A DNA stretch of 52,926 bases from an uncultured Bacteroidales bacterium (GTDB lineage: Bacteria; Bacteroidota; Bacteroidia; Bacteroidales; Paludibacteraceae): positions 1 to 52,926 of the forward strand of contig ONUF01000010.1 of the NCBI GenBank assembly GCA_900321005.1, read 5' to 3'. Under the pieces are notes generated by a model, which did not search any database, was not told where the DNA came from, and saw only the letters and a list, made by a program, of their open reading frames with translations. Shown one piece after another: positions 1 to 52,926 of the stretch. Position numbers and translations under genes: made by a program. The stretch's first letter is position 1, and the number at the start of each line of letters is the position of its first letter.

Positions 1-944
1 ATTGAATTTTCAATCTCTTTCTCAGTTATATCGGTATCCGCTAATTCCGCAAAATCTACCATATCATCAGGAATTTTAGTACCTTTTTTAAAGAATGTGA
101 TTAAATATCCATCCATTTGTGCCCGCTTGATTTGCTCCCATGAGATATCTATCTTCCTAAAATCCATTTTGAGATTCAGCCGTTCGGTATTTGCAACATA
201 TCCACGAATCCCTTTTTCATCTATGACCAAGTAACTTCGTAATAGTTTACAACTATTTACAAATGCAAGGATAAATAATACTGAAAGGCCTCCAAAGAAG
301 ATTAAAATAAAAAGTAATATTCCGATTGGGGGCGTGCTAATAAATGTTTTGTATAATATTATACCAAACATCGAAATAATGGCAAGGCAAATTATCGGTA
401 TAAAATAGTTTTTGGGTTGCTTGACCGCTTCAAACCGCACTCCTTCTGCGTCAAATGTACCCGGGTCATAGTTAGAATAAATCGCTTTACGCCCTTGTTT
501 GTGTTTTTTATTACGAGTCAGTAACCGGGGAATAATAGTCGGCAAAGCCATAATTGCCACTACGATGATGATACATATTAGGATACCCAATAACATATTC
601 CCTCCGGTAACCTTCCTTACCCATCTCCCCAATTTGCCGGGCTCGCCTCTGTGTTGTTTTGCGGACTGCTGAGCATGTGTTTTTTCAAAGTCTTTTGTTC
701 GGATAACTATTACACCATAGGCAGCGCGTTCTCCATACAAGTCTATTGCTTCTTCATCATTTAAAATGGTTACTGAGGCTATTTCGGAACTTTCGGGAAC
801 ATCGGATGGCTGTACACCGATTTTACCATCTACAATATACAATGGCATATGTACAAAACCGACTGTGTCCGTCCTGTCATTCCCTGTTGCCGCGACTGCC
901 AGCGGAAGTAATAGTAATATTAGGAGAATATGTATTTTACGCAT
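1..944 (-). CDS. Membrane protein with TonB-plug-like motif (3' end outside window)
   Basis: The frame is open from ATG at 944 to the left edge without a stop, giving 314 codons of a longer protein. Residues 1-19 look like a signal peptide (MRKIHILLILLLLPLAVA). Residues about 57-84 read SVTILNDEEA, then LYGERAAYGVIVIRTK, which closely matches the plug-domain motif of SusC/RagA TonB-dependent receptors (usual form: SVLKDAxAxxxYGSRAANGVIxITTK). No beta-barrel follows. Instead there are hydrophobic segments at about 117-137, 179-200 and 206-228, then a soluble part resembling a PH-like or STM3941-type membrane-associated domain. Base composition is more AT-rich than the core genes. A structured repeat lies 13 bp upstream of the ATG. 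The function is unknown; a signalling or stress-related inner-membrane protein is conceivable but not shown. Confidence 0.75.
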   Translation of the reverse strand, partial: MRKIHILLILLLLPLAVAATGNDRTDTVGFVHMPLYIVDGKIGVQPSDVPESSEIASVTILNDEEAIDLYGERAAYGVIVIRTKDFEKTHAQQSAKQHRGEPGKLGRWVRKVTGGNMLLGILICIIIVVAIMALPTIIPRLLTRNKKHKQGRKAIYSNYDPGTFDAEGVRFEAVKQPKNYFIPIICLAIISMFGIILYKTFISTPPIGILLFILIFFGGLSVLFILAFVNSCKLLRSYLVIDEKGIRGYVANTERLNLKMDFRKIDISWEQIKRAQMDGYLITFFKKGTKIPDDMVDFAELADTDITEKEIENS

Positions 945-956
945 ATAATAGCGATT

Positions 957-1058
957 TAAAGTCACGCCCACGTTTGCACGCGAGCGTTCGCTGACTTATC
1001 CAACTGCAAAGACCAAAACTTCCTACATTCCGGGTTGCTGAATAATTGCAAACGCTTT
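957..1058 (-). repeat. Structured leader repeat, copy 1
   Basis: This segment shares blocks with 44286-44420 in the same orientation relative to a downstream minus-strand gene. Shared plus-strand blocks are AAGTCACGCCCA, GCTGACTTAT, ACTTCCTACATTC and GCAAACGC. AAGTCA (959-964) and TGACTT (992-997) pair. This copy lacks the outer stems seen in the second copy. The rest of 945-1161 shows no gene. Confidence 0.6.
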
Positions 1059-1161
1059 TAATAAACTTTTAATAAATATGTTCGCGCACGCTTGCGCAAT
1101 CTCCTGTTTTACGTCGTGGAGAGGGACGATATTCTCTTAGGTGGTCAGATTTGACCACTAA

Positions 1162-1368
1162 TTAATTACTTTTTTCGTTCTTGAACTCGTCAAGAATGTA
1201 TGCAGGACTTTGAAAGAATAAGCCTGTTTCCGGTTTAGAGAGTGCATCAAACGTACGCGAGCTACAGAAAGCATCCATAGCTTCTCGCATAGAAAGACCT
1301 CTCTCTTCCATCAAAAGGGCTACTACATCCCGCGTAAGCGATTCTATCATAAATGTTTCCTTGCTCAT
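1162..1368 (-). CDS. DUF3791-like small protein (third gene of cassette)
   Basis: A 68-residue protein with no signal peptide or membrane segment. It resembles the DUF3791 family: a short helical body (VVALLMEERGLSMREAMDAF) followed by a C-terminal segment ending near SPAYILDEF. Its ATG at 1368 overlaps the stop of the DUF3990 gene by 4 bp, so the two are translationally coupled. Gene order is DUF3791, DUF3990, DUF3791, all minus strand under one promoter. In known genomes DUF3791 and DUF3990 genes sit together, and I infer an antitoxin or accessory role, which is not proven. Family assignment is by eye and moderate. Confidence 0.7.
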   Translation of the reverse strand: MSKETFMIESLTRDVVALLMEERGLSMREAMDAFCSSRTFDALSKPETGLFFQSPAYILDEFKNEKSN

Positions 1369-1835
1369 TTCCTTTCTAATATGGTTAGTGCGCGCGCCGT
1401 TCCAAAGAAATATTGCAGCGTTACTTGATGGTATTTGATTTCTTCTAAAAACTGTGCCTTCGTGATAATTCCTTCTGTATATCTACGGATCTGAAAACCG
1501 ACCGTATCATCAGCAATGGGACCTATAACCACGTCATAGTCATGTAATGAACGGCGTTCCTTATTTTGGCGGTTTAGGAGAATGAAGTCAGCCCATTCTT
1601 CCGTATAAGTATCAAAACGGAGTACTTTCAGTTCGTCTAATTTCTTCTCATCTAAATAGTAACATTGAACAACTTTGGTCCCTGTGCCATATTGCAGAAG
1701 TTTTCGCTCTGCTTGGCGAGTAGCAACCTGTTTGTCGGTAGTCAGATAAAAACCATAACCAAAATCCTTACCGACGCGACTCATGTCAAGACGTATCTGC
1801 TGAAAGTCCGTATTTGTTCCGTGATAAAGAATCAT
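1365..1835 (-). CDS. DUF3990 protein, ADP-ribosyltransferase-like fold (putative toxin or effector)
   Basis: A 156-residue protein starting LYHGTN at residues 3-8, followed by VGKDFGYGFYLTTD near residues 21-34 and a C-terminal LQYFFGTARAL. This three-block pattern is that of DUF3990, which I recall being grouped with the ADP-ribosyltransferase fold: the His of YHGT and the Tyr of FYLTT would contact NAD. Family members I recall often have Glu in the last block (FFGTE); here it reads FFGTA, so catalysis may be altered or lost. Both ends overlap the flanking DUF3791 genes by 4 bp, so the three are co-translated. A cellular target cannot be named. A toxin-antitoxin or modification cassette is the leading guess. 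Confidence 0.75.
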   Translation of the reverse strand: MILYHGTNTDFQQIRLDMSRVGKDFGYGFYLTTDKQVATRQAERKLLQYGTGTKVVQCYYLDEKKLDELKVLRFDTYTEEWADFILLNRQNKERRSLHDYDVVIGPIADDTVGFQIRRYTEGIITKAQFLEEIKYHQVTLQYFFGTARALTILERK

Positions 1836-2056
1836 GCGATGCTTCCTCCCATTCGTTTGCAGTACATGGTAATGTCCTCTACCGCTTGGTCAAAGGAAAG
1901 TGTATGCTCTACATCGTAGAATTCATCTGCAAAGTCAAGACCCTTATACTGCTGTAGATATAAATATGCTTGCTGCAACGACAAGTGATGTGTGGCAGCA
2001 AATTCTGATACTAAAGCGATCAGATAATCTAAGCGATCTTTTAGGGTCTTACTCAT
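1832..2056 (-). CDS. DUF3791-like small protein (first gene of cassette)
   Basis: Start placed at ATG 2056 (MSKTLKDRLD), 74 residues. The longer frame from 2107 begins inside the promoter's -33 box, so it is not a real start. The protein is helical, without signal peptide, with the DUF3791-type core DYLIALVSEFAATHHLSLQQ and a tail VEHTLSFDQAVEDITMY. It overlaps the DUF3990 gene by 4 bp. It shares only family-level similarity with the second DUF3791 copy at 1162-1368, so it is a paralogue rather than a recent duplicate. A partner or antitoxin of the DUF3990 protein is plausible from context only. Confidence 0.7.
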   Translation of the reverse strand: MSKTLKDRLDYLIALVSEFAATHHLSLQQAYLYLQQYKGLDFADEFYDVEHTLSFDQAVEDITMYCKRMGGSIA

Positions 2057-2076
2057 GAGCTTTGCAACTTTGGCTG

Positions 2077-2107
2077 CAAAGTTACTGCTTTTTTTCGATA
2101 TATGCAA
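2077..2107 (-). promoter_or_regulatory. Promoter of the DUF3791/DUF3990 cassette
   Basis: On the minus strand TTGCATATATCG, an A-run, then TAACTTTG, with 20 bp between TTG and TA. It matches the extended Bacteroidetes promoter found 15 times in this window. The ATG is 21 bp beyond the -7 box. Confidence 0.8.
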
Positions 2108-2228
2108 GCATTTTGTAATAAATCAATCGAAAATCTTCAAATTTGAGTAAAATATATATTCTTTTCAAGTTTTGGAAACTCTTGGAAAAACTATATATCA
2201 TTTTTTTAGAAAAAAGTCGCTCAGAAAC
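2108..2228. other. AT-rich spacer between divergent promoters
   Basis: No gene or convincing signal is visible; the segment is AT-rich and separates the cassette promoter from the plus-strand promoter at 2229. Confidence 0.6.
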
Positions 2229-2259
2229 TTGCATATATCAAGATTATTTTGTACCTTTG
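2229..2259 (+). promoter_or_regulatory. Promoter of a non-coding transcript
   Basis: TTGCATATATCA, a 20-bp spacer, then TACCTTTG. It has the same layout as the other strong promoters here, but no plausible ORF begins near its expected start at about 2265. Confidence 0.75.
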
Positions 2260-2284
2260 CATAGTTTTTCCAAGAGAAGAAAAA

Positions 2285-2317
2285 CGGGTAAAAATCGGGT
2301 AAAACCGGTGTAAATAT
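2285..2317. repeat. 11-nt tandem array (3 units)
   Basis: Units CGGGTAAAAAT, CGGGTAAAACC and GGTGTAAATAT follow at an exact 11-nt spacing in the leader of the candidate ncRNA. Confidence 0.6.
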
Positions 2318-2507
2318 CCTCTAAAATTGATTTATTAATCCGCTGTATAAGGCAGGAAAAGACACTTTAAACAAGCAGTTTGTGTGTTCCGGGGGTTCGA
2401 ATTCCTCACTCTCGCTTTGCCCTGGATGCCGCCGGCAGGCTTTAGGGTTTTCGAGGTGGGATTGCCGTAGGCAATGTCGGTGCCCTCGAATCCCTCACTC
2501 TCCGCTT

Positions 2508-2532
2508 AAAAGGACCAGCAATGGTTTTTTTT
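2508..2532 (+). terminator. Intrinsic terminator of candidate ncRNA
   Basis: ACCA-GCAA-TGGT hairpin, extended by A/T and G/T pairs, directly followed by eight T. Confidence 0.7.
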
Positions 2533-2563
2533 CTTTTGGCATAGTATTTGTTGAGTCCAGGGC

Positions 2564-3874
2564 GTGCGTGTAAGAGCCGTCATATTTGTTCTCTCCCTTC
2601 TTTCCGTGCTGCCGGTGATGGCGCGGAAGCATAAACCGGTTGTACCTGATTCGTTGCAGCGCTTGGAAATAGACGTTAACGGTATCGGTCTTACGATGCA
2701 ACGCATCGAAGGCGGTTCGTTTATGATGGGTGCTACGCTGGACCAGACGGACAGAGACTTATACAGCGACAAACCGGCGCATCTTGTTTTTCTTTCTCCT
2801 TATTATATTGCTACCACGGAAGTGACTGTGCAGTTATGGCGTGCGGTGATGCCGGAGCGCGAAGTAATCGTGCCGAACGGTTATCCGACGGTGCCTGTCT
2901 CATATGTTTCATGGTTCGATTGCCAGGAGTTCGTGCGGCGCTTGGACAGCATCACGGGCCTGCCCTTCCGTTTGCCTACCGAGGCCCAATGGGAATATGC
3001 GGCGCGGGGCGGCGAGAAGAGCAAAGCCTATCGTTTTGCCGGCGGGAATGAACCGGATAGTGTAGGGTGGACTTACTCCTGTTCCGGCAACTGGAAGCAC
3101 GCGGTAGGGAGTAAGCACGCGAACGAAATAGGATTGTACGATATGACGGGCAATGTGTCGGAGTGGTGCCAGGATCTCTACGGTCCTTATACGCTCAGCA
3201 CGCAGCCGAATCCCTGCGGCGCCGATACCGGCAGTTATCGTATTGTACGCGGCGGTAGTTATGATGAGTGCGTGGCGAACAGTCATCTATCCGTGCGCCG
3301 TTGGTACACGCCGGAGACTGCTACGGAGTATATCGGTTTTCGTGTGGCCCTAACTCTTCCGAACGATCCGATGCTGCAAGTGGTCCAAGAAGAACCGCCG
3401 CTTACTCGTTCGGTTCGAATCCATGGTAAGAAACTGCGGTTTGTCTATGTGCCGGCCGAACAGCCGTATTATATCTCGGAAGAGGTCGAATGTGCGCTGT
3501 GGCGGAAGATGATGCAGAAAGATCCGCCGGAGCGGTCCAAGAGTGTGGCACTCGGCATGAGTAAGTCTGACCGTACCCGTTTTGCCGAATATTGCAGCCG
3601 GGCAGCCAACGAGGCTTTGATGGTCGCCTCTGCTGAACAGATCGTCTTGGCTGAGCAGCAACATATCATTGAAGCGTTCCATCCGAACGTGAACCATAAA
3701 CGTAAAAATGAGACGACACGCGCTATTCAACGCAAACGGAAAGCAGCCGATACCTTCTCTCCTTGGACGGAGTTGGTAGGTGTGCGCCTGCCGAAACCCG
3801 ATGACCCCATACTCCTGCAATTCAAAAAGGCTGATGACGAGTCTCGTCCGCTCCGATTAGTCCTATTTTTATAA
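2564..3874 (+). CDS. Secreted SUMF1 (formylglycine-generating-like) protein with a degenerate second repeat
   Basis: A 436-residue protein. GTG at 2564 is the only upstream start because an in-frame TGA lies at 2552. Residues 1-20 form a signal peptide. Residues about 45-270 are a SUMF1/FGE-sulfatase domain: IEGGSFMMGA, TTEVTVQLW, RLPTEAQWEYAARGG, MTGNVSEWCQDLY, RGGSYDE and GFRVAL are the hallmark blocks. Residues about 280-436 look like a decayed second copy (YYISEEVECALWRKMM, GVRLPKPDDP) without the central W and N motifs. In Bacteroidota such proteins are often periplasmic or lipoprotein-like structural proteins (GldJ/GldK relatives) rather than enzymes; the specific role here is unknown. 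No nearby sulfatase gene is seen. A standard promoter is not evident upstream. Confidence 0.85.
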   Translation: MRVRAVIFVLSLLSVLPVMARKHKPVVPDSLQRLEIDVNGIGLTMQRIEGGSFMMGATLDQTDRDLYSDKPAHLVFLSPYYIATTEVTVQLWRAVMPEREVIVPNGYPTVPVSYVSWFDCQEFVRRLDSITGLPFRLPTEAQWEYAARGGEKSKAYRFAGGNEPDSVGWTYSCSGNWKHAVGSKHANEIGLYDMTGNVSEWCQDLYGPYTLSTQPNPCGADTGSYRIVRGGSYDECVANSHLSVRRWYTPETATEYIGFRVALTLPNDPMLQVVQEEPPLTRSVRIHGKKLRFVYVPAEQPYYISEEVECALWRKMMQKDPPERSKSVALGMSKSDRTRFAEYCSRAANEALMVASAEQIVLAEQQHIIEAFHPNVNHKRKNETTRAIQRKRKAADTFSPWTELVGVRLPKPDDPILLQFKKADDESRPLRLVLFL

Positions 3875-3899
3875 AAAATGTAAATTTTCGTCAAAATAT

Positions 3900-3930
3900 T
3901 TGCGCATGTGAAAAAAATGTTGTAATTTTG
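3900..3930 (+). promoter_or_regulatory. Promoter of DUF349-ftsE-sufE operon
   Basis: TTGCGCATGTGA, an A-run, then TAATTTTG with 20-bp spacing. The ATG is 22 bp beyond the -7 box, so the leader is very short. Confidence 0.85.
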
Positions 3931-3952
3931 CTGCGCAAAATGTTTTGAAATT

Positions 3953-5200
3953 ATGGCAAACACCAGACAACAGATTATCGAGGAGCTCCAAAACCTCTTG
4001 AGTCAAGACGTGACGGAGATTAAAGAACAAGTGGATCAACTCAAGAATCGCTTCTACAAAGAGGCCGAAGAAGTTGAGGAAGAAGCGAAAGAGGCACAGG
4101 CAGCCTTGGAGCAGCAATTCAAAGAATTGTTGACGGAGTATAAGACGCGCAAAGCGGAGATCACCGCGAAGGCGACGCAAGAGCTGCAGGCAAACCTGGA
4201 GCGCAAGAATGCCATCCTTGAGCAGATGAAGGCGATCGTCGAATCCGGTGAGTCAGGCCTGGAGAACGGAGAATGGAAAGCAGCTACGGAGCGCATGAAA
4301 GCGCTGCAAGCGGAGTGGAAAGCAATCGGCGCTGTGCCGGCTACCGAAGCGCAGAACATCCGCAAGGCCTATCAGCGTTGCCAGGAGCAGTTCTATGACT
4401 TGGTGAAGATCAATATCGAACTCCGCGATCTCGATTTCAAGAAGAACCTCGAGCTCAAGACCAAATTGTGTGAGGCAGCGGAGAAATTGCAGGATAACGG
4501 AAACATCGTGGAGGCTTCCCGTGCCTTGCAGCAGCTCCACGACGAGTGGGCCGAGATAGGTCCGGTAGCCCGCGAGTTGCGCGAGGAGATATGGAATCGC
4601 TTCAAGACGGCTTCGTCTGTCATCAATAAGAAACATCAGGCATATTTCGATACTATCCACGCGAAAGAGAAGGAGAACCTCGAGCATAAGCAAGCGCTGG
4701 TAGAGCAACTGACCGAACTGTTGGCCAATGCTACGGAGCAGGCGAAGCAAGAAGGCGCTAAGGTATGGGAAGAGGCTACCAAGCAAGTACAGGAGATACA
4801 GGCCGAATGGCGTAAGATCGGTTTTGCACCGAAGAAATTCAACCAGTCCATCTACGACCAATACCGCGCCTTGTGCGACCAGTTCTTCCAGACGAAGAAT
4901 GCCTTTTTCAAGACCCGCCGAGAGGAGTGGAAAGCCCGCGCAGAGCAGCGCAAGATCCGTGAGGAGCAACGCAAAGCGCGTGAAGAGAAGCGTGCGGAGC
5001 AACGCGTCGCCAAGACCGAGGACCAACTGCTGCGTATCCGCGAGCGCCTGCGCCAGGAGATTAAGGTAGCGGAGAACAACATCCTCTTCTTCACCGCCAA
5101 ATCGAAGACAGCGAACAAGTTAGTGGACGGTCTGCAGTCGAAGATCAATGACCTCAAGAAACAACTCGACGACATCAACAAACGCCTGGAGGAGGAATAA
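3953..5200 (+). CDS. DUF349-repeat coiled-coil protein
   Basis: A 415-residue, highly charged protein of almost pure helix, with repeated DUF349 units: each has a Trp followed by a few residues and IG, for example ALQAEWKAIGAVP (about 115-130), LHDEWAEIGPV (about 185-200) and IQAEWRKIGFAPKKF (about 280-295). The C-terminal third is Arg/Glu-rich coiled coil. This protein is common in Bacteroidota and cytoplasmic; its function is not established. Its stop overlaps the ATG of the ftsE-like gene (base 5200), so the two are translationally coupled. Confidence 0.9.
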   Translation: MANTRQQIIEELQNLLSQDVTEIKEQVDQLKNRFYKEAEEVEEEAKEAQAALEQQFKELLTEYKTRKAEITAKATQELQANLERKNAILEQMKAIVESGESGLENGEWKAATERMKALQAEWKAIGAVPATEAQNIRKAYQRCQEQFYDLVKINIELRDLDFKKNLELKTKLCEAAEKLQDNGNIVEASRALQQLHDEWAEIGPVARELREEIWNRFKTASSVINKKHQAYFDTIHAKEKENLEHKQALVEQLTELLANATEQAKQEGAKVWEEATKQVQEIQAEWRKIGFAPKKFNQSIYDQYRALCDQFFQTKNAFFKTRREEWKARAEQRKIREEQRKAREEKRAEQRVAKTEDQLLRIRERLRQEIKVAENNILFFTAKSKTANKLVDGLQSKINDLKKQLDDINKRLEEE

Positions 5201-5862
5201 TGGCTGAACTGATCACATACACCAATGTGGAGATTCGTCAGGCGGAGCAGGTGGTGTTGCATGATGTGAACCTCCATGTGCAAAACGGCGAGATGATCTA
5301 CCTGCTCGGTAAGGTAGGTAGCGGTAAGTCGTCGCTGATGAAGACCTTCTACGGCGCCCTACCTATCGCGGCCGGAGAGGCGCGCGTGCTGGACTATGAC
5401 GTAGTGCATATCCGTCGCCGTAAATTGCCATACCTCCGTCGCCGCTTAGGTATCATCTTCCAGGATTACAAACTGCTGACGGATCGCTCCGTGGAGGAGA
5501 ACCTGCTCTTCGTGCTGCGTGCCACGGGTTGGAAGAACAAACAGCTGATGCACGATCATGTCTATGAAGTGCTGAAACAAGTCGGCATGGAGAACAAGGC
5601 CTATAAGAAACCGTATGAGTTGTCCGGTGGCGAGCAGCAGCGTGTCGTCATTGCCCGCGCATTGCTCAACTCGCCGGAGATCATCCTTGCCGATGAGCCG
5701 ACGGGTAACTTGGACGGTGAGACGGGCCGCGAAATCATGGACTTGCTCTATTCCATCAGTCAGGCCGGCATCACGGTCCTCATGTCCACGCATAATATCA
5801 ACTGGCCGGAGTTATACCCGGGTCGTAAATGGCTCTTTGAGAATGGCGAAATCCATCAATGA
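5200..5862 (+). CDS. ftsE: Cell-division ABC ATPase FtsE-like
   Basis: A 220-residue ABC ATPase. Walker A is GKVGSGKSS (residues 37-45), the Q-loop region reads IIFQDYKLL, the signature is LSGGEQQR, and Walker B is [13 protein letters not shown] with a switch His in STHN. The length and the Q-loop wording fit FtsE, which works with the membrane protein FtsX to control septal peptidoglycan hydrolysis. No ftsX gene lies beside it, as is common in Bacteroidota. It shares its ATG region with the DUF349 stop and overlaps the sufE start by 20 bp. LolD-type lipoprotein export ATPases are the alternative. Confidence 0.85.
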
Positions 5863-6271
5863 GATACAGGACGAAGTAATCGAGGAATTTGAGTTTCTCG
5901 AGGACTGGACTGAACGCTATCAACTTCTCGTGGACTACGCGAAGGAGTTAAAGAATAATCCCCTTCCGGAGGCCGATAAGAACGACCGCAATAAGATTGA
6001 CGGTTGCCAGTCCATCGTGTGGTTCACTTGCGAACTCAAAGACGGTAAGTTGATGATGAAAGGGGATGCAGACGCCATCTTGGTCAAAGGGATCGTCGCT
6101 CTCTTGCTGCATGTGCTGAATGACCACACGCCGGAGGAAATCATCAAGGCCGACCTCTATTTCATCGAACGAATAGGGTTGCGCGAGCACCTCAGTCCCG
6201 TGCGTAGTAACGGCGTTGCCGCGATGCTCAAGCAGATAAAACTATACGCGCTCGCGTATCAAACGAAATAA
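5843..6271 (+). CDS. sufE: SufE family sulfur acceptor for Fe-S cluster assembly
   Basis: A 142-residue protein starting at ATG 5843 ([10 protein letters not shown]), inside the end of ftsE. It carries the SufE core with the sulfur-accepting Cys55 in GCQSIVWF, and the later block IKADLYFIERIGLREHLSPVRSNG typical of the family (seen in two parts). SufE takes persulfide from SufS and passes it to the SufBCD scaffold in the cytoplasm. No other suf genes are nearby. The 3' end overlaps the convergent aroK gene by 30 bp. An upstream longer frame is a shadow of ftsE. Confidence 0.92.
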   Translation: MAKSINEIQDEVIEEFEFLEDWTERYQLLVDYAKELKNNPLPEADKNDRNKIDGCQSIVWFTCELKDGKLMMKGDADAILVKGIVALLLHVLNDHTPEEIIKADLYFIERIGLREHLSPVRSNGVAAMLKQIKLYALAYQTK

Positions 6272-6787
6272 AGCCTCTGCGATCCGTTCGTCGGATTCTT
6301 CATCGCAGATTGTTACATCGAGAATATGATGAGCCTGGCTGTAGAAAGGCTCCCGTGCTTCTAGTTGCGGCGCGATGAACGAAAGCAACTCTTCTTCCGT
6401 GCGCCCTTGTAACACCGGACGATCACTCAGATCCGTCAGACTTAGGCGCTTGGCCAGGTGTTCGGGTTTCCAGCGGATATAGATACTCGTGCCTAACTCG
6501 CGCAGACACTCCATGTTATCTTCCCAACACGGATAGCCGCCGCCCGTCGCATAGATGATATGCTCGAACGGGATCTGGTCCGCGAGGTCTTCGACCACAT
6601 ATTTCTCTTTCTTGCGAAACTCTTCCAACCCGAATTGGCGGATATATTCCGCCGTCGTGTAGCCGTGGATCTGCTCGAAGGCATCGTCCAAATCCACAAA
6701 ACGCCAACCGAGTTTATCGGCCAGCAAACGACCGGCAGTAGTCTTGCCGGCGCCCATATAACCTACCAAATAGATCGGAAGTTCCAT
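6242..6787 (-). CDS. aroK: Shikimate kinase
   Basis: A 181-residue protein with P-loop GYMGAGKTT (residues 9-17), substrate-binding FVDLDD, FRKKEK with its conserved Arg, ATGGG, and the lid segment LSDRPVLQGRT. It phosphorylates shikimate in aromatic amino acid synthesis. It is the last gene of the minus-strand operon that begins with the FAH-family gene at 12855. Its ATG overlaps the stop of the small secreted protein gene by one base. Confidence 0.95.
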   Translation of the reverse strand: MELPIYLVGYMGAGKTTAGRLLADKLGWRFVDLDDAFEQIHGYTTAEYIRQFGLEEFRKKEKYVVEDLADQIPFEHIIYATGGGYPCWEDNMECLRELGTSIYIRWKPEHLAKRLSLTDLSDRPVLQGRTEEELLSFIAPQLEAREPFYSQAHHILDVTICDEESDERIAEALFRLIRERV

Positions 6788-7113
6788 CAGTATTCCCAGT
6801 TATCATTGTCTTTCCACACGATCCGGCCGTTCTCGATGGTCGCTAAGGGAAAGATAGACGGGGTAGGAGATTGCGGCGTGGCAATCAGTTTCCACTCCTT
6901 ATTATATATGCGCGCGCAGGAAGAACACTGAGGCGCGCAGGCCGTGAGAACGACCAGAATAGAGTCCGCTCCCCTGTATACCTCCAACTGCGTACTGTCC
7001 GTCAGCGCGACGCGCTCATACGCTCCGTCTTGATATACTACCTGCGGATTCCCGCCTACTTGAAACAAATCGGCGAGGATCGAAAGTCCTATTGCAAGAA
7101 TCAGTCCTTTCAT
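6787..7113 (-). CDS. Small secreted protein of unknown function with Cys cluster
   Basis: A 108-residue protein I do not recognise. Residues 1-15 are hydrophobic (KGLILAIGLSILADLF) and could be a signal peptide without an obvious lipobox. A CAPQCSSC cluster in the middle could bind metal or form disulfides. It lies between ispF and aroK with a 4-bp overlap with ispF and a 1-bp overlap with aroK, so it is co-expressed with housekeeping genes. Codon use matches its neighbours. Confidence 0.7.
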   Translation of the reverse strand: MKGLILAIGLSILADLFQVGGNPQVVYQDGAYERVALTDSTQLEVYRGADSILVVLTACAPQCSSCARIYNKEWKLIATPQSPTPSIFPLATIENGRIVWKDNDNWEY

Positions 7114-7580
7114 TGAATCAATGCTACCGCGTAGGCAGCTATACCTTCTTCACGACCGACAAATCCCAAGTGCTCGGTAGTCGTCGCTTTAAGGCTTACT
7201 TGATTAGGTTGTACCCCCATCACTTCCGCCAGACAAGCCTGCATGGCGTCGATATAGGGATTCAGTTTCGGAGCCTGCGCGCAGATCGTGATGTCGCAGT
7301 TTCCCAATTCATACCCCGCTTCGCGGAGCATAGCCATCACGTGGCGAAGAAGAATCTTCGAGTCGATACCCTCGTATTCGTTGCCTTTGGTGTCCGGGAA
7401 ATGATAACCGATATCCCGCATAGCCGCGGCGCCTAGGAGCGCATCGCATAGCGCGTGAATGACCACATCGGCATCGGAATGACCAAGCAAGCCGCGCTCG
7501 CATGGCACCTCAATTCCCCCTAACCACAATTTGCGGTCAGGGGAGAACTGATGGACATCATATCCAAAACCGATACGCAT
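7110..7580 (-). CDS. ispF: 2-C-methyl-D-erythritol 2,4-cyclodiphosphate synthase
   Basis: A 156-residue protein with the IspF signature: GYDVHQF at residues 6-12 (metal ligands Asp and His), LLGHSDADVVIHALCDALLGA, and the late KATTTEHLGFVGREEGIAAYA. It cyclises CDP-methylerythritol phosphate in the MEP isoprenoid pathway, in the cytoplasm. It lies 5 bp after porV in the same operon. No ispD is nearby. Confidence 0.95.
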   Translation of the reverse strand: MRIGFGYDVHQFSPDRKLWLGGIEVPCERGLLGHSDADVVIHALCDALLGAAAMRDIGYHFPDTKGNEYEGIDSKILLRHVMAMLREAGYELGNCDITICAQAPKLNPYIDAMQACLAEVMGVQPNQVSLKATTTEHLGFVGREEGIAAYAVALIQ

Positions 7581-7585
7581 GGATA

Positions 7586-8836
7586 TTATTTTTTCTTTCT
7601 GTTATCCACAAGATCCTTGATGCCTGCAAGGTCGAAGCCCAGCGTGAAACGCATCGTCTGATCCAGCGGGTTGGTAGAAGCCAAACCTACGCAGTAGGAT
7701 ACATCGAGCGCTACAATCGAGAGGTGGAAACCCGCACCGAAGGTGATATAATTACGGTTTCCTTTGTAGAAGTTCTCGTAGCTGTAACCGGCACGGGCAA
7801 AGAACTGCTTGTTGTAGCTATACTCGATACCTGCGCCCCAGCGAACCTCGTTGAACTCTTCACGCGCACCGCCCGGAGCGTCCGCGAGGGACATGAACCA
7901 GCCGCGAGCTGAAGAGATATTCGAGTAAGCGCCTTCGCTCATCTTCCAGGTCTCCGGGTCCGACGGATTAATCGGATTACCGTTGTCATCCCAACGGTCT
8001 TGGTTGGCTGCCGTCTCTTTGGTCGTTTTGCGAGAATAACGGCTGGGAACCAGCATCTTGTTGGTCTCGAGAGAGAAGGTCAGGAAGTTATACTTGTCGC
8101 ACGGCAACTCATAGCTGATACCGAGGTTCATGCTCGCCGGGATGAAGTTACTGCGGTCGTCTGCATAAGCCATCTTACCGCCTAAGTTCTTCAGACTGAA
8201 ACCTAAGTTGAAATGACTCGTTCCCATCGGCAACTCAATCGGCTGACGATAGTACAGCGCGATGTCAGCGGCAGCGGTTACGGCAGGATGCAGGTCAATC
8301 GAACTGCTCTGTGCGTTCACGCCGTTGTTGAGGTCTGAGTAGAGCACGCGGATAGCGACAGACATCGAGACATACTCATGCAACTTACGGAAATAACTCA
8401 AGTCCAGCGCCCACTCATTCGGGCGTACATTCTGAATCACCTCTCCGGCGGGATCTGTCAAAGCTACATCACCCATCGAGAAATAGGTGAAACTCGCACC
8501 GATACCGCCACCGAGGTCACCGAAATTATAAAAACCTGCGAGATATGCGAGGTCGATGTCACCTACCAGTTTACGCAACCACGGCGTGTAGTTAGCGGTG
8601 ATACCACCCTTCGAGTACATGTACGCATACTTGGCAGGGTTCCAGTACTGCGCGTTAAAATCTGCTTCCGTAGCTACACCGACATCACCTTGTCCTGCGG
8701 AACGAGCGTCCGGAGCAATAGACAACGAGGGCATTGCTGTGATCAGCGGGTTCATAGTTTGGTCTGCTGCAGCTTCTTGGGCACTCATCGTCATGGCGCA
8801 TACCAAGGCTGCGATTGTAAGAAATACTTTTTTCAT
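7586..8836 (-). CDS. porV: Type IX secretion outer-membrane protein PorV (LptO)
   Basis: A 416-residue protein with signal peptide (residues 1-19, cleaved near MSAQEA). The N-terminal blocks AMPSLSIAPDARSAGQGDVG and QYWNPAKYA are hallmarks of PorV/FadL-like barrels. The rest is alternating beta strands ending in FTLGFDLAGI. PorV shuttles type IX cargo from the translocon to the PorU sortase at the cell surface. It directly follows porU, as in Porphyromonas and relatives. The porU-porV gap is filled by 8-nt tandem arrays. Expression is likely from the promoter at 12872. Confidence 0.92.
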   Translation of the reverse strand: MKKVFLTIAALVCAMTMSAQEAAADQTMNPLITAMPSLSIAPDARSAGQGDVGVATEADFNAQYWNPAKYAYMYSKGGITANYTPWLRKLVGDIDLAYLAGFYNFGDLGGGIGASFTYFSMGDVALTDPAGEVIQNVRPNEWALDLSYFRKLHEYVSMSVAIRVLYSDLNNGVNAQSSSIDLHPAVTAAADIALYYRQPIELPMGTSHFNLGFSLKNLGGKMAYADDRSNFIPASMNLGISYELPCDKYNFLTFSLETNKMLVPSRYSRKTTKETAANQDRWDDNGNPINPSDPETWKMSEGAYSNISSARGWFMSLADAPGGAREEFNEVRWGAGIEYSYNKQFFARAGYSYENFYKGNRNYITFGAGFHLSIVALDVSYCVGLASTNPLDQTMRFTLGFDLAGIKDLVDNRKKK

Positions 8837-8875
8837 TTGTGTTATGTTGTTGTTTTGTTAATTCTCGTTTTTATT

Positions 8876-8906
8876 TCCTAGGTTCCTAGGCCCCTAGGTT
8901 CCTAGT
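8876..8906. repeat. 8-nt tandem array (CCTAGGTT type)
   Basis: CCTAGGTT, CCTAGGCC, CCTAGGTT and a partial CCTAG follow in register between porU and porV. Confidence 0.75.
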
Positions 8907-8940
8907 ATTATTCAGCGATTTGCTTCATAGGCTATTCGTT

Positions 8941-8985
8941 CATTCTTTAATTCTTTAATTCTTTAATTCTTTAACTCTTTAATTC
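8941..8985. repeat. 8-nt tandem array (ATTCTTTA type)
   Basis: Five to six units of ATTCTTTA (one reads ACTCTTTA) end two bases before the porU stop codon on this side. Confidence 0.85.
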
Positions 8986-8986
8986 A

Positions 8987-11900
8987 TTATCTCGTTACAA
9001 TAATTTTTCCGGAGGAAGCGCTGTATCCGCTGCTTGCGGATTTGATACGAACGCTATATACATATACGCCGGCATTCAGTCCCATATCGGCCAGGTTGAT
9101 GACCACGCGATCCGGATTCTGCTGGGTATGACTCCAAATCATTTGTCCGCTCGTGTTATACAGATAGACTTCCGTCTGCAGCAACTCGTCCGGTTGGTCG
9201 TAGTTCACCACCAGGTTGAGTATGCCGGTCGATTGAACCGGGTTGGGGTAGGTGGTGATGGAGTAGATGGACGGATCCAAGCCGGCCTCTACGATGAAGT
9301 TCAACACCTGCGTCGTACTGTTGTTCAGCAGGTCCCATGCGCGGAACATCAGGCTGTGCGGACCGTTCGGCAGGGCCTCCATCAAGTAACTTACCTGTCC
9401 GGCCTGATAACTATTGTTTGCCGCCGTGAAATACTCGTTGAGCGTATAGGTCTTCTTGGCCTCGTCGTCGATGATGAGCATCAGGTCATGCCCGATACCT
9501 GCGCCCGCGGTGTTGATACCGTTCTCGTCATACAAGTCGGCAAAGAACCGCGGTGTCTCGTAGGTCTTGTCGCCATCCTTAAAGAGCGGCGTGTTCAGAT
9601 AGATGTGCATCTGCGGACCTACGGTGTCCTGTACCAGATAGGAACCCGTTCCGCCGATAGTGAAGTCCTCGAAATGGCCCACCGCCTCGATGGGCGCTAC
9701 CTCTTCTTCCGTACGCGCATAATAGACGATACGCCCGTTGCCGTAGTTATAACGGATGTCTTTGGGGACCATGAAGGTGTACTCAAATCGCCCGTCTTTC
9801 ACGGCTGTAGAACCGGAGAAGAGCATATTCGGATAGTCTTTGTAACTCACTACTTTGGGGTCTCCGCCGGCATTGTCGTTGTCGCGCGTCGGGATCTCCT
9901 GGATCTTATCATACACCGCGATATCCACCGCGCCGTTGAAATCCTCTACGACCTGCATATCCTCGTCCACGACACTTCCCTCGACGCGCTGCACACTCAA
10001 GGCATTGAGCGTGTCGATCTTCGTATCGGTGATGATCTGATAGTCCGTCGGGTAGTTCAGGCGGATAGCGGGGTCGCCTAACAGCACATACGGCAAGCGG
10101 TTCATCTCGCTCTTGGCCGCCCGCACATTCTTACCGGCAGCAATCGCCTCGCCGAGCGTAGCGTCGTAATGGAACGGCGTCTCGTGCTTGAACAGAGCGG
10201 CGCATACTGCGCGGTTGATCTCGTTGTTCTGCGCCGCATAGACGGTACGCGTAGCGGCTAAGATGCCGACCGCGCCGCCGTTCGGATTCAGCACGCAAGC
10301 TTCGGCTGCACAACGGCGACCGGAGTCAAACTGCGCGAAGTTGCAGGTTGCGAACAACCAGAAACCGAGGTTCGTATTGCGCATGTTCTCGATATCCTTG
10401 AGATTCAGAATCGACTCATTGGTGATGGCGTTATAGCCGCCGTGACCGGAGTAGTCGAAGAAGAGTACACCGCTCTTGAGCAGGTTCTCCACGCGGTTCT
10501 TGGCCAACGGATAACTCTCGCCGTTCGCATTCACCTCTTGCGGATAACCGTCGAGGAAAATCTTATGAATGATGAAGTCCGGGTTGGCGAGACGGATCAT
10601 CTCGGCGCTTATCTCCGAGGTCTCCGTGTGCGTGCCGCCTTCTCCGTCGTCCGCCAGATACATCAACTGGGTCTTCCATTTGCCTGCCTGCTCATTGTTC
10701 ATGTAGCGGATGAGTTTGTCCACTACCTCGCGGGCCTCTGTCAGGTTGTTGATCGGCAGACGACCTACGCCGATCTCCATCATACCGGTGTTATCGTTCT
10801 CGCCTTCATTATCATCGAGAAAACCGAAATAGTCGTCGGTCGCATAGCCGCTCACTTCATTCACGGAGTTCTTCGCTTCATAGGTCAGCAAGAGCGAAGT
10901 ACCCGAGTTGGGCAATAACTTACGGTTGTCGAATGTACCGTGACCCATCAGTAACAACCACCGCGGCTTGGCGATACCGTTGCCGTCGGCGCGGTCGTAC
11001 AGCATCTTCATCAACCAGCGGTAAGCCGTGGCGTCCGGGGTACCCGAAGAAAACTCATTATATACCTGTTTGTCGGTTACCACCGCCCAAGTGATTCCTT
11101 GTTTCTGCTCGTGCGCTTTCGCCAAGTCCGTTGATACCGCTTCGTAACCCTCCGGACAGATGATGACATAGTCGATATTCTTCAGCGCGTGCAGGTTCTG
11201 GTTCGCTACCGCCCCTACAATCTGCGCGCTAACCCACGAGCTTCCTTGCGGGTTGACGGCTACATATTCACGCACGCCGCTTGCCTGCGAACCGGTCCAA
11301 AGGAGCGTGTCGTTCTCCATCGTCGTCGGCATTCGGCGTATATGCGCCAAATCCGTGATATCCCATATCTGTGTAGATGCGCTTGCATCACTCAGATGGA
11401 AGCGTACCGGATCATTCGTGCGGTAATTGCTGTTCGTGCGTACGGGCAACCAACTGCCGCGCATCTTCAGCTCAGTCGGAGTGGTCATCTCGATATAGTT
11501 CAACCAACCCAGCGCACCCGCCGTGCTGTTGGCAAACGTCAGTTGTACCTGCTGCTTCTCCGCAGCCGTGGTGGCAGACATGCTCAGCGAACCTACGCAC
11601 GCAAAGGTGTAGAAATCCGGGTAAGGTTTGATAGAGATCGATCCGGTCGTGCCGTTGAAGTTGCAGCGGAAGGTGGAGTTGATCTTCGAATAACCGGCTA
11701 CATCGATAAATGCGCGGCTTGACTCGCCTTCGATTGCATTCGGGGTAGAGAAAGAGATCGTACGCTTCTGGTTGGCATTGAACTGCTCGCCGTAGAACTC
11801 GCGTCCTCCGCCGGCCACACCGCTGCGGTCAATCAGGTTCAACGAGTCTTTCTCATGTACCTGGTAAGCCGGGTATTGGTATATATCGGTGGCTTTGCCT

Positions 11901-12337
11901 TCTATCGCTTCTGCCGTTGTCGGCGCCAGCATCTCACCGACATTATCGGTCAGCATATAGTAGCCGTAGTCGGAGTAGGGATTGCGGGTATGCGTGAAGC
12001 GCGTGCCGTCATACGACCAACTGATAGGACCTTGTACCCAGAAGAGCACATAGTCGGCGCCTACATATACCGGCACTTGCGGAAGATCGTCTATCTTGGT
12101 TTTCGAGAAGTCCTGTACCAACATCGCGCCGCCGTAGCCGTATACGCGCAACTGCGTAGGCTCGATACCTGCGCTGCGTAACTGACTAAAGGTCATGCGA
12201 CATACGCCGCTCTCGCTCACGCGCATCTTCACCCAGTGCCCGTTCGCCAAAACTGACTCATCGGTGTACGAGTGAATACCCGCCATCAGCGGAAGGCTCA
12301 TCGCCACGAAAAGTACTATCGATAGAATCTTTCTCAT
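8987..12337 (-). CDS. porU: Type IX secretion system sortase PorU (C25 gingipain-like)
   Basis: A 1116-residue protein. Residues 1-19 are a signal peptide. A beta-rich N-terminal region precedes a C25 cysteine peptidase domain (about 390-770) with catalytic His632 in DYSGHGGYNA and Cys665 in FATCNFAQFD. The C-terminal ~85 residues are a type A sorting-like Ig domain (YPNPVQSTGILNL, VYLYNTSGQMIW, LNAGVYVYSVRI). PorU removes the C-terminal signal of type IX cargo and joins the cargo to surface lipopolysaccharide. It overlaps the FAH-family gene by 4 bp (ATGA) and is followed by porV, the usual pairing. Length is typical for the family. Confidence 0.95.
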   Translation of the reverse strand: MRKILSIVLFVAMSLPLMAGIHSYTDESVLANGHWVKMRVSESGVCRMTFSQLRSAGIEPTQLRVYGYGGAMLVQDFSKTKIDDLPQVPVYVGADYVLFWVQGPISWSYDGTRFTHTRNPYSDYGYYMLTDNVGEMLAPTTAEAIEGKATDIYQYPAYQVHEKDSLNLIDRSGVAGGGREFYGEQFNANQKRTISFSTPNAIEGESSRAFIDVAGYSKINSTFRCNFNGTTGSISIKPYPDFYTFACVGSLSMSATTAAEKQQVQLTFANSTAGALGWLNYIEMTTPTELKMRGSWLPVRTNSNYRTNDPVRFHLSDASASTQIWDITDLAHIRRMPTTMENDTLLWTGSQASGVREYVAVNPQGSSWVSAQIVGAVANQNLHALKNIDYVIICPEGYEAVSTDLAKAHEQKQGITWAVVTDKQVYNEFSSGTPDATAYRWLMKMLYDRADGNGIAKPRWLLLMGHGTFDNRKLLPNSGTSLLLTYEAKNSVNEVSGYATDDYFGFLDDNEGENDNTGMMEIGVGRLPINNLTEAREVVDKLIRYMNNEQAGKWKTQLMYLADDGEGGTHTETSEISAEMIRLANPDFIIHKIFLDGYPQEVNANGESYPLAKNRVENLLKSGVLFFDYSGHGGYNAITNESILNLKDIENMRNTNLGFWLFATCNFAQFDSGRRCAAEACVLNPNGGAVGILAATRTVYAAQNNEINRAVCAALFKHETPFHYDATLGEAIAAGKNVRAAKSEMNRLPYVLLGDPAIRLNYPTDYQIITDTKIDTLNALSVQRVEGSVVDEDMQVVEDFNGAVDIAVYDKIQEIPTRDNDNAGGDPKVVSYKDYPNMLFSGSTAVKDGRFEYTFMVPKDIRYNYGNGRIVYYARTEEEVAPIEAVGHFEDFTIGGTGSYLVQDTVGPQMHIYLNTPLFKDGDKTYETPRFFADLYDENGINTAGAGIGHDLMLIIDDEAKKTYTLNEYFTAANNSYQAGQVSYLMEALPNGPHSLMFRAWDLLNNSTTQVLNFIVEAGLDPSIYSITTYPNPVQSTGILNLVVNYDQPDELLQTEVYLYNTSGQMIWSHTQQNPDRVVINLADMGLNAGVYVYSVRIKSASSGYSASSGKIIVTR

Positions 12338-12855
12338 TTGATTTTGCAGTATAATTTCTCTTCTCCGTCGATCTCAACGCGGATGATCTCTTCTTTGCTT
12401 ACCGTCCTCGGCGCTTGTTTTTTCTGTATGTAAATCAAGTCTCCCTGCCGAATGGTCATCACTTTGCTTGCTCTTGCTATCGCCTCTTCCGGACTCAGTA
12501 CATAGTCTGAATACTGATTGCTGATTACTGACGGCTCCACAAACTCTCCAATCGCTAGCGAGTAGTCGAATGCCAAGGCTTCTGTCCAAGGCCGACCGGC
12601 TTTCTGTGCTTCGCGCGCCAAGTCCAGCGCGATGAAGTCTGCTCCGGGAGCTACGGCGTCGTAGTAACGACTGGCGAACTTAGGAGCGATCTCTTTTCCC
12701 AAACGGCTCACGCGCAAGATCATGCATTCTGTCACTCCCAATTCCTTCGTCCATTCCGGCATGAATAGCGGCTTGCGACCGTTTAGCAGACAGGAGTCGC
12801 CCTTGAGTACCATCTCACTTTCTTCCCCTCGATATATAAAGCCGATTATCTTCAT
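12334..12855 (-). CDS. Fumarylacetoacetate hydrolase (FAH) family protein, short form
   Basis: A 173-residue protein from ATG 12855 (MKIIGFIYRG); a TTG two codons upstream is less likely. RLGKEIAPKFASRYYDAV, DFIALDLAREAQK and FDYSLAIGEFV follow the FAH-domain pattern, with the later SPEEAIARASKVMTIRQGDL. The family cleaves C-C bonds or decarboxylates beta-keto acids; the substrate is unknown. Residues near EPSVISNQYSDY are encoded by a 7-nt tandem array that looks like an insertion in a loop. It is the first gene of the porU-porV-ispF-aroK operon, 17 bp from the -7 box. Confidence 0.8.
   Translation of the reverse strand: MKIIGFIYRGEESEMVLKGDSCLLNGRKPLFMPEWTKELGVTECMILRVSRLGKEIAPKFASRYYDAVAPGADFIALDLAREAQKAGRPWTEALAFDYSLAIGEFVEPSVISNQYSDYVLSPEEAIARASKVMTIRQGDLIYIQKKQAPRTVSKEEIIRVEIDGEEKLYCKIK
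12507..12533. repeat. 7-nt tandem array inside FAH-family gene
   Basis: Units TACTGAT, TGCTGAT and TACTGAC at exact 7-nt spacing. They encode part of VISNQYSDY. Confidence 0.65.
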
Positions 12856-12871
12856 TCGCAAAAATCGGGCG

Positions 12872-12902
12872 CAAATTTACGATTTTTTTTGCATATATGC
12901 AA
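12872..12902 (-). promoter_or_regulatory. Promoter of FAH-porU-porV-ispF-aroK operon
   Basis: Minus-strand TTGCATATATGC, an A-run, then TAAATTTG with 20-bp spacing. The ATG at 12855 lies only 17 bp past the -7 box, so the mRNA leader is about 10 nt. Confidence 0.85.
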
Positions 12903-12953
12903 ATAAAAATGCAAATTGGACACTTTTTCTTAAAAATTATTCATATCCAGTAA

Positions 12954-13043
12954 GTGTGTGAGCTCACGAGGGGGCCTGTTTTGGCGTAGGGGTACGGCAA
13001 AACTCGTAGGCAGGGGGCCGGTACCCCGAGGAGCTGCACACAC
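12954..13043 (-). repeat. Covarying structured repeat, copy 1 (after der)
   Basis: An element of about 90 nt, 3 bp past the der stop codon. The outer stem GTGTGTG-AGCTC (12954-12965) pairs with GAGCT-G-CACACAC (13031-13043), leaving one bulged G. The core GAGGGGGCCTGTTTTGG ... CAAAACTCGTAGGCAGGGGG, then CCGGTACCCCGA, is shared with copy 2. GGGG/CCCC, CCTG/CAGG and GTTTTG/CAAAAC can pair inside. Confidence 0.8.
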
Positions 13044-13046
13044 GAA

Positions 13047-14363
13047 CTACTTAGCGCGTATAAACAGCTGCACGGGCGTACCCTCGAAGTCCCACCACTC
13101 GCGCAGCTTATTCTCGAGGAACCGCCGATACGGCTCTTTGACATACTGCGGCAAGTTTGCGAAGAACACAAAGGTCGGGATCTGCGTGTTCGGCAACTGC
13201 GTGCAGTACTTGATCTTGATGTACTTGCCCTTCCATGCGGGTGGGGGATAGTTCTCTATCAGCGGCAGGAACTTGTCGTTCAGTTGCGCCGTCGGGATCT
13301 TCTTATTCTTGTTCTCGTACACATGAATAGCCGTCTCTACGACCTTGAAGATTCGCTGTTTGGTCACGGCACTCGTGAAGATAATCGGGAAGTCTGTAAA
13401 TGGCGCCAATCGCTCGCGAATGGCACTTTCGAATGCTTTTATATCCTGATTCGTCTTGCTTTCTATCAAATCCCACTTATTGACGCATACCACCAAACCC
13501 TTCTTGTTTTTCTGGATCAGCGAGTAGATGTTGAGGTCCTGTGCCTCGATACCGCGCGTGGCGTCAATCATCAGAATGCACACATCCGAATTCTCAATCG
13601 CGCGGATAGAGCGTACGACAGAGTAGTACTCCAGGTCCTCCGTCACTTTCGCTTTCTTGCGGATACCGGCGGTGTCAACCAAGTAGAAATCTTTGCCGAA
13701 CTTGTTATACCGCGTGTAGATGCTGTCGCGGGTTGTGCCGGCGATATCGGTCACAATCGTGCGCTCCTCGCCGATAAACGCGTTGAGGATACTTGACTTG
13801 CCGGCATTCGGACGACCAACAATCGCAAAGCGCGGTAACTCCTCCAAGTCCTCGTCGCTGTTGTCTTCCTTGCGGAAACGACCCACCACTTCATCCAGCA
13901 GATCGCCTGTTCCCAAGCCGTTCTCTGCGGACACAATAAACGGTTCTCCTAAGCCCAGTTTGTAAAACTCCGCTGCGCCGTATTGGTTCTCGAAGGTATC
14001 CACTTTGTTGACCGCCAGGATGGTCGGTTTCTTGGCCTGACGAAGTAGGTGTGCCACTTCGGTGTCGAACTGCGTCACACCTTCGTTGACATCCACCACG
14101 AGCAGCACTACATCCGCTTCGCGGATAGCGAGGTCCACTTGACGGTTGATCTCGGATTCGAAGGTGTCGTCGCTGTTGACCACCCATCCTCCGGTATCAA
14201 TCACCGAGAACTCGCGCCCACACCATTCGGCTTTGCCGTACTGCCGGTCACGCGTCGTACCTGCCGTATTATTCACTATCGCCCTCCGTGTTCCCGTCAG
14301 GCGGTTAAATAACGTGGATTTGCCTACATTAGGCCTTCCAACTATTGCTACGATATTACCCAC
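13047..14363 (-). CDS. der: Ribosome biogenesis GTPase Der (EngA)
   Basis: A 438-residue protein with two tandem GTPase domains: first [17 protein letters not shown] and NKVD; second [20 protein letters not shown] and NKWD. A C-terminal KH-like domain ends [12 protein letters not shown]. Der is essential for 50S subunit maturation. It is last in the lptD-slyD-der run and overlaps the slyD-like gene by 8 bp. A structured repeat begins 3 bp after its stop. Confidence 0.97.
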
Positions 14364-14937
14364 AGCAGCCTCCTTTCTTGCAGTCTTTGTTGCAGTCCTC
14401 GCAGGAGTCCTGGCCGCAGTGCCCGTGGCAACCGCCGCATCCCCGCTGGTTGCGAATCGCCTTGAGTTCGCCTTCCGTCACATCGCGGATATCGAGTATC
14501 TTACCCGTGAAATGCAGGTCCTCTCCGGCGTACGGATGGTTGAGGTCGATGGTCACGGTCGTGTCCGTGATCTCGCATACCTGCGCCTTGACGATCTGTC
14601 CGTCGATAGTGTTCATCGGCACGATCGCACCGACATACACGCGCTCCTCGTCGAACTCGCCGTCGCCGTTGAAGAACATCTTCTTCGGCAACTCCTGCAA
14701 GCCTTCTTGGAAATACTCGCCGTAGGCGTCCGCAGCGGCCAGCACGAAGTCAAAACTGTCGCCGACCTCTTTGCCTGCCATCTGTGCCTCAAAGGCCGGG
14801 AGCATCATCCCTTCGCCCTGACACCACACTAACGGAGCCTCTTCGGTTGCTTGCTCCATCAATTCTTCTTTCCCACCTTCGCCTTTGATATACAAGGCGT
14901 ATGTGGCTTTCACTACTTTTTGATTTTCAATTTTCAT
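14356..14937 (-). CDS. slyD: SlyD-like FKBP peptidyl-prolyl isomerase with metal-binding tail
   Basis: A 193-residue protein; start at ATG 14937 (MKIENQKVV), the usual SlyD beginning, rather than the frame start at 14949. It has an FKBP fold interrupted by an insert-in-flap domain ([19 protein letters not shown]) and the late block [16 protein letters not shown]. The last ~27 residues are Cys/His-rich ([28 protein letters not shown]), like the nickel-binding tail of E. coli SlyD. SlyD folds proline-limited proteins and can deliver metal. Its neighbour lptD also has a His/Asp-rich patch. Confidence 0.92.
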
Positions 14938-14981
14938 ATCTTTTATCATTCTCTTTTATCAGTCTCTCTTTTATTAAGTGA

Positions 14982-15068
14982 GGAATGTTCTCTGAGGGGG
15001 CCTGTTTTGGGGAATGGGTGCCCCAAAACTCGTAGGCAGGGGGCCGGTACCCCGAAGAGAAGCATTCC
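14982..15068 (-). repeat. Covarying structured repeat, copy 2 (after lptD)
   Basis: Same core as 12954-13043 but a different outer stem: GGAATG-TTCTCT (14982-14993) pairs with AGAGAA-G-CATTCC (15056-15068), again 12 pairs with one bulged G on the 3' side. The inner stem reads GTTTTGGGG/CCCCAAAAC. A partial extra 3' end (CCCCGAGGAGCTGCA, 15079-15093) lies between it and the lptD stop. Confidence 0.8.
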
Positions 15069-15101
15069 GAACGCTCTCCCCGAGGAGCTGCATGCAAGCG
15101 C

Positions 15102-18002
15102 CTACCACCAGTTTACGCGCCCATTCGTCGATTGGTTACTATTTTTGTCGTATTTAAGATCGCTCAATATCGACGCATTCACACCGATGTGGAAGGTGTA
15201 ACTCTTGTACGGCCCGATCGGGTTGATGCTCGCCGACATGTTCCAGCAGTGCAGGTCACGGCTGATATTGACAACACAACTCGACACGGTCTTGTGGTCG
15301 AAGTCGTAACTCATCGACGCACTCACTTTCCAGCCCTTGCCCAGACCCAGCGTGCCGCTCAAGCTCAGGTTGTTGGTGAACACCATCTTGTAGTACATCT
15401 TCTCGTAGTCGAACGTACTTCCGGAAGCGTAGGCGAGCGAGTAGTTGAGCGTGATACTCCACGGCAGTTCTGTCCACACATAGCCGTCGTCCACTTTCTC
15501 GTCTTTCTTGCCGTTCAGCTTGCCGTTCTTGTTGGAGCCGTCGCCGTTATGCTCGAGGTCCGACAGGTCGGCGTCGCCGCCGGAACTGTCCGAACCGCTG
15601 CTCTCGGAGCGCTTGCCTTGCCGTTTCTCGATTGCCTCTTTCCATTTCTTGATGGTCTGGTTGCTTATCGTATAGTTAAAACTCCATCTTAGACCGCTCC
15701 AGTGCGGAAATCGGCCGTTATGCCAGTACTGTTTGTTCGTTCTCACGGGCGTGCCCGATGCGTTCAGTTGGTACATATACGGATCGAGCGCCGTGGAGAG
15801 GTTGAGGCTGTAGTTGTTCAGCTTCGGGAATTTCAGACGCAGGTTGACCTGGAACAGGCTCCAGTTCATGGAGTCCGCGGCGAAGTTATATCCTCCGTCG
15901 ATGCTGAAGTTATCTATCAGACTCACCACTTTGAACGGTTTCTCGCCCGTGGTATCTTCGCGGTTGACGACCTTCATCTCCAAGTTGTTCGACACGCCGA
16001 AACTCATCGTCGCGGATGTCCCTCTCGCCGCATTTCCGTACATCCCGTTCGGGAAACGCGAATAGACTTGCTCGACGTAGGTCGTGTCGCCGTTCTTGAC
16101 CACCGGTTGGTTATACCGCCCGTAGTAGCCCCAGCCCGGCGTACTGAAATCCGGATGGTAACTCATGCTCACATGCGGCGTGATGATATGGCGGAATTTC
16201 TCGACCTTGCTATGCGGGAACAACTTCTTGAGCGGCGTGTAGAATCCGTATATCTTCGTACTCATCGACACACCCACATTGAAGTCGAACACGTTATAGA
16301 ATCCGGTCGTGGTATCCATCTGCAGCTTGTTCTCCGCCTCGTTCCAGTTGCGGTCCACGCGCTGGAAATACATGCGGTCCGTCATACTGATGTTCGGCGT
16401 GATACTCAGGTATTTAAAGAGCATGAAGCTTGCGTTAATCGGTAAGGTATGCCGCATACCTGTTTGCCAGTCTTTGAAGAAATTGGAGTGCGGTAAATAG
16501 CTCTCCTTCATGTTGTTGGCGGCGATGCGGGCATCCATCGAGTAACTCATCTTGATCTTCTCGTACCATTTCTCCTTGCCTGCGCCCACTTTGCCTTTGC
16601 GCTTGAGCGTCGCCTGGCGCCATTCTTTGAACGGATAGACGCTACTCATGTTGACGTTTAACTGCGGCGCAGTAAGCGATATCGTCGAGTCTCGCGTGCG
16701 TTGCGTCAAGCTGGCTGTCATGCTCAGACTCCAGGGACTATCCGGAAAACGCTGTGTGTAGCTGACTGTACTGCTCTTGGTGTTCTCGGCCATCAGAGTG
16801 GGGTTGTAATAGCTGTTGATATTACTGCGGTTGTAACCGCTCGTCGAGAAGTTCACGCTTGCCGAGAACGTGGAGTAGGGATTGAACTTCGCGTCCTGCG
16901 AGTGGGTCCATTGAATCTGGAAGTTACGGTTGGCCTGGTAGTCCGGCAAACCCAACTCACTCGTCACGTCGTTGCGGTAACTGATGTTCAGGTTGCCTGA
17001 GAAATGATACCGCCATATATACTTCATGTTTCCGCGGATGGCCCATGTACCGCGCGTGTAGATGTCGCCCACCACCTCGAGATCCAGGTAGTCGCAGATC
17101 GCGAAGTAGTATCCGAGGCCGTTGACATATAATCCGCGGCGGTAGTCATCACCGAAGTTCGGCATGATCAGACCGCTGGAGTAGGTGTTCGTGAAGGGGA
17201 AGAAGCCGAACGGGATAGCCAGAGGAAGCGGCACATCGCCCACTACCATGTATGCCGGTCCTGTCGCGATATAATGACCGGGCTTCACTTTCGCCTTCGT
17301 CATCTTCAGGTAGAAATGCGGGTGCTCGTGGTCGTCGCAGGTCGTGTATTGACCACCGGCCATCATCATCTCGTTATTGCTCAGTTTCTTCGTCTTGTCG
17401 GAGATGATATATCCCTCGCCCTGTTCCGTCACGGCATGGCGGATATAACCTTTCTGGGTCTTGATGTTATACGTGATTTCGTTGGTCTCGTATCGGTCTT
17501 TGCCGTCATCGAAGATTGGTTTGCCGACCCATTCGTAGTTCAGACTGTCATACACACCCCGCGCATAAATCTGACTGCTGTCGATGTTCATGCGGATATA
17601 TTCGGAGGTCAGGTCCATCGTCTGATAGCGCAACTCACCCTTGCCGTGCAGGTACGCGTTTCCACCCTGCGTCATGACCATCGAGTCATTGGCCTGGTAC
17701 TTCACAGGCGCTTCGAAATCTTTCTTCGTACGCACTTGCGACCAACGGATACTGTCCTGTACGCGCTCGGCGCTGTCTCGCGGCGCGTAGTGCTCGTCCT
17801 CATGATCATGCCCGTGGTCGTGTCCCTTATCGTTACCTTTGCTATACCGATCCTGCTGAGACGAACTACTCATCCCCGACATCAACCCGCCGAGCGCACC
17901 GCCTCCTCCCGCAGTGTTCTGCGTAGGTCTCACTCGCTGTCCCCATACCGCCCCCGAACAGAGCAGCACAAGCAAGGTAATATGTACGAATCTGGTCCTC
18001 AT
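15102..18002 (-). CDS. lptD: LPS-assembly outer-membrane protein LptD
   Basis: About 966 residues from ATG 18002 (MRTRFVHITLL); ATG 18011 is also possible. The frame start at 18056 lies upstream of the predicted transcription start and is excluded. A signal peptide (1-21) is followed by a Gly/Ser-rich stretch, a His/Asp-rich patch HDHGHDHEDEH (61-71), a periplasmic beta-jellyroll (OstA-like; GNAYLHGKGELRYQT, TNEITYNIKTQKGYI), then the LptD barrel (VPLPLAIPFGFFPF, SGLIMPNFGDDYRRG). It inserts LPS in the outer leaflet. The barrel ends at GRVNWW with the usual terminal aromatic. First gene before slyD and der. Confidence 0.93.
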   Translation of the reverse strand: MRTRFVHITLLVLLCSGAVWGQRVRPTQNTAGGGGALGGLMSGMSSSSQQDRYSKGNDKGHDHGHDHEDEHYAPRDSAERVQDSIRWSQVRTKKDFEAPVKYQANDSMVMTQGGNAYLHGKGELRYQTMDLTSEYIRMNIDSSQIYARGVYDSLNYEWVGKPIFDDGKDRYETNEITYNIKTQKGYIRHAVTEQGEGYIISDKTKKLSNNEMMMAGGQYTTCDDHEHPHFYLKMTKAKVKPGHYIATGPAYMVVGDVPLPLAIPFGFFPFTNTYSSGLIMPNFGDDYRRGLYVNGLGYYFAICDYLDLEVVGDIYTRGTWAIRGNMKYIWRYHFSGNLNISYRNDVTSELGLPDYQANRNFQIQWTHSQDAKFNPYSTFSASVNFSTSGYNRSNINSYYNPTLMAENTKSSTVSYTQRFPDSPWSLSMTASLTQRTRDSTISLTAPQLNVNMSSVYPFKEWRQATLKRKGKVGAGKEKWYEKIKMSYSMDARIAANNMKESYLPHSNFFKDWQTGMRHTLPINASFMLFKYLSITPNISMTDRMYFQRVDRNWNEAENKLQMDTTTGFYNVFDFNVGVSMSTKIYGFYTPLKKLFPHSKVEKFRHIITPHVSMSYHPDFSTPGWGYYGRYNQPVVKNGDTTYVEQVYSRFPNGMYGNAARGTSATMSFGVSNNLEMKVVNREDTTGEKPFKVVSLIDNFSIDGGYNFAADSMNWSLFQVNLRLKFPKLNNYSLNLSTALDPYMYQLNASGTPVRTNKQYWHNGRFPHWSGLRWSFNYTISNQTIKKWKEAIEKRQGKRSESSGSDSSGGDADLSDLEHNGDGSNKNGKLNGKKDEKVDDGYVWTELPWSITLNYSLAYASGSTFDYEKMYYKMVFTNNLSLSGTLGLGKGWKVSASMSYDFDHKTVSSCVVNISRDLHCWNMSASINPIGPYKSYTFHIGVNASILSDLKYDKNSNQSTNGRVNWW

Positions 18003-18053
18003 TACAGGCATGCGTGCCCGTATGCACACAATACGCCAAAATAAAATCGGCCG

Positions 18054-18084
18054 CAAAGGTACAACAAAAAAATGACATACGCAA
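18054..18084 (-). promoter_or_regulatory. Promoter of lptD-slyD-der
   Basis: Minus-strand TTGCGTATGTCA, a T-run, then TACCTTTG with 20-bp spacing. The expected start near 18048 decides against the longest LptD frame. Confidence 0.85.
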
Positions 18085-18386
18085 GCGCGCCCGCGTTTTT
18101 GCGCGTTTTTTTGCTATTATTGTGCATCCCGGTCACATTTTTGTGGCCGTTTTTTACTCGCGGGTGTAGCCCCTGCGGAGCGTGGTGTTTGTTGTTTACG
18201 CCGGATATTATTCGGCATGTGGTACCATTTGTGGTTATTAGGGGGACTTTCGTCTATTGAATCGGAATTTTATTCCGGTTTACGTCGTTTGTTATGCGGA
18301 ATACTATTCCGCGATTAGTAGCGTCTATGCGCGCACATTTATGTGCGCCTCTTCTCTAGTTTTTTCAAAGAAAAATCCCCATTTAT
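18085..18386. other. Hairpin-rich spacer A (no gene)
   Basis: A 300-bp non-coding region with at least five short perfect hairpins: CGGTCACA/TGTGGCCG (18130-18149, followed by T6), GCCG/CGGC (18200-18216), CGGAAT/ATTCCG (18263-18277), GCGGAAT/ATTCCGC (18296-18312) and GCGCACAT/ATGTGCGC (18331-18348). Its left part is homologous to 43099-43150 and 43270-43290 (shared GTGCAT, CGGTC hairpin, GGCCGTTTT, ACTCGCGG, GGGTGTAGCCC). No convincing ORF. Confidence 0.7.
18130..18156 (+). terminator. Terminator-like hairpin in spacer A
   Basis: CGGTCACA-TTTT-TGTGGCCG followed by TTTTTT on the plus strand. No plus-strand transcript is known to reach it, so it may simply be one of the hairpin repeats. Confidence 0.4.
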
Positions 18387-18417
18387 TTGCGTATGTCATT
18401 TTTTTGTTGTAATTTTG
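18387..18417 (+). promoter_or_regulatory. Promoter of leader and glycosyltransferase
   Basis: TTGCGTATGTCA, a T-run, then TAATTTTG with 20-bp spacing. It is almost identical to the lptD promoter. Confidence 0.85.
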
Positions 18418-18712
18418 CACCGCAAACTCGCGCTGGGGTGTCTGCATAGATGTCTCAGGTGAGGGAGCAGACATAATTTATGGCGTTTACTAACGCTTGT
18501 TTTTGACTGTTGAAACCTAGGAAACTTCAATGTAAGTCTTCGAAAACAAGTAGCAGTAGATGCTCATGGGGTGTTTATACATCAGCGTGCACTTTTTTTG
18601 CACGTTTGGTATCGTATATACACAGCGTGGGTTTCTGCATTGCTTATTCGAGACTTAAGGTTTTCCTAGGACCTCAACAGCGGATAAGCAACCAAAGAAA
18701 TCCGCGTTTTTT
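18418..18712 (+). promoter_or_regulatory. Long untranslated leader ending in attenuator-like terminator
   Basis: About 290 nt lie between the promoter and the glycosyltransferase ATG. The leader holds a GTGC-ACTTTTTTT-GCAC hairpin (about 18587-18604) and a large 3' stem. From memory, similar untranslated leaders with GTGGGTTTCTGCATTGCTTA-type sequence precede surface polysaccharide loci of Bacteroides, where NusG-like UpxY proteins allow read-through. No upxY homologue is in this window, so that comparison is inference. Confidence 0.6.
18626..18712 (+). terminator. Intrinsic terminator abutting the glycosyltransferase start
   Basis: CGTGGGTTTCT (18626-18636) pairs with AGAAATCCGCG (18696-18706), and TTGCTTAT (18640-18647) with ATAAGCAA (18684-18691). 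TTTTTT (18707-18712) follows, then ATG at 18713. Expression would need antitermination or an alternative fold. Confidence 0.65.
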
Positions 18713-19882
18713 ATGAATATTGTACAAGTAGGATCATATCCGCTCTCAGCGGATTGTATTAGAGGAGGTGTTGAATCCTCCGTGTTTGGGTTAGCGAAAG
18801 AGTTATCACAAAATCATGTCGTTGATGTGTTTGACTTCCCGAGAATAGCGGGGAAGGACACTGTCGAGCGACAAGGCTCTCTCACTATACATCGCTATAA
18901 GAATTTAGGCAAATACAATCAAGATGCCATCGAACGAGGCAAAGAGATGCTGCGTGATATAGTTGCGTTACATCCTGATATTGTGCATATACATGGCACT
19001 GGCAATATTAGCGGAGCTTTGTATAGCGCCATTAAGGTCTACGGTATTCCTGTTTTGCTTACGGTTCATGGTTTGCTGCATGTTGAAAAGAAGAACGCGC
19101 TACGCAAACATCCTTCCCTCAAGCATTTATACCAACTTATCGTTCAATCGCGTGCAGAGTTTGATGTCCTGAATCAAGCACAGCACATTATTGTGGATAC
19201 GGAATACGTCTCTATACAACTAGAGCAATTACACGCCAAAAAGAAAATCAGCAATTTACCCTGGATGTATGTTATTCCTCAGGGTATTCAATCGCAATAT
19301 TTATCACTTTCACCTAAATCAATAAAAAAGCCAATTATTCTTTCCGTTGGTTCTATTTCGCAGAGAAAAGGGCATTTGTTCTTGATAAAAGCCTTTGAGA
19401 AAGTACATAGCAAAATCCCTGCCGCAAAATTGGTTATTGCTGGTTCCCTTGCAGAGGAAGCGTATCTTTCTAAAATGAGAGAAGAAATAGAGAATTGCTG
19501 TTTACGTGATAGCATAGATATATTAACCAACATTCCGCAAGAAGAATTATTGCAACACTACCAAGCAGCCTCTATCTATGCGCTCCATAGCCAAGAAGAA
19601 AGTCAGGGCATAGCGTTAGTTGAAGCTATGGCAGCAGGCCTGCCAATAGTGAGTACGATGGTTGGTGGTATTCCGTATGTTGTCAAGAACGAAGAAAGCG
19701 GGTTGTTATCTCCATATGGCGATGTGGATAAATTTGCGCGCAACTTATTAAGGTTGTTGGAAGATATAGATTTGCGTAATAAAATGGCGCAATCTGCGCA
19801 TAACATAGCGCAAAGTTATTCCTGGACAAATATCGCGCAAGCGATTGAAACGGTCTATAATAGGGTTATATCAGAAAAATAG
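18713..19882 (+). CDS. Glycosyltransferase family 4 (GT-B)
   Basis: A 389-residue protein. N-terminal Rossmann half with GGVESSVFGLAKELS and HPDIVHIHGTGN; C-terminal half with ILSVGSISQRKGHLFLIKAF, LVIAGS and the GT4 EX7E motif in QEESQGIALVEAMAAGLPIV. It would transfer a sugar from a nucleotide-sugar during surface polysaccharide or glycoconjugate synthesis; donor and acceptor are unknown. It stands alone rather than in a polysaccharide cluster, and its codon use is clearly more AT-rich than mnmE or lptD beside it, suggesting separate acquisition. Transcription appears controlled by the leader and terminator that end at its ATG. Confidence 0.9.
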   Translation: MNIVQVGSYPLSADCIRGGVESSVFGLAKELSQNHVVDVFDFPRIAGKDTVERQGSLTIHRYKNLGKYNQDAIERGKEMLRDIVALHPDIVHIHGTGNISGALYSAIKVYGIPVLLTVHGLLHVEKKNALRKHPSLKHLYQLIVQSRAEFDVLNQAQHIIVDTEYVSIQLEQLHAKKKISNLPWMYVIPQGIQSQYLSLSPKSIKKPIILSVGSISQRKGHLFLIKAFEKVHSKIPAAKLVIAGSLAEEAYLSKMREEIENCCLRDSIDILTNIPQEELLQHYQAASIYALHSQEESQGIALVEAMAAGLPIVSTMVGGIPYVVKNEESGLLSPYGDVDKFARNLLRLLEDIDLRNKMAQSAHNIAQSYSWTNIAQAIETVYNRVISEK

Positions 19883-19969
19883 TTTTCAAAAATTAGTTCG
19901 TTTCCTGCTTCGCGTGGCAACGCGCAGTTTATTTTTTTCAATTTTAATGACATTTCTGAAGACAAAAAT

Positions 19970-20000
19970 TTGGAAATGTCATTTTTTTGTTGTATCTTTG
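19970..20000 (+). promoter_or_regulatory. Orphan strong promoter
   Basis: TTGGAAATGTCA, a T-run, then TATCTTTG with 20-bp spacing. The next gene (mnmE) has its own promoter at 20415, so this one probably makes a small RNA. Confidence 0.8.
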
Positions 20001-20005
20001 CACCC

Positions 20006-20109
20006 AAATTGAGAAGTGATTTACCCTCGTCTCAACTGACACATTGCTGACATACAATCGCCCTTGCTGGGCACAACGAAATTCCCTCGATGCAAAATCG
20101 ATGTTTTTT
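20006..20109 (+). ncRNA. Candidate small RNA
   Basis: Starts after the orphan promoter. It contains TTGAGA/TCTCAA (about 20009-20036) and GCCC-TTGCT-GGGC (about 20060-20072) hairpins, and ends at a TCGAT-GCAAA-ATCGA hairpin followed by a T-run (20087-20109). The stem is only 5 bp, so the terminator is weak evidence. Confidence 0.35.
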
Positions 20110-20130
20110 CAATATTTAAAGGAGCATGAA

Positions 20131-20174
20131 GGGGGTGATTTCGGGGTGATTACGGGGTCGTTACAGTGTGATTA
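20131..20174. repeat. 11-nt tandem array (4 units)
   Basis: Units GGGGGTGATTT, CGGGGTGATTA, CGGGGTCGTTA and CAGTGTGATTA at exact 11-nt spacing. Confidence 0.75.
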
Positions 20175-20213
20175 GGAGGATATTCAGTTCGGATGAACAC
20201 GGGGTTTGCACAA

Positions 20214-20246
20214 GAAACTGCCAAAAAATGCCAAGAACTGCCAATT
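20214..20246. repeat. 10-nt spaced TGCCAA array
   Basis: TGCCAA recurs at 20219, 20229 and 20239, the last being part of the palindrome TGCCAATTTGGCA. Confidence 0.6.
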
Positions 20247-20414
20247 TGGCATAACGTGCTGATGTTCAATAACATATACTACAAAAATCTTGCCAAAATT
20301 CGTATATCCTCACGCTGTCACACAGCCATCTTATAGTTCGTTTTCTGCTCTGCGAGATAGCCTAGAGTACCGTTCCGCGTTTTAAGTTTTTCCCCGCAAA
20401 AAAATCCTTTTTAT

Positions 20415-20445
20415 TTGCACATGTCAAAAAAAAGTAGTACTTTTG
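20415..20445 (+). promoter_or_regulatory. Promoter of mnmE operon
   Basis: TTGCACATGTCA, an A-run, then TACTTTTG with 20-bp spacing. The true mnmE ATG (20464) is 19 bp past the -7 box. Confidence 0.85.
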
Positions 20446-20463
20446 CAGTCGCAAAAGTTTTTT

Positions 20464-21765
20464 ATGGCAACGATTTGTGCGATATCAACGGCCTATGGCG
20501 CGGGCGGAATAGCCGTCATCCGCGTCTCCGGCGAGCAAGCTGTCGCGATAGTAGATAGCCTCTTTGCCGGGCGTGTGCGTTTATGTGACTCAGCGGCGAA
20601 TACCATTCATTTCGGCCGGATTCAACGGGGAAATGAGGTGTTGGATGAGGTGCTTTGTTCCGTATTTCGCGCGCCGCATTCCTTCACGGGAGAAGACACG
20701 GTGGAGATCGCGTGCCACGGAAGCCTGTATATCCAGCAGGAGTTGCTGCGGTGGCTCATCGATGCGGGTTGTAAGGCTGCAGAGCCGGGTGAGTTCACCC
20801 GTCGCGCGTTCATGAACGGCAAGATGGACCTGACGCAAGCTGAAGCCGTAGCGGACCTCATCGCCGCGCAGTCCAAAGCAGAGAAAGACCTGGCGCTGAG
20901 TCAGTTACGCGGTTCGGTATCCAATGAACTGGCGTCGCTACGCGAGAGGCTGCTGCATTTCACTTCCCTTATTGAACTGGAACTGGACTTCGCGGACCAT
21001 GAAGAGTTGGAGTTCGCCGATCGAACGGAACTGAGCCAATTAGCCGATGAAATCGAGACAAAACTCGCGGCATTGATGGCTTCTTTCCGCACGGGCAATG
21101 CCATCCGCAACGGAATACCCGTCGCTATCATAGGTGCGCCGAACGTAGGTAAATCGACATTGCTCAATGCGCTGCTGGGCGAACAACGCGCGATCGTAAG
21201 CGATATACAAGGTACCACGCGCGACACGATAGAAGACACGCTCGTGTTGGACGGCATCCTCTTCCGACTCATCGACACCGCCGGTATACGCGATACGAAA
21301 GATACTATCGAACAATTAGGCGTCGAGCGGTCCAAACAAGCTGCCCAAAAAGCACAAATAATAATATTTCTGAGCGATAATGGACAATGGACAACGGACA
21401 TTGTACACTCAGGAACCATTATCAAGGTTCTCAACAAATCCGACTTAGGCGTAAAAGGTGACGGAATTCTTATCTCCGCCAAGAACGGCGAGATAGAGCC
21501 GTTGAAAAGGGAGTTAGTACGCATCGCAAGGGCATCGCTCCAGACCTCGGCTGTGATGCTATCCAATGCCCGTCATTATGACGCTATCACCCGTGCGCAT
21601 GACGCGATTGTGCGCGTTCAAAAAGGTATGGCGCAAGGTCTCTCCGGAGAACTGCTCTCGATGGACCTGCAGGACTGCCTCTCCGCCCTCGGAGAAGTGA
21701 CGGGCCAGATCACCAATGCCGAAGTGCTATCGAATATATTCAGCAAATTCTGTATAGGCAAATGA
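20464..21765 (+). CDS. mnmE: tRNA uridine-5-carboxymethylaminomethyl modification GTPase
   Basis: 433 residues from ATG 20464 (MATICAISTAYGAGG); the frame opens earlier at 20443, inside the promoter. The N-terminal folate-binding domain has GGIAVIRVSG and GEFTRRAFMNGKMDLTQAEA; the embedded G domain has [31 protein letters not shown] and NKSD; the C-terminus is FCIGK with the essential Cys. With MnmG it modifies the wobble uridine of several tRNAs. Residues around SDNGQWTTDIVHSG come from a 7-nt array, a likely inserted loop in the G domain. The stop overlaps yicC (ATGA). Confidence 0.97.
   Translation: MATICAISTAYGAGGIAVIRVSGEQAVAIVDSLFAGRVRLCDSAANTIHFGRIQRGNEVLDEVLCSVFRAPHSFTGEDTVEIACHGSLYIQQELLRWLIDAGCKAAEPGEFTRRAFMNGKMDLTQAEAVADLIAAQSKAEKDLALSQLRGSVSNELASLRERLLHFTSLIELELDFADHEELEFADRTELSQLADEIETKLAALMASFRTGNAIRNGIPVAIIGAPNVGKSTLLNALLGEQRAIVSDIQGTTRDTIEDTLVLDGILFRLIDTAGIRDTKDTIEQLGVERSKQAAQKAQIIIFLSDNGQWTTDIVHSGTIIKVLNKSDLGVKGDGILISAKNGEIEPLKRELVRIARASLQTSAVMLSNARHYDAITRAHDAIVRVQKGMAQGLSGELLSMDLQDCLSALGEVTGQITNAEVLSNIFSKFCIGK
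21377..21410. repeat. 7-nt tandem array inside mnmE
   Basis: Units AATGGAC, AATGGAC, AACGGAC and a diverged ATTGTAC at 7-nt spacing, in frame in the G domain. Confidence 0.7.
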
Positions 21766-22652
21766 TACTATCTATGACCGGCTACGGAAAGACCGAGATA
21801 ACTTTCCGAACACACAAACTGATCTGCGAGATCCGTTCGCTCAACTCCAAGACAATGGACCTGTCTGTGCGTCTGACACCTGCGCTGCGGGCACGCGAAC
21901 TCGAACTTCGCACGATCGTCAGTCAACGCCTCGAACGAGGGAAAGTGGACCTCTTCATTAGTGAAGAATCAGCTATCAGTAATCAGTCATCAGTGGTCAG
22001 TCCTGTGAACTGGGCGGCTGCCAAGGAATATGCGCGGCAGTACACCGAGCAGTTCGGAAGTCCCGTTCCCGCCGAAGTGATGGCATCCATCTTGCGCTTT
22101 CCGGATGTGCTCAAACAACAGGAAGATACGTCCGACCTCACCGACGAGGAGTGGAGCGATATCCAAGCAATGCTCAACAAAGCGCTCGATGCGTTTATTG
22201 CTTTCCGCACCCAAGAAGGCGCAGCGCTCCAGGCGATGTTTACGGAAAAACTCGATGGAATCGCGGATTTGTTGGCGCAAGTGGAGCCGTTTGAGAAGGG
22301 TCGCGTAGCGAAGATCAAAGAGCGCCTGGAGCAAAACCTCGCGCAACTCTCCGCCGAGACGCAAGCCCAGATAGACCGCAACCGCCTCGAGCAAGAGATG
22401 ATTTATTACCTCGAGAAACTCGATATCACCGAGGAAAAAGTGCGACTCACTAATCACATCAAGTACTTCCGGGAGACCATGCTCGCAGAAGGCAACGGAG
22501 TAGGGAAGAAACTCGGCTTTATCGCCCAAGAGATGGGACGCGAGATCAATACCCTCGGTTCGAAATCCAACCAGAGCGAGATGCAGATCATCGTCGTCAA
22601 GATGAAAGATATACTCGAGCAGATTAAGGAACAGGTACTGAATGTTCTTTAA
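21762..22652 (+). CDS. yicC: YicC family endoribonuclease-like protein
   Basis: A 296-residue protein starting ILSMTGYGK, the family's hallmark, with RSLNSKTMDLSVRLTP, RLERGKVDL and the C-terminal DUF1732 part RLTNHIKYFRETM, GKKLGFIAQEMGREINTLGSK. E. coli YicC is reported to be an endoribonuclease that degrades the small RNA RyhB. Here it overlaps mnmE by 4 bp and precedes gmk, a neighbour seen in many genomes. A loop encoded by a 7-nt array (SAISNQSSVVS) sits after GKVDLF. Confidence 0.93.
   Translation: MILSMTGYGKTEITFRTHKLICEIRSLNSKTMDLSVRLTPALRARELELRTIVSQRLERGKVDLFISEESAISNQSSVVSPVNWAAAKEYARQYTEQFGSPVPAEVMASILRFPDVLKQQEDTSDLTDEEWSDIQAMLNKALDAFIAFRTQEGAALQAMFTEKLDGIADLLAQVEPFEKGRVAKIKERLEQNLAQLSAETQAQIDRNRLEQEMIYYLEKLDITEEKVRLTNHIKYFRETMLAEGNGVGKKLGFIAQEMGREINTLGSKSNQSEMQIIVVKMKDILEQIKEQVLNVL
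21966..22004. repeat. 7-nt tandem array inside yicC
   Basis: Five units AATCAGC, TATCAGT, AATCAGT, CATCAGT and GGTCAGT at exact 7-nt spacing, read in frame. Confidence 0.8.
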
Positions 22653-22690
22653 ACGTTCCAACGGAACAATAAACGCCGTAAGGCAATAAA
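22653..22690. repeat. Two TAAACG-hairpin units
   Basis: Between yicC and gmk: AAACG-TTCC-AAC-GGAA-CAAT, then AAACG-CC-GTAA-GG-CAAT. The same AAACG-plus-hairpin layout occurs inside murC. Confidence 0.5.
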
Positions 22691-22692
22691 CT

Positions 22693-23253
22693 ATGATATA
22701 CATCTTTTGTGCGCCGTCAGGTAGCGGCAAATCGACCATGGTGAAGCATTTGCTCACCAAGCACCCGGATCTGTTTGAACTCTCCGTGTCTTGTACCACA
22801 CGTCCTCCGCGCGGACAAGAAGTGCATGGAAAAGAGTATTACTTCATCTCCGTGGAGGAATTCCAGAAACGCATAGAAAACGACGATTTCGTCGAGTTCG
22901 AGCAGGTGTATGAAGGCCTGTATTACGGTACGCTCAAAGAGGAAATCGACCGTATCGAGTCTGCCGGCCGGCAGGTGCTCTTTGATGTGGATGTGAAAGG
23001 CGGTCTGAACCTCAAGCGCATCCTCGGCGAGAAAGCGGTGTCGATCTTTATCTGCCCGCCGTCCATCGAGGAGTTACGCCGTCGTCTCGAAGGCCGCGGA
23101 GACACGAGCCCCGAGATGATAGAGAAACGCCTCGCAAAAGCGGAGGAAGAACTGTCCTACAAACCCTATTTCGACCGCGTCGTTATAAATGACGACTTAA
23201 ACCATGCTTTCGAGCAACTCGATGCCATCATCGACGAGAACGATGACTTATAA
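22693..23253 (+). CDS. gmk: Guanylate kinase
   Basis: A 186-residue protein with P-loop CAPSGSGKST (residues 6-15), the GMP-binding SCTTRPPRGQEVHGKEYYF, and the lid region RRRLEGRGDTSPEMIEKRL. It converts GMP to GDP in the cytoplasm. Its stop lies 8 bp inside the folC start. Confidence 0.97.
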   Translation: MIYIFCAPSGSGKSTMVKHLLTKHPDLFELSVSCTTRPPRGQEVHGKEYYFISVEEFQKRIENDDFVEFEQVYEGLYYGTLKEEIDRIESAGRQVLFDVDVKGGLNLKRILGEKAVSIFICPPSIEELRRRLEGRGDTSPEMIEKRLAKAEEELSYKPYFDRVVINDDLNHAFEQLDAIIDENDDL

Positions 23254-24526
23254 CGAAGCCATAGACTACTTGTATAACGCTCGCCCGCCATTCCACATGG
23301 TGGGCGCGTCGGCTTATAAACCGGGGTTGGAGAACACGCTTCGACTGATGGCGCACGTGGGAAACCCGCAGGAACAACTCCGCACGGTTCATGTGGCCGG
23401 TACGAACGGAAAAGGTTCAACCTCCCATCTCATAGCTGCCTCCTTGCAGGCTGCAGGATTGCGAGTAGGACTGTTTACCAGCCCGCATCTGGTAAAACTG
23501 ACGGAACGTATCCGCATCAACGGAATGCCCATTGAAGAGGAAGAAATAGCCGGTTTCATCGGGCAGAACAAAGACTTTCTGGACGAAGCGCAACCTTCGT
23601 TCTTCGAGACGATGACTGCGCTCGCCTTTGCATATTTCGTGAAGCGGAAAGTAGATGTCGCGGTAATAGAAGTGGGCTTAGGTGGCCGTTTGGACAGCAC
23701 GAATGTACTTACGCCCGTTCTATCTGTGATCACCAATATAGGATTGGAACACACAGAGTTTCTGGGTAATACGCTATCACAGATAGCGAAAGAGAAAGCG
23801 GGTATCATGAAACCGCACGTACCTTGCGTCATCGGGGAGACCCATCCCCGGACGATGAATGTGTTTCTCGAGCGTGCGCGTGAGTGTGGTATATTAGGTG
23901 AAGGATTAGAGACCACAGACTGTCGTATATGGTTCGCCGACCAGTGCGGATACATGCGGTCCCGACGGTTGCGCGAAGTGCCGGAATGTGAGCTGAAGGG
24001 CGTTTACCAGGAGCAGAACCAACAAACAGCGTATGTGGCACTGCAAGTGTTGCGAAACTATACCTCTCTTCATGTTCCGACTTCTGCTATTAACGAAGGT
24101 TTTGCGCACGTATGTAAGATGACGGGCTTGCGCGGCAGATGGGAGACCTTGAGCGACCAGCCGCTTACTATTTGCGACACGGGGCATAACAGCCACGGAC
24201 TGCAATATGTAGCGCGCCAACTCAAAGAGTTGAAAAACCCGCGTATATGGATTGTTTTTGGCATGGTCAACGACAAAGATACCGAGGTCGTGATGAAACT
24301 GATGCCATCCGACAAACGATTCCATTATATCTTTACAACGCCCAATACCCATAGGGCACGAACGGCCCTCGAAATGTTGGAGATATGGGACAAAAAAGGC
24401 ATAGCCATTGAGAATCCCAAAAACGCTATCCGTTTTGCGCAGCAACACGCAGCGCCGGAAGATGCAATCTTTATTGGCGGCAGTAATTACCTTGTAGGAG
24501 AAGCTCTTGAGATGTATGAAGTATAA
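23243..24526 (+). CDS. folC: Folylpolyglutamate synthase / dihydrofolate synthase
   Basis: 427 residues from ATG 23243 (MTYNEAIDYL), overlapping gmk by 11 bp. P-loop VAGTNGKGSTSH, the Mur-ligase block GLFTSPHLVKLTERIRING, EVGLGGRLDSTN and a C-terminal ligase domain (DTGHNSHGL, IFGMVNDKD in the form IVFGMVNDKD). It adds glutamate to folates. A single folC is usual in Bacteroidales and probably does both reactions. Its end overlaps prmA by 11 bp. Confidence 0.95.
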   Translation: MTYNEAIDYLYNARPPFHMVGASAYKPGLENTLRLMAHVGNPQEQLRTVHVAGTNGKGSTSHLIAASLQAAGLRVGLFTSPHLVKLTERIRINGMPIEEEEIAGFIGQNKDFLDEAQPSFFETMTALAFAYFVKRKVDVAVIEVGLGGRLDSTNVLTPVLSVITNIGLEHTEFLGNTLSQIAKEKAGIMKPHVPCVIGETHPRTMNVFLERARECGILGEGLETTDCRIWFADQCGYMRSRRLREVPECELKGVYQEQNQQTAYVALQVLRNYTSLHVPTSAINEGFAHVCKMTGLRGRWETLSDQPLTICDTGHNSHGLQYVARQLKELKNPRIWIVFGMVNDKDTEVVMKLMPSDKRFHYIFTTPNTHRARTALEMLEIWDKKGIAIENPKNAIRFAQQHAAPEDAIFIGGSNYLVGEALEMYEV

Positions 24527-25277
24527 TGTGTTACATATAAAGACGGACTTTGCTGAAGAGTGGCAGGCGGATGTGTTTAACCAGCAAATCTGTGAGTTGG
24601 GAGTCGATACCATTGACAACGCCGAGTACTATATCCCTTCGGAAATATGGGCGGAAAAGGCCGGAGAAATCGAAGCTTTATGTACTGAAACCGAGGGCGT
24701 GACTTTAGTTGGCTCAGACGCTTGTCCGGATGAGAATTGGAATGCCGTTTGGGAATCCGAACATCCGATGCAGGATTTGCCATTAGGTGTAAAAATCATC
24801 CCGCATTGCGCTTTTGGTGCCGGACACCACGAGACAACCTCGATGATTATCAACACCTTACTTCTTTCGGATCTATCGGGGAAAAATGTGCTCGACCACG
24901 GCACCGGAACCGGTGTGTTGTCCATTTTTGCAAAGCGCCTGGGGGCGAAACAAGTCATCGCGGTGGATATTGATGACAAGAGTGTAGAGAATGCCAAAGA
25001 AAATGCGGCGCTCAATGGGGTTGAAATAGATGTACGACTCGGAGACTCCGTGCCGGAAGGAAGATATGACCTTATTCTCGCCAATATACACCGTAATATT
25101 CTGTTGGCAAACATGGAATCCTATGCTGCGAATATGCGCGCTGGCGGAGAACTATGGTTAAGTGGCTTCTATGCCGATGACTGCTCAGTCTTGCAAGTGG
25201 CTGCAGAAAACCTTGGTCTGACACTCACGGCCATTCAATCAAACGGAGAATGGAGGATGATGCAATTTAAGAAATAA
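24516..25277 (+). CDS. prmA: Ribosomal protein L11 methyltransferase
   Basis: 253 residues from ATG 24516 (MKYNVLHIKT), not the TTG at 24507. The C-terminal class I methyltransferase domain has IIPHCAFGAGHHETT, the SAM loop LDHGTGTGVLSIFAKRLGA, and LANIHRNIL (NIxxxxL). It trimethylates L11. It overlaps folC and is followed 3 bp later by the MBOAT gene. Confidence 0.95.
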   Translation: MKYNVLHIKTDFAEEWQADVFNQQICELGVDTIDNAEYYIPSEIWAEKAGEIEALCTETEGVTLVGSDACPDENWNAVWESEHPMQDLPLGVKIIPHCAFGAGHHETTSMIINTLLLSDLSGKNVLDHGTGTGVLSIFAKRLGAKQVIAVDIDDKSVENAKENAALNGVEIDVRLGDSVPEGRYDLILANIHRNILLANMESYAANMRAGGELWLSGFYADDCSVLQVAAENLGLTLTAIQSNGEWRMMQFKK

Positions 25278-25280
25278 ACT

Positions 25281-26732
25281 ATGCTCTTCAACTCGATAGA
25301 ATATGCTCTTTTCCTGCCGATTGTCTTTGCAATCTATTGGATTATTGGCTATCTGCATGTAGGCGAGGCGTTGAAACTGAAACTCCAAAATGCCTTTGTG
25401 CTTATTGCCAGTTACGTCTTCTACGGGTGGTGGGATTGGCGTTTTCTGCTGCTTATTGCCTTCACAAGTCTTTGTTCCTGGGGAAGCGGGTTGCTTATAA
25501 AATCATCAATCTTAAATCATAAATCATCAAGTTCTAAACTTTGGCTCACAGCGAATATAGTCATCAATATCGGTATTCTCGCTGTCTTCAAGTATTATGA
25601 TTTCTTTGTAACGGAATTCGGACGACTCTTCTCGATTTCAACGGATAATATGCTGTTGAAAGTCATTTTGCCCGTCGGCATTTCGTTTTATACCTTTCAG
25701 GCACTCAGTTATTCGATTGATGTTTATCGTAAAAAGGTTGAACCCACGCATGATATCGTTGCTTTCTTCGCCTTTATTGCCTTCTTCCCACAATTGGTGG
25801 CAGGCCCTATAGAACGCGCCACAAACCTCTTGCCGCAGTTCCTGAAAAATAGAACATTTCAATACGGACAAGCGGTGGACGGACTGCGCCAAATACTATG
25901 GGGTTTGTTCAAAAAAATGGTCATCGCAGACACCTGTGCAATCTATGTTAATCGTATCTGGGAGACGTATGACATGCAGAGTAGCGGAGTGTTAATCATA
26001 GGAGCGGTTCTCTTCACGTTTCAGATTTATGGGGACTTCTCCGGCTATTCGGATATCGCTATAGGAACGGCTAAGTTGTTTGGAATCAATCTGATGCGCA
26101 ACTTCAACAGCCCGTATTTTTCACGTGACATAGCAGAGTTCTGGCGTAGATGGCATATCTCCCTCACCACTTGGTTCAGAGATTATGTCTATATTCCGTT
26201 AGGGGGAAGTAGGGTAAGCAAGGCAAAGATTATTCGGAATACCTTTGTCATCTTTCTGGTCTCCGGTTTATGGCATGGCGCAAATTGGACATTTTTGGCA
26301 TGGGGTGCCTTTCATGCACTCCTCTTTTTACCGCTTATTCTGTCAGGACGGAATCGACGTTATACCGATCAACCCGTCACTTGGCGTCATTTGCCGCAGA
26401 TAGTGTGTACATTTGTGCTTGTAGTCTTTGGATGGATCCTTTTCCGTGCAGAGAGTATCACGCAGGCATGGCGGTATATGTGTGGCATAGCGGGGCAAAA
26501 TACAGTTACAACGCATTTTATACTGCATTCATGGGAATACATCCCGCTTATCGTCACGATTGTTTTTATGCTTGGCGTAGAGTGGTTGAACCGTGCAGCA
26601 ACGCATAACTTTGCGATTCAGCAGACAATCTCGAATCAATGGCTCAGACGGCTCCTTTATTTAGCCGTTGTGCTGATGATCCTGTATCTGGGACAATTTC
26701 ATTATAACCAATTCATATACTTCCAGTTCTGA
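25281..26732 (+). CDS. MBOAT family O-acyltransferase (AlgI/DltB-like)
   Basis: A 483-residue polytopic membrane protein with about ten hydrophobic segments. It has the MBOAT signatures FYTFQALSYSIDVYR, FPQLVAGPIERA, FWRRWHISLTTWFRDYVYIP and the catalytic-His region SGLWHGANWTFLAWG. Such proteins move acetyl groups across the inner membrane to modify extracellular polysaccharide; the partner SGNH-type esterase/transferase is not adjacent (the next gene is convergent nadD). SSILNHKSSSSK in a loop is encoded by a 7-nt array. Confidence 0.93.
   Translation: MLFNSIEYALFLPIVFAIYWIIGYLHVGEALKLKLQNAFVLIASYVFYGWWDWRFLLLIAFTSLCSWGSGLLIKSSILNHKSSSSKLWLTANIVINIGILAVFKYYDFFVTEFGRLFSISTDNMLLKVILPVGISFYTFQALSYSIDVYRKKVEPTHDIVAFFAFIAFFPQLVAGPIERATNLLPQFLKNRTFQYGQAVDGLRQILWGLFKKMVIADTCAIYVNRIWETYDMQSSGVLIIGAVLFTFQIYGDFSGYSDIAIGTAKLFGINLMRNFNSPYFSRDIAEFWRRWHISLTTWFRDYVYIPLGGSRVSKAKIIRNTFVIFLVSGLWHGANWTFLAWGAFHALLFLPLILSGRNRRYTDQPVTWRHLPQIVCTFVLVVFGWILFRAESITQAWRYMCGIAGQNTVTTHFILHSWEYIPLIVTIVFMLGVEWLNRAATHNFAIQQTISNQWLRRLLYLAVVLMILYLGQFHYNQFIYFQF
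25499..25531. repeat. 7-nt tandem array inside MBOAT gene
   Basis: Units AATCATC, AATCTTA, AATCATA and AATCATC at 7-nt spacing, in frame. Confidence 0.75.
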
Positions 26733-26739
26733 GATGAAG

Positions 26740-27255
26740 TCATTTGCGATTGGAAGCCCTCAGCTCCGTGGAAGATATATTGAAATAAGGAGCAGAGGTC
26801 AAAAATATGATATTTTGGGCATTGCTGATTGCTGATTGCTGATTGCTGATTGCTGATTTCCTTGGATAGACAAATATTCGGAAATTCTCCAAAATATATT
26901 CCCATTCCCGCCATTGGGTGAAGATAGCTAAGTTGTCTTCGCCAATAACCAGAGTGAACTCATGTTCCGGATAGGCCTTTTGTAGTGCCCGAAGGGTATT
27001 GGCGGTATAAGAGGGACGAGGTAAAGAGAATTCAAAATCACTTGCCTTAAGTCCCGGGATATCCTTGATCGCTCCGCGCACTGCTGCCAGACGTTCTTCT
27101 TCCGGAGCCAGTATTCCTGCCGGTTTCAACGGGTTATTCGGACTCACAAGCAACCATAGTTCATCGAGGTCTGTATGCTCAATGACCCATTTTGCCAAAC
27201 CCACATGCCCGAAATGCACGGGATTGAAACTGCCTCCGTAGATACCTATTTTCAT
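26740..27255 (-). CDS. nadD: Nicotinate-nucleotide adenylyltransferase, short C-terminus with heptamer insertion
   Basis: 171 residues from ATG 27255 (MKIGIYGGSFNPVHFGH), giving the GGSFNPxHxGH nucleotide-binding motif at residues 7-17. LVSPNNPLK, FSLPRPSYTANTLR, GEDNLAIFTQW and the late ISSTELR fit NadD, which makes the dinucleotide precursor of NAD. Two features are odd. SAISNQQSAISN is encoded by a 7-nt array. The protein also stops 5 residues after ISSTELR, whereas relatives continue roughly 20-30 residues with a terminal helix. The array offers a route to frame slippage. It overlaps dnaE by 4 bp (ATGA). Confidence 0.88.
   Translation of the reverse strand: MKIGIYGGSFNPVHFGHVGLAKWVIEHTDLDELWLLVSPNNPLKPAGILAPEEERLAAVRGAIKDIPGLKASDFEFSLPRPSYTANTLRALQKAYPEHEFTLVIGEDNLAIFTQWREWEYILENFRIFVYPRKSAISNQQSAISNAQNIIFLTSAPYFNISSTELRASNRK
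26820..26860. repeat. 7-nt tandem array inside nadD
   Basis: Near-perfect heptamer array of ATTGCTG (plus strand), five to six units, the most uniform array in the window. Loss or gain of one unit would shift the nadD frame. Confidence 0.9.
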
Positions 27256-30200
27256 TCGTTCGTTTTTACCGAGAAATCCAATACTCCGTCGGCGCGCTGC
27301 TCGCAGAGCCAATGGTAGAAATGCGGGGTGACATGAATGGACTGCGAGCGACTGGTAAGTACTACATGTTGCCTGTTCATCGGGTTATATACCGTCACAT
27401 GCAGTCGTACTTGACCCGGGTTTTGGGTCGTCTGCTCCGCGAGTTCATCGATGATTTCCGGCGTGATGGTATCGAGCGACAGACGGATATTGAGTCCTTC
27501 CGTACGTTGGTTTTGCACTTCGTTCAGCATATCGACGCGTTGTACCACAAACTCAAACTCCGCTTCCTCATCCGGCGCTTCTTTGAACCACCGCTGTCCG
27601 GCGTTCTTCTGCTGTACGACACCGGTCACAAGCACATACAGGTCTTTGAGCATGAGATGCGCAAATTGCGAGTAGGCATTGCCGAAGAGTACCAGTTGGT
27701 ACGTGCCGCTATAATCGGCGATCGTGTAGCGCCCGTAGGGGTTACCTTTCTGGCTTATTTTCTGCTCCGCCTCGGTGATGATACCGCCGAGCAAGCAGGC
27801 TTGGTTCTTATGTGCAGCCAAAAACTCAGAGGGTAGGAGGATAGCCTCTTCCGGCTGCTCCGCTTTCGCGGCACGCAGCAGGTTCTCCGCTTCCTTACGC
27901 TGCTCCGGCTTACGCCAGTTCTCGAAGAGCGTGAGTTCGTTGGCCGTGATATTACACAGCTCTTTGACCTCGAACGCATACTCGTCCAGCGGGTGGGCGG
28001 AGAGGTAGATGCCGATGAGGTCTTTCTCTTTGTTGAGACGCTCAATCGTATCCCAGCGCGGCACTTGCGGCAGGTCGGGATGCTTGACCTCAATCGCGGT
28101 ATCCAGATCGCCAAAGAGCGAGTTGGCGTTATTCTCCTTGTCCGCCTGCCATTTATTGCCGTAGTTCATCAGCAGATCGAGGCCGGAATTGCCGTTTTCA
28201 TCGGTGCCAAAGAACTGCTCGCGGTAGATATCGCTAAAGCATTCGAAAGCACCTGCTTGCGCCAGATTCTCAATAGTCTTACGGTTGCAAGACTGTAAGT
28301 TAACGCGTTCGAGGAAATCGAAGATATCTTTGTATTTACCGTGCTTCTCCCGCTCGGAGATGATGGCTTCCGCCGCTCCTTCGCCGACACCCTTGATACC
28401 ACCCAAACCGAAGCGGATATCGCCTTTCTGATTAACGGTAAAGGAGAGTTCGGACTCGTTCACATCGGGTTCTAAGACGCTCACTTTCAGCGCGTTACAC
28501 TCGTCCATCAGTTTGGTTACCTCTTTGATATCGTCTTTATGGACGGTGAGGTTCGCAGCCATGAATTCAGCCGGATAGTGCGCTTTGAGATACCCTGTCT
28601 GATATGCTACCCAGGAGTAACATGCGGCGTGCGACTTGTTGAATGCGTAGGATGCGAATTTCTTCCAGTCTTCCCATATCTTCGTAAGGATCTTGACATC
28701 ATGTCCGTTCGCCTTACCGCCTTCCATGAACTTGTCCTGCAGCGACGCCAGCACATCCATCTGCTTCTTACCCATCGCCTTACGGAGTTTGTCACTCTCG
28801 CCTCGGGTGAAGTTCGCCAGCAGACGACTGAGGAGCATGACTTGCTCTTGATAAACCGTGACACCGTAAGTATCTTTTAGATACTTTTCCATGACGGGGA
28901 TGTCGTACGTCACGGGTTCGATGCCTTGTTTACGCTTGATGAACTGCGGGATATAATCCATCGGACCCGGTCGGTAGAGGGCGTTCATGGCGATGAGGTC
29001 GCCGATGACGGTAGGTTTGAGTTCCCGCAGGTATTTCTGCATACCCGCCGACTCGAATTGGAACACGGCTACCGTGCGGCCTTCCTGGAAAAGCTTATAG
29101 GTCAGTTCGTCGTCAATAGGAATATGGTCGATGTCGATGTCTATGCCCCGCGCTTTCTTGATATTACGCAGGCACTCTTTGATAATGGTCAGGGTGATGA
29201 GACCGAGGAAGTCCATCTTAATCAGTCCTACGGACTCAACCACATGCCCGTCGTATTCGGTGACGAGCACGCGCTTCTTGCTGTTCTTATCTTCTACCGA
29301 ACTCAACGGGGCAAAATTGGTCAAATCATCGGCTCCGATGATCACGCCGCAGGCATGTACACCTACTTGGCGGATCGTTCCTTCGAGCCGTGCGGCATAT
29401 TCGAGCATCGAGCGGGTGTTCGGATCGCCCTGCTCATACTCGCGCTTGAGTTCGGCGATATATTTGTAGCAGTTCTTGAGGTTCACCTTTGGTGACTTAC
29501 CCTTCTCGTCCTTGATGTTTCCGGGGAATTCGCGGTCAGGAATGAGTCCTTTTAGTTCATTGACACGCGGGAGAGGAATCTGTTGTACGCGTCCCACATC
29601 CGCGAGGGCGGACTTGGTCGCCATCTTACCGTAGGTCACGATATGCGCCACATGCGTCTCGCCGTATTTGCGGCTCACATAGTCCAGCACTTTGCCGCGC
29701 CCGCAATCCTCGAAGTCGGTATCGATATCGGGTAGGGAGATACGGTCGGGATTGAGAAAACGCTCAAACAGGAGATCGTACTCCAGCGGGTCTAAGTCCG
29801 TGATTTTCAGGCAGTAAGCGACTACCGAACCGGCGGCTGAGCCACGACCCGGTCCTACGGACACATCGAGTTCCTCGCGCGCCGCGCGGATAAAATCCAT
29901 GACGATAAGGAAGTAGCCCGGGAAACCCATCGAGATGATGGTGTTGAGCTCAAATTCAATACGCTCCTTGAGCACTTCGTCGTTCTCAAGCCGCTCTTTG
30001 CCGTAGCGCTCCAGCGCACCTTCCATCGTCAAGTGCCGCAAGTACGCCGATTCGAAAGCCAGACGGTCCGGATAATCCTCCTCTTTGCCGAAAGACTCGG
30101 GGATGTCGAATTTCGGCATGATAGGCCCGTGATCGATATCATAGAGCTCGATTTTATCGACTATTTCCTGCGTGTTAGCGAGTGCCTCGGGGATGTCGCT

Positions 30201-31085
30201 GAATATCTCTGCCATCTCTTCCGGAGTCTTGAGCCACTCCTGCTTCGTGTAGTGCATGCGGTTGACATCATTCACGAAGTGGTTGGTACTCAAACATATA
30301 AGGCGGTCATGCGCCTCCGCATCTTCTTCGTTCACGAAGTGCGAGTCATTGGTCGCAATGATCTTCACACCGTACTTACGCGCCAGGTCGATGAGAATAG
30401 GGTTGACCTGTTTCTGACGCTCATAAACTTCTACATCCGCGCCGGGTTTCTGCGTCTCATGGCGCTGAAGCTCGATATAATAGTCCTCGCCAAAGAGGTT
30501 CTTGAACCATTGTACGGTCTCTTCCGCTTCGCTGAAATCCCCACCTTTCGCGATTCCATCGAGGATTTTCTGGGGTAACTCGCCTCCCAGACAAGCGGAG
30601 GAACAGATGATGCCTTCGTGGTATTTCTCCAACAACTCGCGGTCGATACGCGGCGTGTAATAATACGCATCGGACATGTAGCCCTGCGAGACGATGCGGC
30701 AGAGGTTGTGATAACCCACCATGTTCTTGGCGAGCAGGATCAGGTGCCATCCCGATCGGTCGATGAAGAACGTACGTCCCTCGCCGTTCACGGCTTTATC
30801 GTCTTTCCTTGAAAGACGCCCGCGTCGCGCGCAGTACGCTTCCACGCCTACGATGGGCTTGAAGGGCACGAACTCCTCGCCGGAAGCCGCACATGCCGCC
30901 TTTCGGTTTTTGTTGATCTTCTTGCAGTAGTCCAGCAGTTCCTTGATGCCGTACATGTTGCCGTGGTCGGTTAAGGCCACCGCCGGCATACCCGTCTCCA
31001 GACATTTATCCACTATCTCTTCTACCTTGCTTAATCCGTCCAGGAGCGAGTAGTGGGAGTGCACATGTAAATGCGTAAAAGTCAT
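27252..31085 (-). CDS. dnaE: DNA polymerase III alpha subunit
   Basis: 1277 residues from ATG 31085 (MTFTHLHVHSHYSLLDG); the frame opens far upstream through the divergent gene. The N-terminal PHP domain has HVHSHYSLLDG; the palm has SVGPGRGSAAGS and the catalytic PDIDTDFED; HHH and OB domains (YTIADYSGTYQLVLF) follow. It is the replicative polymerase subunit of the DnaE1 type. The leader is about 13 nt. The promoter overlaps that of the EamA gene. Confidence 0.97.
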   Translation of the reverse strand: MTFTHLHVHSHYSLLDGLSKVEEIVDKCLETGMPAVALTDHGNMYGIKELLDYCKKINKNRKAACAASGEEFVPFKPIVGVEAYCARRGRLSRKDDKAVNGEGRTFFIDRSGWHLILLAKNMVGYHNLCRIVSQGYMSDAYYYTPRIDRELLEKYHEGIICSSACLGGELPQKILDGIAKGGDFSEAEETVQWFKNLFGEDYYIELQRHETQKPGADVEVYERQKQVNPILIDLARKYGVKIIATNDSHFVNEEDAEAHDRLICLSTNHFVNDVNRMHYTKQEWLKTPEEMAEIFSDIPEALANTQEIVDKIELYDIDHGPIMPKFDIPESFGKEEDYPDRLAFESAYLRHLTMEGALERYGKERLENDEVLKERIEFELNTIISMGFPGYFLIVMDFIRAAREELDVSVGPGRGSAAGSVVAYCLKITDLDPLEYDLLFERFLNPDRISLPDIDTDFEDCGRGKVLDYVSRKYGETHVAHIVTYGKMATKSALADVGRVQQIPLPRVNELKGLIPDREFPGNIKDEKGKSPKVNLKNCYKYIAELKREYEQGDPNTRSMLEYAARLEGTIRQVGVHACGVIIGADDLTNFAPLSSVEDKNSKKRVLVTEYDGHVVESVGLIKMDFLGLITLTIIKECLRNIKKARGIDIDIDHIPIDDELTYKLFQEGRTVAVFQFESAGMQKYLRELKPTVIGDLIAMNALYRPGPMDYIPQFIKRKQGIEPVTYDIPVMEKYLKDTYGVTVYQEQVMLLSRLLANFTRGESDKLRKAMGKKQMDVLASLQDKFMEGGKANGHDVKILTKIWEDWKKFASYAFNKSHAACYSWVAYQTGYLKAHYPAEFMAANLTVHKDDIKEVTKLMDECNALKVSVLEPDVNESELSFTVNQKGDIRFGLGGIKGVGEGAAEAIISEREKHGKYKDIFDFLERVNLQSCNRKTIENLAQAGAFECFSDIYREQFFGTDENGNSGLDLLMNYGNKWQADKENNANSLFGDLDTAIEVKHPDLPQVPRWDTIERLNKEKDLIGIYLSAHPLDEYAFEVKELCNITANELTLFENWRKPEQRKEAENLLRAAKAEQPEEAILLPSEFLAAHKNQACLLGGIITEAEQKISQKGNPYGRYTIADYSGTYQLVLFGNAYSQFAHLMLKDLYVLVTGVVQQKNAGQRWFKEAPDEEAEFEFVVQRVDMLNEVQNQRTEGLNIRLSLDTITPEIIDELAEQTTQNPGQVRLHVTVYNPMNRQHVVLTSRSQSIHVTPHFYHWLCEQRADGVLDFSVKTNE

Positions 31086-31103
31086 AATCGTCAAATTTGC
31101 GTG

Positions 31104-31134
31104 CAAAATTACAAAAAGATTTTGACATGTGCAA
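31104..31134 (-). promoter_or_regulatory. dnaE promoter (overlaps divergent promoter)
   Basis: Minus-strand TTGCACATGTCA, then TAATTTTG with 20-bp spacing. Its -33 end shares 13 bp with the plus-strand promoter at 31122-31151. Confidence 0.85.
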
Positions 31135-31151
31135 ATTTTTTTGTACCTTTG
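31122..31151 (+). promoter_or_regulatory. EamA-gene promoter (overlaps dnaE promoter)
   Basis: TTGACATGTGCA, then TACCTTTG with 19-bp spacing, the only member with a spacer other than 20. The near-palindrome TTTGACATGTGCAAA serves both directions. Confidence 0.8.
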
Positions 31152-31176
31152 TCGCCGATTTATTTTTCTGCACAGA

Positions 31177-32112
31177 ATGGCAAAAAAGAATAGCGAAGAA
31201 TTTGTGGCCGTCATCGCGCTGATTGTGTCGATGATTATCTGGTCGGTGAGCGGCATCGCCATCAAGCATGCCTTAGCCGTGTTACCGCCGTTTACGATGA
31301 TCGTGCTGCGCTTTGTACCTTCGGTACTGTTGATGCTGGTCATCGGTCTTATCTGCCGCAAGAGTAGCCTTTTTGCTTTGCAAAAACTGGAGTGGAAAGA
31401 CCTGCCGCTATTCCTCATCGCGGGTTTCTGTCAGCCCTTCCTGTATTACCTCTTGGAGACCTTTACATATGACGCGCTGAATAGCCCGACGATTGCGGAG
31501 ACGCTGCTGTCCACGAGTCCGTTGCTAAGTCCGATTTTTGCGGCCGCTCTATTGCGCGAACGCGTGACGCGAAACAACATCCTCGGTATTCTCGTTTCTA
31601 CGGCCGGTGTGTTTGCGCTGTCGCTCATCGGAAGCAAGGACTATTCGATCGGCAATTACTGGGGTATTTTATTGGCTTTTGCAGCCGTTTCTGCCGCTGT
31701 CATCGACTCCATCATGATGCGTAAGGTACCCGCCAAATACACCTCGCTGACCTTTATTTTCTACGCGCAATGCGTGAGTCTGCTGTTCTTCCTTCCTATC
31801 TGGTTCTGGAAAGAAGGACCGGAGGCAATATACAATTTACAATTTACAATTGACAAATCGCAACTTTATGTTGCGTTAGGTTGCGTGGCATATCTGACGG
31901 TGTTTGCAAGCGTGATTGCGTTTATCCTGTTTTGCGCCGCGCTGCGTAAGGTAGGCGTGACGCAGGCCAATGCGTTTAACAATATCCGCCCGGCGTTTAC
32001 GGCCCTCTGGATGTTCCTCTTTTTCGGCGAACATTTGCCTATCGGCAAGTGGATCGGCATGGCGCTGATCATTATCGGACTTTTCGTTTGTCAGAAAAAA
32101 GAAGCACAATAA
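31177..32112 (+). CDS. EamA/DMT family transporter
   Basis: 311 residues from ATG 31177 (MAKKNSEEFVAV), just after the promoter. Ten hydrophobic segments in two EamA halves; the first half carries LRFVPSVLLML and SPLLSPIFAAALLRE, the second NNIRPAFTALWMFLFFGE and GMALIIIGLF. Such permeases export or import small metabolites such as amino acids or nucleobases; the substrate is not predictable. NLQFTIDKSQLY in the loop between halves is encoded by a 7-nt array. Confidence 0.9.
   Translation: MAKKNSEEFVAVIALIVSMIIWSVSGIAIKHALAVLPPFTMIVLRFVPSVLLMLVIGLICRKSSLFALQKLEWKDLPLFLIAGFCQPFLYYLLETFTYDALNSPTIAETLLSTSPLLSPIFAAALLRERVTRNNILGILVSTAGVFALSLIGSKDYSIGNYWGILLAFAAVSAAVIDSIMMRKVPAKYTSLTFIFYAQCVSLLFFLPIWFWKEGPEAIYNLQFTIDKSQLYVALGCVAYLTVFASVIAFILFCAALRKVGVTQANAFNNIRPAFTALWMFLFFGEHLPIGKWIGMALIIIGLFVCQKKEAQ
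31829..31853. repeat. 7-nt tandem array inside EamA gene
   Basis: Units ACAATTT, ACAATTT, ACAATTG, then ACAAATC at 7-nt spacing, in frame. Confidence 0.75.
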
Positions 32113-32144
32113 TATAAGAAAAAATATACGATTATTAAGATTCC

Positions 32145-32175
32145 TTGTGTACACGAAATAAATTTCGTAATTTTG
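32145..32175 (+). promoter_or_regulatory. Promoter of steroid-reductase operon
   Basis: TTGTGTACACGA, then TAATTTTG with 20-bp spacing. The -33 extension GTGTACAC is a perfect palindrome and differs from the usual CATATGT core, so it could be an operator. The ATG is 26 bp past the -7 box. Confidence 0.75.
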
Positions 32176-32200
32176 CGGGCTATTTATAACAAACAATATT

Positions 32201-33010
32201 ATGCCAATAGAAAACATTTACTCTATTGATTTCTTTTACGACTTGCTGTACGTCATGTTCCTGGTGGGACTGGTTGTATTCGTGTCGTTGTATTTTGTAG
32301 ATGCCGGCTACGGCAAGATGCGCTCTGAGAAATGGGGCCCGGCGATCAGTAACAAGGTAGGATGGCTGTTGATGGAATGCCCGGTATTCTTCGTGATGCT
32401 GTACTTGTATTTCAAGTCCTTCCCGCTGTATGGCGGTGTGACGAAGCAGGCGCCGTATTGGCTGTTCTTCCTGTTCTTTGAGTTCCATTATTTCCAGCGC
32501 TCGTTCGTCTTCCCCTTCCTGCTGAAGGGTCAGAGTAAGATGCCGCTGATTATCATGTTGCTCTCCGTAGCATGGAACTTAATCAACGGGTATATCCAGG
32601 GTTTCTGGCTTTTCCACCTTGCGCCGCAGTATTATCCGGAGATGTACACGGCGAATTGGGTAACCACGCCGCAGTTCATCATCGGAACGATTATTTTCTT
32701 CACGGGTTGGATTATTAACATGCACTCGGATCATGTGATCCGTCATTTGCGTAAACCGGGTGACACGAACCATTACCTGCCGAAGAAAGGCATGTACAAG
32801 TACGTGACGAGTGCGAACTACCTGGGTGAGATCACCGAGTGGCTCGGATTTGCTATCTTGACATGGTCGTTGGCCGGTTTGCTGTTCTTCTGGTTCAGCT
32901 GCTGCAACCTCGTGCCGCGTAGCAATGCGATCTACAAGAAATATGAGGAAGAATTCCCCGATGAATTCGACCGAAAGAAGTTAAAACGAATAATTCCGTT
33001 CATTTACTGA
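32201..33010 (+). CDS. Steroid 5-alpha-reductase family membrane protein
   Basis: A 269-residue protein with six to seven hydrophobic segments. Its C-terminal half has the steroid 5-alpha-reductase signature: GDTNHYLPKKGMYKYVTSAN, then YLGEITEWLGFAIL and NLVPRSNAIYKKYEEEF ending KLKRIIPFIY. The family reduces the C4-C5 double bond of 3-keto-4-ene steroids with NADPH at the membrane. In gut Bacteroidales such a gene (5AR) sits beside a flavin ene-reductase (5BR) and a 3-beta-HSDH in the cluster that makes isoallolithocholic acid; the same three families follow here with 2-bp and overlapping joins. Activity on bile acids is inferred from context. Confidence 0.88.
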   Translation: MPIENIYSIDFFYDLLYVMFLVGLVVFVSLYFVDAGYGKMRSEKWGPAISNKVGWLLMECPVFFVMLYLYFKSFPLYGGVTKQAPYWLFFLFFEFHYFQRSFVFPFLLKGQSKMPLIIMLLSVAWNLINGYIQGFWLFHLAPQYYPEMYTANWVTTPQFIIGTIIFFTGWIINMHSDHVIRHLRKPGDTNHYLPKKGMYKYVTSANYLGEITEWLGFAILTWSLAGLLFFWFSCCNLVPRSNAIYKKYEEEFPDEFDRKKLKRIIPFIY

Positions 33011-33012
33011 TA

Positions 33013-34320
33013 ATGGCAACAAAAAAGACCAAAGAGCCGGCTAATGAGTCGAAGCTCTTCACGCCCTTCCAATTAGGGCCTATTACGCTGCGGAACCGTA
33101 TTATCCGCAGCGCTGCTTTTGAGAACATGGCGCGCGCGAATGCGCCGACGAAGGAACTGCAGGACTATCACGTGAGTGTTGCGCACGGCGGCGTAGGTAT
33201 GACGACCGTTGCTTACTGCGCGGTGGACCTGAGTGGTGTATCGTTTGACGGTCAGTTGTATGTGCGCCCGGAAATCATTCCGGACATGAAGAAGATGACC
33301 GACGCGATTCATGCAGAGGGCGCGAAAGCCAGCATCCAGTTGGGCCACTGCGGCAACATGACGCATATGAGTACCTGTCATTGTGTTCCCGTGAGTGCCG
33401 ATACATGGTTTAACCTCTACAGCCCGACGATTCACCGTCGTCTGAAAGTGGCGGAGATCAAGACCATCGTCAAGCATTTCGGTGAAGCGGTGGATTTTGC
33501 CCGTGACTGCGGCTTCGACTGCGTGGAGATTCACGCGGGTCACGCCTATCTGCTTTCGCAGTTCCTCGCGCGCCGAACGAACCACCGTCACGACGAGTAC
33601 GGAGGTTCGTTCGAGAACCGCGCCCGCTTCATGAACGAAGTGCTGGACGAAGTGATGGCGCACGCCGGCAAGGATATCGCAGTGATCGTAAAGACCAACA
33701 TGTGGGACGACTGCTGGCAAGGCGTAAGCCTCGAAGAGGGTATTCAGGTAGCGAAAGAGATCGCGAAGCATAAGGTACACGGTATCGTGCTCTCCGGCGG
33801 AACGGTGAGCCGTAGCCCGATGACGATCCTCGGCGGCGCGATGCCTATCAAGACGCTCGCTCATTACATGTCGATGAAAGACCTCTGGTGGCTCAAGGCG
33901 GCGCTCAATATCCCGTTCGTAGGCTCTATCATGACGCCTACCGTGCCGTTCAAGGAGTTGTACTTCATGGATAAAGCCAAGATCTTCCAGGAGGCGCTCA
34001 AAGATACGAATATTCCGCTGATCTATGTCGGCGGCGTGCAGAGTGGCGATAACTGCCAGCAGATCATGGACGAGGGCTTTGAGCTCTTCCAGATTGCGCA
34101 TGTGCTGATCAAGGATCCGGACTTTGTGAAACATGTACAGGAGAATCCGCACTACCATGCGGGCTGTAAGCGCTCGAACTACTGTGTAGGACGTATGTAT
34201 TCGAAAAACATGAAGTGCCACGAGTGCGTAGAGCGCGACGGCGAGCAGATCGCACCGCGTATTCAACGGGAAATTATTAAATTGGAGAAAGATGCTGAGC
34301 TTAGTAACCGGAGCAAGTAG
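33013..34320 (+). CDS. Old-yellow-enzyme-type flavin ene-reductase (5-beta-reductase-like)
   Basis: A 435-residue TIM-barrel protein. FTPFQLGPITLRNRIIRSA at the N-terminus, QLGHCGNMTH, and IHAGHAYLLSQFLARRTNHR with DEYGGSFENRARF are OYE family landmarks that bind FMN and substrate. The C-terminus has Cys residues in CKRSNYC and MKCHECV, in place of the usual CxxCNxxC of 2,4-dienoyl-CoA-reductase relatives, and it lacks their C-terminal FAD/NADPH domain, so electrons must come from elsewhere. In its operon context a 3-oxo-4-ene steroid 5-beta-reductase is the best guess. It overlaps the SDR gene by 29 bp. Confidence 0.88.
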   Translation: MATKKTKEPANESKLFTPFQLGPITLRNRIIRSAAFENMARANAPTKELQDYHVSVAHGGVGMTTVAYCAVDLSGVSFDGQLYVRPEIIPDMKKMTDAIHAEGAKASIQLGHCGNMTHMSTCHCVPVSADTWFNLYSPTIHRRLKVAEIKTIVKHFGEAVDFARDCGFDCVEIHAGHAYLLSQFLARRTNHRHDEYGGSFENRARFMNEVLDEVMAHAGKDIAVIVKTNMWDDCWQGVSLEEGIQVAKEIAKHKVHGIVLSGGTVSRSPMTILGGAMPIKTLAHYMSMKDLWWLKAALNIPFVGSIMTPTVPFKELYFMDKAKIFQEALKDTNIPLIYVGGVQSGDNCQQIMDEGFELFQIAHVLIKDPDFVKHVQENPHYHAGCKRSNYCVGRMYSKNMKCHECVERDGEQIAPRIQREIIKLEKDAELSNRSK

Positions 34321-35119
34321 TGGAATAGGCTTGCAGTACGCGACGCAGCTCGCGCGCGACTATCATAGCGACCTGTTGCTCGTCAGCAACCAGGAGAAAG
34401 AGTTGGAGCAGGTAGCGAAAGACCTCGCATCGCAATACGGCGTGAAGACGATCGCGCGTTTTGCGGACCTCAGCCTGCCCGATGCGGCAGAGACGCTGCA
34501 CGACTGGTGCATGGAGAACAAGTATGTGGTGGATGTGCTGGTGAATAACGCCGGTGTGTTCTTCTTCAACAAATATTGCGAGACCTCGATGAAACGCATC
34601 GAGTTGATGCTGCAGCTGCATATCATGACGGTAGCCAAACTGACGCGTCTCTTTGCGGCGGACATGTGCCAACGCGAGTTGACGGAGGAAGAGGCCAAGC
34701 AACGCATATGCGGGCATAAGCGCATGCGTGGGTATATATTAAATATGAGTTCGATGTCGGCATGGATGGCGATGCCGGGTATTCAGACCTATAACGCCTC
34801 GAAGTCCTTCATTTATAACTTCTCGAAGTCTATCTGGTACGAACTCAAGCCGCAGAATGTCGGTATTACCGTCATGGCGCCGGGAGCGGTAGATACGGGT
34901 TTGTTCGGTCTCGCGCCGAACCTCCGCAAGCTGGCGGTAGCCTTAACCGTCTCGATTCCACCGGAGAAATTAGTGAAGCGCGCACTCAAGAAAATGTTCC
35001 GCAACAAGAAAGCGGACACTCCGGGCTTTATTAACTGGCTGAGTACACCGCTTCTCAAGCATACCCCGGACTGGATGCTCTTTCTCGCTCAAAAGAAATT
35101 AGCCCCGTTTATGCATTGA
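34292..35119 (+). CDS. Short-chain dehydrogenase (hydroxysteroid-dehydrogenase-like)
   Basis: A 275-residue SDR. Cofactor loop TGASSGIG (residues 6-13), NNAG in VLVNNAGVFFF, catalytic Ser in NMSSMSAWMA and YNASK (Tyr and Lys). VMAPGAVDTGLF follows. The classical loop with Asp in FADLSLP fits NAD(P)H use. In the related clusters the SDR is a 3-beta- or 3-alpha-hydroxysteroid dehydrogenase that interconverts the 3-keto and 3-hydroxy forms; that role is inferred here. The start lies inside the ene-reductase gene, so translation is coupled. Confidence 0.9.
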   Translation: MLSLVTGASSGIGLQYATQLARDYHSDLLLVSNQEKELEQVAKDLASQYGVKTIARFADLSLPDAAETLHDWCMENKYVVDVLVNNAGVFFFNKYCETSMKRIELMLQLHIMTVAKLTRLFAADMCQRELTEEEAKQRICGHKRMRGYILNMSSMSAWMAMPGIQTYNASKSFIYNFSKSIWYELKPQNVGITVMAPGAVDTGLFGLAPNLRKLAVALTVSIPPEKLVKRALKKMFRNKKADTPGFINWLSTPLLKHTPDWMLFLAQKKLAPFMH

Positions 35120-35142
35120 TCGTTCCTTAGATACTTTTTTTT

Positions 35143-37224
35143 ATGAAACGCTTAACCTTCTTATTCACACTCTGCTTGCTCGTTTTGTCTGCAAGCGCCA
35201 ACGTCATTACCTATACGGCAGATGACCAGACAATCTTCCCGAATCCGGAAAGAGGTTTTACGGATGAGTTAGGTGGAGAAACAATGCTCTCCGATACGAA
35301 AAATCACGTGGTCCAACCTGAAGCGGATTGGTATTTTGAGGAGTTCGCCGGCAAGCAAACACTCACCGTACTGATCTATTATTTAGGCAATTACAGGACC
35401 AAAGACCTGTCGGATAAGATTCTGCAGGGCTTTGATGAAGACATGCAAATCCTTCGCGACAACGGCTTTAAGTGCGTGCTGCGTTTTGCCTATGATTGGA
35501 ATTCCAAAAACGATGCGGAATTAACATGGGGGAAGCGGCATATTGAGCAGTTAAAACCTCATTTGGCTGCCAATTCCGATGTAATCTATGTGATGGAGAC
35601 CGGTTTTGTGGGCCAGTGGGGTGAGTGGTACTATAGTTCTAATTTTGGGAATGAGACCCAGAAACTGAATAATAACCGTCGTCAGGTTTTGGAGGCTATG
35701 TTAGATGCCTGTCCGTCCAACCGCTTCTTGCTGGTTCGTTATCCGCTTATCAAACTAAGCTATTTAGGCGATGAGGTACCTCTGAGCGCAGAAGAGGCGT
35801 TCTCGGGTTCAACCCGTGCCCGTATAGGACATCACAATGATGCGTTCCTTGCTGATTGGGGGAATGACGGAACATACGGCCGTGATGGCGACGGGCCTGA
35901 TGATGACCCAATCCTTCGCCAGTACATTGCGGATGAGACCTTGTATGTGCCTAATGGCGGCGAGACGAATGTGGAGGGCTCTTTGGCAAGCCAGGTATAT
36001 AAACAGGCAGAGAGTGAGATGAGCAAATATCATTGGTCTTTCTGCGGTTATAGTTATTCGCGCGATGTGACAGACAAATGGCGTTCTTCCGGTATCTATG
36101 ATAATCTGGATCGCAAGATGGGTTACCGCTATCAACTGACAACCGCTACGATCCCTTCGGCTGCTAATCCCGGAGGCGAAGCTCGTGTCGTGCTGAAGAT
36201 TAAAAATGCCGGATATGCACCGCTCTATAATGAGCGTAAAGTGTATATCGTCCTCAAGAACGGTAATAAGAGCTATTCCATCCCCTTGCAATCCGACCCA
36301 CGTCGATGGAAACCTAATGGGGTAGTAACGATGATTGATGAGACAATCACTATTCCTTCCGAAGTGCCGAATGGAACCTACCAGTTATATCTCTATTTGC
36401 CGGACTTGTCTCCAAGAATAGCGGCGGACCCCCGTTATGCAATACGGTTTGCCAATGTAGATATATGGGATGCCACTTCGGGTATGAATAAACTCAATAC
36501 CACCATGGAAATTACTGATGGTACCATTATCCCAGATCCGGACCCAGATCCGGACCCAGATCCTGATCCCGATCCCGATCCGACGCCTGAACCCACTAAC
36601 GGCAAGTATTCTGTCCGTACATTTAATGCGGATTCCACGCAATGTACATGGACGTTCGCAGGAGTGGTGACCTCTGAGCAAAAGATTACAGAAGAAGTCA
36701 TAGATAACGACCTGCTCTTCAAACCCGGCGACGGCAATACGATGAAGGTATTGGCAGATGGTTTATCCACCCAGAAGACGCAGAACTCTATCTATCTCCC
36801 TGTACCGGCTTCTTCTGCCGGAACGGTTTCCATGGAGGTCTATAGTATAAGCGATAGCCGTTGGTTCCAACTCTATATTAACGGAGCGGAAGGTACAGCG
36901 CAGCAACGCCTTTGGTCCAAAGAGGGAGATGGCACAGATGGTAAACGCGGACCGAGAAGTTTTGAGTTCACAGCCGGTGATATTACGACTTACAAGGAAA
37001 ATACGTACCTTGCCTTTACTGATAATACAACGGAAATGAAGGTATCGTCCTTTACTATTTCGCTCACGTCCGGCACTTATGCCAAGGGCACAAACACACC
37101 CACCGGTATGGATGAGATTACCGGTGATCCGGCATTACAGACTCATAAAGTCATAATAGACGGGCATATCTTCATCCTTCGTGGGGAAAAAGTATATACC
37201 TTGACAGGACAGGAAGTAAAGTAG
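35143..37224 (+). CDS. Secreted DUF4874/DUF4832-type protein with Asp-Pro linker and type IX-like tail
   Basis: A 693-residue protein. Signal peptide 1-19. Residues about 22-200 resemble DUF4874 (NPERGFTDELGG, LRFAYDW, VMETGFVGQWGEWYYSSNFG) and about 205-450 DUF4832 (LLVRYPLIKL, RIGHHNDAFLAD, WSFCGYSYSRD, LKIKNAGYAPLYNERKVYIV). This pairing resembles glycoside-hydrolase-like barrels with a beta module. A DP repeat linker lies at about 463-482. A further beta domain follows, and the end HKVIIDGHIFILRGEKVYTL-TGQEVK looks like a shortened type IX sorting tail. It probably acts on carbohydrate at the surface, but no substrate can be named. It abuts the S41 protease gene tail to tail with no gap. 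Confidence 0.8.
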   Translation: MKRLTFLFTLCLLVLSASANVITYTADDQTIFPNPERGFTDELGGETMLSDTKNHVVQPEADWYFEEFAGKQTLTVLIYYLGNYRTKDLSDKILQGFDEDMQILRDNGFKCVLRFAYDWNSKNDAELTWGKRHIEQLKPHLAANSDVIYVMETGFVGQWGEWYYSSNFGNETQKLNNNRRQVLEAMLDACPSNRFLLVRYPLIKLSYLGDEVPLSAEEAFSGSTRARIGHHNDAFLADWGNDGTYGRDGDGPDDDPILRQYIADETLYVPNGGETNVEGSLASQVYKQAESEMSKYHWSFCGYSYSRDVTDKWRSSGIYDNLDRKMGYRYQLTTATIPSAANPGGEARVVLKIKNAGYAPLYNERKVYIVLKNGNKSYSIPLQSDPRRWKPNGVVTMIDETITIPSEVPNGTYQLYLYLPDLSPRIAADPRYAIRFANVDIWDATSGMNKLNTTMEITDGTIIPDPDPDPDPDPDPDPDPTPEPTNGKYSVRTFNADSTQCTWTFAGVVTSEQKITEEVIDNDLLFKPGDGNTMKVLADGLSTQKTQNSIYLPVPASSAGTVSMEVYSISDSRWFQLYINGAEGTAQQRLWSKEGDGTDGKRGPRSFEFTAGDITTYKENTYLAFTDNTTEMKVSSFTISLTSGTYAKGTNTPTGMDEITGDPALQTHKVIIDGHIFILRGEKVYTLTGQEVK
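36532..36590. repeat. GATCCG/GATCCC hexamer tract coding the DP linker
   Basis: About nine GAYCCN units in frame give the Asp-Pro linker between modules. Hexamer changes keep the frame, so length may vary between strains. Confidence 0.75.
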
Positions 37225-38859
37225 TTATTTTAATTCGCTTAATGCGCGCTTGATTTCGTCATCAAAGCGCAGGTTATAAGCTGCTTGGCCTCGTTGGTAG
37301 TAATAACGCAATACTATCTCGGAGCCAAGCATTTCTTTTACTTCGTCCTTGTTGCGTTCTATGGCTTCGCGGAAATCCGGCGTGAGCATAGGTTCGAGAG
37401 CTTCTAACTGCGCGAGGGTGGTAGAGTCAATGTCTTCGTGCTTTGCCATCTTCAGCATGTCGGCGAAGAACTTGCCTGTCTCCGTCTCGTATTTGAATTT
37501 GCGCTCATCGAGGAACTTGCAGAAGTCTTCTATATCACCATCCGTGAGCATGAATTGATCCGGTTTGGCAATACTGTCGTGCAGACTATGGTAACGCGTC
37601 GCGTAGTCGAAGAAATAATGATTCAGGAACAACGAATAGCAGATATCCACTTTTGCGCTGTCGTTGAGTACAATATCCGGCAGGATTCCTCCTGCGGTGT
37701 CGCGTTTGAGTTCATGTCCTTTCTGGCGCTCGCTGTAGTCGATGGCCTGGATGCAACGTCCGGAGGGTAGGTAGTACTTGCTGGTTGTTACTTTGATATG
37801 ACCGCCATAGACGATAGGGCGGACATTTTGCACAAGTCCCTTACCAAAGGTACGTTGACCGATTAAGGTTGCGCGGTGAAGGTCCTGCAATGCACCCGAG
37901 ACAATCTCGCTCGCAGACGCAGAGTTCTTGTCCACCAGAACCACCAACGGCAGATCTTTGTACCGCGGTTTATTGCGGGTCTGATAGATATAGTTGCTGC
38001 GCGAAGTCTTGCCTTTCGTCTCAACGACTTTTTGCCCTTCGTCCACAAAGAGGTTCACTATCTGCAGCGCTTCGTCCACGATACCACCTCCGTTGCCCCG
38101 TAGGTCGATGATGAGTTTGCGTGCGCCCCGGTTGTAATAGAGTTCATCCAAGGCATTGGAGAATGCTTGTGCGGAGCCTTCTGTAAATTCGTTGAAGGCG
38201 ATGTATCCTACCGGCGTGGAAAGGCTGTCAGCCTCTATGGTTGTGTAGTAACTGACGGCATCGAGATGGATGTCTTCGCGAACGATCTCCAGTTTAATGG
38301 GCTTGGCAACTCCTTCGCGCTCGATCTCAACTACCACGGTCGTACCCGGCACACCGCGTAAGTTATTGCTCACCTCGCTGACAGTCAGGCCTTTGGTTGT
38401 CTTGCCGTCGATAGAGAGAATACGGTCGCCGGCCTGCATGCCTGCTCTTTGAGCCGGTTTGCCTTCGTACGGGTTTACGGCGTAGGTCCAAAGACTGTCT
38501 TTGGGCTGTTTCTTGCCTGCTTTGTCGGGGCGGGGACGCTGCTGGATAATACTACCTATACCGCCGTATTTGCCGGTGGTCATCATCCGTAACTCGCGGT
38601 CGTTCTTCTTGGGATAATAGACCGTGTAAGGGTCTATCTTGCGGAGCATGGCATTGATAGCCGTCTCCGTCAGATCCTCATAATTGAGGGTGTCCACGTA
38701 GTTCACATCCACCTGACGCAGTACATCGTTGAAGATGCTGATACACTCGTCGGCACGCGTTGTCTCTTGGCGTTCTTGGGCTACTACGGTCAACGGTAGT
38801 AAGGCAAGAAGGAGATTAACGCAGATGATTCGGTACAAATTCGCTGACATCTTTTCCAT
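37225..38859 (-). CDS. C-terminal processing protease, S41 family with PDZ
   Basis: About 544 residues from ATG 38859 (MEKMSANLYRI) with a signal peptide; ATG 38850 is an alternative. The PDZ domain (YGGIGSIIQQ, GMQAGDRILSIDGKTTKGL) precedes the S41 core with IDLRGNGGG, the catalytic Ser in DKNSASASEIVSGALQD and Lys in GQRTFGKGLVQ. It acts in the periplasm, cutting C-terminal ends of envelope proteins. It is last in the prfB-C1-yigZ-plsC-coaD run and overlaps coaD by about 44 bp. Confidence 0.93.
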   Translation of the reverse strand: MEKMSANLYRIICVNLLLALLPLTVVAQERQETTRADECISIFNDVLRQVDVNYVDTLNYEDLTETAINAMLRKIDPYTVYYPKKNDRELRMMTTGKYGGIGSIIQQRPRPDKAGKKQPKDSLWTYAVNPYEGKPAQRAGMQAGDRILSIDGKTTKGLTVSEVSNNLRGVPGTTVVVEIEREGVAKPIKLEIVREDIHLDAVSYYTTIEADSLSTPVGYIAFNEFTEGSAQAFSNALDELYYNRGARKLIIDLRGNGGGIVDEALQIVNLFVDEGQKVVETKGKTSRSNYIYQTRNKPRYKDLPLVVLVDKNSASASEIVSGALQDLHRATLIGQRTFGKGLVQNVRPIVYGGHIKVTTSKYYLPSGRCIQAIDYSERQKGHELKRDTAGGILPDIVLNDSAKVDICYSLFLNHYFFDYATRYHSLHDSIAKPDQFMLTDGDIEDFCKFLDERKFKYETETGKFFADMLKMAKHEDIDSTTLAQLEALEPMLTPDFREAIERNKDEVKEMLGSEIVLRYYYQRGQAAYNLRFDDEIKRALSELK

Positions 38860-39265
38860 ATGCATATAAATCACGAACGAGGGTGGACGAGATATGTGCG
38901 TACTCGGGACGGGTATAGAGAATGATGGTCTCTATGCCGGCTAACTGCTTGTTGGCCTCCGCCATGTTACGCTCATACTCGAAGTCGCCGATGCAACGCA
39001 TGCCGCGTAAGATAAACTGCGCGTCTTGCTCTTTGGCGAAATCCACCGTCAGGCAGTCGTATATCGCTACCTTCACGCGCGGTTCGTCCGCAAAGATCTT
39101 ACGAATGGCTTCCTCGCGCTCACGAATGGGGAAGGTCTCTTTCTTCGTACTGTTACGACCGATACCGATGATGATCTCATCGAAAATCTCCAAGCCACGC
39201 TTCACGATGTCGTAGTGGCCTACTGTAAACGGGTCAAAGGACCCCGGGAATATTGCTCTTTTCAT
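38816..39265 (-). CDS. coaD: Phosphopantetheine adenylyltransferase
   Basis: A 149-residue protein with FPGSFDPFTVGHYDI (T/HxGH motif), RGMRCIGDFEYERNMAEANK and the ISSTLVRDL motif. It makes dephospho-CoA. The end overlaps the S41 protease start; upstream lies a 13-bp gap to the acyltransferase gene. Confidence 0.96.
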   Translation of the reverse strand: MKRAIFPGSFDPFTVGHYDIVKRGLEIFDEIIIGIGRNSTKKETFPIREREEAIRKIFADEPRVKVAIYDCLTVDFAKEQDAQFILRGMRCIGDFEYERNMAEANKQLAGIETIILYTRPEYAHISSTLVRDLYAYGKDVSEFVPNHLR

Positions 39266-39271
39266 ATATCT

Positions 39272-39299
39272 CTAAACACTAAACATTAAACATTAAACT
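39272..39299. repeat. 7-nt tandem array at acyltransferase 3' end
   Basis: TAAACAC, TAAACAT, TAAACAT, TAAAC. On the minus strand it encodes the last residues (SLMFNV) and the stop codon of the acyltransferase. Confidence 0.8.
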
Positions 39300-40277
39300 T
39301 TTACGGTGATTTATCTCCGGAAACTTATACATCTCATAAAGTTTCTCACGCAGGAACGCCTCGTCTTTGTTCGGTAACTCGATTTTGGCCAGGCGGCTCT
39401 CGATGTACGCATCAAATTCCGTGCCACGCTCGTAGATTTCATAGCCCAGATGAATATGGCGGTCGATGATGTCGCATACATGCTGCAACTGGTCATGCGG
39501 CGGGAGTTTGCGGTATTCGGGATGCGCCGCCAACATCGCCTCTATCTCAGGGTTGATGCTCGGCGTGAGACGATAAACCACGCGTCCTTTCTCTCCTCGA
39601 ATACCGGTTACCATCGACTCCACATCATCCTTCGCACGCTTCTTCCAATTCGGATTATCGCGTCTGAGTTGCATCTCGCGGGCTTTGAGATAGTCGCACG
39701 GATCGAACTCGTAGGTGATGCTGACGGGGCATATGTTAAGGGCTTTTACCGCCTCAAAGAGATCGTCGGTATTCATCGTCAGCATATGCAGTACGCTCGC
39801 CTGCGTGAGGTCGTTGCTGTCTTTGGCGCGGCCTTCTCGCTGTGCCAACCAGATGGACTTGCGTCGCTGCCGCAACTCGCGGATATACGCCGACAGCTGC
39901 TTGGCATTCTCCAAGTGCGCATGAGCGCCCGCGCCGCGCTTCACTACAAAACAGCGGTTGTAACGCACCAGGTGCTCAATCCATTTCTTGGCAAACAGGT
40001 TATTGCCGATACCGATGAACGGGCGAATGAAATAGCGGCAGCGGAGCAGGAGCGAGAGCCAGGAGGCATCGAGGATGATGTCGCGGTGGTTCGTGATGAA
40101 GAAGGCACCATGCTTGATGTCGCGTTCTATCTGCTTGCGGTCACCCAGATAGTCCAGACGGATGCCCTTCGTCGTCCGCCATGCCCATATGCCGAGTAGC
40201 GGGAAGGCAAATAGAAAATCCGTGATGGGTAGGATAGCCCCAACCCGATATGCGCGTATGTCTTTAAACTGATCCAT
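39279..40277 (-). CDS. PlsC-like 1-acyl-glycerol-3-phosphate acyltransferase family protein
   Basis: A 332-residue protein with one or two N-terminal hydrophobic segments and the acyltransferase blocks FFITNHRDIILDASWL (variant of the NHx4D motif) and IWLAQREGRAKDSND (in the EGTR position). DPCDYLKAREMQL and LGYEIYERGTEF lie in a long C-terminal part found in Bacteroidota members. It is probably an inner-membrane lipid acyltransferase; the exact substrate is uncertain. Its final six residues come from a 7-nt array, so the native end was probably altered. Confidence 0.85.
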   Translation of the reverse strand: MDQFKDIRAYRVGAILPITDFLFAFPLLGIWAWRTTKGIRLDYLGDRKQIERDIKHGAFFITNHRDIILDASWLSLLLRCRYFIRPFIGIGNNLFAKKWIEHLVRYNRCFVVKRGAGAHAHLENAKQLSAYIRELRQRRKSIWLAQREGRAKDSNDLTQASVLHMLTMNTDDLFEAVKALNICPVSITYEFDPCDYLKAREMQLRRDNPNWKKRAKDDVESMVTGIRGEKGRVVYRLTPSINPEIEAMLAAHPEYRKLPPHDQLQHVCDIIDRHIHLGYEIYERGTEFDAYIESRLAKIELPNKDEAFLREKLYEMYKFPEINHRKSLMFNV

Positions 40278-40320
40278 TACACTTTACACATTCCACACTA
40301 CACATTCCACATTACACATA
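40276..40320. repeat. 7-nt tandem array (ATTACAC type) truncating yigZ
   Basis: ATTACAC, TTTACAC, ATTCCAC, ACTACAC, ATTCCAC and ATTACAC at perfect 7-nt spacing. On the minus strand it provides the last two codons and the stop of the short YigZ gene, and fills the gap to the acyltransferase ATG. Confidence 0.9.
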
Positions 40321-40665
40321 TGCGTCCAGCGCAGCCTTGGACGCTTCTCTGTACGCCACCATCAGTCCTCCTGTGCCGAGTAGCGTGCCGCCGAAATAGC
40401 GCACGACGACCACGAGGATATTATCCAAGTTACGGGCATCAATGGAGCGGAGTATCGGCGCGCCGGCGGTACCGTGCGGTTCGCCGTCATCCTTGGTGCG
40501 CCAGAGGTTGGGTCCCAGACGGTAGGCGTAGCATACATGCCGCGCGTCATGGTATTTCTTCTTGTACCATGCTATCCGCGCTTTCGCTTCGTTCTCGTCT
40601 TTGATGGATTCTGCGAACCCCAAGAACTTACTCCCGCGATCCTTATAGATGCCCTCTGCTGCCAT
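40312..40665 (-). CDS. YigZ/IMPACT (UPF0029) family protein, shortened
   Basis: A 117-residue protein with the IMPACT N-terminal domain: GSKFLGFAESIKDENEAK, DARHVCYAYRLG, DDGEPHGTAGAPIL and VVVVRYFGGTLLGTGGL. Bacterial YigZ proteins are usually about 200 residues with a second ferredoxin-like domain, which is missing here. The reading frame ends DAYV inside a 7-nt array, so the gene looks truncated by, or ended at, that repeat. It shares one base with the C1 peptidase stop (TAATG). Confidence 0.88.
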   Translation of the reverse strand: MAAEGIYKDRGSKFLGFAESIKDENEAKARIAWYKKKYHDARHVCYAYRLGPNLWRTKDDGEPHGTAGAPILRSIDARNLDNILVVVVRYFGGTLLGTGGLMVAYREASKAALDAYV

Positions 40666-41870
40666 TAAATTCCGAGTTTCTTGCGTATGTCTTTGGGTAT
40701 GGCGTTCTTGTGCACGAGTACGTCATTCGTCTTGTACTGCATGAATGCCTCGCTGATGTACCAGATGCCTTTGTAGTCGGACTTGAGGGTACCCCAACTA
40801 TTCTTGACCATGTAATAGCGTTTGCCGTTCTGGTCTTTGGCGGTGCCGAATATCTGCATGCCGTGGTCGTCGGTGTTCTCCCAGTTGTCGAACGCGTCCT
40901 GACGCATCTGTTGGGTGATGGTTTTCTCCGGCAGCGGGCGCTTGGTCAGTTCCTCTTTCTGCTTGTCTTTTGTCATACCCACCCATTTCTGCATGTCGCT
41001 GCCCGTGAGGTCTGCGCCGTGGTCGGCATCCGGCACTACACCGATGCCTTTGCGGGTAAAACCTATCTCCGATACATCGGCGCCCCAGGCGAGGGTATAA
41101 CCCTTGGCGAGCGCGTTGTCGATGATGCGCATCATGTCCTCCAACGGCACATTGTACATCTGATCCATGCGCCAGTTATCCGGCACTTCGAGTGCGAAAC
41201 GCTCATAGAAAGGATGATGCGTGTAGGAGGTGATAGACACATAGTCCTCGGCGTTCAGTCCCAAGCTCTTCACGAACGACTGCGGCGTGTATTGCTTGCC
41301 CTCGTATTCGAACTCCGTAGGACACGATCCGAGGTAGGTGTCGTAGATAGCCTGCAGACCCTCGCGCCATACCGGCGACAGTTTCTTCTGCTTCTTCAGT
41401 CCGCTCAGATAACCGCTTGCTACGGCCGTCAACTCGCTGAAGACGGGTAGGGTGTCGGCTTCGGTCCATCCGTAGCGGATACCGGGCATCGCGCTCTTCG
41501 GCACGAGACCGTAGTGCTGCATGCAGTAGATCACGTCGTAGGCCGATCCGCCTTCTGCAAATCGGGGCTCGTTATACAGACGCACGCAATAGGTCGCGCG
41601 GTCGATAAGCGTTTTGCTCACCACGAACATCGGACTGAGTTCCACCTCTTTGCCTTTGATACGCAGCACTTCCGACTCTAAGAATCCGAGCGTAGAGAAC
41701 GCCCAGCATGTCCCGCTGCGGTGTTGGTCCTTCACTCGCGTGATAGGTATGCTATCCACCGTCGTGAATTGCCAACCTTCCACGCTATCTTTTTTTACTT
41801 GCGTGCTATCACTCTGCGCAAAAGCGCTAATACTTACCGCCAGAGCGGCTATAATCACTAATTCTCTCAT
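40665..41870 (-). CDS. Secreted C1 (bleomycin hydrolase-like) cysteine peptidase
   Basis: 401 residues from ATG 41870 (MRELVIIAALAVS), with a signal peptide ending ISAFAQ. Catalytic Gln and Cys are in KDQHRSGTCWAFSTLGF, His in ENTDDHGMQIFG and Asn in YMVKNSWGT. The domain layout is that of aminopeptidase C / bleomycin hydrolase (C1B), but with an export signal. It probably trims peptides in the periplasm. The first codons (MRELV) fall within an 8-nt array. Confidence 0.92.
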   Translation of the reverse strand: MRELVIIAALAVSISAFAQSDSTQVKKDSVEGWQFTTVDSIPITRVKDQHRSGTCWAFSTLGFLESEVLRIKGKEVELSPMFVVSKTLIDRATYCVRLYNEPRFAEGGSAYDVIYCMQHYGLVPKSAMPGIRYGWTEADTLPVFSELTAVASGYLSGLKKQKKLSPVWREGLQAIYDTYLGSCPTEFEYEGKQYTPQSFVKSLGLNAEDYVSITSYTHHPFYERFALEVPDNWRMDQMYNVPLEDMMRIIDNALAKGYTLAWGADVSEIGFTRKGIGVVPDADHGADLTGSDMQKWVGMTKDKQKEELTKRPLPEKTITQQMRQDAFDNWENTDDHGMQIFGTAKDQNGKRYYMVKNSWGTLKSDYKGIWYISEAFMQYKTNDVLVHKNAIPKDIRKKLGI

Positions 41871-41891
41871 TCTCTCATTCACTAATTCATT
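41857..41891. repeat. 8-nt tandem array between prfB and C1 peptidase
   Basis: TAATTCTC, TCATTCTC, TCATTCAC and TAATTCAT at 8-nt spacing. Its reverse complement belongs to the same family as the arrays near ftsA and in murC. Confidence 0.85.
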
Positions 41892-42996
41892 GTTCGGGAA
41901 ACTCCATTAAATATGCTTTGATGAACGCATCGATATCGCCATCCATGACGGCATTGACATTGCTCGTCTGGTAGTTCGTGCGGTGGTCTTTCACGCGCCG
42001 GTCGTCGAACACATAGCTGCGTATCTGCGAACCCCATTCGATCTTCTTCTTACCCGCCTCGACTTTTGCCTGCGCCTGCCGACGTTTCTCAAGTTCAAGC
42101 TCGTAGAGCTGCGAACGGAGGTGTCGGAGGGCGTTCTCACGGTTCTTCGGCTGGTCGCGCGTCTCGGTATTCTCGATCACTATCTCGTCGGGTTGACCGG
42201 TCAATGGGTTCACGAACTTATAGTGCAACCGCACGCCGGACTCGACCTTGTTGACGTTCTGTCCTCCTGCGCCGGAACTGCGGAAAGTGTCCCAACTGAT
42301 GCCGGCGGGGTTGACCTCTACCTCTATCGTGTCGTCGATGAGCGGCACTACGAACACCGACGCGAACGAGGTCATGCGCTTACCTTGCGCGTTGTACGGA
42401 CTGACGCGCACGAGACGGTGCACGCCGTTCTCGGACTTGAGGTAACCGTACGCCATCTCGCCTTCGATGTTGAAGGTCACGGTCTTGATACCGGCCTCAT
42501 CGCCTTCTTGCAGGTTTTCGATGGTGACCTTGTAGTCATGTTTTTCGCAGTACCGCATATACATACGCATCAACTGCTCGGCCCAGTCCTGGGCTTCTGT
42601 GCCGCCGGCGCCAGAAACGATCTTCAGCACTGCCGGCATCTGATCTTCCTCGTGCGACAACATATTCTTCATCTCCAGGTCTTCCACCTCCGAGAGGGCG
42701 TGTGCGTACGCAGCGTCCACCTCTTCTTCCGTGACGAGTTCCTCTTTGTAATAGTCGAAGGCGAGGGCGAGTTCTTCTACCGCCGCCCGCACGCCTTCGT
42801 ATCCTTCAATCCAGCGCTTGATACTCTTTACCTTGCGCATCTGCACTTCTGCAGCCTTGGCGTCGTCCCAGAACCCGGGGGCTTGGGTATGCAACTCTTC
42901 CTCCTCCAACTGGATCCGTTTCTCGTCGATCTGAAGGTAGGCTTTGAGCTTCTCCGCCCGCTGCTGCACATCTTTCAATTGCTCTATCGTGATCAT
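41887..42996 (-). CDS. prfB: Peptide chain release factor 2, without programmed frameshift
   Basis: A 369-residue protein with the RF2 stop-codon recognition region and the catalytic GGQ in FRSSGAGGQNVNKVESGVR. The frame runs unbroken through KAYLQIDEKR, where most bacterial prfB genes carry an in-frame UGA and a +1 frameshift after the conserved YL. So autoregulation by frameshifting is absent here. It releases peptides at UGA and UAA codons. First gene of the minus-strand run, from the promoter at 43050. Confidence 0.96.
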   Translation of the reverse strand: MITIEQLKDVQQRAEKLKAYLQIDEKRIQLEEEELHTQAPGFWDDAKAAEVQMRKVKSIKRWIEGYEGVRAAVEELALAFDYYKEELVTEEEVDAAYAHALSEVEDLEMKNMLSHEEDQMPAVLKIVSGAGGTEAQDWAEQLMRMYMRYCEKHDYKVTIENLQEGDEAGIKTVTFNIEGEMAYGYLKSENGVHRLVRVSPYNAQGKRMTSFASVFVVPLIDDTIEVEVNPAGISWDTFRSSGAGGQNVNKVESGVRLHYKFVNPLTGQPDEIVIENTETRDQPKNRENALRHLRSQLYELELEKRRQAQAKVEAGKKKIEWGSQIRSYVFDDRRVKDHRTNYQTSNVNAVMDGDIDAFIKAYLMEFPEQ

Positions 42997-43049
42997 ATTG
43001 ACATATTTTTCTTTTCGTTAGCCTATAATCCGGCAAAATAATTCGGCTG

Positions 43050-43080
43050 CAAAGGTAGTACTTTTTTTTGATATATGCAA
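43050..43080 (-). promoter_or_regulatory. Promoter of prfB operon
   Basis: Minus-strand TTGCATATATCA, an A-run, then TACCTTTG with 20-bp spacing. Confidence 0.85.
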
Positions 43081-43601
43081 ATTTATTTGCAACATAGTGC
43101 ATTTCGGTCGCATTTTACGGCCGTTTTGTTGGAACTCGCGGTGTAGGCGGATTACCGCTTCGTTGTCCGCCCTCTGCGTGCGGACGGGTTATCCTGTATC
43201 GTCCCTCGTCTTTGTATCACGATGCTAGAGGCTACAAACGCCGAGGGCCCGCCCGATACGGGATAAATGCGGGTGTAGCCCATGCGGCATGTAGTTTCTG
43301 CTTATTGTTTTTAGTAAATCTTTAGTTCTTATTTAGTTCTTTATTAGTTCATATTTAGTTCATATTTGGTTCTTCCGCATATCATCGCGGCACGAATACA
43401 CTACGTCCAACTCCCCTCAACCCAATGTCCTTTGTCCGTTAGCCCGGCATTTTCTGCCGGTTTTACATCGTCCATTGTGTCGAATTTCAATCGACGAGCA
43501 ACGGCGACATCTCTGCCGCCGTTATTCTTTCTTCTATTTCAGGTCAATATCATTGACCGCTTAAGATTACGTCCCCGACGCGGAGCAAAAGCTCCGCTTT
43601 T
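43081..43601. other. Hairpin-rich spacer B (no gene)
   Basis: A 520-bp non-coding region. It contains CGGTCG/CGGCCG (43105-43123), GGCGGA/TCCGCC (43146-43171), a long-range hairpin TTATCC-GTATCG-CCCTCG with CGAGGG-CGATAC-GGATAA (43189-43266), a five-unit 11-nt array (43322-43372), then CCGGCA/TGCCGG (43444-43460), GTCGA/TCGAC (43479-43495), AACGGCG/CGCCGTT (43500-43523) and GGTCAAT/ATTGACC (43542-43558). Its left part is homologous to spacer A upstream of lptD. Confidence 0.7.
43322..43372. repeat. 11-nt tandem array (5 units)
   Basis: TTAGTTC (last copy TTGGTTC) begins at 43322, 43333, 43344, 43355 and 43366: an exact 11-nt period. Confidence 0.85.
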
Positions 43602-43603
43602 TT
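43580..43603 (+). terminator. Intrinsic terminator, plus strand
   Basis: GCGGAGC-AAAA-GCTCCGC followed by TTTTTT. It faces the convergent secreted-protein gene. The plus-strand transcript it would end is unidentified. Confidence 0.6.
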
Positions 43604-44237
43604 ACTTCACCTCCTGTCCTTGCAGGGTATAGGTATTATTCTCTGTCTCTACCAGTACTTGTCCTTCACCCGCAATCTTTCGTGCATTTCGTTTCGGAGA
43701 AGGATTGCTTATAGCTTGTGCTTCACCGTTTCCAGGAACTGAATAAACATTGGTGTAGTACTTGTCTCCCTCTTCGGTATAAGTATAACCATGAGTGATT
43801 AAATAGTAACGGTCCTCAACCATTACCAAAGACGGTGTTTGACCTTTAACAGTTGCTATCAATTGTGCATCCTCATTATATATGTAGATATTATTGGAAC
43901 CATCCCCCTCATTTGAGACAGCGAAACAAACCTTATTGTCCGTGGTCAAAATGTTTCGGGATACCAGATAACAAACAAAATTACTACCTACATGTGGCGT
44001 TTGAACTGCTTTATATACAGAAAAGTCGTTTATATTGTATAATGTTACGACGCCATTGGCTTCTTTCGGAATATTCATATTATAGAAATAAGGTGCACCT
44101 ATGTCATAGCCATACATATCTGCATAAGGATTAACAGATATTGTTGCCCAACTTTCGAAAGTGTGCAGTAATGTAATCTGCGCGTTGGCAAACGTGGCAG
44201 CAAAAAGAGCTGCGATAACAAAGATAGATTTTTTCAT
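43602..44237 (-). CDS. Secreted protein of unknown function with short type IX-like tail
   Basis: A 211-residue protein with signal peptide 1-19 (SIFVIAALFAATFANA). The body is beta-rich with a solitary pattern of surface-protein blocks (YYLITHGYTYTEEGDKYYTN) that I do not recognise. It ends ENNTYTLQGQEVK, nearly the same final residues as the DUF4832-type protein (VYTLTGQEVK), suggesting a shared sorting tail for type IX export. An upstream structured repeat resembles that before the gene at 1-944. More AT-rich than core genes. Confidence 0.75.
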   Translation of the reverse strand: MKKSIFVIAALFAATFANAQITLLHTFESWATISVNPYADMYGYDIGAPYFYNMNIPKEANGVVTLYNINDFSVYKAVQTPHVGSNFVCYLVSRNILTTDNKVCFAVSNEGDGSNNIYIYNEDAQLIATVKGQTPSLVMVEDRYYLITHGYTYTEEGDKYYTNVYSVPGNGEAQAISNPSPKRNARKIAGEGQVLVETENNTYTLQGQEVK

Positions 44238-44285
44238 AATGATTAATTATTTAATGGTTATACAAAAAAATGGACGTTCCTTATC

Positions 44286-44420
44286 TGTCCCAAGGCTGTA
44301 GGAAACGCCCATACACCGATAAGTCACGCCCATACATAGTACGGACGTTTGCTGACTTATTATCGGTGTATCTCTTGAACTTCCTACATTCTGGGACACC
44401 AAATAAATCGCAAACGCGAA
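44286..44420 (-). repeat. Structured leader repeat, copy 2 (nested stems)
   Basis: Nested inverted repeats: TGTCCCA (44286-44292) with TGGGACA (44392-44398); TGTAGGAA (44297-44304) with TTCCTACA (44381-44388); ATACACCGATAA (44311-44322) with TTATCGGTGTAT (44360-44371); AAGTCA with TGACTT inside. Blocks are shared with 957-1058. It lies in the probable leader of the minus-strand gene starting at 44237. Nothing else is visible in 44238-44466. Confidence 0.8.
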
Positions 44421-44466
44421 ATTCATTATGTCCTTGCTTTTTTACGCTGTCAAGGCCAGCAAGAGG

Positions 44467-44712
44467 TTAGGCTGCTTTTCCTATCTCATAGAGATATTCA
44501 GGAGCAAAGCCGATTTCATTGGACCAATCGACCGTAAAAGGATCAAGTTTAAAAGAACGGAAATAATTCAAATCTTGTAATTTGACACATATACCTTTCT
44601 GTGCTAATGGCCAAAAGTCCACCAACTTAACCGCTCCATCGTTAAAAGATAAGCGCAAAACATGGTCGCGGACATAAGCCGCATTGGTTACTTTCAAGAT
44701 CGGATTTGTCAT
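44467..44712 (-). CDS. DUF2442 domain protein
   Basis: An 81-residue protein of DUF2442 type: LKVTNAAYVRDHVLRLSFNDG, VKLVDFWPL and a terminal IGFAPEYLYEIG. Such small proteins are often paired with DUF4160 genes and are suspected toxin-antitoxin components. No DUF4160 partner is adjacent here, so it is an orphan. It has its own strong promoter and a leader of about 70 nt. Confidence 0.85.
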   Translation of the reverse strand: MTNPILKVTNAAYVRDHVLRLSFNDGAVKLVDFWPLAQKGICVKLQDLNYFRSFKLDPFTVDWSNEIGFAPEYLYEIGKAA

Positions 44713-44789
44713 ATTAGCCTCCTTCCTTATTGTAACCCATAAAAAGTGCTAATTTCTGGCATAACAGTTGTTGTTTTGATTTTGCGCTG

Positions 44790-44820
44790 CAAAATTACAA
44801 AAATTTTTTGATATATGCAA
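44790..44820 (-). promoter_or_regulatory. Promoter of DUF2442 gene
   Basis: Minus-strand TTGCATATATCA, then TAATTTTG with 20-bp spacing; divergent from the murC promoter 37 bp away. Confidence 0.85.
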
Positions 44821-44857
44821 ATAAAATAGGGAATTTTTCGAAAAAGTGCGTGCGCGC

Positions 44858-44888
44858 TTGCATATGTGATTTTTTTTTCGTACTTTTG
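44858..44888 (+). promoter_or_regulatory. Promoter of murC-ftsQ-ftsA-ftsZ
   Basis: TTGCATATGTGA, a T-run, then TACTTTTG with 20-bp spacing. The ATG is 27 bp past the -7 box. Confidence 0.85.
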
Positions 44889-44914
44889 TGCCCGAATTTG
44901 GATAATACGGCTTG

Positions 44915-46342
44915 ATGATGAAGCAAGAGGATATACAAACGATCTTTTTTCTCGGTATCGGAGGTATCGGAATGAGTGCGTTGGCGCGGTATTTTCATAG
45001 CCGCGGCTATCGCGTGTGCGGATACGACCGCACGCCTTCGGCGCTGACCAAAGAGTTGGAAGAAGAAGGGATGCCGGTCATCTGTGAAGATGACGTAAAC
45101 GCTGCTCTGCAGCTGTTAAACGCAGCCTCCGGCTGCTGTGTAAACGCTCCGGAGGAGCCGTGTAAAAGTGTCAAAGACACTTGTTTAGTCGTTCGGACGC
45201 CGGCGGTGCCGGAAGAGAATGCGATATATACCTATCTGCGGGAGCAGGGGTATGAGATCCTCAAGCGCGCGGAGGTGTTAGGTCTCGTGACAAAGCAGAT
45301 GAAAGCGCTCTGCGTAGCCGGCACGCACGGAAAGACGACGACCAGCACAATGATCGCGCACCTGATGCAACCCGTCAATGCGTTCCTCGGCGGTATCAGT
45401 ATGAACTATCACACGAACCTGCTGCTGGACAAAGAGAGTGAGTACGTGGTAGTTGAAGCCGATGAATACGACCGCTCGTTTCATCACCTAAAGCCCTATA
45501 TATCCGTAGTGACAGCCGTCGATGCCGACCACTTAGATATCTACGGCACGGAAGAAGCCTACCGCGAGGCATTCGCGCACTATACGAGCCTCATCACCGG
45601 TGCGCTCGTGATGAAGCATGGGATAGAACTGGAGCCACGACTGCAGCCGGGAGTGAAACTATACACCTATGGTGTAATGAATGAGGGAGTTAGTGAATTA
45701 GTGAGTGAGAGGCCCGATTTCTATGCGACGAATATACGCGTGGCAAACGGAGATATCCGTTTTGACCTCGTGACGCCGAAAGGAACGATAAAAGACCTGC
45801 AACTCGGTGTGCCGGTATGGGTAAATATCGAAAATGCGGTGGCAGCCATCACGGTAGCGTTGTTGACGGGTGTTTCGGAAGACCGCATCAAGACCCAAAT
45901 GGCCAGTTTCAAGGGCGTGTGGCGGCGGTTTAATATCCATGTCAACACCCCGAAAGTGGCGTATATAGATGACTATGCCCACCATCCGCAAGAGATAGCA
46001 ACAGCCATCGACTCGATCCGCAAACTCTATCCCGATCGCAAGCTGATAGGAGTTTTCCAGCCGCATTTATATACCCGTACACGGGATTTCGCAGAAGGTT
46101 TCAAGCGTGTGTTGGCTACCCTGGACGAGTGTCTCTTGTTGCCGATCTATCCGGCGCGGGAAGAGCCGATACCGGGAGTGACGAGTGAGATGCTCGGCGG
46201 GCAGGTGGTACAGAAGGCAGAGCTCGTCGCGGAGTTGCAGCGGCGCGTGGCAGCGAGCCGGGAACCCGTGGTAGTGCTCACCGTCGGCGCCGGAGACATT
46301 GACCGACTTGTACCACAAGTGGCACAAGCGCTGAGTGAATGA
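44915..46342 (+). CDS. murC: UDP-N-acetylmuramate--L-alanine ligase with repeat-derived insertions
   Basis: 475 residues from ATG 44915. FLGIGGIGMSALARYF at the N-terminus, ATP loop VAGTHGKTTTSTM, EADEYDRSF and DDYAHHPQEI define MurC, which adds L-Ala to UDP-MurNAc. About 20 extra residues (NAASGCCVNAPEEPCKSVKD) lie before LVVRTPAVPEE compared with relatives as I recall them; the DNA there is three consecutive small hairpins. A second addition, NEGVSELVSE, comes from an 8-nt array. The C-terminal ALSE and stop also lie in such an array. It heads a division operon. Confidence 0.95.
   Translation: MMKQEDIQTIFFLGIGGIGMSALARYFHSRGYRVCGYDRTPSALTKELEEEGMPVICEDDVNAALQLLNAASGCCVNAPEEPCKSVKDTCLVVRTPAVPEENAIYTYLREQGYEILKRAEVLGLVTKQMKALCVAGTHGKTTTSTMIAHLMQPVNAFLGGISMNYHTNLLLDKESEYVVVEADEYDRSFHHLKPYISVVTAVDADHLDIYGTEEAYREAFAHYTSLITGALVMKHGIELEPRLQPGVKLYTYGVMNEGVSELVSERPDFYATNIRVANGDIRFDLVTPKGTIKDLQLGVPVWVNIENAVAAITVALLTGVSEDRIKTQMASFKGVWRRFNIHVNTPKVAYIDDYAHHPQEIATAIDSIRKLYPDRKLIGVFQPHLYTRTRDFAEGFKRVLATLDECLLLPIYPAREEPIPGVTSEMLGGQVVQKAELVAELQRRVAASREPVVVLTVGAGDIDRLVPQVAQALSE
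45114..45182 (+). repeat. Hairpin cluster inserted in frame in murC
   Basis: Consecutive small palindromes GCAGCC-TCC-GGCTGC, GCTCC-GGA-GGAGC and AAGTGTC-AAA-GACACTT, separated by TAAACG-like or GTGTAA linkers, encoding a Cys-rich loop. Confidence 0.7.
45677..45711. repeat. 8-nt tandem array inside murC
   Basis: GAATGAGG, GAGTTAGT, GAATTAGT and GAGTGAGA at 8-nt spacing, in frame. Confidence 0.8.
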
Positions 46343-46350
46343 GTGGTGAA
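46333..46350. repeat. 8-nt array at murC-ftsQ junction
   Basis: GAGTGAAT then GAGTGGTGAAT spans the murC stop and the ftsQ GTG start. Confidence 0.55.
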
Positions 46351-47101
46351 TAGAACGGTAAAGATCATATTGCAGAGTGTGGGAGTGGCGGTCATGGCGG
46401 GACTGCTGATAGCGGCTGTGGTGAGTGGTTACAAGAACCGCCCGGCGGAGCAGGAATGCCGTTCGTTACGCTATATGATCGAAGACCGTGAGGAACGGTT
46501 GTACCTGACGGAGATAGAGTTGACGCAGCTCTTGCGGGCGAAGGATCTGTATCCCGTGAACCGCGTGGTAGCGCCGACGACGCTGCATCAGATAGAGAAG
46601 ACGATAGCGCAGCATCCGATGGTGCGCACGGCGCAATGCTATATCACCCCGCGCGGGGAGATGAAAATACGTATCACGCAGCGCATACCGTTGTTACGCG
46701 TACAGACGCCGATAGAGGTGTATTTCATCGACACTGACCGCCGCGTGATGGCGTATCGGGAGAGTGTGCGGGACAAAGTGCCGGTGGTGACGGGCAATGT
46801 AGGCGTGACGCAGGCTTCGAACAGTTTGGCGGATTTCGCACTGTGGTTGCAGAAAAACGACTACTGGCGGCCGCGTATCCATCATTTACAAGTACAAAAC
46901 CCGCAGATGGTTTATCTGTATCTGAGTGATCAGCATTCAGTAATCAGCGTGCAGCGCGTGGTGCTGGGTTCGATGCGTGGGTACGAGGCAAAGCTGAATA
47001 AGTTGCGCGTGTTCTTAGAGGACGGGAAAGAGGCGCTGAAGGACAAGCAATACAGGGAAATCGACCTGCGGTTCAAAGGGCAGGTCGTGGGAAGGAATTA
47101 G
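46343..47101 (+). CDS. ftsQ: Cell division protein FtsQ
   Basis: A 252-residue protein beginning at GTG 46343, directly after the murC stop. One N-terminal membrane segment (VGVAVMAGLLIAAVV), then the POTRA-like IEKTIAQHPMVRTAQCYITP and beta domain (GEMKIRITQRIPLLRV, YFIDTDRRVM) found in Bacteroidota FtsQ. It links early and late divisome parts in the periplasm. SDQHSVISVQ is encoded by a short 7-nt array. Position between murC and ftsA supports the call. Confidence 0.92.
   Translation: MVNRTVKIILQSVGVAVMAGLLIAAVVSGYKNRPAEQECRSLRYMIEDREERLYLTEIELTQLLRAKDLYPVNRVVAPTTLHQIEKTIAQHPMVRTAQCYITPRGEMKIRITQRIPLLRVQTPIEVYFIDTDRRVMAYRESVRDKVPVVTGNVGVTQASNSLADFALWLQKNDYWRPRIHHLQVQNPQMVYLYLSDQHSVISVQRVVLGSMRGYEAKLNKLRVFLEDGKEALKDKQYREIDLRFKGQVVGRN
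46926..46949. repeat. 7-nt tandem array inside ftsQ
   Basis: GATCAGC, ATTCAGT and AATCAGC at 7-nt spacing, in frame. Confidence 0.6.
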
Positions 47102-47130
47102 TGAGTGAATGAGTGAGTGAATGAGAGAGT
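47095..47130. repeat. 8-nt tandem array between ftsQ and ftsA
   Basis: GAATTAGT, GAGTGAAT, GAGTGAGT, GAATGAGA, GAGT. It includes the ftsQ stop codon and ends right at the ftsA ATG. Confidence 0.85.
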
Positions 47131-48414
47131 ATGGCAAAGAAACAGATACAAAAAGCAGACAGCCTTCCGTTGGTGGCGATTGACTTGGGTAGCGACAGCG
47201 TGCGTGCCATGGCTGCCCGTCGTCTGTCGGCGGATTTCTTCCAGATCTTAGGAGTGGAAGAGCGGCCGCAGAAGATGGGGAATATATGCGTGGAGCAGGG
47301 CGTAGTGACGCAGTCGAGCAATGCCGGATACGTCATCGCCGAGGTGCTCAAACTGCTGGCGAACCGCATCGGTGTCGATGAACTGCCTACGGCCTTCCTG
47401 GCTATCGGCGGGTACTCGATGCAGATAGTGGCGGTGCATTCCCGTCGCGACCAGGCGCGCCGTAAGGAGATCAGTCAGGCGCTGCTCGACGATATGGAGC
47501 GGGAGTGCAAGGAGAAGATCGAAGTGCGCAACCCCGACGTGGCGGTGTTGGGTCTCGTCCCGAGTTATTTCAAACTCGACGGCGTAGAGCAAGACGAGAC
47601 ACCTTCGCCGGAACAGCGCGCGGCGCTGGTAGAAGCGTACTATATCGCTTTCTGCGGTCGCAAAGCGATCGACACGCAGTTACAGAAAGCTTTCTCGCAA
47701 GCCGGCCGTAGTATCGAGCAGGTGTTCGTGCGTCCGGAGGCTTTACTCTCGGCCTTTGCTACCTGCGACGGCAACCAAGTGCTGACGGAGGGTTGTGCGG
47801 TATTCGATTTCGGCGCGCAGACCACGACGCTGACGGTCTATAAGGGTGGGCAGTACCTGCTCAACAAGGTTGTGCCGAAAGGCGGTTATCATATCACGCG
47901 TATGCTGGAGCAGCAAGGCCTGAGTTTTAACACCGCCGAGGTGCTGAAGAAGAAGTTCGGATGTGCCGCTCCGCAGTTTGTAGAGAAAAACGTGCGGCTG
48001 CGTGTGCCGGCCGTGCCGGAGATAGGCGGCGACATCGTCATCGCTTCGCAGGAGTTGGCGGGCGCGATAGAGATCAAGTTACAGGAGATCCTGGCGCCGC
48101 TGTTGGAGGAGTTGAAGAAAGTGGAGAGCCGGATCAAGACCATTTATATCACTGGCGGCGCGAGTATGCTGCAGGGCCTTGACGCTTACCTGCAGGAACA
48201 GACGCCCGTGCATGTATGCTACGGCGCGCATAACTACCTGCTGCATCGCGACACGGAAGAGAAATACCTCTCGCCGGAATATACTTCGCTAGTGGGTACC
48301 ATCCTCTTGGGACAGGACTACCGCGACAGCCATAAGGACCAGTTGGTTCGCAAGCCCGGGTTCTTTGACCGCGTCAAAGAGTCCACATTAGACATGTTTA
48401 TCGAAAGTGAATAA
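47131..48414 (+). CDS. ftsA: Cell division protein FtsA
   Basis: A 427-residue actin-like ATPase: phosphate-1 motif VAIDLGSDSVRA, the SHS2/1C domain, phosphate-2 CAVFDFGAQTTTLTVY, adenosine loop YITGGASMLQGL, and a C-terminal amphipathic end FFDRVKESTLDMF for membrane binding. It anchors FtsZ to the membrane. The stop is 4 bp before the ftsZ ATG. Confidence 0.96.
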   Translation: MAKKQIQKADSLPLVAIDLGSDSVRAMAARRLSADFFQILGVEERPQKMGNICVEQGVVTQSSNAGYVIAEVLKLLANRIGVDELPTAFLAIGGYSMQIVAVHSRRDQARRKEISQALLDDMERECKEKIEVRNPDVAVLGLVPSYFKLDGVEQDETPSPEQRAALVEAYYIAFCGRKAIDTQLQKAFSQAGRSIEQVFVRPEALLSAFATCDGNQVLTEGCAVFDFGAQTTTLTVYKGGQYLLNKVVPKGGYHITRMLEQQGLSFNTAEVLKKKFGCAAPQFVEKNVRLRVPAVPEIGGDIVIASQELAGAIEIKLQEILAPLLEELKKVESRIKTIYITGGASMLQGLDAYLQEQTPVHVCYGAHNYLLHRDTEEKYLSPEYTSLVGTILLGQDYRDSHKDQLVRKPGFFDRVKESTLDMFIESE

Positions 48415-48418
48415 GAAT

Positions 48419-49669
48419 ATGGAAGACAATTTCACCCTTCCGCTGGAAGGATTGACAGAAGACAGTATCATCAAGGTGATCGGAGTAGGTGGTGGCGGAT
48501 GCAACGCCGTGAACTACATGTTTCGTCAGGGACTGAGCGATGTCTCGTTCCTCGTGTGCAACACCGACCGCCAAGTGCTCATCAAGAGTTCGGTGCCGAG
48601 TAAGTTACAGTTAGGCCCGGGTTTGGGTGCGGGCGGCGATCCCGAGACCGCGCGTCAGTATGCCGAGGAGAGTCGCGAGCATATCCGTGAGGCGCTCAAT
48701 GACGGCACGCAGATGTTGTTCATCACCGCCGGTATGGGTGGTGGCACGGGCACAGGCGCTTCGTCGATCGTAGCCGAAGTGGCGCAAGAGATGGGTATTC
48801 TGACCGTCGGTATCGTGACGATTCCGTTTGCCTTCGAGGGCAAGAAGAAGATCGAGAAAGCGATGACCGGTGTGGCGCGTCTGGCCAAACATGTGGATGC
48901 CCTTCTCATTATTAATAATGAGAAACTGAAACAGATATACCCGGAACTGAACCTGCTCAATGCCTTCAGTAAGTCGGATGACGTAGTCGCGAATGCGGCT
49001 CGCGCAATCGCCGAGATCATCACCGTGCCAGGCTATATCAACACGGACTTCGCCGATGTGCGTAACACGCTCCGCAAGGGTGGTGTAGCAATCATGAATA
49101 TCGGTCATGCTTCGGGCGAGAAGCGTATCACCAATGCCATCAACGACGCCCTCAACTCGCCGCTCGTCAACACCAACGACGTGCACGGCGCGGAGCGTAT
49201 CCTGCTGCAGTTCTACTGCTCGACGGAGCACGCTATCGTGATGGAAGAGATTGATCAGATTAACGACTTCGTACAAGAAGTAGGCGACGATATCGAGGTG
49301 CAGTGGGGTGCGTCTATCGACGAGAGTCTGGGCGAAGAAGTGCGCGTGACGGTCATCGCCACAGGCTATAAGGTGGACGGTCTTCCTTCGGAAGAAGAGG
49401 AGGAAGGCAAGAAGACCATCGCCGAAGCGATCGACGCCAACTACCCGCCACAGACACCGAAACCGATGGAGGACGAGAACCCGCAACTCATCGACCTGAG
49501 TGAGACGCTCTTTGCCGAAGGCTTCGAGACCGCGCCGCGTCAACCGCGCGAGCATGCCGTTTCGACCTCGGCCGATGATGTGGTCATCACCATCGAAGAT
49601 GAACCCAAAGAGGAAAAGAAAGTGGAGGAAGAGCCGCGTCGGCCTTTCGGATGGATTCGCAGGAAGTAA
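48419..49669 (+). CDS. ftsZ: Cell division GTPase FtsZ
   Basis: 416 residues from ATG 48419 (MEDNFTLPLEG); GTG 48407 is possible. GGGGCNAVNYM, the tubulin signature GGGTGTGASS, TIPFAFEGKKK and NTDFADV are canonical. The linker (about 330-400) is acidic, and the tail ends RRPFGWIRRK, a basic membrane/FtsA-contact peptide. It forms the division ring. Last of the murC-ftsQ-ftsA run. Confidence 0.97.
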   Translation: MEDNFTLPLEGLTEDSIIKVIGVGGGGCNAVNYMFRQGLSDVSFLVCNTDRQVLIKSSVPSKLQLGPGLGAGGDPETARQYAEESREHIREALNDGTQMLFITAGMGGGTGTGASSIVAEVAQEMGILTVGIVTIPFAFEGKKKIEKAMTGVARLAKHVDALLIINNEKLKQIYPELNLLNAFSKSDDVVANAARAIAEIITVPGYINTDFADVRNTLRKGGVAIMNIGHASGEKRITNAINDALNSPLVNTNDVHGAERILLQFYCSTEHAIVMEEIDQINDFVQEVGDDIEVQWGASIDESLGEEVRVTVIATGYKVDGLPSEEEEEGKKTIAEAIDANYPPQTPKPMEDENPQLIDLSETLFAEGFETAPRQPREHAVSTSADDVVITIEDEPKEEKKVEEEPRRPFGWIRRK

Positions 49670-49694
49670 TGTGTAATGTGTAAATGTGTAAAGT
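49667..49694. repeat. 7-nt tandem array after ftsZ
   Basis: TAATGTG, TAATGTG, TAAATGTG, TAAAGT. It contains the ftsZ stop codon and ends at the next ATG; same family as the array at 40276 (reverse strand). Confidence 0.8.
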
Positions 49695-50645
49695 ATGGAA
49701 AGAGATATGACCTTTATTGATTTATGCGTAGCGTGCGGGCGCGGGATAGCGAACGGCTGCAAGGCCTTCGGCCGCCTCTTGGCACGCATGGTGCGCTTGA
49801 GTGTTCGCTACTGGTGGGTAGTGACGGTATGCGTAGTGTTGGCTCTTGCCGGCGCGTTGTACTACACACGTAGCGAGAACCTGACCTATAAACTGAATGC
49901 GGTAGCGTTGCTCAACGGACCGTCTATTCAGCAGTTTGAGCAGGCTTATGCGCCGCTTCGTTCCGGTCGTCTGTTGCCGGAGGACGCGGCTATCACGCCG
50001 TTTGTGAAAGAGAAGACGGCGAGGGCGTTCACCACCTATCGCGTGATTGATTGTCTGAAGGACGGCAATGCCGACTATATCGACTTCAAGCGTAAGTCCA
50101 AACCGTTCGACACACTGAATGTGCAGATGAGCGACCGTCTGTGCCTGCAGTTCCGTCTCAAAGCGCGCGACTTAGACTGTTTGCCTCAGATAGAGAAGGG
50201 TGTGCTGGACTACCTGAACAGCAACGAACCGATGCAGCAGTCGTATGTCAGTTATCTGGCTAACCTGCGCGAAGAGGTGCGCTTTAACCACGCCCAGGCG
50301 CAGAAACTGGACAGCCTCACGAGTGCGTACTATTTCTATAATGTCTCCAGCGCGCAGCCGATGAACTACAGCGGTAATGGTGTCAATTTCTACGGAGACC
50401 GTAAGATCCGTCTGTTTCTCGATCAGATCTACGCGCAGCAGAAACACTTGCAGCAGGGCGACTACCGCTTACAGTTAGCGACCGCTCCCGTAGTTCTCGA
50501 AAACCACTTTACAGCGGCTCCTAAACCCGTGAACGGTCGCCTGAAATATGGGTTGCTGTTTCTGATTCTCGGCTGGGCATTCGGTTGCTTGATCGCCGAG
50601 ATCATCGACCAGCGGAAGGTTATTGCTTCTTGGTTGAGACAATAA
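49695..50645 (+). CDS. Wzz-like chain-length determinant / polysaccharide co-polymerase-like membrane protein
   Basis: A 316-residue protein with a membrane segment at about 40-60 (WWVVTVCVVLALAGALYY), a long periplasmic part, and a second membrane segment near 285-305 (YGLLFLILGWAFGCLIA). Two flanking membrane helices with a helical periplasmic domain fit the Wzz/PCP layout that sets O-antigen or capsule chain length; the sequence itself is diverged. It lies 25 bp after ftsZ without its own clear promoter, and overlaps convergent dedA by 26 bp. No other polysaccharide gene is adjacent. Confidence 0.7.
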   Translation: MERDMTFIDLCVACGRGIANGCKAFGRLLARMVRLSVRYWWVVTVCVVLALAGALYYTRSENLTYKLNAVALLNGPSIQQFEQAYAPLRSGRLLPEDAAITPFVKEKTARAFTTYRVIDCLKDGNADYIDFKRKSKPFDTLNVQMSDRLCLQFRLKARDLDCLPQIEKGVLDYLNSNEPMQQSYVSYLANLREEVRFNHAQAQKLDSLTSAYYFYNVSSAQPMNYSGNGVNFYGDRKIRLFLDQIYAQQKHLQQGDYRLQLATAPVVLENHFTAAPKPVNGRLKYGLLFLILGWAFGCLIAEIIDQRKVIASWLRQ

Positions 50646-51273
50646 GTTTCTTCACTACGAAATAGAGTATTGCTACTCCAAGCAGAATGAGTATGGCCAC
50701 GGATAATTCGTGGCTATATTCTTTTATGAGGTCCATCTGACCTGCTGCTACATAGCCTACAGCAGCCAGCACGCAGTTCCAGCAGAACGCGCCGAGGAAA
50801 GTCCACCAGAGGAACGCGCCGAAATGCATGCGGCTCAGTCCCGCAGGAATGGAGATCAACTGGCGGATACCCGGAATAAACCGGCCGATGAACGTCGATA
50901 CATTGCCTTTCTCGCGGAAATACTCCTCTGCTTTCTGGATCTTCTCGCTCGACAGCAGACACAGGTGTCCGAGTTTGCTATCGGCGAACTTATAGATGAT
51001 GATGCGTCCGAGCCACACAGAGAGGCCGTAGTTGATGATCGCGCCTATCATTGCGCCAAGCGTGCCGAAAAGCACAATAATCGCTACGTCCACCAGGTAA
51101 TTGCCCGTCGCGCATAGTACGCTGTCCGGTTGGCCGGCTACGAAGGCTGCAGGCGGGATGACCACCTCACTCGGGAAGGGGATGAAGGAAGACTCCACCG
51201 CCATCAACGCAGTAATCGACGCATAGTTCATATGCGCCGAATACCACGCGATAATATTATCAACAAATGTCAT
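50620..51273 (-). CDS. DedA family membrane protein
   Basis: A 217-residue polytopic protein with the DedA (SNARE-associated) core: FIPFPSEVVIPPAAFVAG, GAMIGAIINYGLSVWLGR, FIGRFIPGIRQLISIPAGLSRM with the conserved FxGRFxPxxR, and GAFCWN. DedA proteins are linked to lipid-carrier (undecaprenyl phosphate) or phospholipid recycling. Its ATG overlaps the NhaD stop by one base. Confidence 0.93.
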   Translation of the reverse strand: MTFVDNIIAWYSAHMNYASITALMAVESSFIPFPSEVVIPPAAFVAGQPDSVLCATGNYLVDVAIIVLFGTLGAMIGAIINYGLSVWLGRIIIYKFADSKLGHLCLLSSEKIQKAEEYFREKGNVSTFIGRFIPGIRQLISIPAGLSRMHFGAFLWWTFLGAFCWNCVLAAVGYVAAGQMDLIKEYSHELSVAILILLGVAILYFVVKKLIVSTKKQ

Positions 51274-52577
51274 TAGATGAAAAGCAGTTGAACAATGATG
51301 TAAACCGGCAGGAGGATGATCAAGCTGAACTTAATCATGTATCCGAAGAAGCTCGGCATGTCAATGCCTTCCTGCTCAGCGATAGACTTCACCATGAAGT
51401 TAGGTCCGTTACCGATATAGGTCAAAGCTCCAAAGAAGACTGCACCCATCGAAATCGCTTTCATGAACTCCGGAGCGATGCCGGCTACAGCTGTAGCTGC
51501 GTCAACGGGCAGGGTAGTAGCGGTAGCATGGAAGACCATAGCTGTCGGAGCGTTATCGAGGAAAGCCGAGAGGGCACCGGTGCAATATACGAACTGCCAC
51601 GGAGCGCTCACAGGAAGCGGGTTCTGCTGCAAGAACATCAGAGCAGGCGTCATCGTAGCGAAGATACCAAGGAACACGCAAGCCACTTCCAGAATAGGTG
51701 TCCAGGAGTAGTTGTTGTTCACGCGAACCTCTTTCTTGGTCGTAACCCACGATCCGAGGATGATAAGTATGAACGCCCACTCGCGCAGGAGTTTCAGGAA
51801 CCACGGTGCGTCATGTGCTCCCATCGCAGGAATATATGTCGAGTTGATGAACATCGTACTCATGATTACGCAGAGCAACCAGAAGATGTTGATGAGACCC
51901 GTAGCCGTCAGTTTCTTCGCCTCGTGTACATCTGCCATGAGGTGCTCAATCGGCTCTTTCTTGTAGAAATAGGTGTCGATTACGAAATAGATAGCCAGCA
52001 GCAAAATGCCCGTAACCGCCCATTCCGGCAGCATGTTCTGCATCCACCACATGAACGGAGTGCCTTTCTGGAAGAGCAGGAACAAAGGAGGATCACCAAG
52101 CGGCGAAAGCAAACCACCGCAGTTAGCGACGATAGCGATGAAGAACAGGACGGTGTGTACGCGGTACTTACGCTGTTGGATAGTACTCAGCAACAGACGA
52201 ATCAGTAACATCGCCGCGCCGGTTGTACCCATGAACGAAGCCAGGACCCATCCGATAGCCAGGATAATGGTATTGGTTGTCGGGGTGGCTTTCAAGTCAC
52301 CGCGGATACAGATACCGCCGGTGGTGACGAACAGCGCCATCAGCAATAAAATGAACGGCACGTAGTCGTAAATCATCTGGTGAATCAACTCGTGGTTCAT
52401 GCCGTTGAGGCACAACCAGATGCCAACAGGCGTACCGAGCAACAGAGACACATACAACTTGTGCAGATTATGCTCCCACCACTCGCCAACATGGGGAATG
52501 AGCGGCAGCACGGCAATGCAGAGAAGCATTACCACAAACGGGATTAACATCCACGCAGGAATCAAATGCTCAATCAT
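51273..52577 (-). CDS. nhaD: NhaD-type sodium/proton antiporter (ArsB/NhaD superfamily)
   Basis: 434 residues from ATG 52577 (MIEHLIPAWMLIP); the frame opens upstream of the promoter. About twelve hydrophobic segments, with FMGTTGAAMLLIRLL, ANCGGLLSPLGDPPLFLLFQ, SAFLDNAPTAMVFHA and LTYIGNGPNFMVKSIA, as in NhaD and citrate/DASS-like carriers. It exports sodium in exchange for protons. Coupled to the dedA gene by a TAATG junction. Confidence 0.9.
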   Translation of the reverse strand: MIEHLIPAWMLIPFVVMLLCIAVLPLIPHVGEWWEHNLHKLYVSLLLGTPVGIWLCLNGMNHELIHQMIYDYVPFILLLMALFVTTGGICIRGDLKATPTTNTIILAIGWVLASFMGTTGAAMLLIRLLLSTIQQRKYRVHTVLFFIAIVANCGGLLSPLGDPPLFLLFQKGTPFMWWMQNMLPEWAVTGILLLAIYFVIDTYFYKKEPIEHLMADVHEAKKLTATGLINIFWLLCVIMSTMFINSTYIPAMGAHDAPWFLKLLREWAFILIILGSWVTTKKEVRVNNNYSWTPILEVACVFLGIFATMTPALMFLQQNPLPVSAPWQFVYCTGALSAFLDNAPTAMVFHATATTLPVDAATAVAGIAPEFMKAISMGAVFFGALTYIGNGPNFMVKSIAEQEGIDMPSFFGYMIKFSLIILLPVYIIVQLLFI

Positions 52578-52630
52578 GATAAAATTATTTAGTTTTAAAG
52601 ATTTACGAGATATGTTTGCATTTTCGAGTG

Positions 52631-52661
52631 CAAAGGTACACCTTTTTTTCGAGATATGCAA
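52631..52661 (-). promoter_or_regulatory. Promoter of nhaD-dedA
   Basis: Minus-strand TTGCATATCTCG, an A-run, then TACCTTTG with 20-bp spacing. Leader of about 48 nt. Confidence 0.85.
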
Positions 52662-52889
52662 ACGAAAGATTATTTTTCCACAAAATTCCTCTATTTCTTG
52701 TCTATTTCAGACATCCCTGGAGAAAGAAAAAGAAAAAGAAAAGAAGCAAAAGAAAAATATAAAGAAAGCCCGACCGGCCTAAACATAGATAATTCAACGC
52801 ATTGTCAATCAAATATAATAATAAATTGCGGCATAGCCATAACTAATTATATGGTTCTTATAGGGGTTAAACAGGGGTGTTACGTAGGC

Positions 52890-52922
52890 TTTGACTGTCG
52901 GTTGACCGTCGATTGACCGTCG
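52890..52922. repeat. 11-nt tandem array (3 units) at window end
   Basis: TTTGACTGTCG, GTTGACCGTCG and ATTGACCGTCG at exact 11-nt spacing; it may continue beyond the window. Confidence 0.75.
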
Positions 52923-52926
52923 GGAT

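Follow-up and report, generated by a model that had tools for sequence, protein, structure and literature searches.

The genome from which the window was taken (the window being the whole stretch analysed, 52,926 nt of an uncultured Bacteroidales bacterium of the Paludibacteraceae, related to rumen genomes) carries a class of short tandem arrays with one main period, 7 nt. These heptamer arrays are a known kind of bacterial repeat, present here in an unusual variant with many genome-favoured words, which are reused. We hold it about evenly balanced whether they form a dispersed, fast-turning-over class in which arrays start as copied patches and are then changed by slippage and decay and filtered by selection.

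Abundance, period and placement of the arrays

The window was scanned with TRF at a score of at least 30, and the rows of period 7 or 8 were counted. Fifteen rows corresponding to 14 arrays were obtained (one array yields two rows), compared with a mean of 1.8 and a maximum of 4 rows in 30 order-3 Markov shuffled controls. With a stricter lag scan, 6 period-7 and 2 period-8 arrays were retained, against 0.05 and 0.0, respectively, in 20 shuffles. An earlier note on this DNA had listed fifteen arrays: TRF recovers 14 of them within 7 bases, and the one at 46926 is visible by eye as a decayed heptamer (Table 1). The Rfam search of the window gave 0 matches above the gathering threshold, and the tRNA scan found none.

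Table 1. Tandem arrays of the window, with their repeat unit and genic setting
Position	Strand	Period and unit	Setting	Source
8875..8905	.	8/16 nt, CCTAGGTT	Spacer, shared with the 8934 array	TRF
8934..8989	-	8 nt, sense AAAGAATT, 7 units	Spacer, 3' of the C25 peptidase gene	TRF, score 84
12507..12531	-	7 nt	ORF, FAA-hydrolase gene, variable loop	TRF
21379..21400	+	7 nt, AATGGAC, encodes NGQWTTD	ORF, mnmE, variable loop	TRF
21967..22002	+	7 nt, AATCAGT	ORF, yicC	TRF
25500..25527	+	7 nt, AAATCAT	ORF, MBOAT gene, variable loop	TRF, alignment
26821..26858	-	7 nt, perfect, sense AATCAGC x5.4, encodes SAISNQQSAISN	ORF, nadD	TRF
31826..31856	+	7 nt, CAATTTA	ORF, EamA transporter gene	TRF
39272..39298	-	7 nt, sense GTTTAAT/GTTTAGT	Junction, over the acyltransferase stop	TRF
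40275..40319	-	7 nt, sense AATGTGT	Fills the UPF0029/acyltransferase junction	TRF
41855..41889	-	8 nt, sense GAATGAGA	Junction, over the RF2 stop and C1-peptidase start	TRF
45678..45704	+	8 nt, weak, TGAATTAG	ORF, murC	TRF
46926..46955	+	7 nt, decayed, ATCAGCA class	ORF, ftsQ	By eye and alignment; below TRF score 30
47095..47130	+	8/12 nt, GAATGAGT	Fills the ftsQ-ftsA junction	TRF
49666..49691	+	7/8 nt, GTAATGT	Junction between ftsZ and the next gene	TRF

The period distribution, a check set beforehand, was established on a sample of 681,970 bp representing 32% of the genome, window included. Periods of 14 or 21 were assigned to 7 and a period of 16 to 8 only when the lag-7 or lag-8 identity was at least 0.6, and arrays failing this were dropped and are not counted. 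The array periods were 7 in 89 cases, 8 in 14 and 6 in 1, with no array at periods 5 and 10 in this sample and no period-7 array in 768 kb of null sequence. The peak at 7 is sharp, the excess belongs to 7 and period 8 is a minor companion. The outcome that the earlier note named as refuting, no excess at 7 and 8 nt, was not observed; the two periods do not have equal standing. In total, the census comprises 121 arrays, among which 104 heptamer arrays fall into 54 unit classes, mostly A+T-rich and many with stop codons. The arrays measure about 20-74 nt and consist of head-to-tail heptamers.

Gene calls were taken from a second caller (coding fraction 0.85); a first caller reached a coding fraction of 0.28 and was discarded, none of its results being used. 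Of the 121 arrays, 73 are covered by called genes over at most 90% of their length; random placement, taken as the null in place of the non-coding fraction, gives 15.5% (p about 3e-29). Most of these 73 arrays correspond to operon junctions, and many overlap or adjoin within a few nt the genes on both sides. The other 48 lie inside called genes, many with the same words in opposite sense. Within the window, seven arrays are found at gene junctions or in spacers and eight, as had been proposed, in open reading frames. Some arrays had also been proposed to supply stop or start codons, which is the case, for instance, for the 8934 array, providing the stop of the C25 peptidase gene (8987-12301), and for the 41855 array, which extends over the RF2 stop and the C1-peptidase start. 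The earlier note had placed in-frame arrays at likely surface loops, and those studied do lie in loops that vary among relatives. Many of the arrays thus far described occupy places tolerant of insertion, both variable loops and operon junctions with their stop or start codons.

In G000, 49 of the 55 junction heptamer arrays of known sense have a stop in the sense unit, and 35 of the 43 coding arrays have none. The asymmetry at junctions is weak or absent in G002 (8 sense and 6 antisense of 15 arrays) and in G014 (16 and 16 of 20). The strong junction bias and the sense-strand stops of G000 would suit arrays selected as regulatory elements, i.e. protein binding sites on RNA or DNA, or multi-frame stop and reinitiation signals at operon junctions; post-transcriptional binding is proposed by MacGregor for TAACTGA arrays near start codons in the available parts of PMC4679880. 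We regard this explanation as unlikely. It fits poorly with the arrays inside called genes and their words in opposite sense, words differ between relatives at the same junction, where many relatives are array-less, and a coding filter alone predicts the stop bias. If arrays start as copied patches, such a filter would let the stop-bearing strand survive at junctions and the all-frames-open strand inside genes. Host function would not be required, the arrays acting as tolerated, self-spreading filler that would reshape spacers and loops.

The same sites in relatives

The relatives' loci correspond to the best 80 of 592. In the FAA-hydrolase loop, both homologues listed, L328 (G053) and L303 (G014), have another sequence and another length. 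For mnmE, the matches listed (at least 9 rows) comprise 8 distinct homologous loops, 7 of them with other residues; L248 and L175 carry an identical loop, and L173 (G044) has similar residues. Relatives mostly lack the same loop residues, in line with the earlier note, MnmE of L173 being the one partial exception. The nadD loop differs in length across the genus. Among the matches listed, 5 of the 7 distinct relatives have a shorter murC loop, and in most relatives the ftsQ loop lacks 4-5 residues.

For the comparison with G053, 119 of the 121 arrays, located more than 260 nt from the stretch ends, were kept and 21 could be placed. Whole-unit changes of 7, 14, 14, 42 and 42 nt were observed; of the 15 length changes other than zero, only these five are multiples of 7 (p 0.05). 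The spectrum of all 38 indels is too sparse for a peak and contains lengths 7, 7, 14 and 42. The EamA array has equal length in G053, the yicC loop is made of AATTAGC/AATCAGC units, and the 39272 array, which precedes a coaD-like gene, is longer by two units (14 nt). The 40275 array is missing from G053 (net 42 nt), the 8934 array has a variant unit and has lost length there (net 19 nt), and the 8875 array is partly retained. One loop contains AATCACC in the own genome and AAAGGTG in G053.

The close relatives are described as uncultured and their assemblies as derived from metagenomes, a situation in which arrays could arise as assembly or binning artefacts. We find this scarcely credible: G053, a separate genome record, has arrays at the same sites (EamA, yicC, 39272), the arrays keep the reading frames, and heptamer arrays are also found in a named sequenced strain, Prevotella sp. 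tc2-28 (L124).

Read by eye, the post-RF2, UPF0029 and ftsA junctions each carry different words across species. Several relatives have other words after RF2, and the ftsQ-ftsA junction holds an AAAGGTG array in G046 and a TTGGTAA array in G044. At these three junctions many relatives are without any array. Many related species thus allow a given junction or loop to be followed with and without array, so that births, word changes and decay are countable.

Two further observations were made by eye at junctions. L062 shows an apparent new 7-nt duplication after RF2, and in L066, compared with L064, the junction word resembles the downstream gene start, some junction arrays looking start-codon derived.

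Word reuse and the origin of the arrays

The earlier note had described the units as unrelated from array to array. This does not hold, as the units form recurrent classes: 184 same-class pairs were counted within genomes against a permutation mean of 87, a value reached by 0 of 5000 shuffles, and the excess persists under separate shuffling of the coding and of the junction arrays. After removal of same-word arrays within 2 kb, 161 same-unit pairs remain against 75 expected (0/5000), and the same test minus G000 gives 34 against 18 expected (3/5000). Among 41 genomes, AAAGGTG triples give 24 matches in G042, 12 in G046 and 10 in G015, partly overlapping, and zero in 29. Triples of the AATGTGT class give 9 matches in G000 and 1 in G006, pattern and reversal being pooled; AATGTGT reversed is its own rotation, so that the reversed control counts the same repeat class. 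AATCACC triples are present in 16 of the 41 genomes, and thus not every word is genome-specific. A single-word burst was detected in G042, matched 83 times by AAAGGTGAAAGG. The units are drawn from a small genome-specific pool of recurrent classes.

A stop-removing variant is also shared between loci, with TTA in 29 of 38 non-pure matches. At 12 of 20 loci compared, the flanks have no similarity to other loci, and at 10 of these 12 the longest predicted open frame reads KGERLKVKG. The mark is retained at L357, in opposite sense. The TTA preference could correspond to selection for leucine.

Array ends are biased in phase. They fall at AAAGG in 14 of 22 arrays (binomial p 1.5e-7) and at CAAT in 13 of 27 arrays (p 3e-5), both values being given before correction for phase choice, for two tested word families, and treating same-genome arrays as independent. 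The set underlying these p-values, L306-L325, includes an orthologous pair (L307/L319), a 20-nt array (L316) and only two of the G046 places; the counts from L346-L365 carry a bias from the pattern searched for and did not enter the p-values.

The presence of a local seed was evaluated on sister sites. A permutation over 12 sites gave a better match than with swapped units (p=0.0008). This signal is driven by W:8934, L228:15378, L234:14320 and L326:18476, which already bear an array in the other genome. Once these four array-holding sites are excluded by eye, the eight array-less sites, a small set in which the seed may have mutated in the sister, have a longest unit match of 3-6 (mean 4.4) compared with 4.2 for swapped units.

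These results bear on the main rival explanation, purely local slippage, in which the polymerase tends to slip by 7 nt (a published footprint idea) and each tolerant site lengthens the heptamer already present; similar words would then come from junctions alike in sequence (TAATG, TGATG, AAGG). The sharp period of 7, the changes of 7, 14 and 42 nt relative to G053 and the by-eye cases of L062 and L066 agree with it, and slippage is the published explanation for heptamer arrays, reported in excess in many bacteria in the available parts of PMC4692102 and PMC4679880. We consider it possible and give it a minority weight, as words are reused within genomes, array ends are phase-biased, the stop-removing mark is common to unrelated genes, and the eight array-less sites lack an excess of local match. 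The same four lines indirectly support the earlier idea that units were brought in and not expanded from one local seed.

In the copying explanation, an array already present would donate a stretch of about 30 nt, copied to another site as the start of a new array, for example by template switching in replication or gap repair. Replication slippage by 7 nt would then lengthen or shorten the array, and point mutation would erode it. No copying event was caught and donor and recipient cannot be named; array copying is what we infer. Patch copying alone leaves the word length of 7 nt unexplained. A more specific version, somewhat doubtful in our view, is that each array is a copy of a micro-element with defined ends, about 30 nt or four and a half heptamers long. 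This element would spread through each genome into junctions and protein loops by copying that prefers certain start and stop points, without an enzyme of its own, and a one-word burst would mark a recent spread.

Genome-specific words and phase-biased ends would equally suit addition from an RNA template by a reverse transcriptase or a telomerase-like enzyme. This appears very improbable, given the many words found in one genome and an RVT_1 search of 12 genomes, of which 4 gave a match above the cut-off. Among these 12, RVT_1 was not found in G046, G047, G048, G014 and G053, all array-bearing (completeness 97% for G046 and G047; arrays are uncounted in G007, G011 and G017). A reverse transcriptase does not seem to be needed for the arrays. 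Should the arrays be copied and not grown locally, bacteria would have a means, independent of any known transposase, of lengthening proteins and the spacers of operons with short filler, and this filler would remodel loops of the conserved NadD, YicC, MurC and FtsQ within one genus.

Relation to known repeat systems

Heptameric STRRs are degenerate 7-nt arrays of heterocystous cyanobacteria, built from a small set of G/C-rich consensus words. The dispersed, degenerate 7-nt excess described above is of this kind, and the 54 mostly A+T-rich unit classes are not. In the available sections of PMC4692102, G-rich GGGAATC/GGGGATT heptamer arrays are described in Xanthomonas and Nostoc. These G-rich arrays, as far as the sections go, and likewise the STRRs share with the present arrays a degenerate 7-nt repeat, a mostly intergenic location at many loci, and variation in length and sequence among close relatives. 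They differ in using one or a few G-rich words, whereas the present arrays are mostly A+T-rich, stop-bearing, of many classes and frequently in frame.

The earlier note had likened the arrays to STRRs, and traits are shared with TAACTGA direct repeats as well, reported in Beggiatoaceae, Cyanobacteria and Bacteroidetes, including Paludibacter propionicigenes (MacGregor 2015, PMC4679880; in the parts available, the author discusses mobility and gives no mechanism). The TAACTGA repeats, according to the same parts, and the present arrays both consist of few-unit heptamer arrays near starts and over stops, with one sense stopping all frames and the other open, rare in-ORF copies of TAACTGA using the open sense, and both differ in length by 7-nt steps. 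The placement of the present arrays, 73 of 121 not wholly genic, is similar. The unit is not: among the 104 heptamer arrays, 2 have AACTGAT, the rotation class of TAACTGA, as their consensus. Unlike the one fixed word described in the available text of PMC4679880, dozens of words per genome with genome-biased favourites are found here, with word replacement at orthologous sites, and called genes contain 48 of the 121 arrays. None of the papers searched contains the array peptides, and none was found on intergenic tandem repeats in Paludibacteraceae. Two later papers, in the parts available, reportedly refer to a survey published in 2007 by Mrazek and colleagues.

In contingency-locus simple sequence repeats, slippage changes the unit number and results in phase variation. 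Slippage changing the unit number would be a common trait, but the present arrays occur in housekeeping genes with no sign of on/off switching, a one-unit (7-nt) change in a coding array leading to a frame shift. Rickettsia palindromic elements, of about 100-150 bp, are inserted in frame within protein genes at tolerated places. Tandem heptamers of about 20-74 nt share neither the palindrome nor the size of these elements; they have in common the spread of short repeats in frame into protein-coding genes, as for the predicted KGERLKVKG frames in unrelated genes.

Period of the arrays

At a score of at least 30, TRF returned 15 period-7/8 rows, corresponding to 14 arrays, over the whole window, while 30 order-3 Markov shuffles gave a mean of 1.8 such rows and a maximum of 4. 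Fourteen of the fifteen arrays listed in an earlier note were thus recovered, with offsets of at most 7 bases; the remaining one, at 46926 in ftsQ, is a decayed heptamer array recognised by eye. The host genome comprises 2.12 Mb in 54 contigs (78% complete), the window being contig C14. In 256 kb of this genome beyond the window, an ungapped lag scan detected 32 arrays of period 7, 5 of period 8, 2 of period 9 and none of periods 5, 6 or 10; no period-7 array occurred in 768 kb of order-3 null sequence. An own-genome sample of 681,970 bp including the window contained 89 period-7 and 14 period-8 arrays, so that the excess at 7 nt proposed from the window holds in this sample of the genome. The peak recurs in three other species of the genus, G048 (28 arrays in 318 kb), G002 (27 in 400 kb) and G014 (22 in 317 kb). 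It is found at lower density in 876 kb of other Bacteroidales loci, with 21 arrays, six of them from one named strain, Prevotella sp. tc2-28 (L124); these loci also hold 17 arrays of period 9 and 13 of period 22. Exact-run counts in non-coding DNA favour lags including 7, 8, 11, 14 and 21. The repeat spectrum has a secondary peak at 11 nt in the window's clade and at 22 nt in other Bacteroidales loci.

A heptamer excess in bacteria and the idea of slippage are already in print (PMC4692102), with credit given to a 2007 survey. A literature search, with subscription journals mostly outside its coverage, returned no paper on such arrays in Paludibacteraceae and none containing the array peptides.

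Other features of the window
Position	Feature	Observation
7586-12337	PorV-like gene adjoining C25 (gingipain-type) peptidase gene	weak secretion-tail match
18052-18085	dispersed stretch	matches dozens of sites in sister genome G053
18387-18426	dispersed stretch	matches dozens of sites in G053
19928-20010	dispersed stretch	matches dozens of sites in G053
20132-20174	period-11 array	unit GGGGTGATTAC
20395-20471	dispersed stretch	matches dozens of sites in G053
36531-36581	12-nt array within DUF4874/DUF4832 protein gene	codes a Pro-Asp repeat linker (PDPDPD), frame read by hand
43311-43374	period-11 array	unit TTTAGTTCTTA

Two of the four dispersed stretches are mutually inverted and therefore look like the ends of a REP/MITE-like element, separate from the heptamer arrays. 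The PorV and C25 peptidase encoded in the window are of type IX secretion type. Among the best 80 of 592 loci, the closest to the window's RF2 protein are uncultured Bacteroidales/Paludibacteraceae, many of them labelled as ruminant-derived.

Placement and reading sense

Genes were called with a simple codon-usage caller (coding fraction 0.85-0.86). Called genes covered at most 90% of the array in 73 of the 121 period-7/8 arrays of the own-genome sample, against 15.5% of random placements; with a 50% coverage limit, the values were 70/121 and 13.9%. Junction arrays typically reach from a gene's stop codon to where the following same-strand gene begins. In the window's genome, G000, 49/55 junction heptamer units have a sense-strand stop codon and 20/55 an antisense one; for the units of coding arrays, the counts are 8/43 and 33/43, respectively. 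The junction asymmetry is less clear in G048 (sense 12/15, antisense 7/15), G002 (8/15, 6/15) and G014 (16/20, 16/20). Word families are shared in opposite senses, for instance AATCAGC/AATCATC within genes and ACTGATT/ATGATTG at junctions. Together, these patterns are what a coding filter acting on one pool would give. The same stop/open asymmetry is described for TAACTGA arrays (MacGregor 2015, PMC4679880), which have placement and stop logic in common with the window's arrays.

Most coding arrays are about 30 nt long (medians of 32, 31, 29 and 33 in G000, G048, G002 and G014); 33 nt is the length of 7 of the 12 arrays of genome G042 in a set chosen by a 20-base pattern. Among the relatives listed, the NadD, YicC, EamA, MurC, FtsQ, MBOAT, MnmE and FAA hydrolase arrays lie in stretches variable in length and residues between conserved flanks. 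The array residues are mostly absent from these relatives, as expected of the insertions suspected initially; MnmE is a partial exception, its loop being similar in L173 (genome G044).

Comparison of the same sites between relatives

At the RF2 junction, words were read by eye in 32 relatives, the downstream gene differing among some. The window has an 8-nt word; L057, L060, L065, L066, L067, L076 and L082 have other words, L062 an apparent single 7-nt duplication, and L061 and L064 no array word. The UPF0029-acyltransferase junction holds AATGTGT in the window and AAGTTGA, AGTTTGA, AAGGTGA or AGTTGAG in relatives, in some of which the genes overlap instead. Clear arrays, each with a different word, occur at the ftsA junction in the window, G046 and G044, the remaining rows having mostly short spacers. 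A regulatory role at single junctions is possible, but at odds with this turnover. Other short palindromic or GC-rich pieces fill the same spacers at RF2 and neighbouring junctions in relatives (L059, L065, L066, L068), so that these junctions look like general insertion spots.

G053 (RUG372) was the closest relative identified. Both flanks (78-98% identical) could be matched there for 21 of 119 own arrays, and 12 of 52 G053 arrays were placed in the reverse direction. The net length change was zero in 6 of the 21 and, among the other 15, a multiple of 7 in 5 (-14, +7, +14, +42, +42; p 0.05). One loop, whose flanks are 89 and 84% identical between the two genomes, carries AATCACC units in the window's genome but AAAGGTG units in G053. 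At eight sites where one of two close genomes is devoid of the given array, the longest match of the array-less site to the unit was 3-6 nt (mean 4.4, against 4.2 with swapped units); the mean of 6.6 (p=0.0008) for all 12 sites first counted arose because four of them already carried an array.

Word reuse and origin of the arrays

The 104 heptamer arrays of the own-genome sample fall into 54 classes, 11 arrays having the word AATGTGT. Over four genomes, 184 same-class pairs were observed within genomes against 87 expected, a value reached in 0/5000 label shuffles. The excess persists when labels are permuted separately for coding and for junction arrays, when same-word arrays within 2 kb are counted once (161 against 75, 0/5000) and when G000 is left out (34 against 18, 3/5000). 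In exact triple-unit searches of 41 genomes, the AATGTGT class, with forward pattern and reversed control pooled, matched 9 times in the own genome and once in G006. AATCACC triples were present in 16 of the 41 genomes and AAAGGTG triples in 12, with most matches in G042, G046 and G015. The 12-mer AAAGGTGAAAGG occurs 83 times in G042 (reversed control, 7), in 38 clusters over 18 contigs by hand count.

When one triplet of the AAAGGTG-type array was left free, 61 genomes yielded 38 non-pure matches, with TTA, which removes the in-frame TGA, in 29 (some from one array or homologous loci). Twelve of the 20 TTA loci examined showed no flank similarity to any other, and KGERLKVKG is read in the longest open frame in 10 of these 12. 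The mark is in the opposite reading sense in L357, and the frame is not open across the array in L363. Arrays start and end preferentially at particular phases of the unit: among 22 arrays selected with a 20-base pattern, the AAAGG phase ends 14 (p 1.5e-7) and starts 11 (p 8e-5), and among 27 own-genome AATCA/AATGA arrays, 13 end in CAAT (p 3e-5) and 11 start with AATC (p 7e-4), these p-values assuming independent arrays and a single phase picked after inspection.

Local period-7 slippage alone covers the period peak, the unit steps and the tolerant placement, but leaves unexplained why the same words and mark are reused at unrelated places in one genome, why array ends prefer a phase and why a site need not hold the word beforehand; we regard it as a rather doubtful sole origin. 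Alternatively, pieces of existing arrays would be copied to new places and maintained afterwards by slippage. Piece copying does explain the word and mark reuse, the phase-biased ends and the sites not needing the word. We nevertheless consider copying followed by slippage about evenly poised, because no copying event was observed and because the TTA preference may instead reflect leucine being selected at that codon. A reverse transcriptase, found in 4 of the 12 genomes searched, does not seem required.

In L312, L313 and L314 (G042), an AAAGGTG array near the N-terminus reads LSPFTFHLSP, resembling, at least in L313 and L314, a signal peptide's hydrophobic core. The translations about the array look similar in L346, L347, L351, L352 and L361 (KxKxERxxKVKGERLKVKG, then a hydrophobic stretch), which perhaps form a gene family with AAAGGTG-built N-termini.
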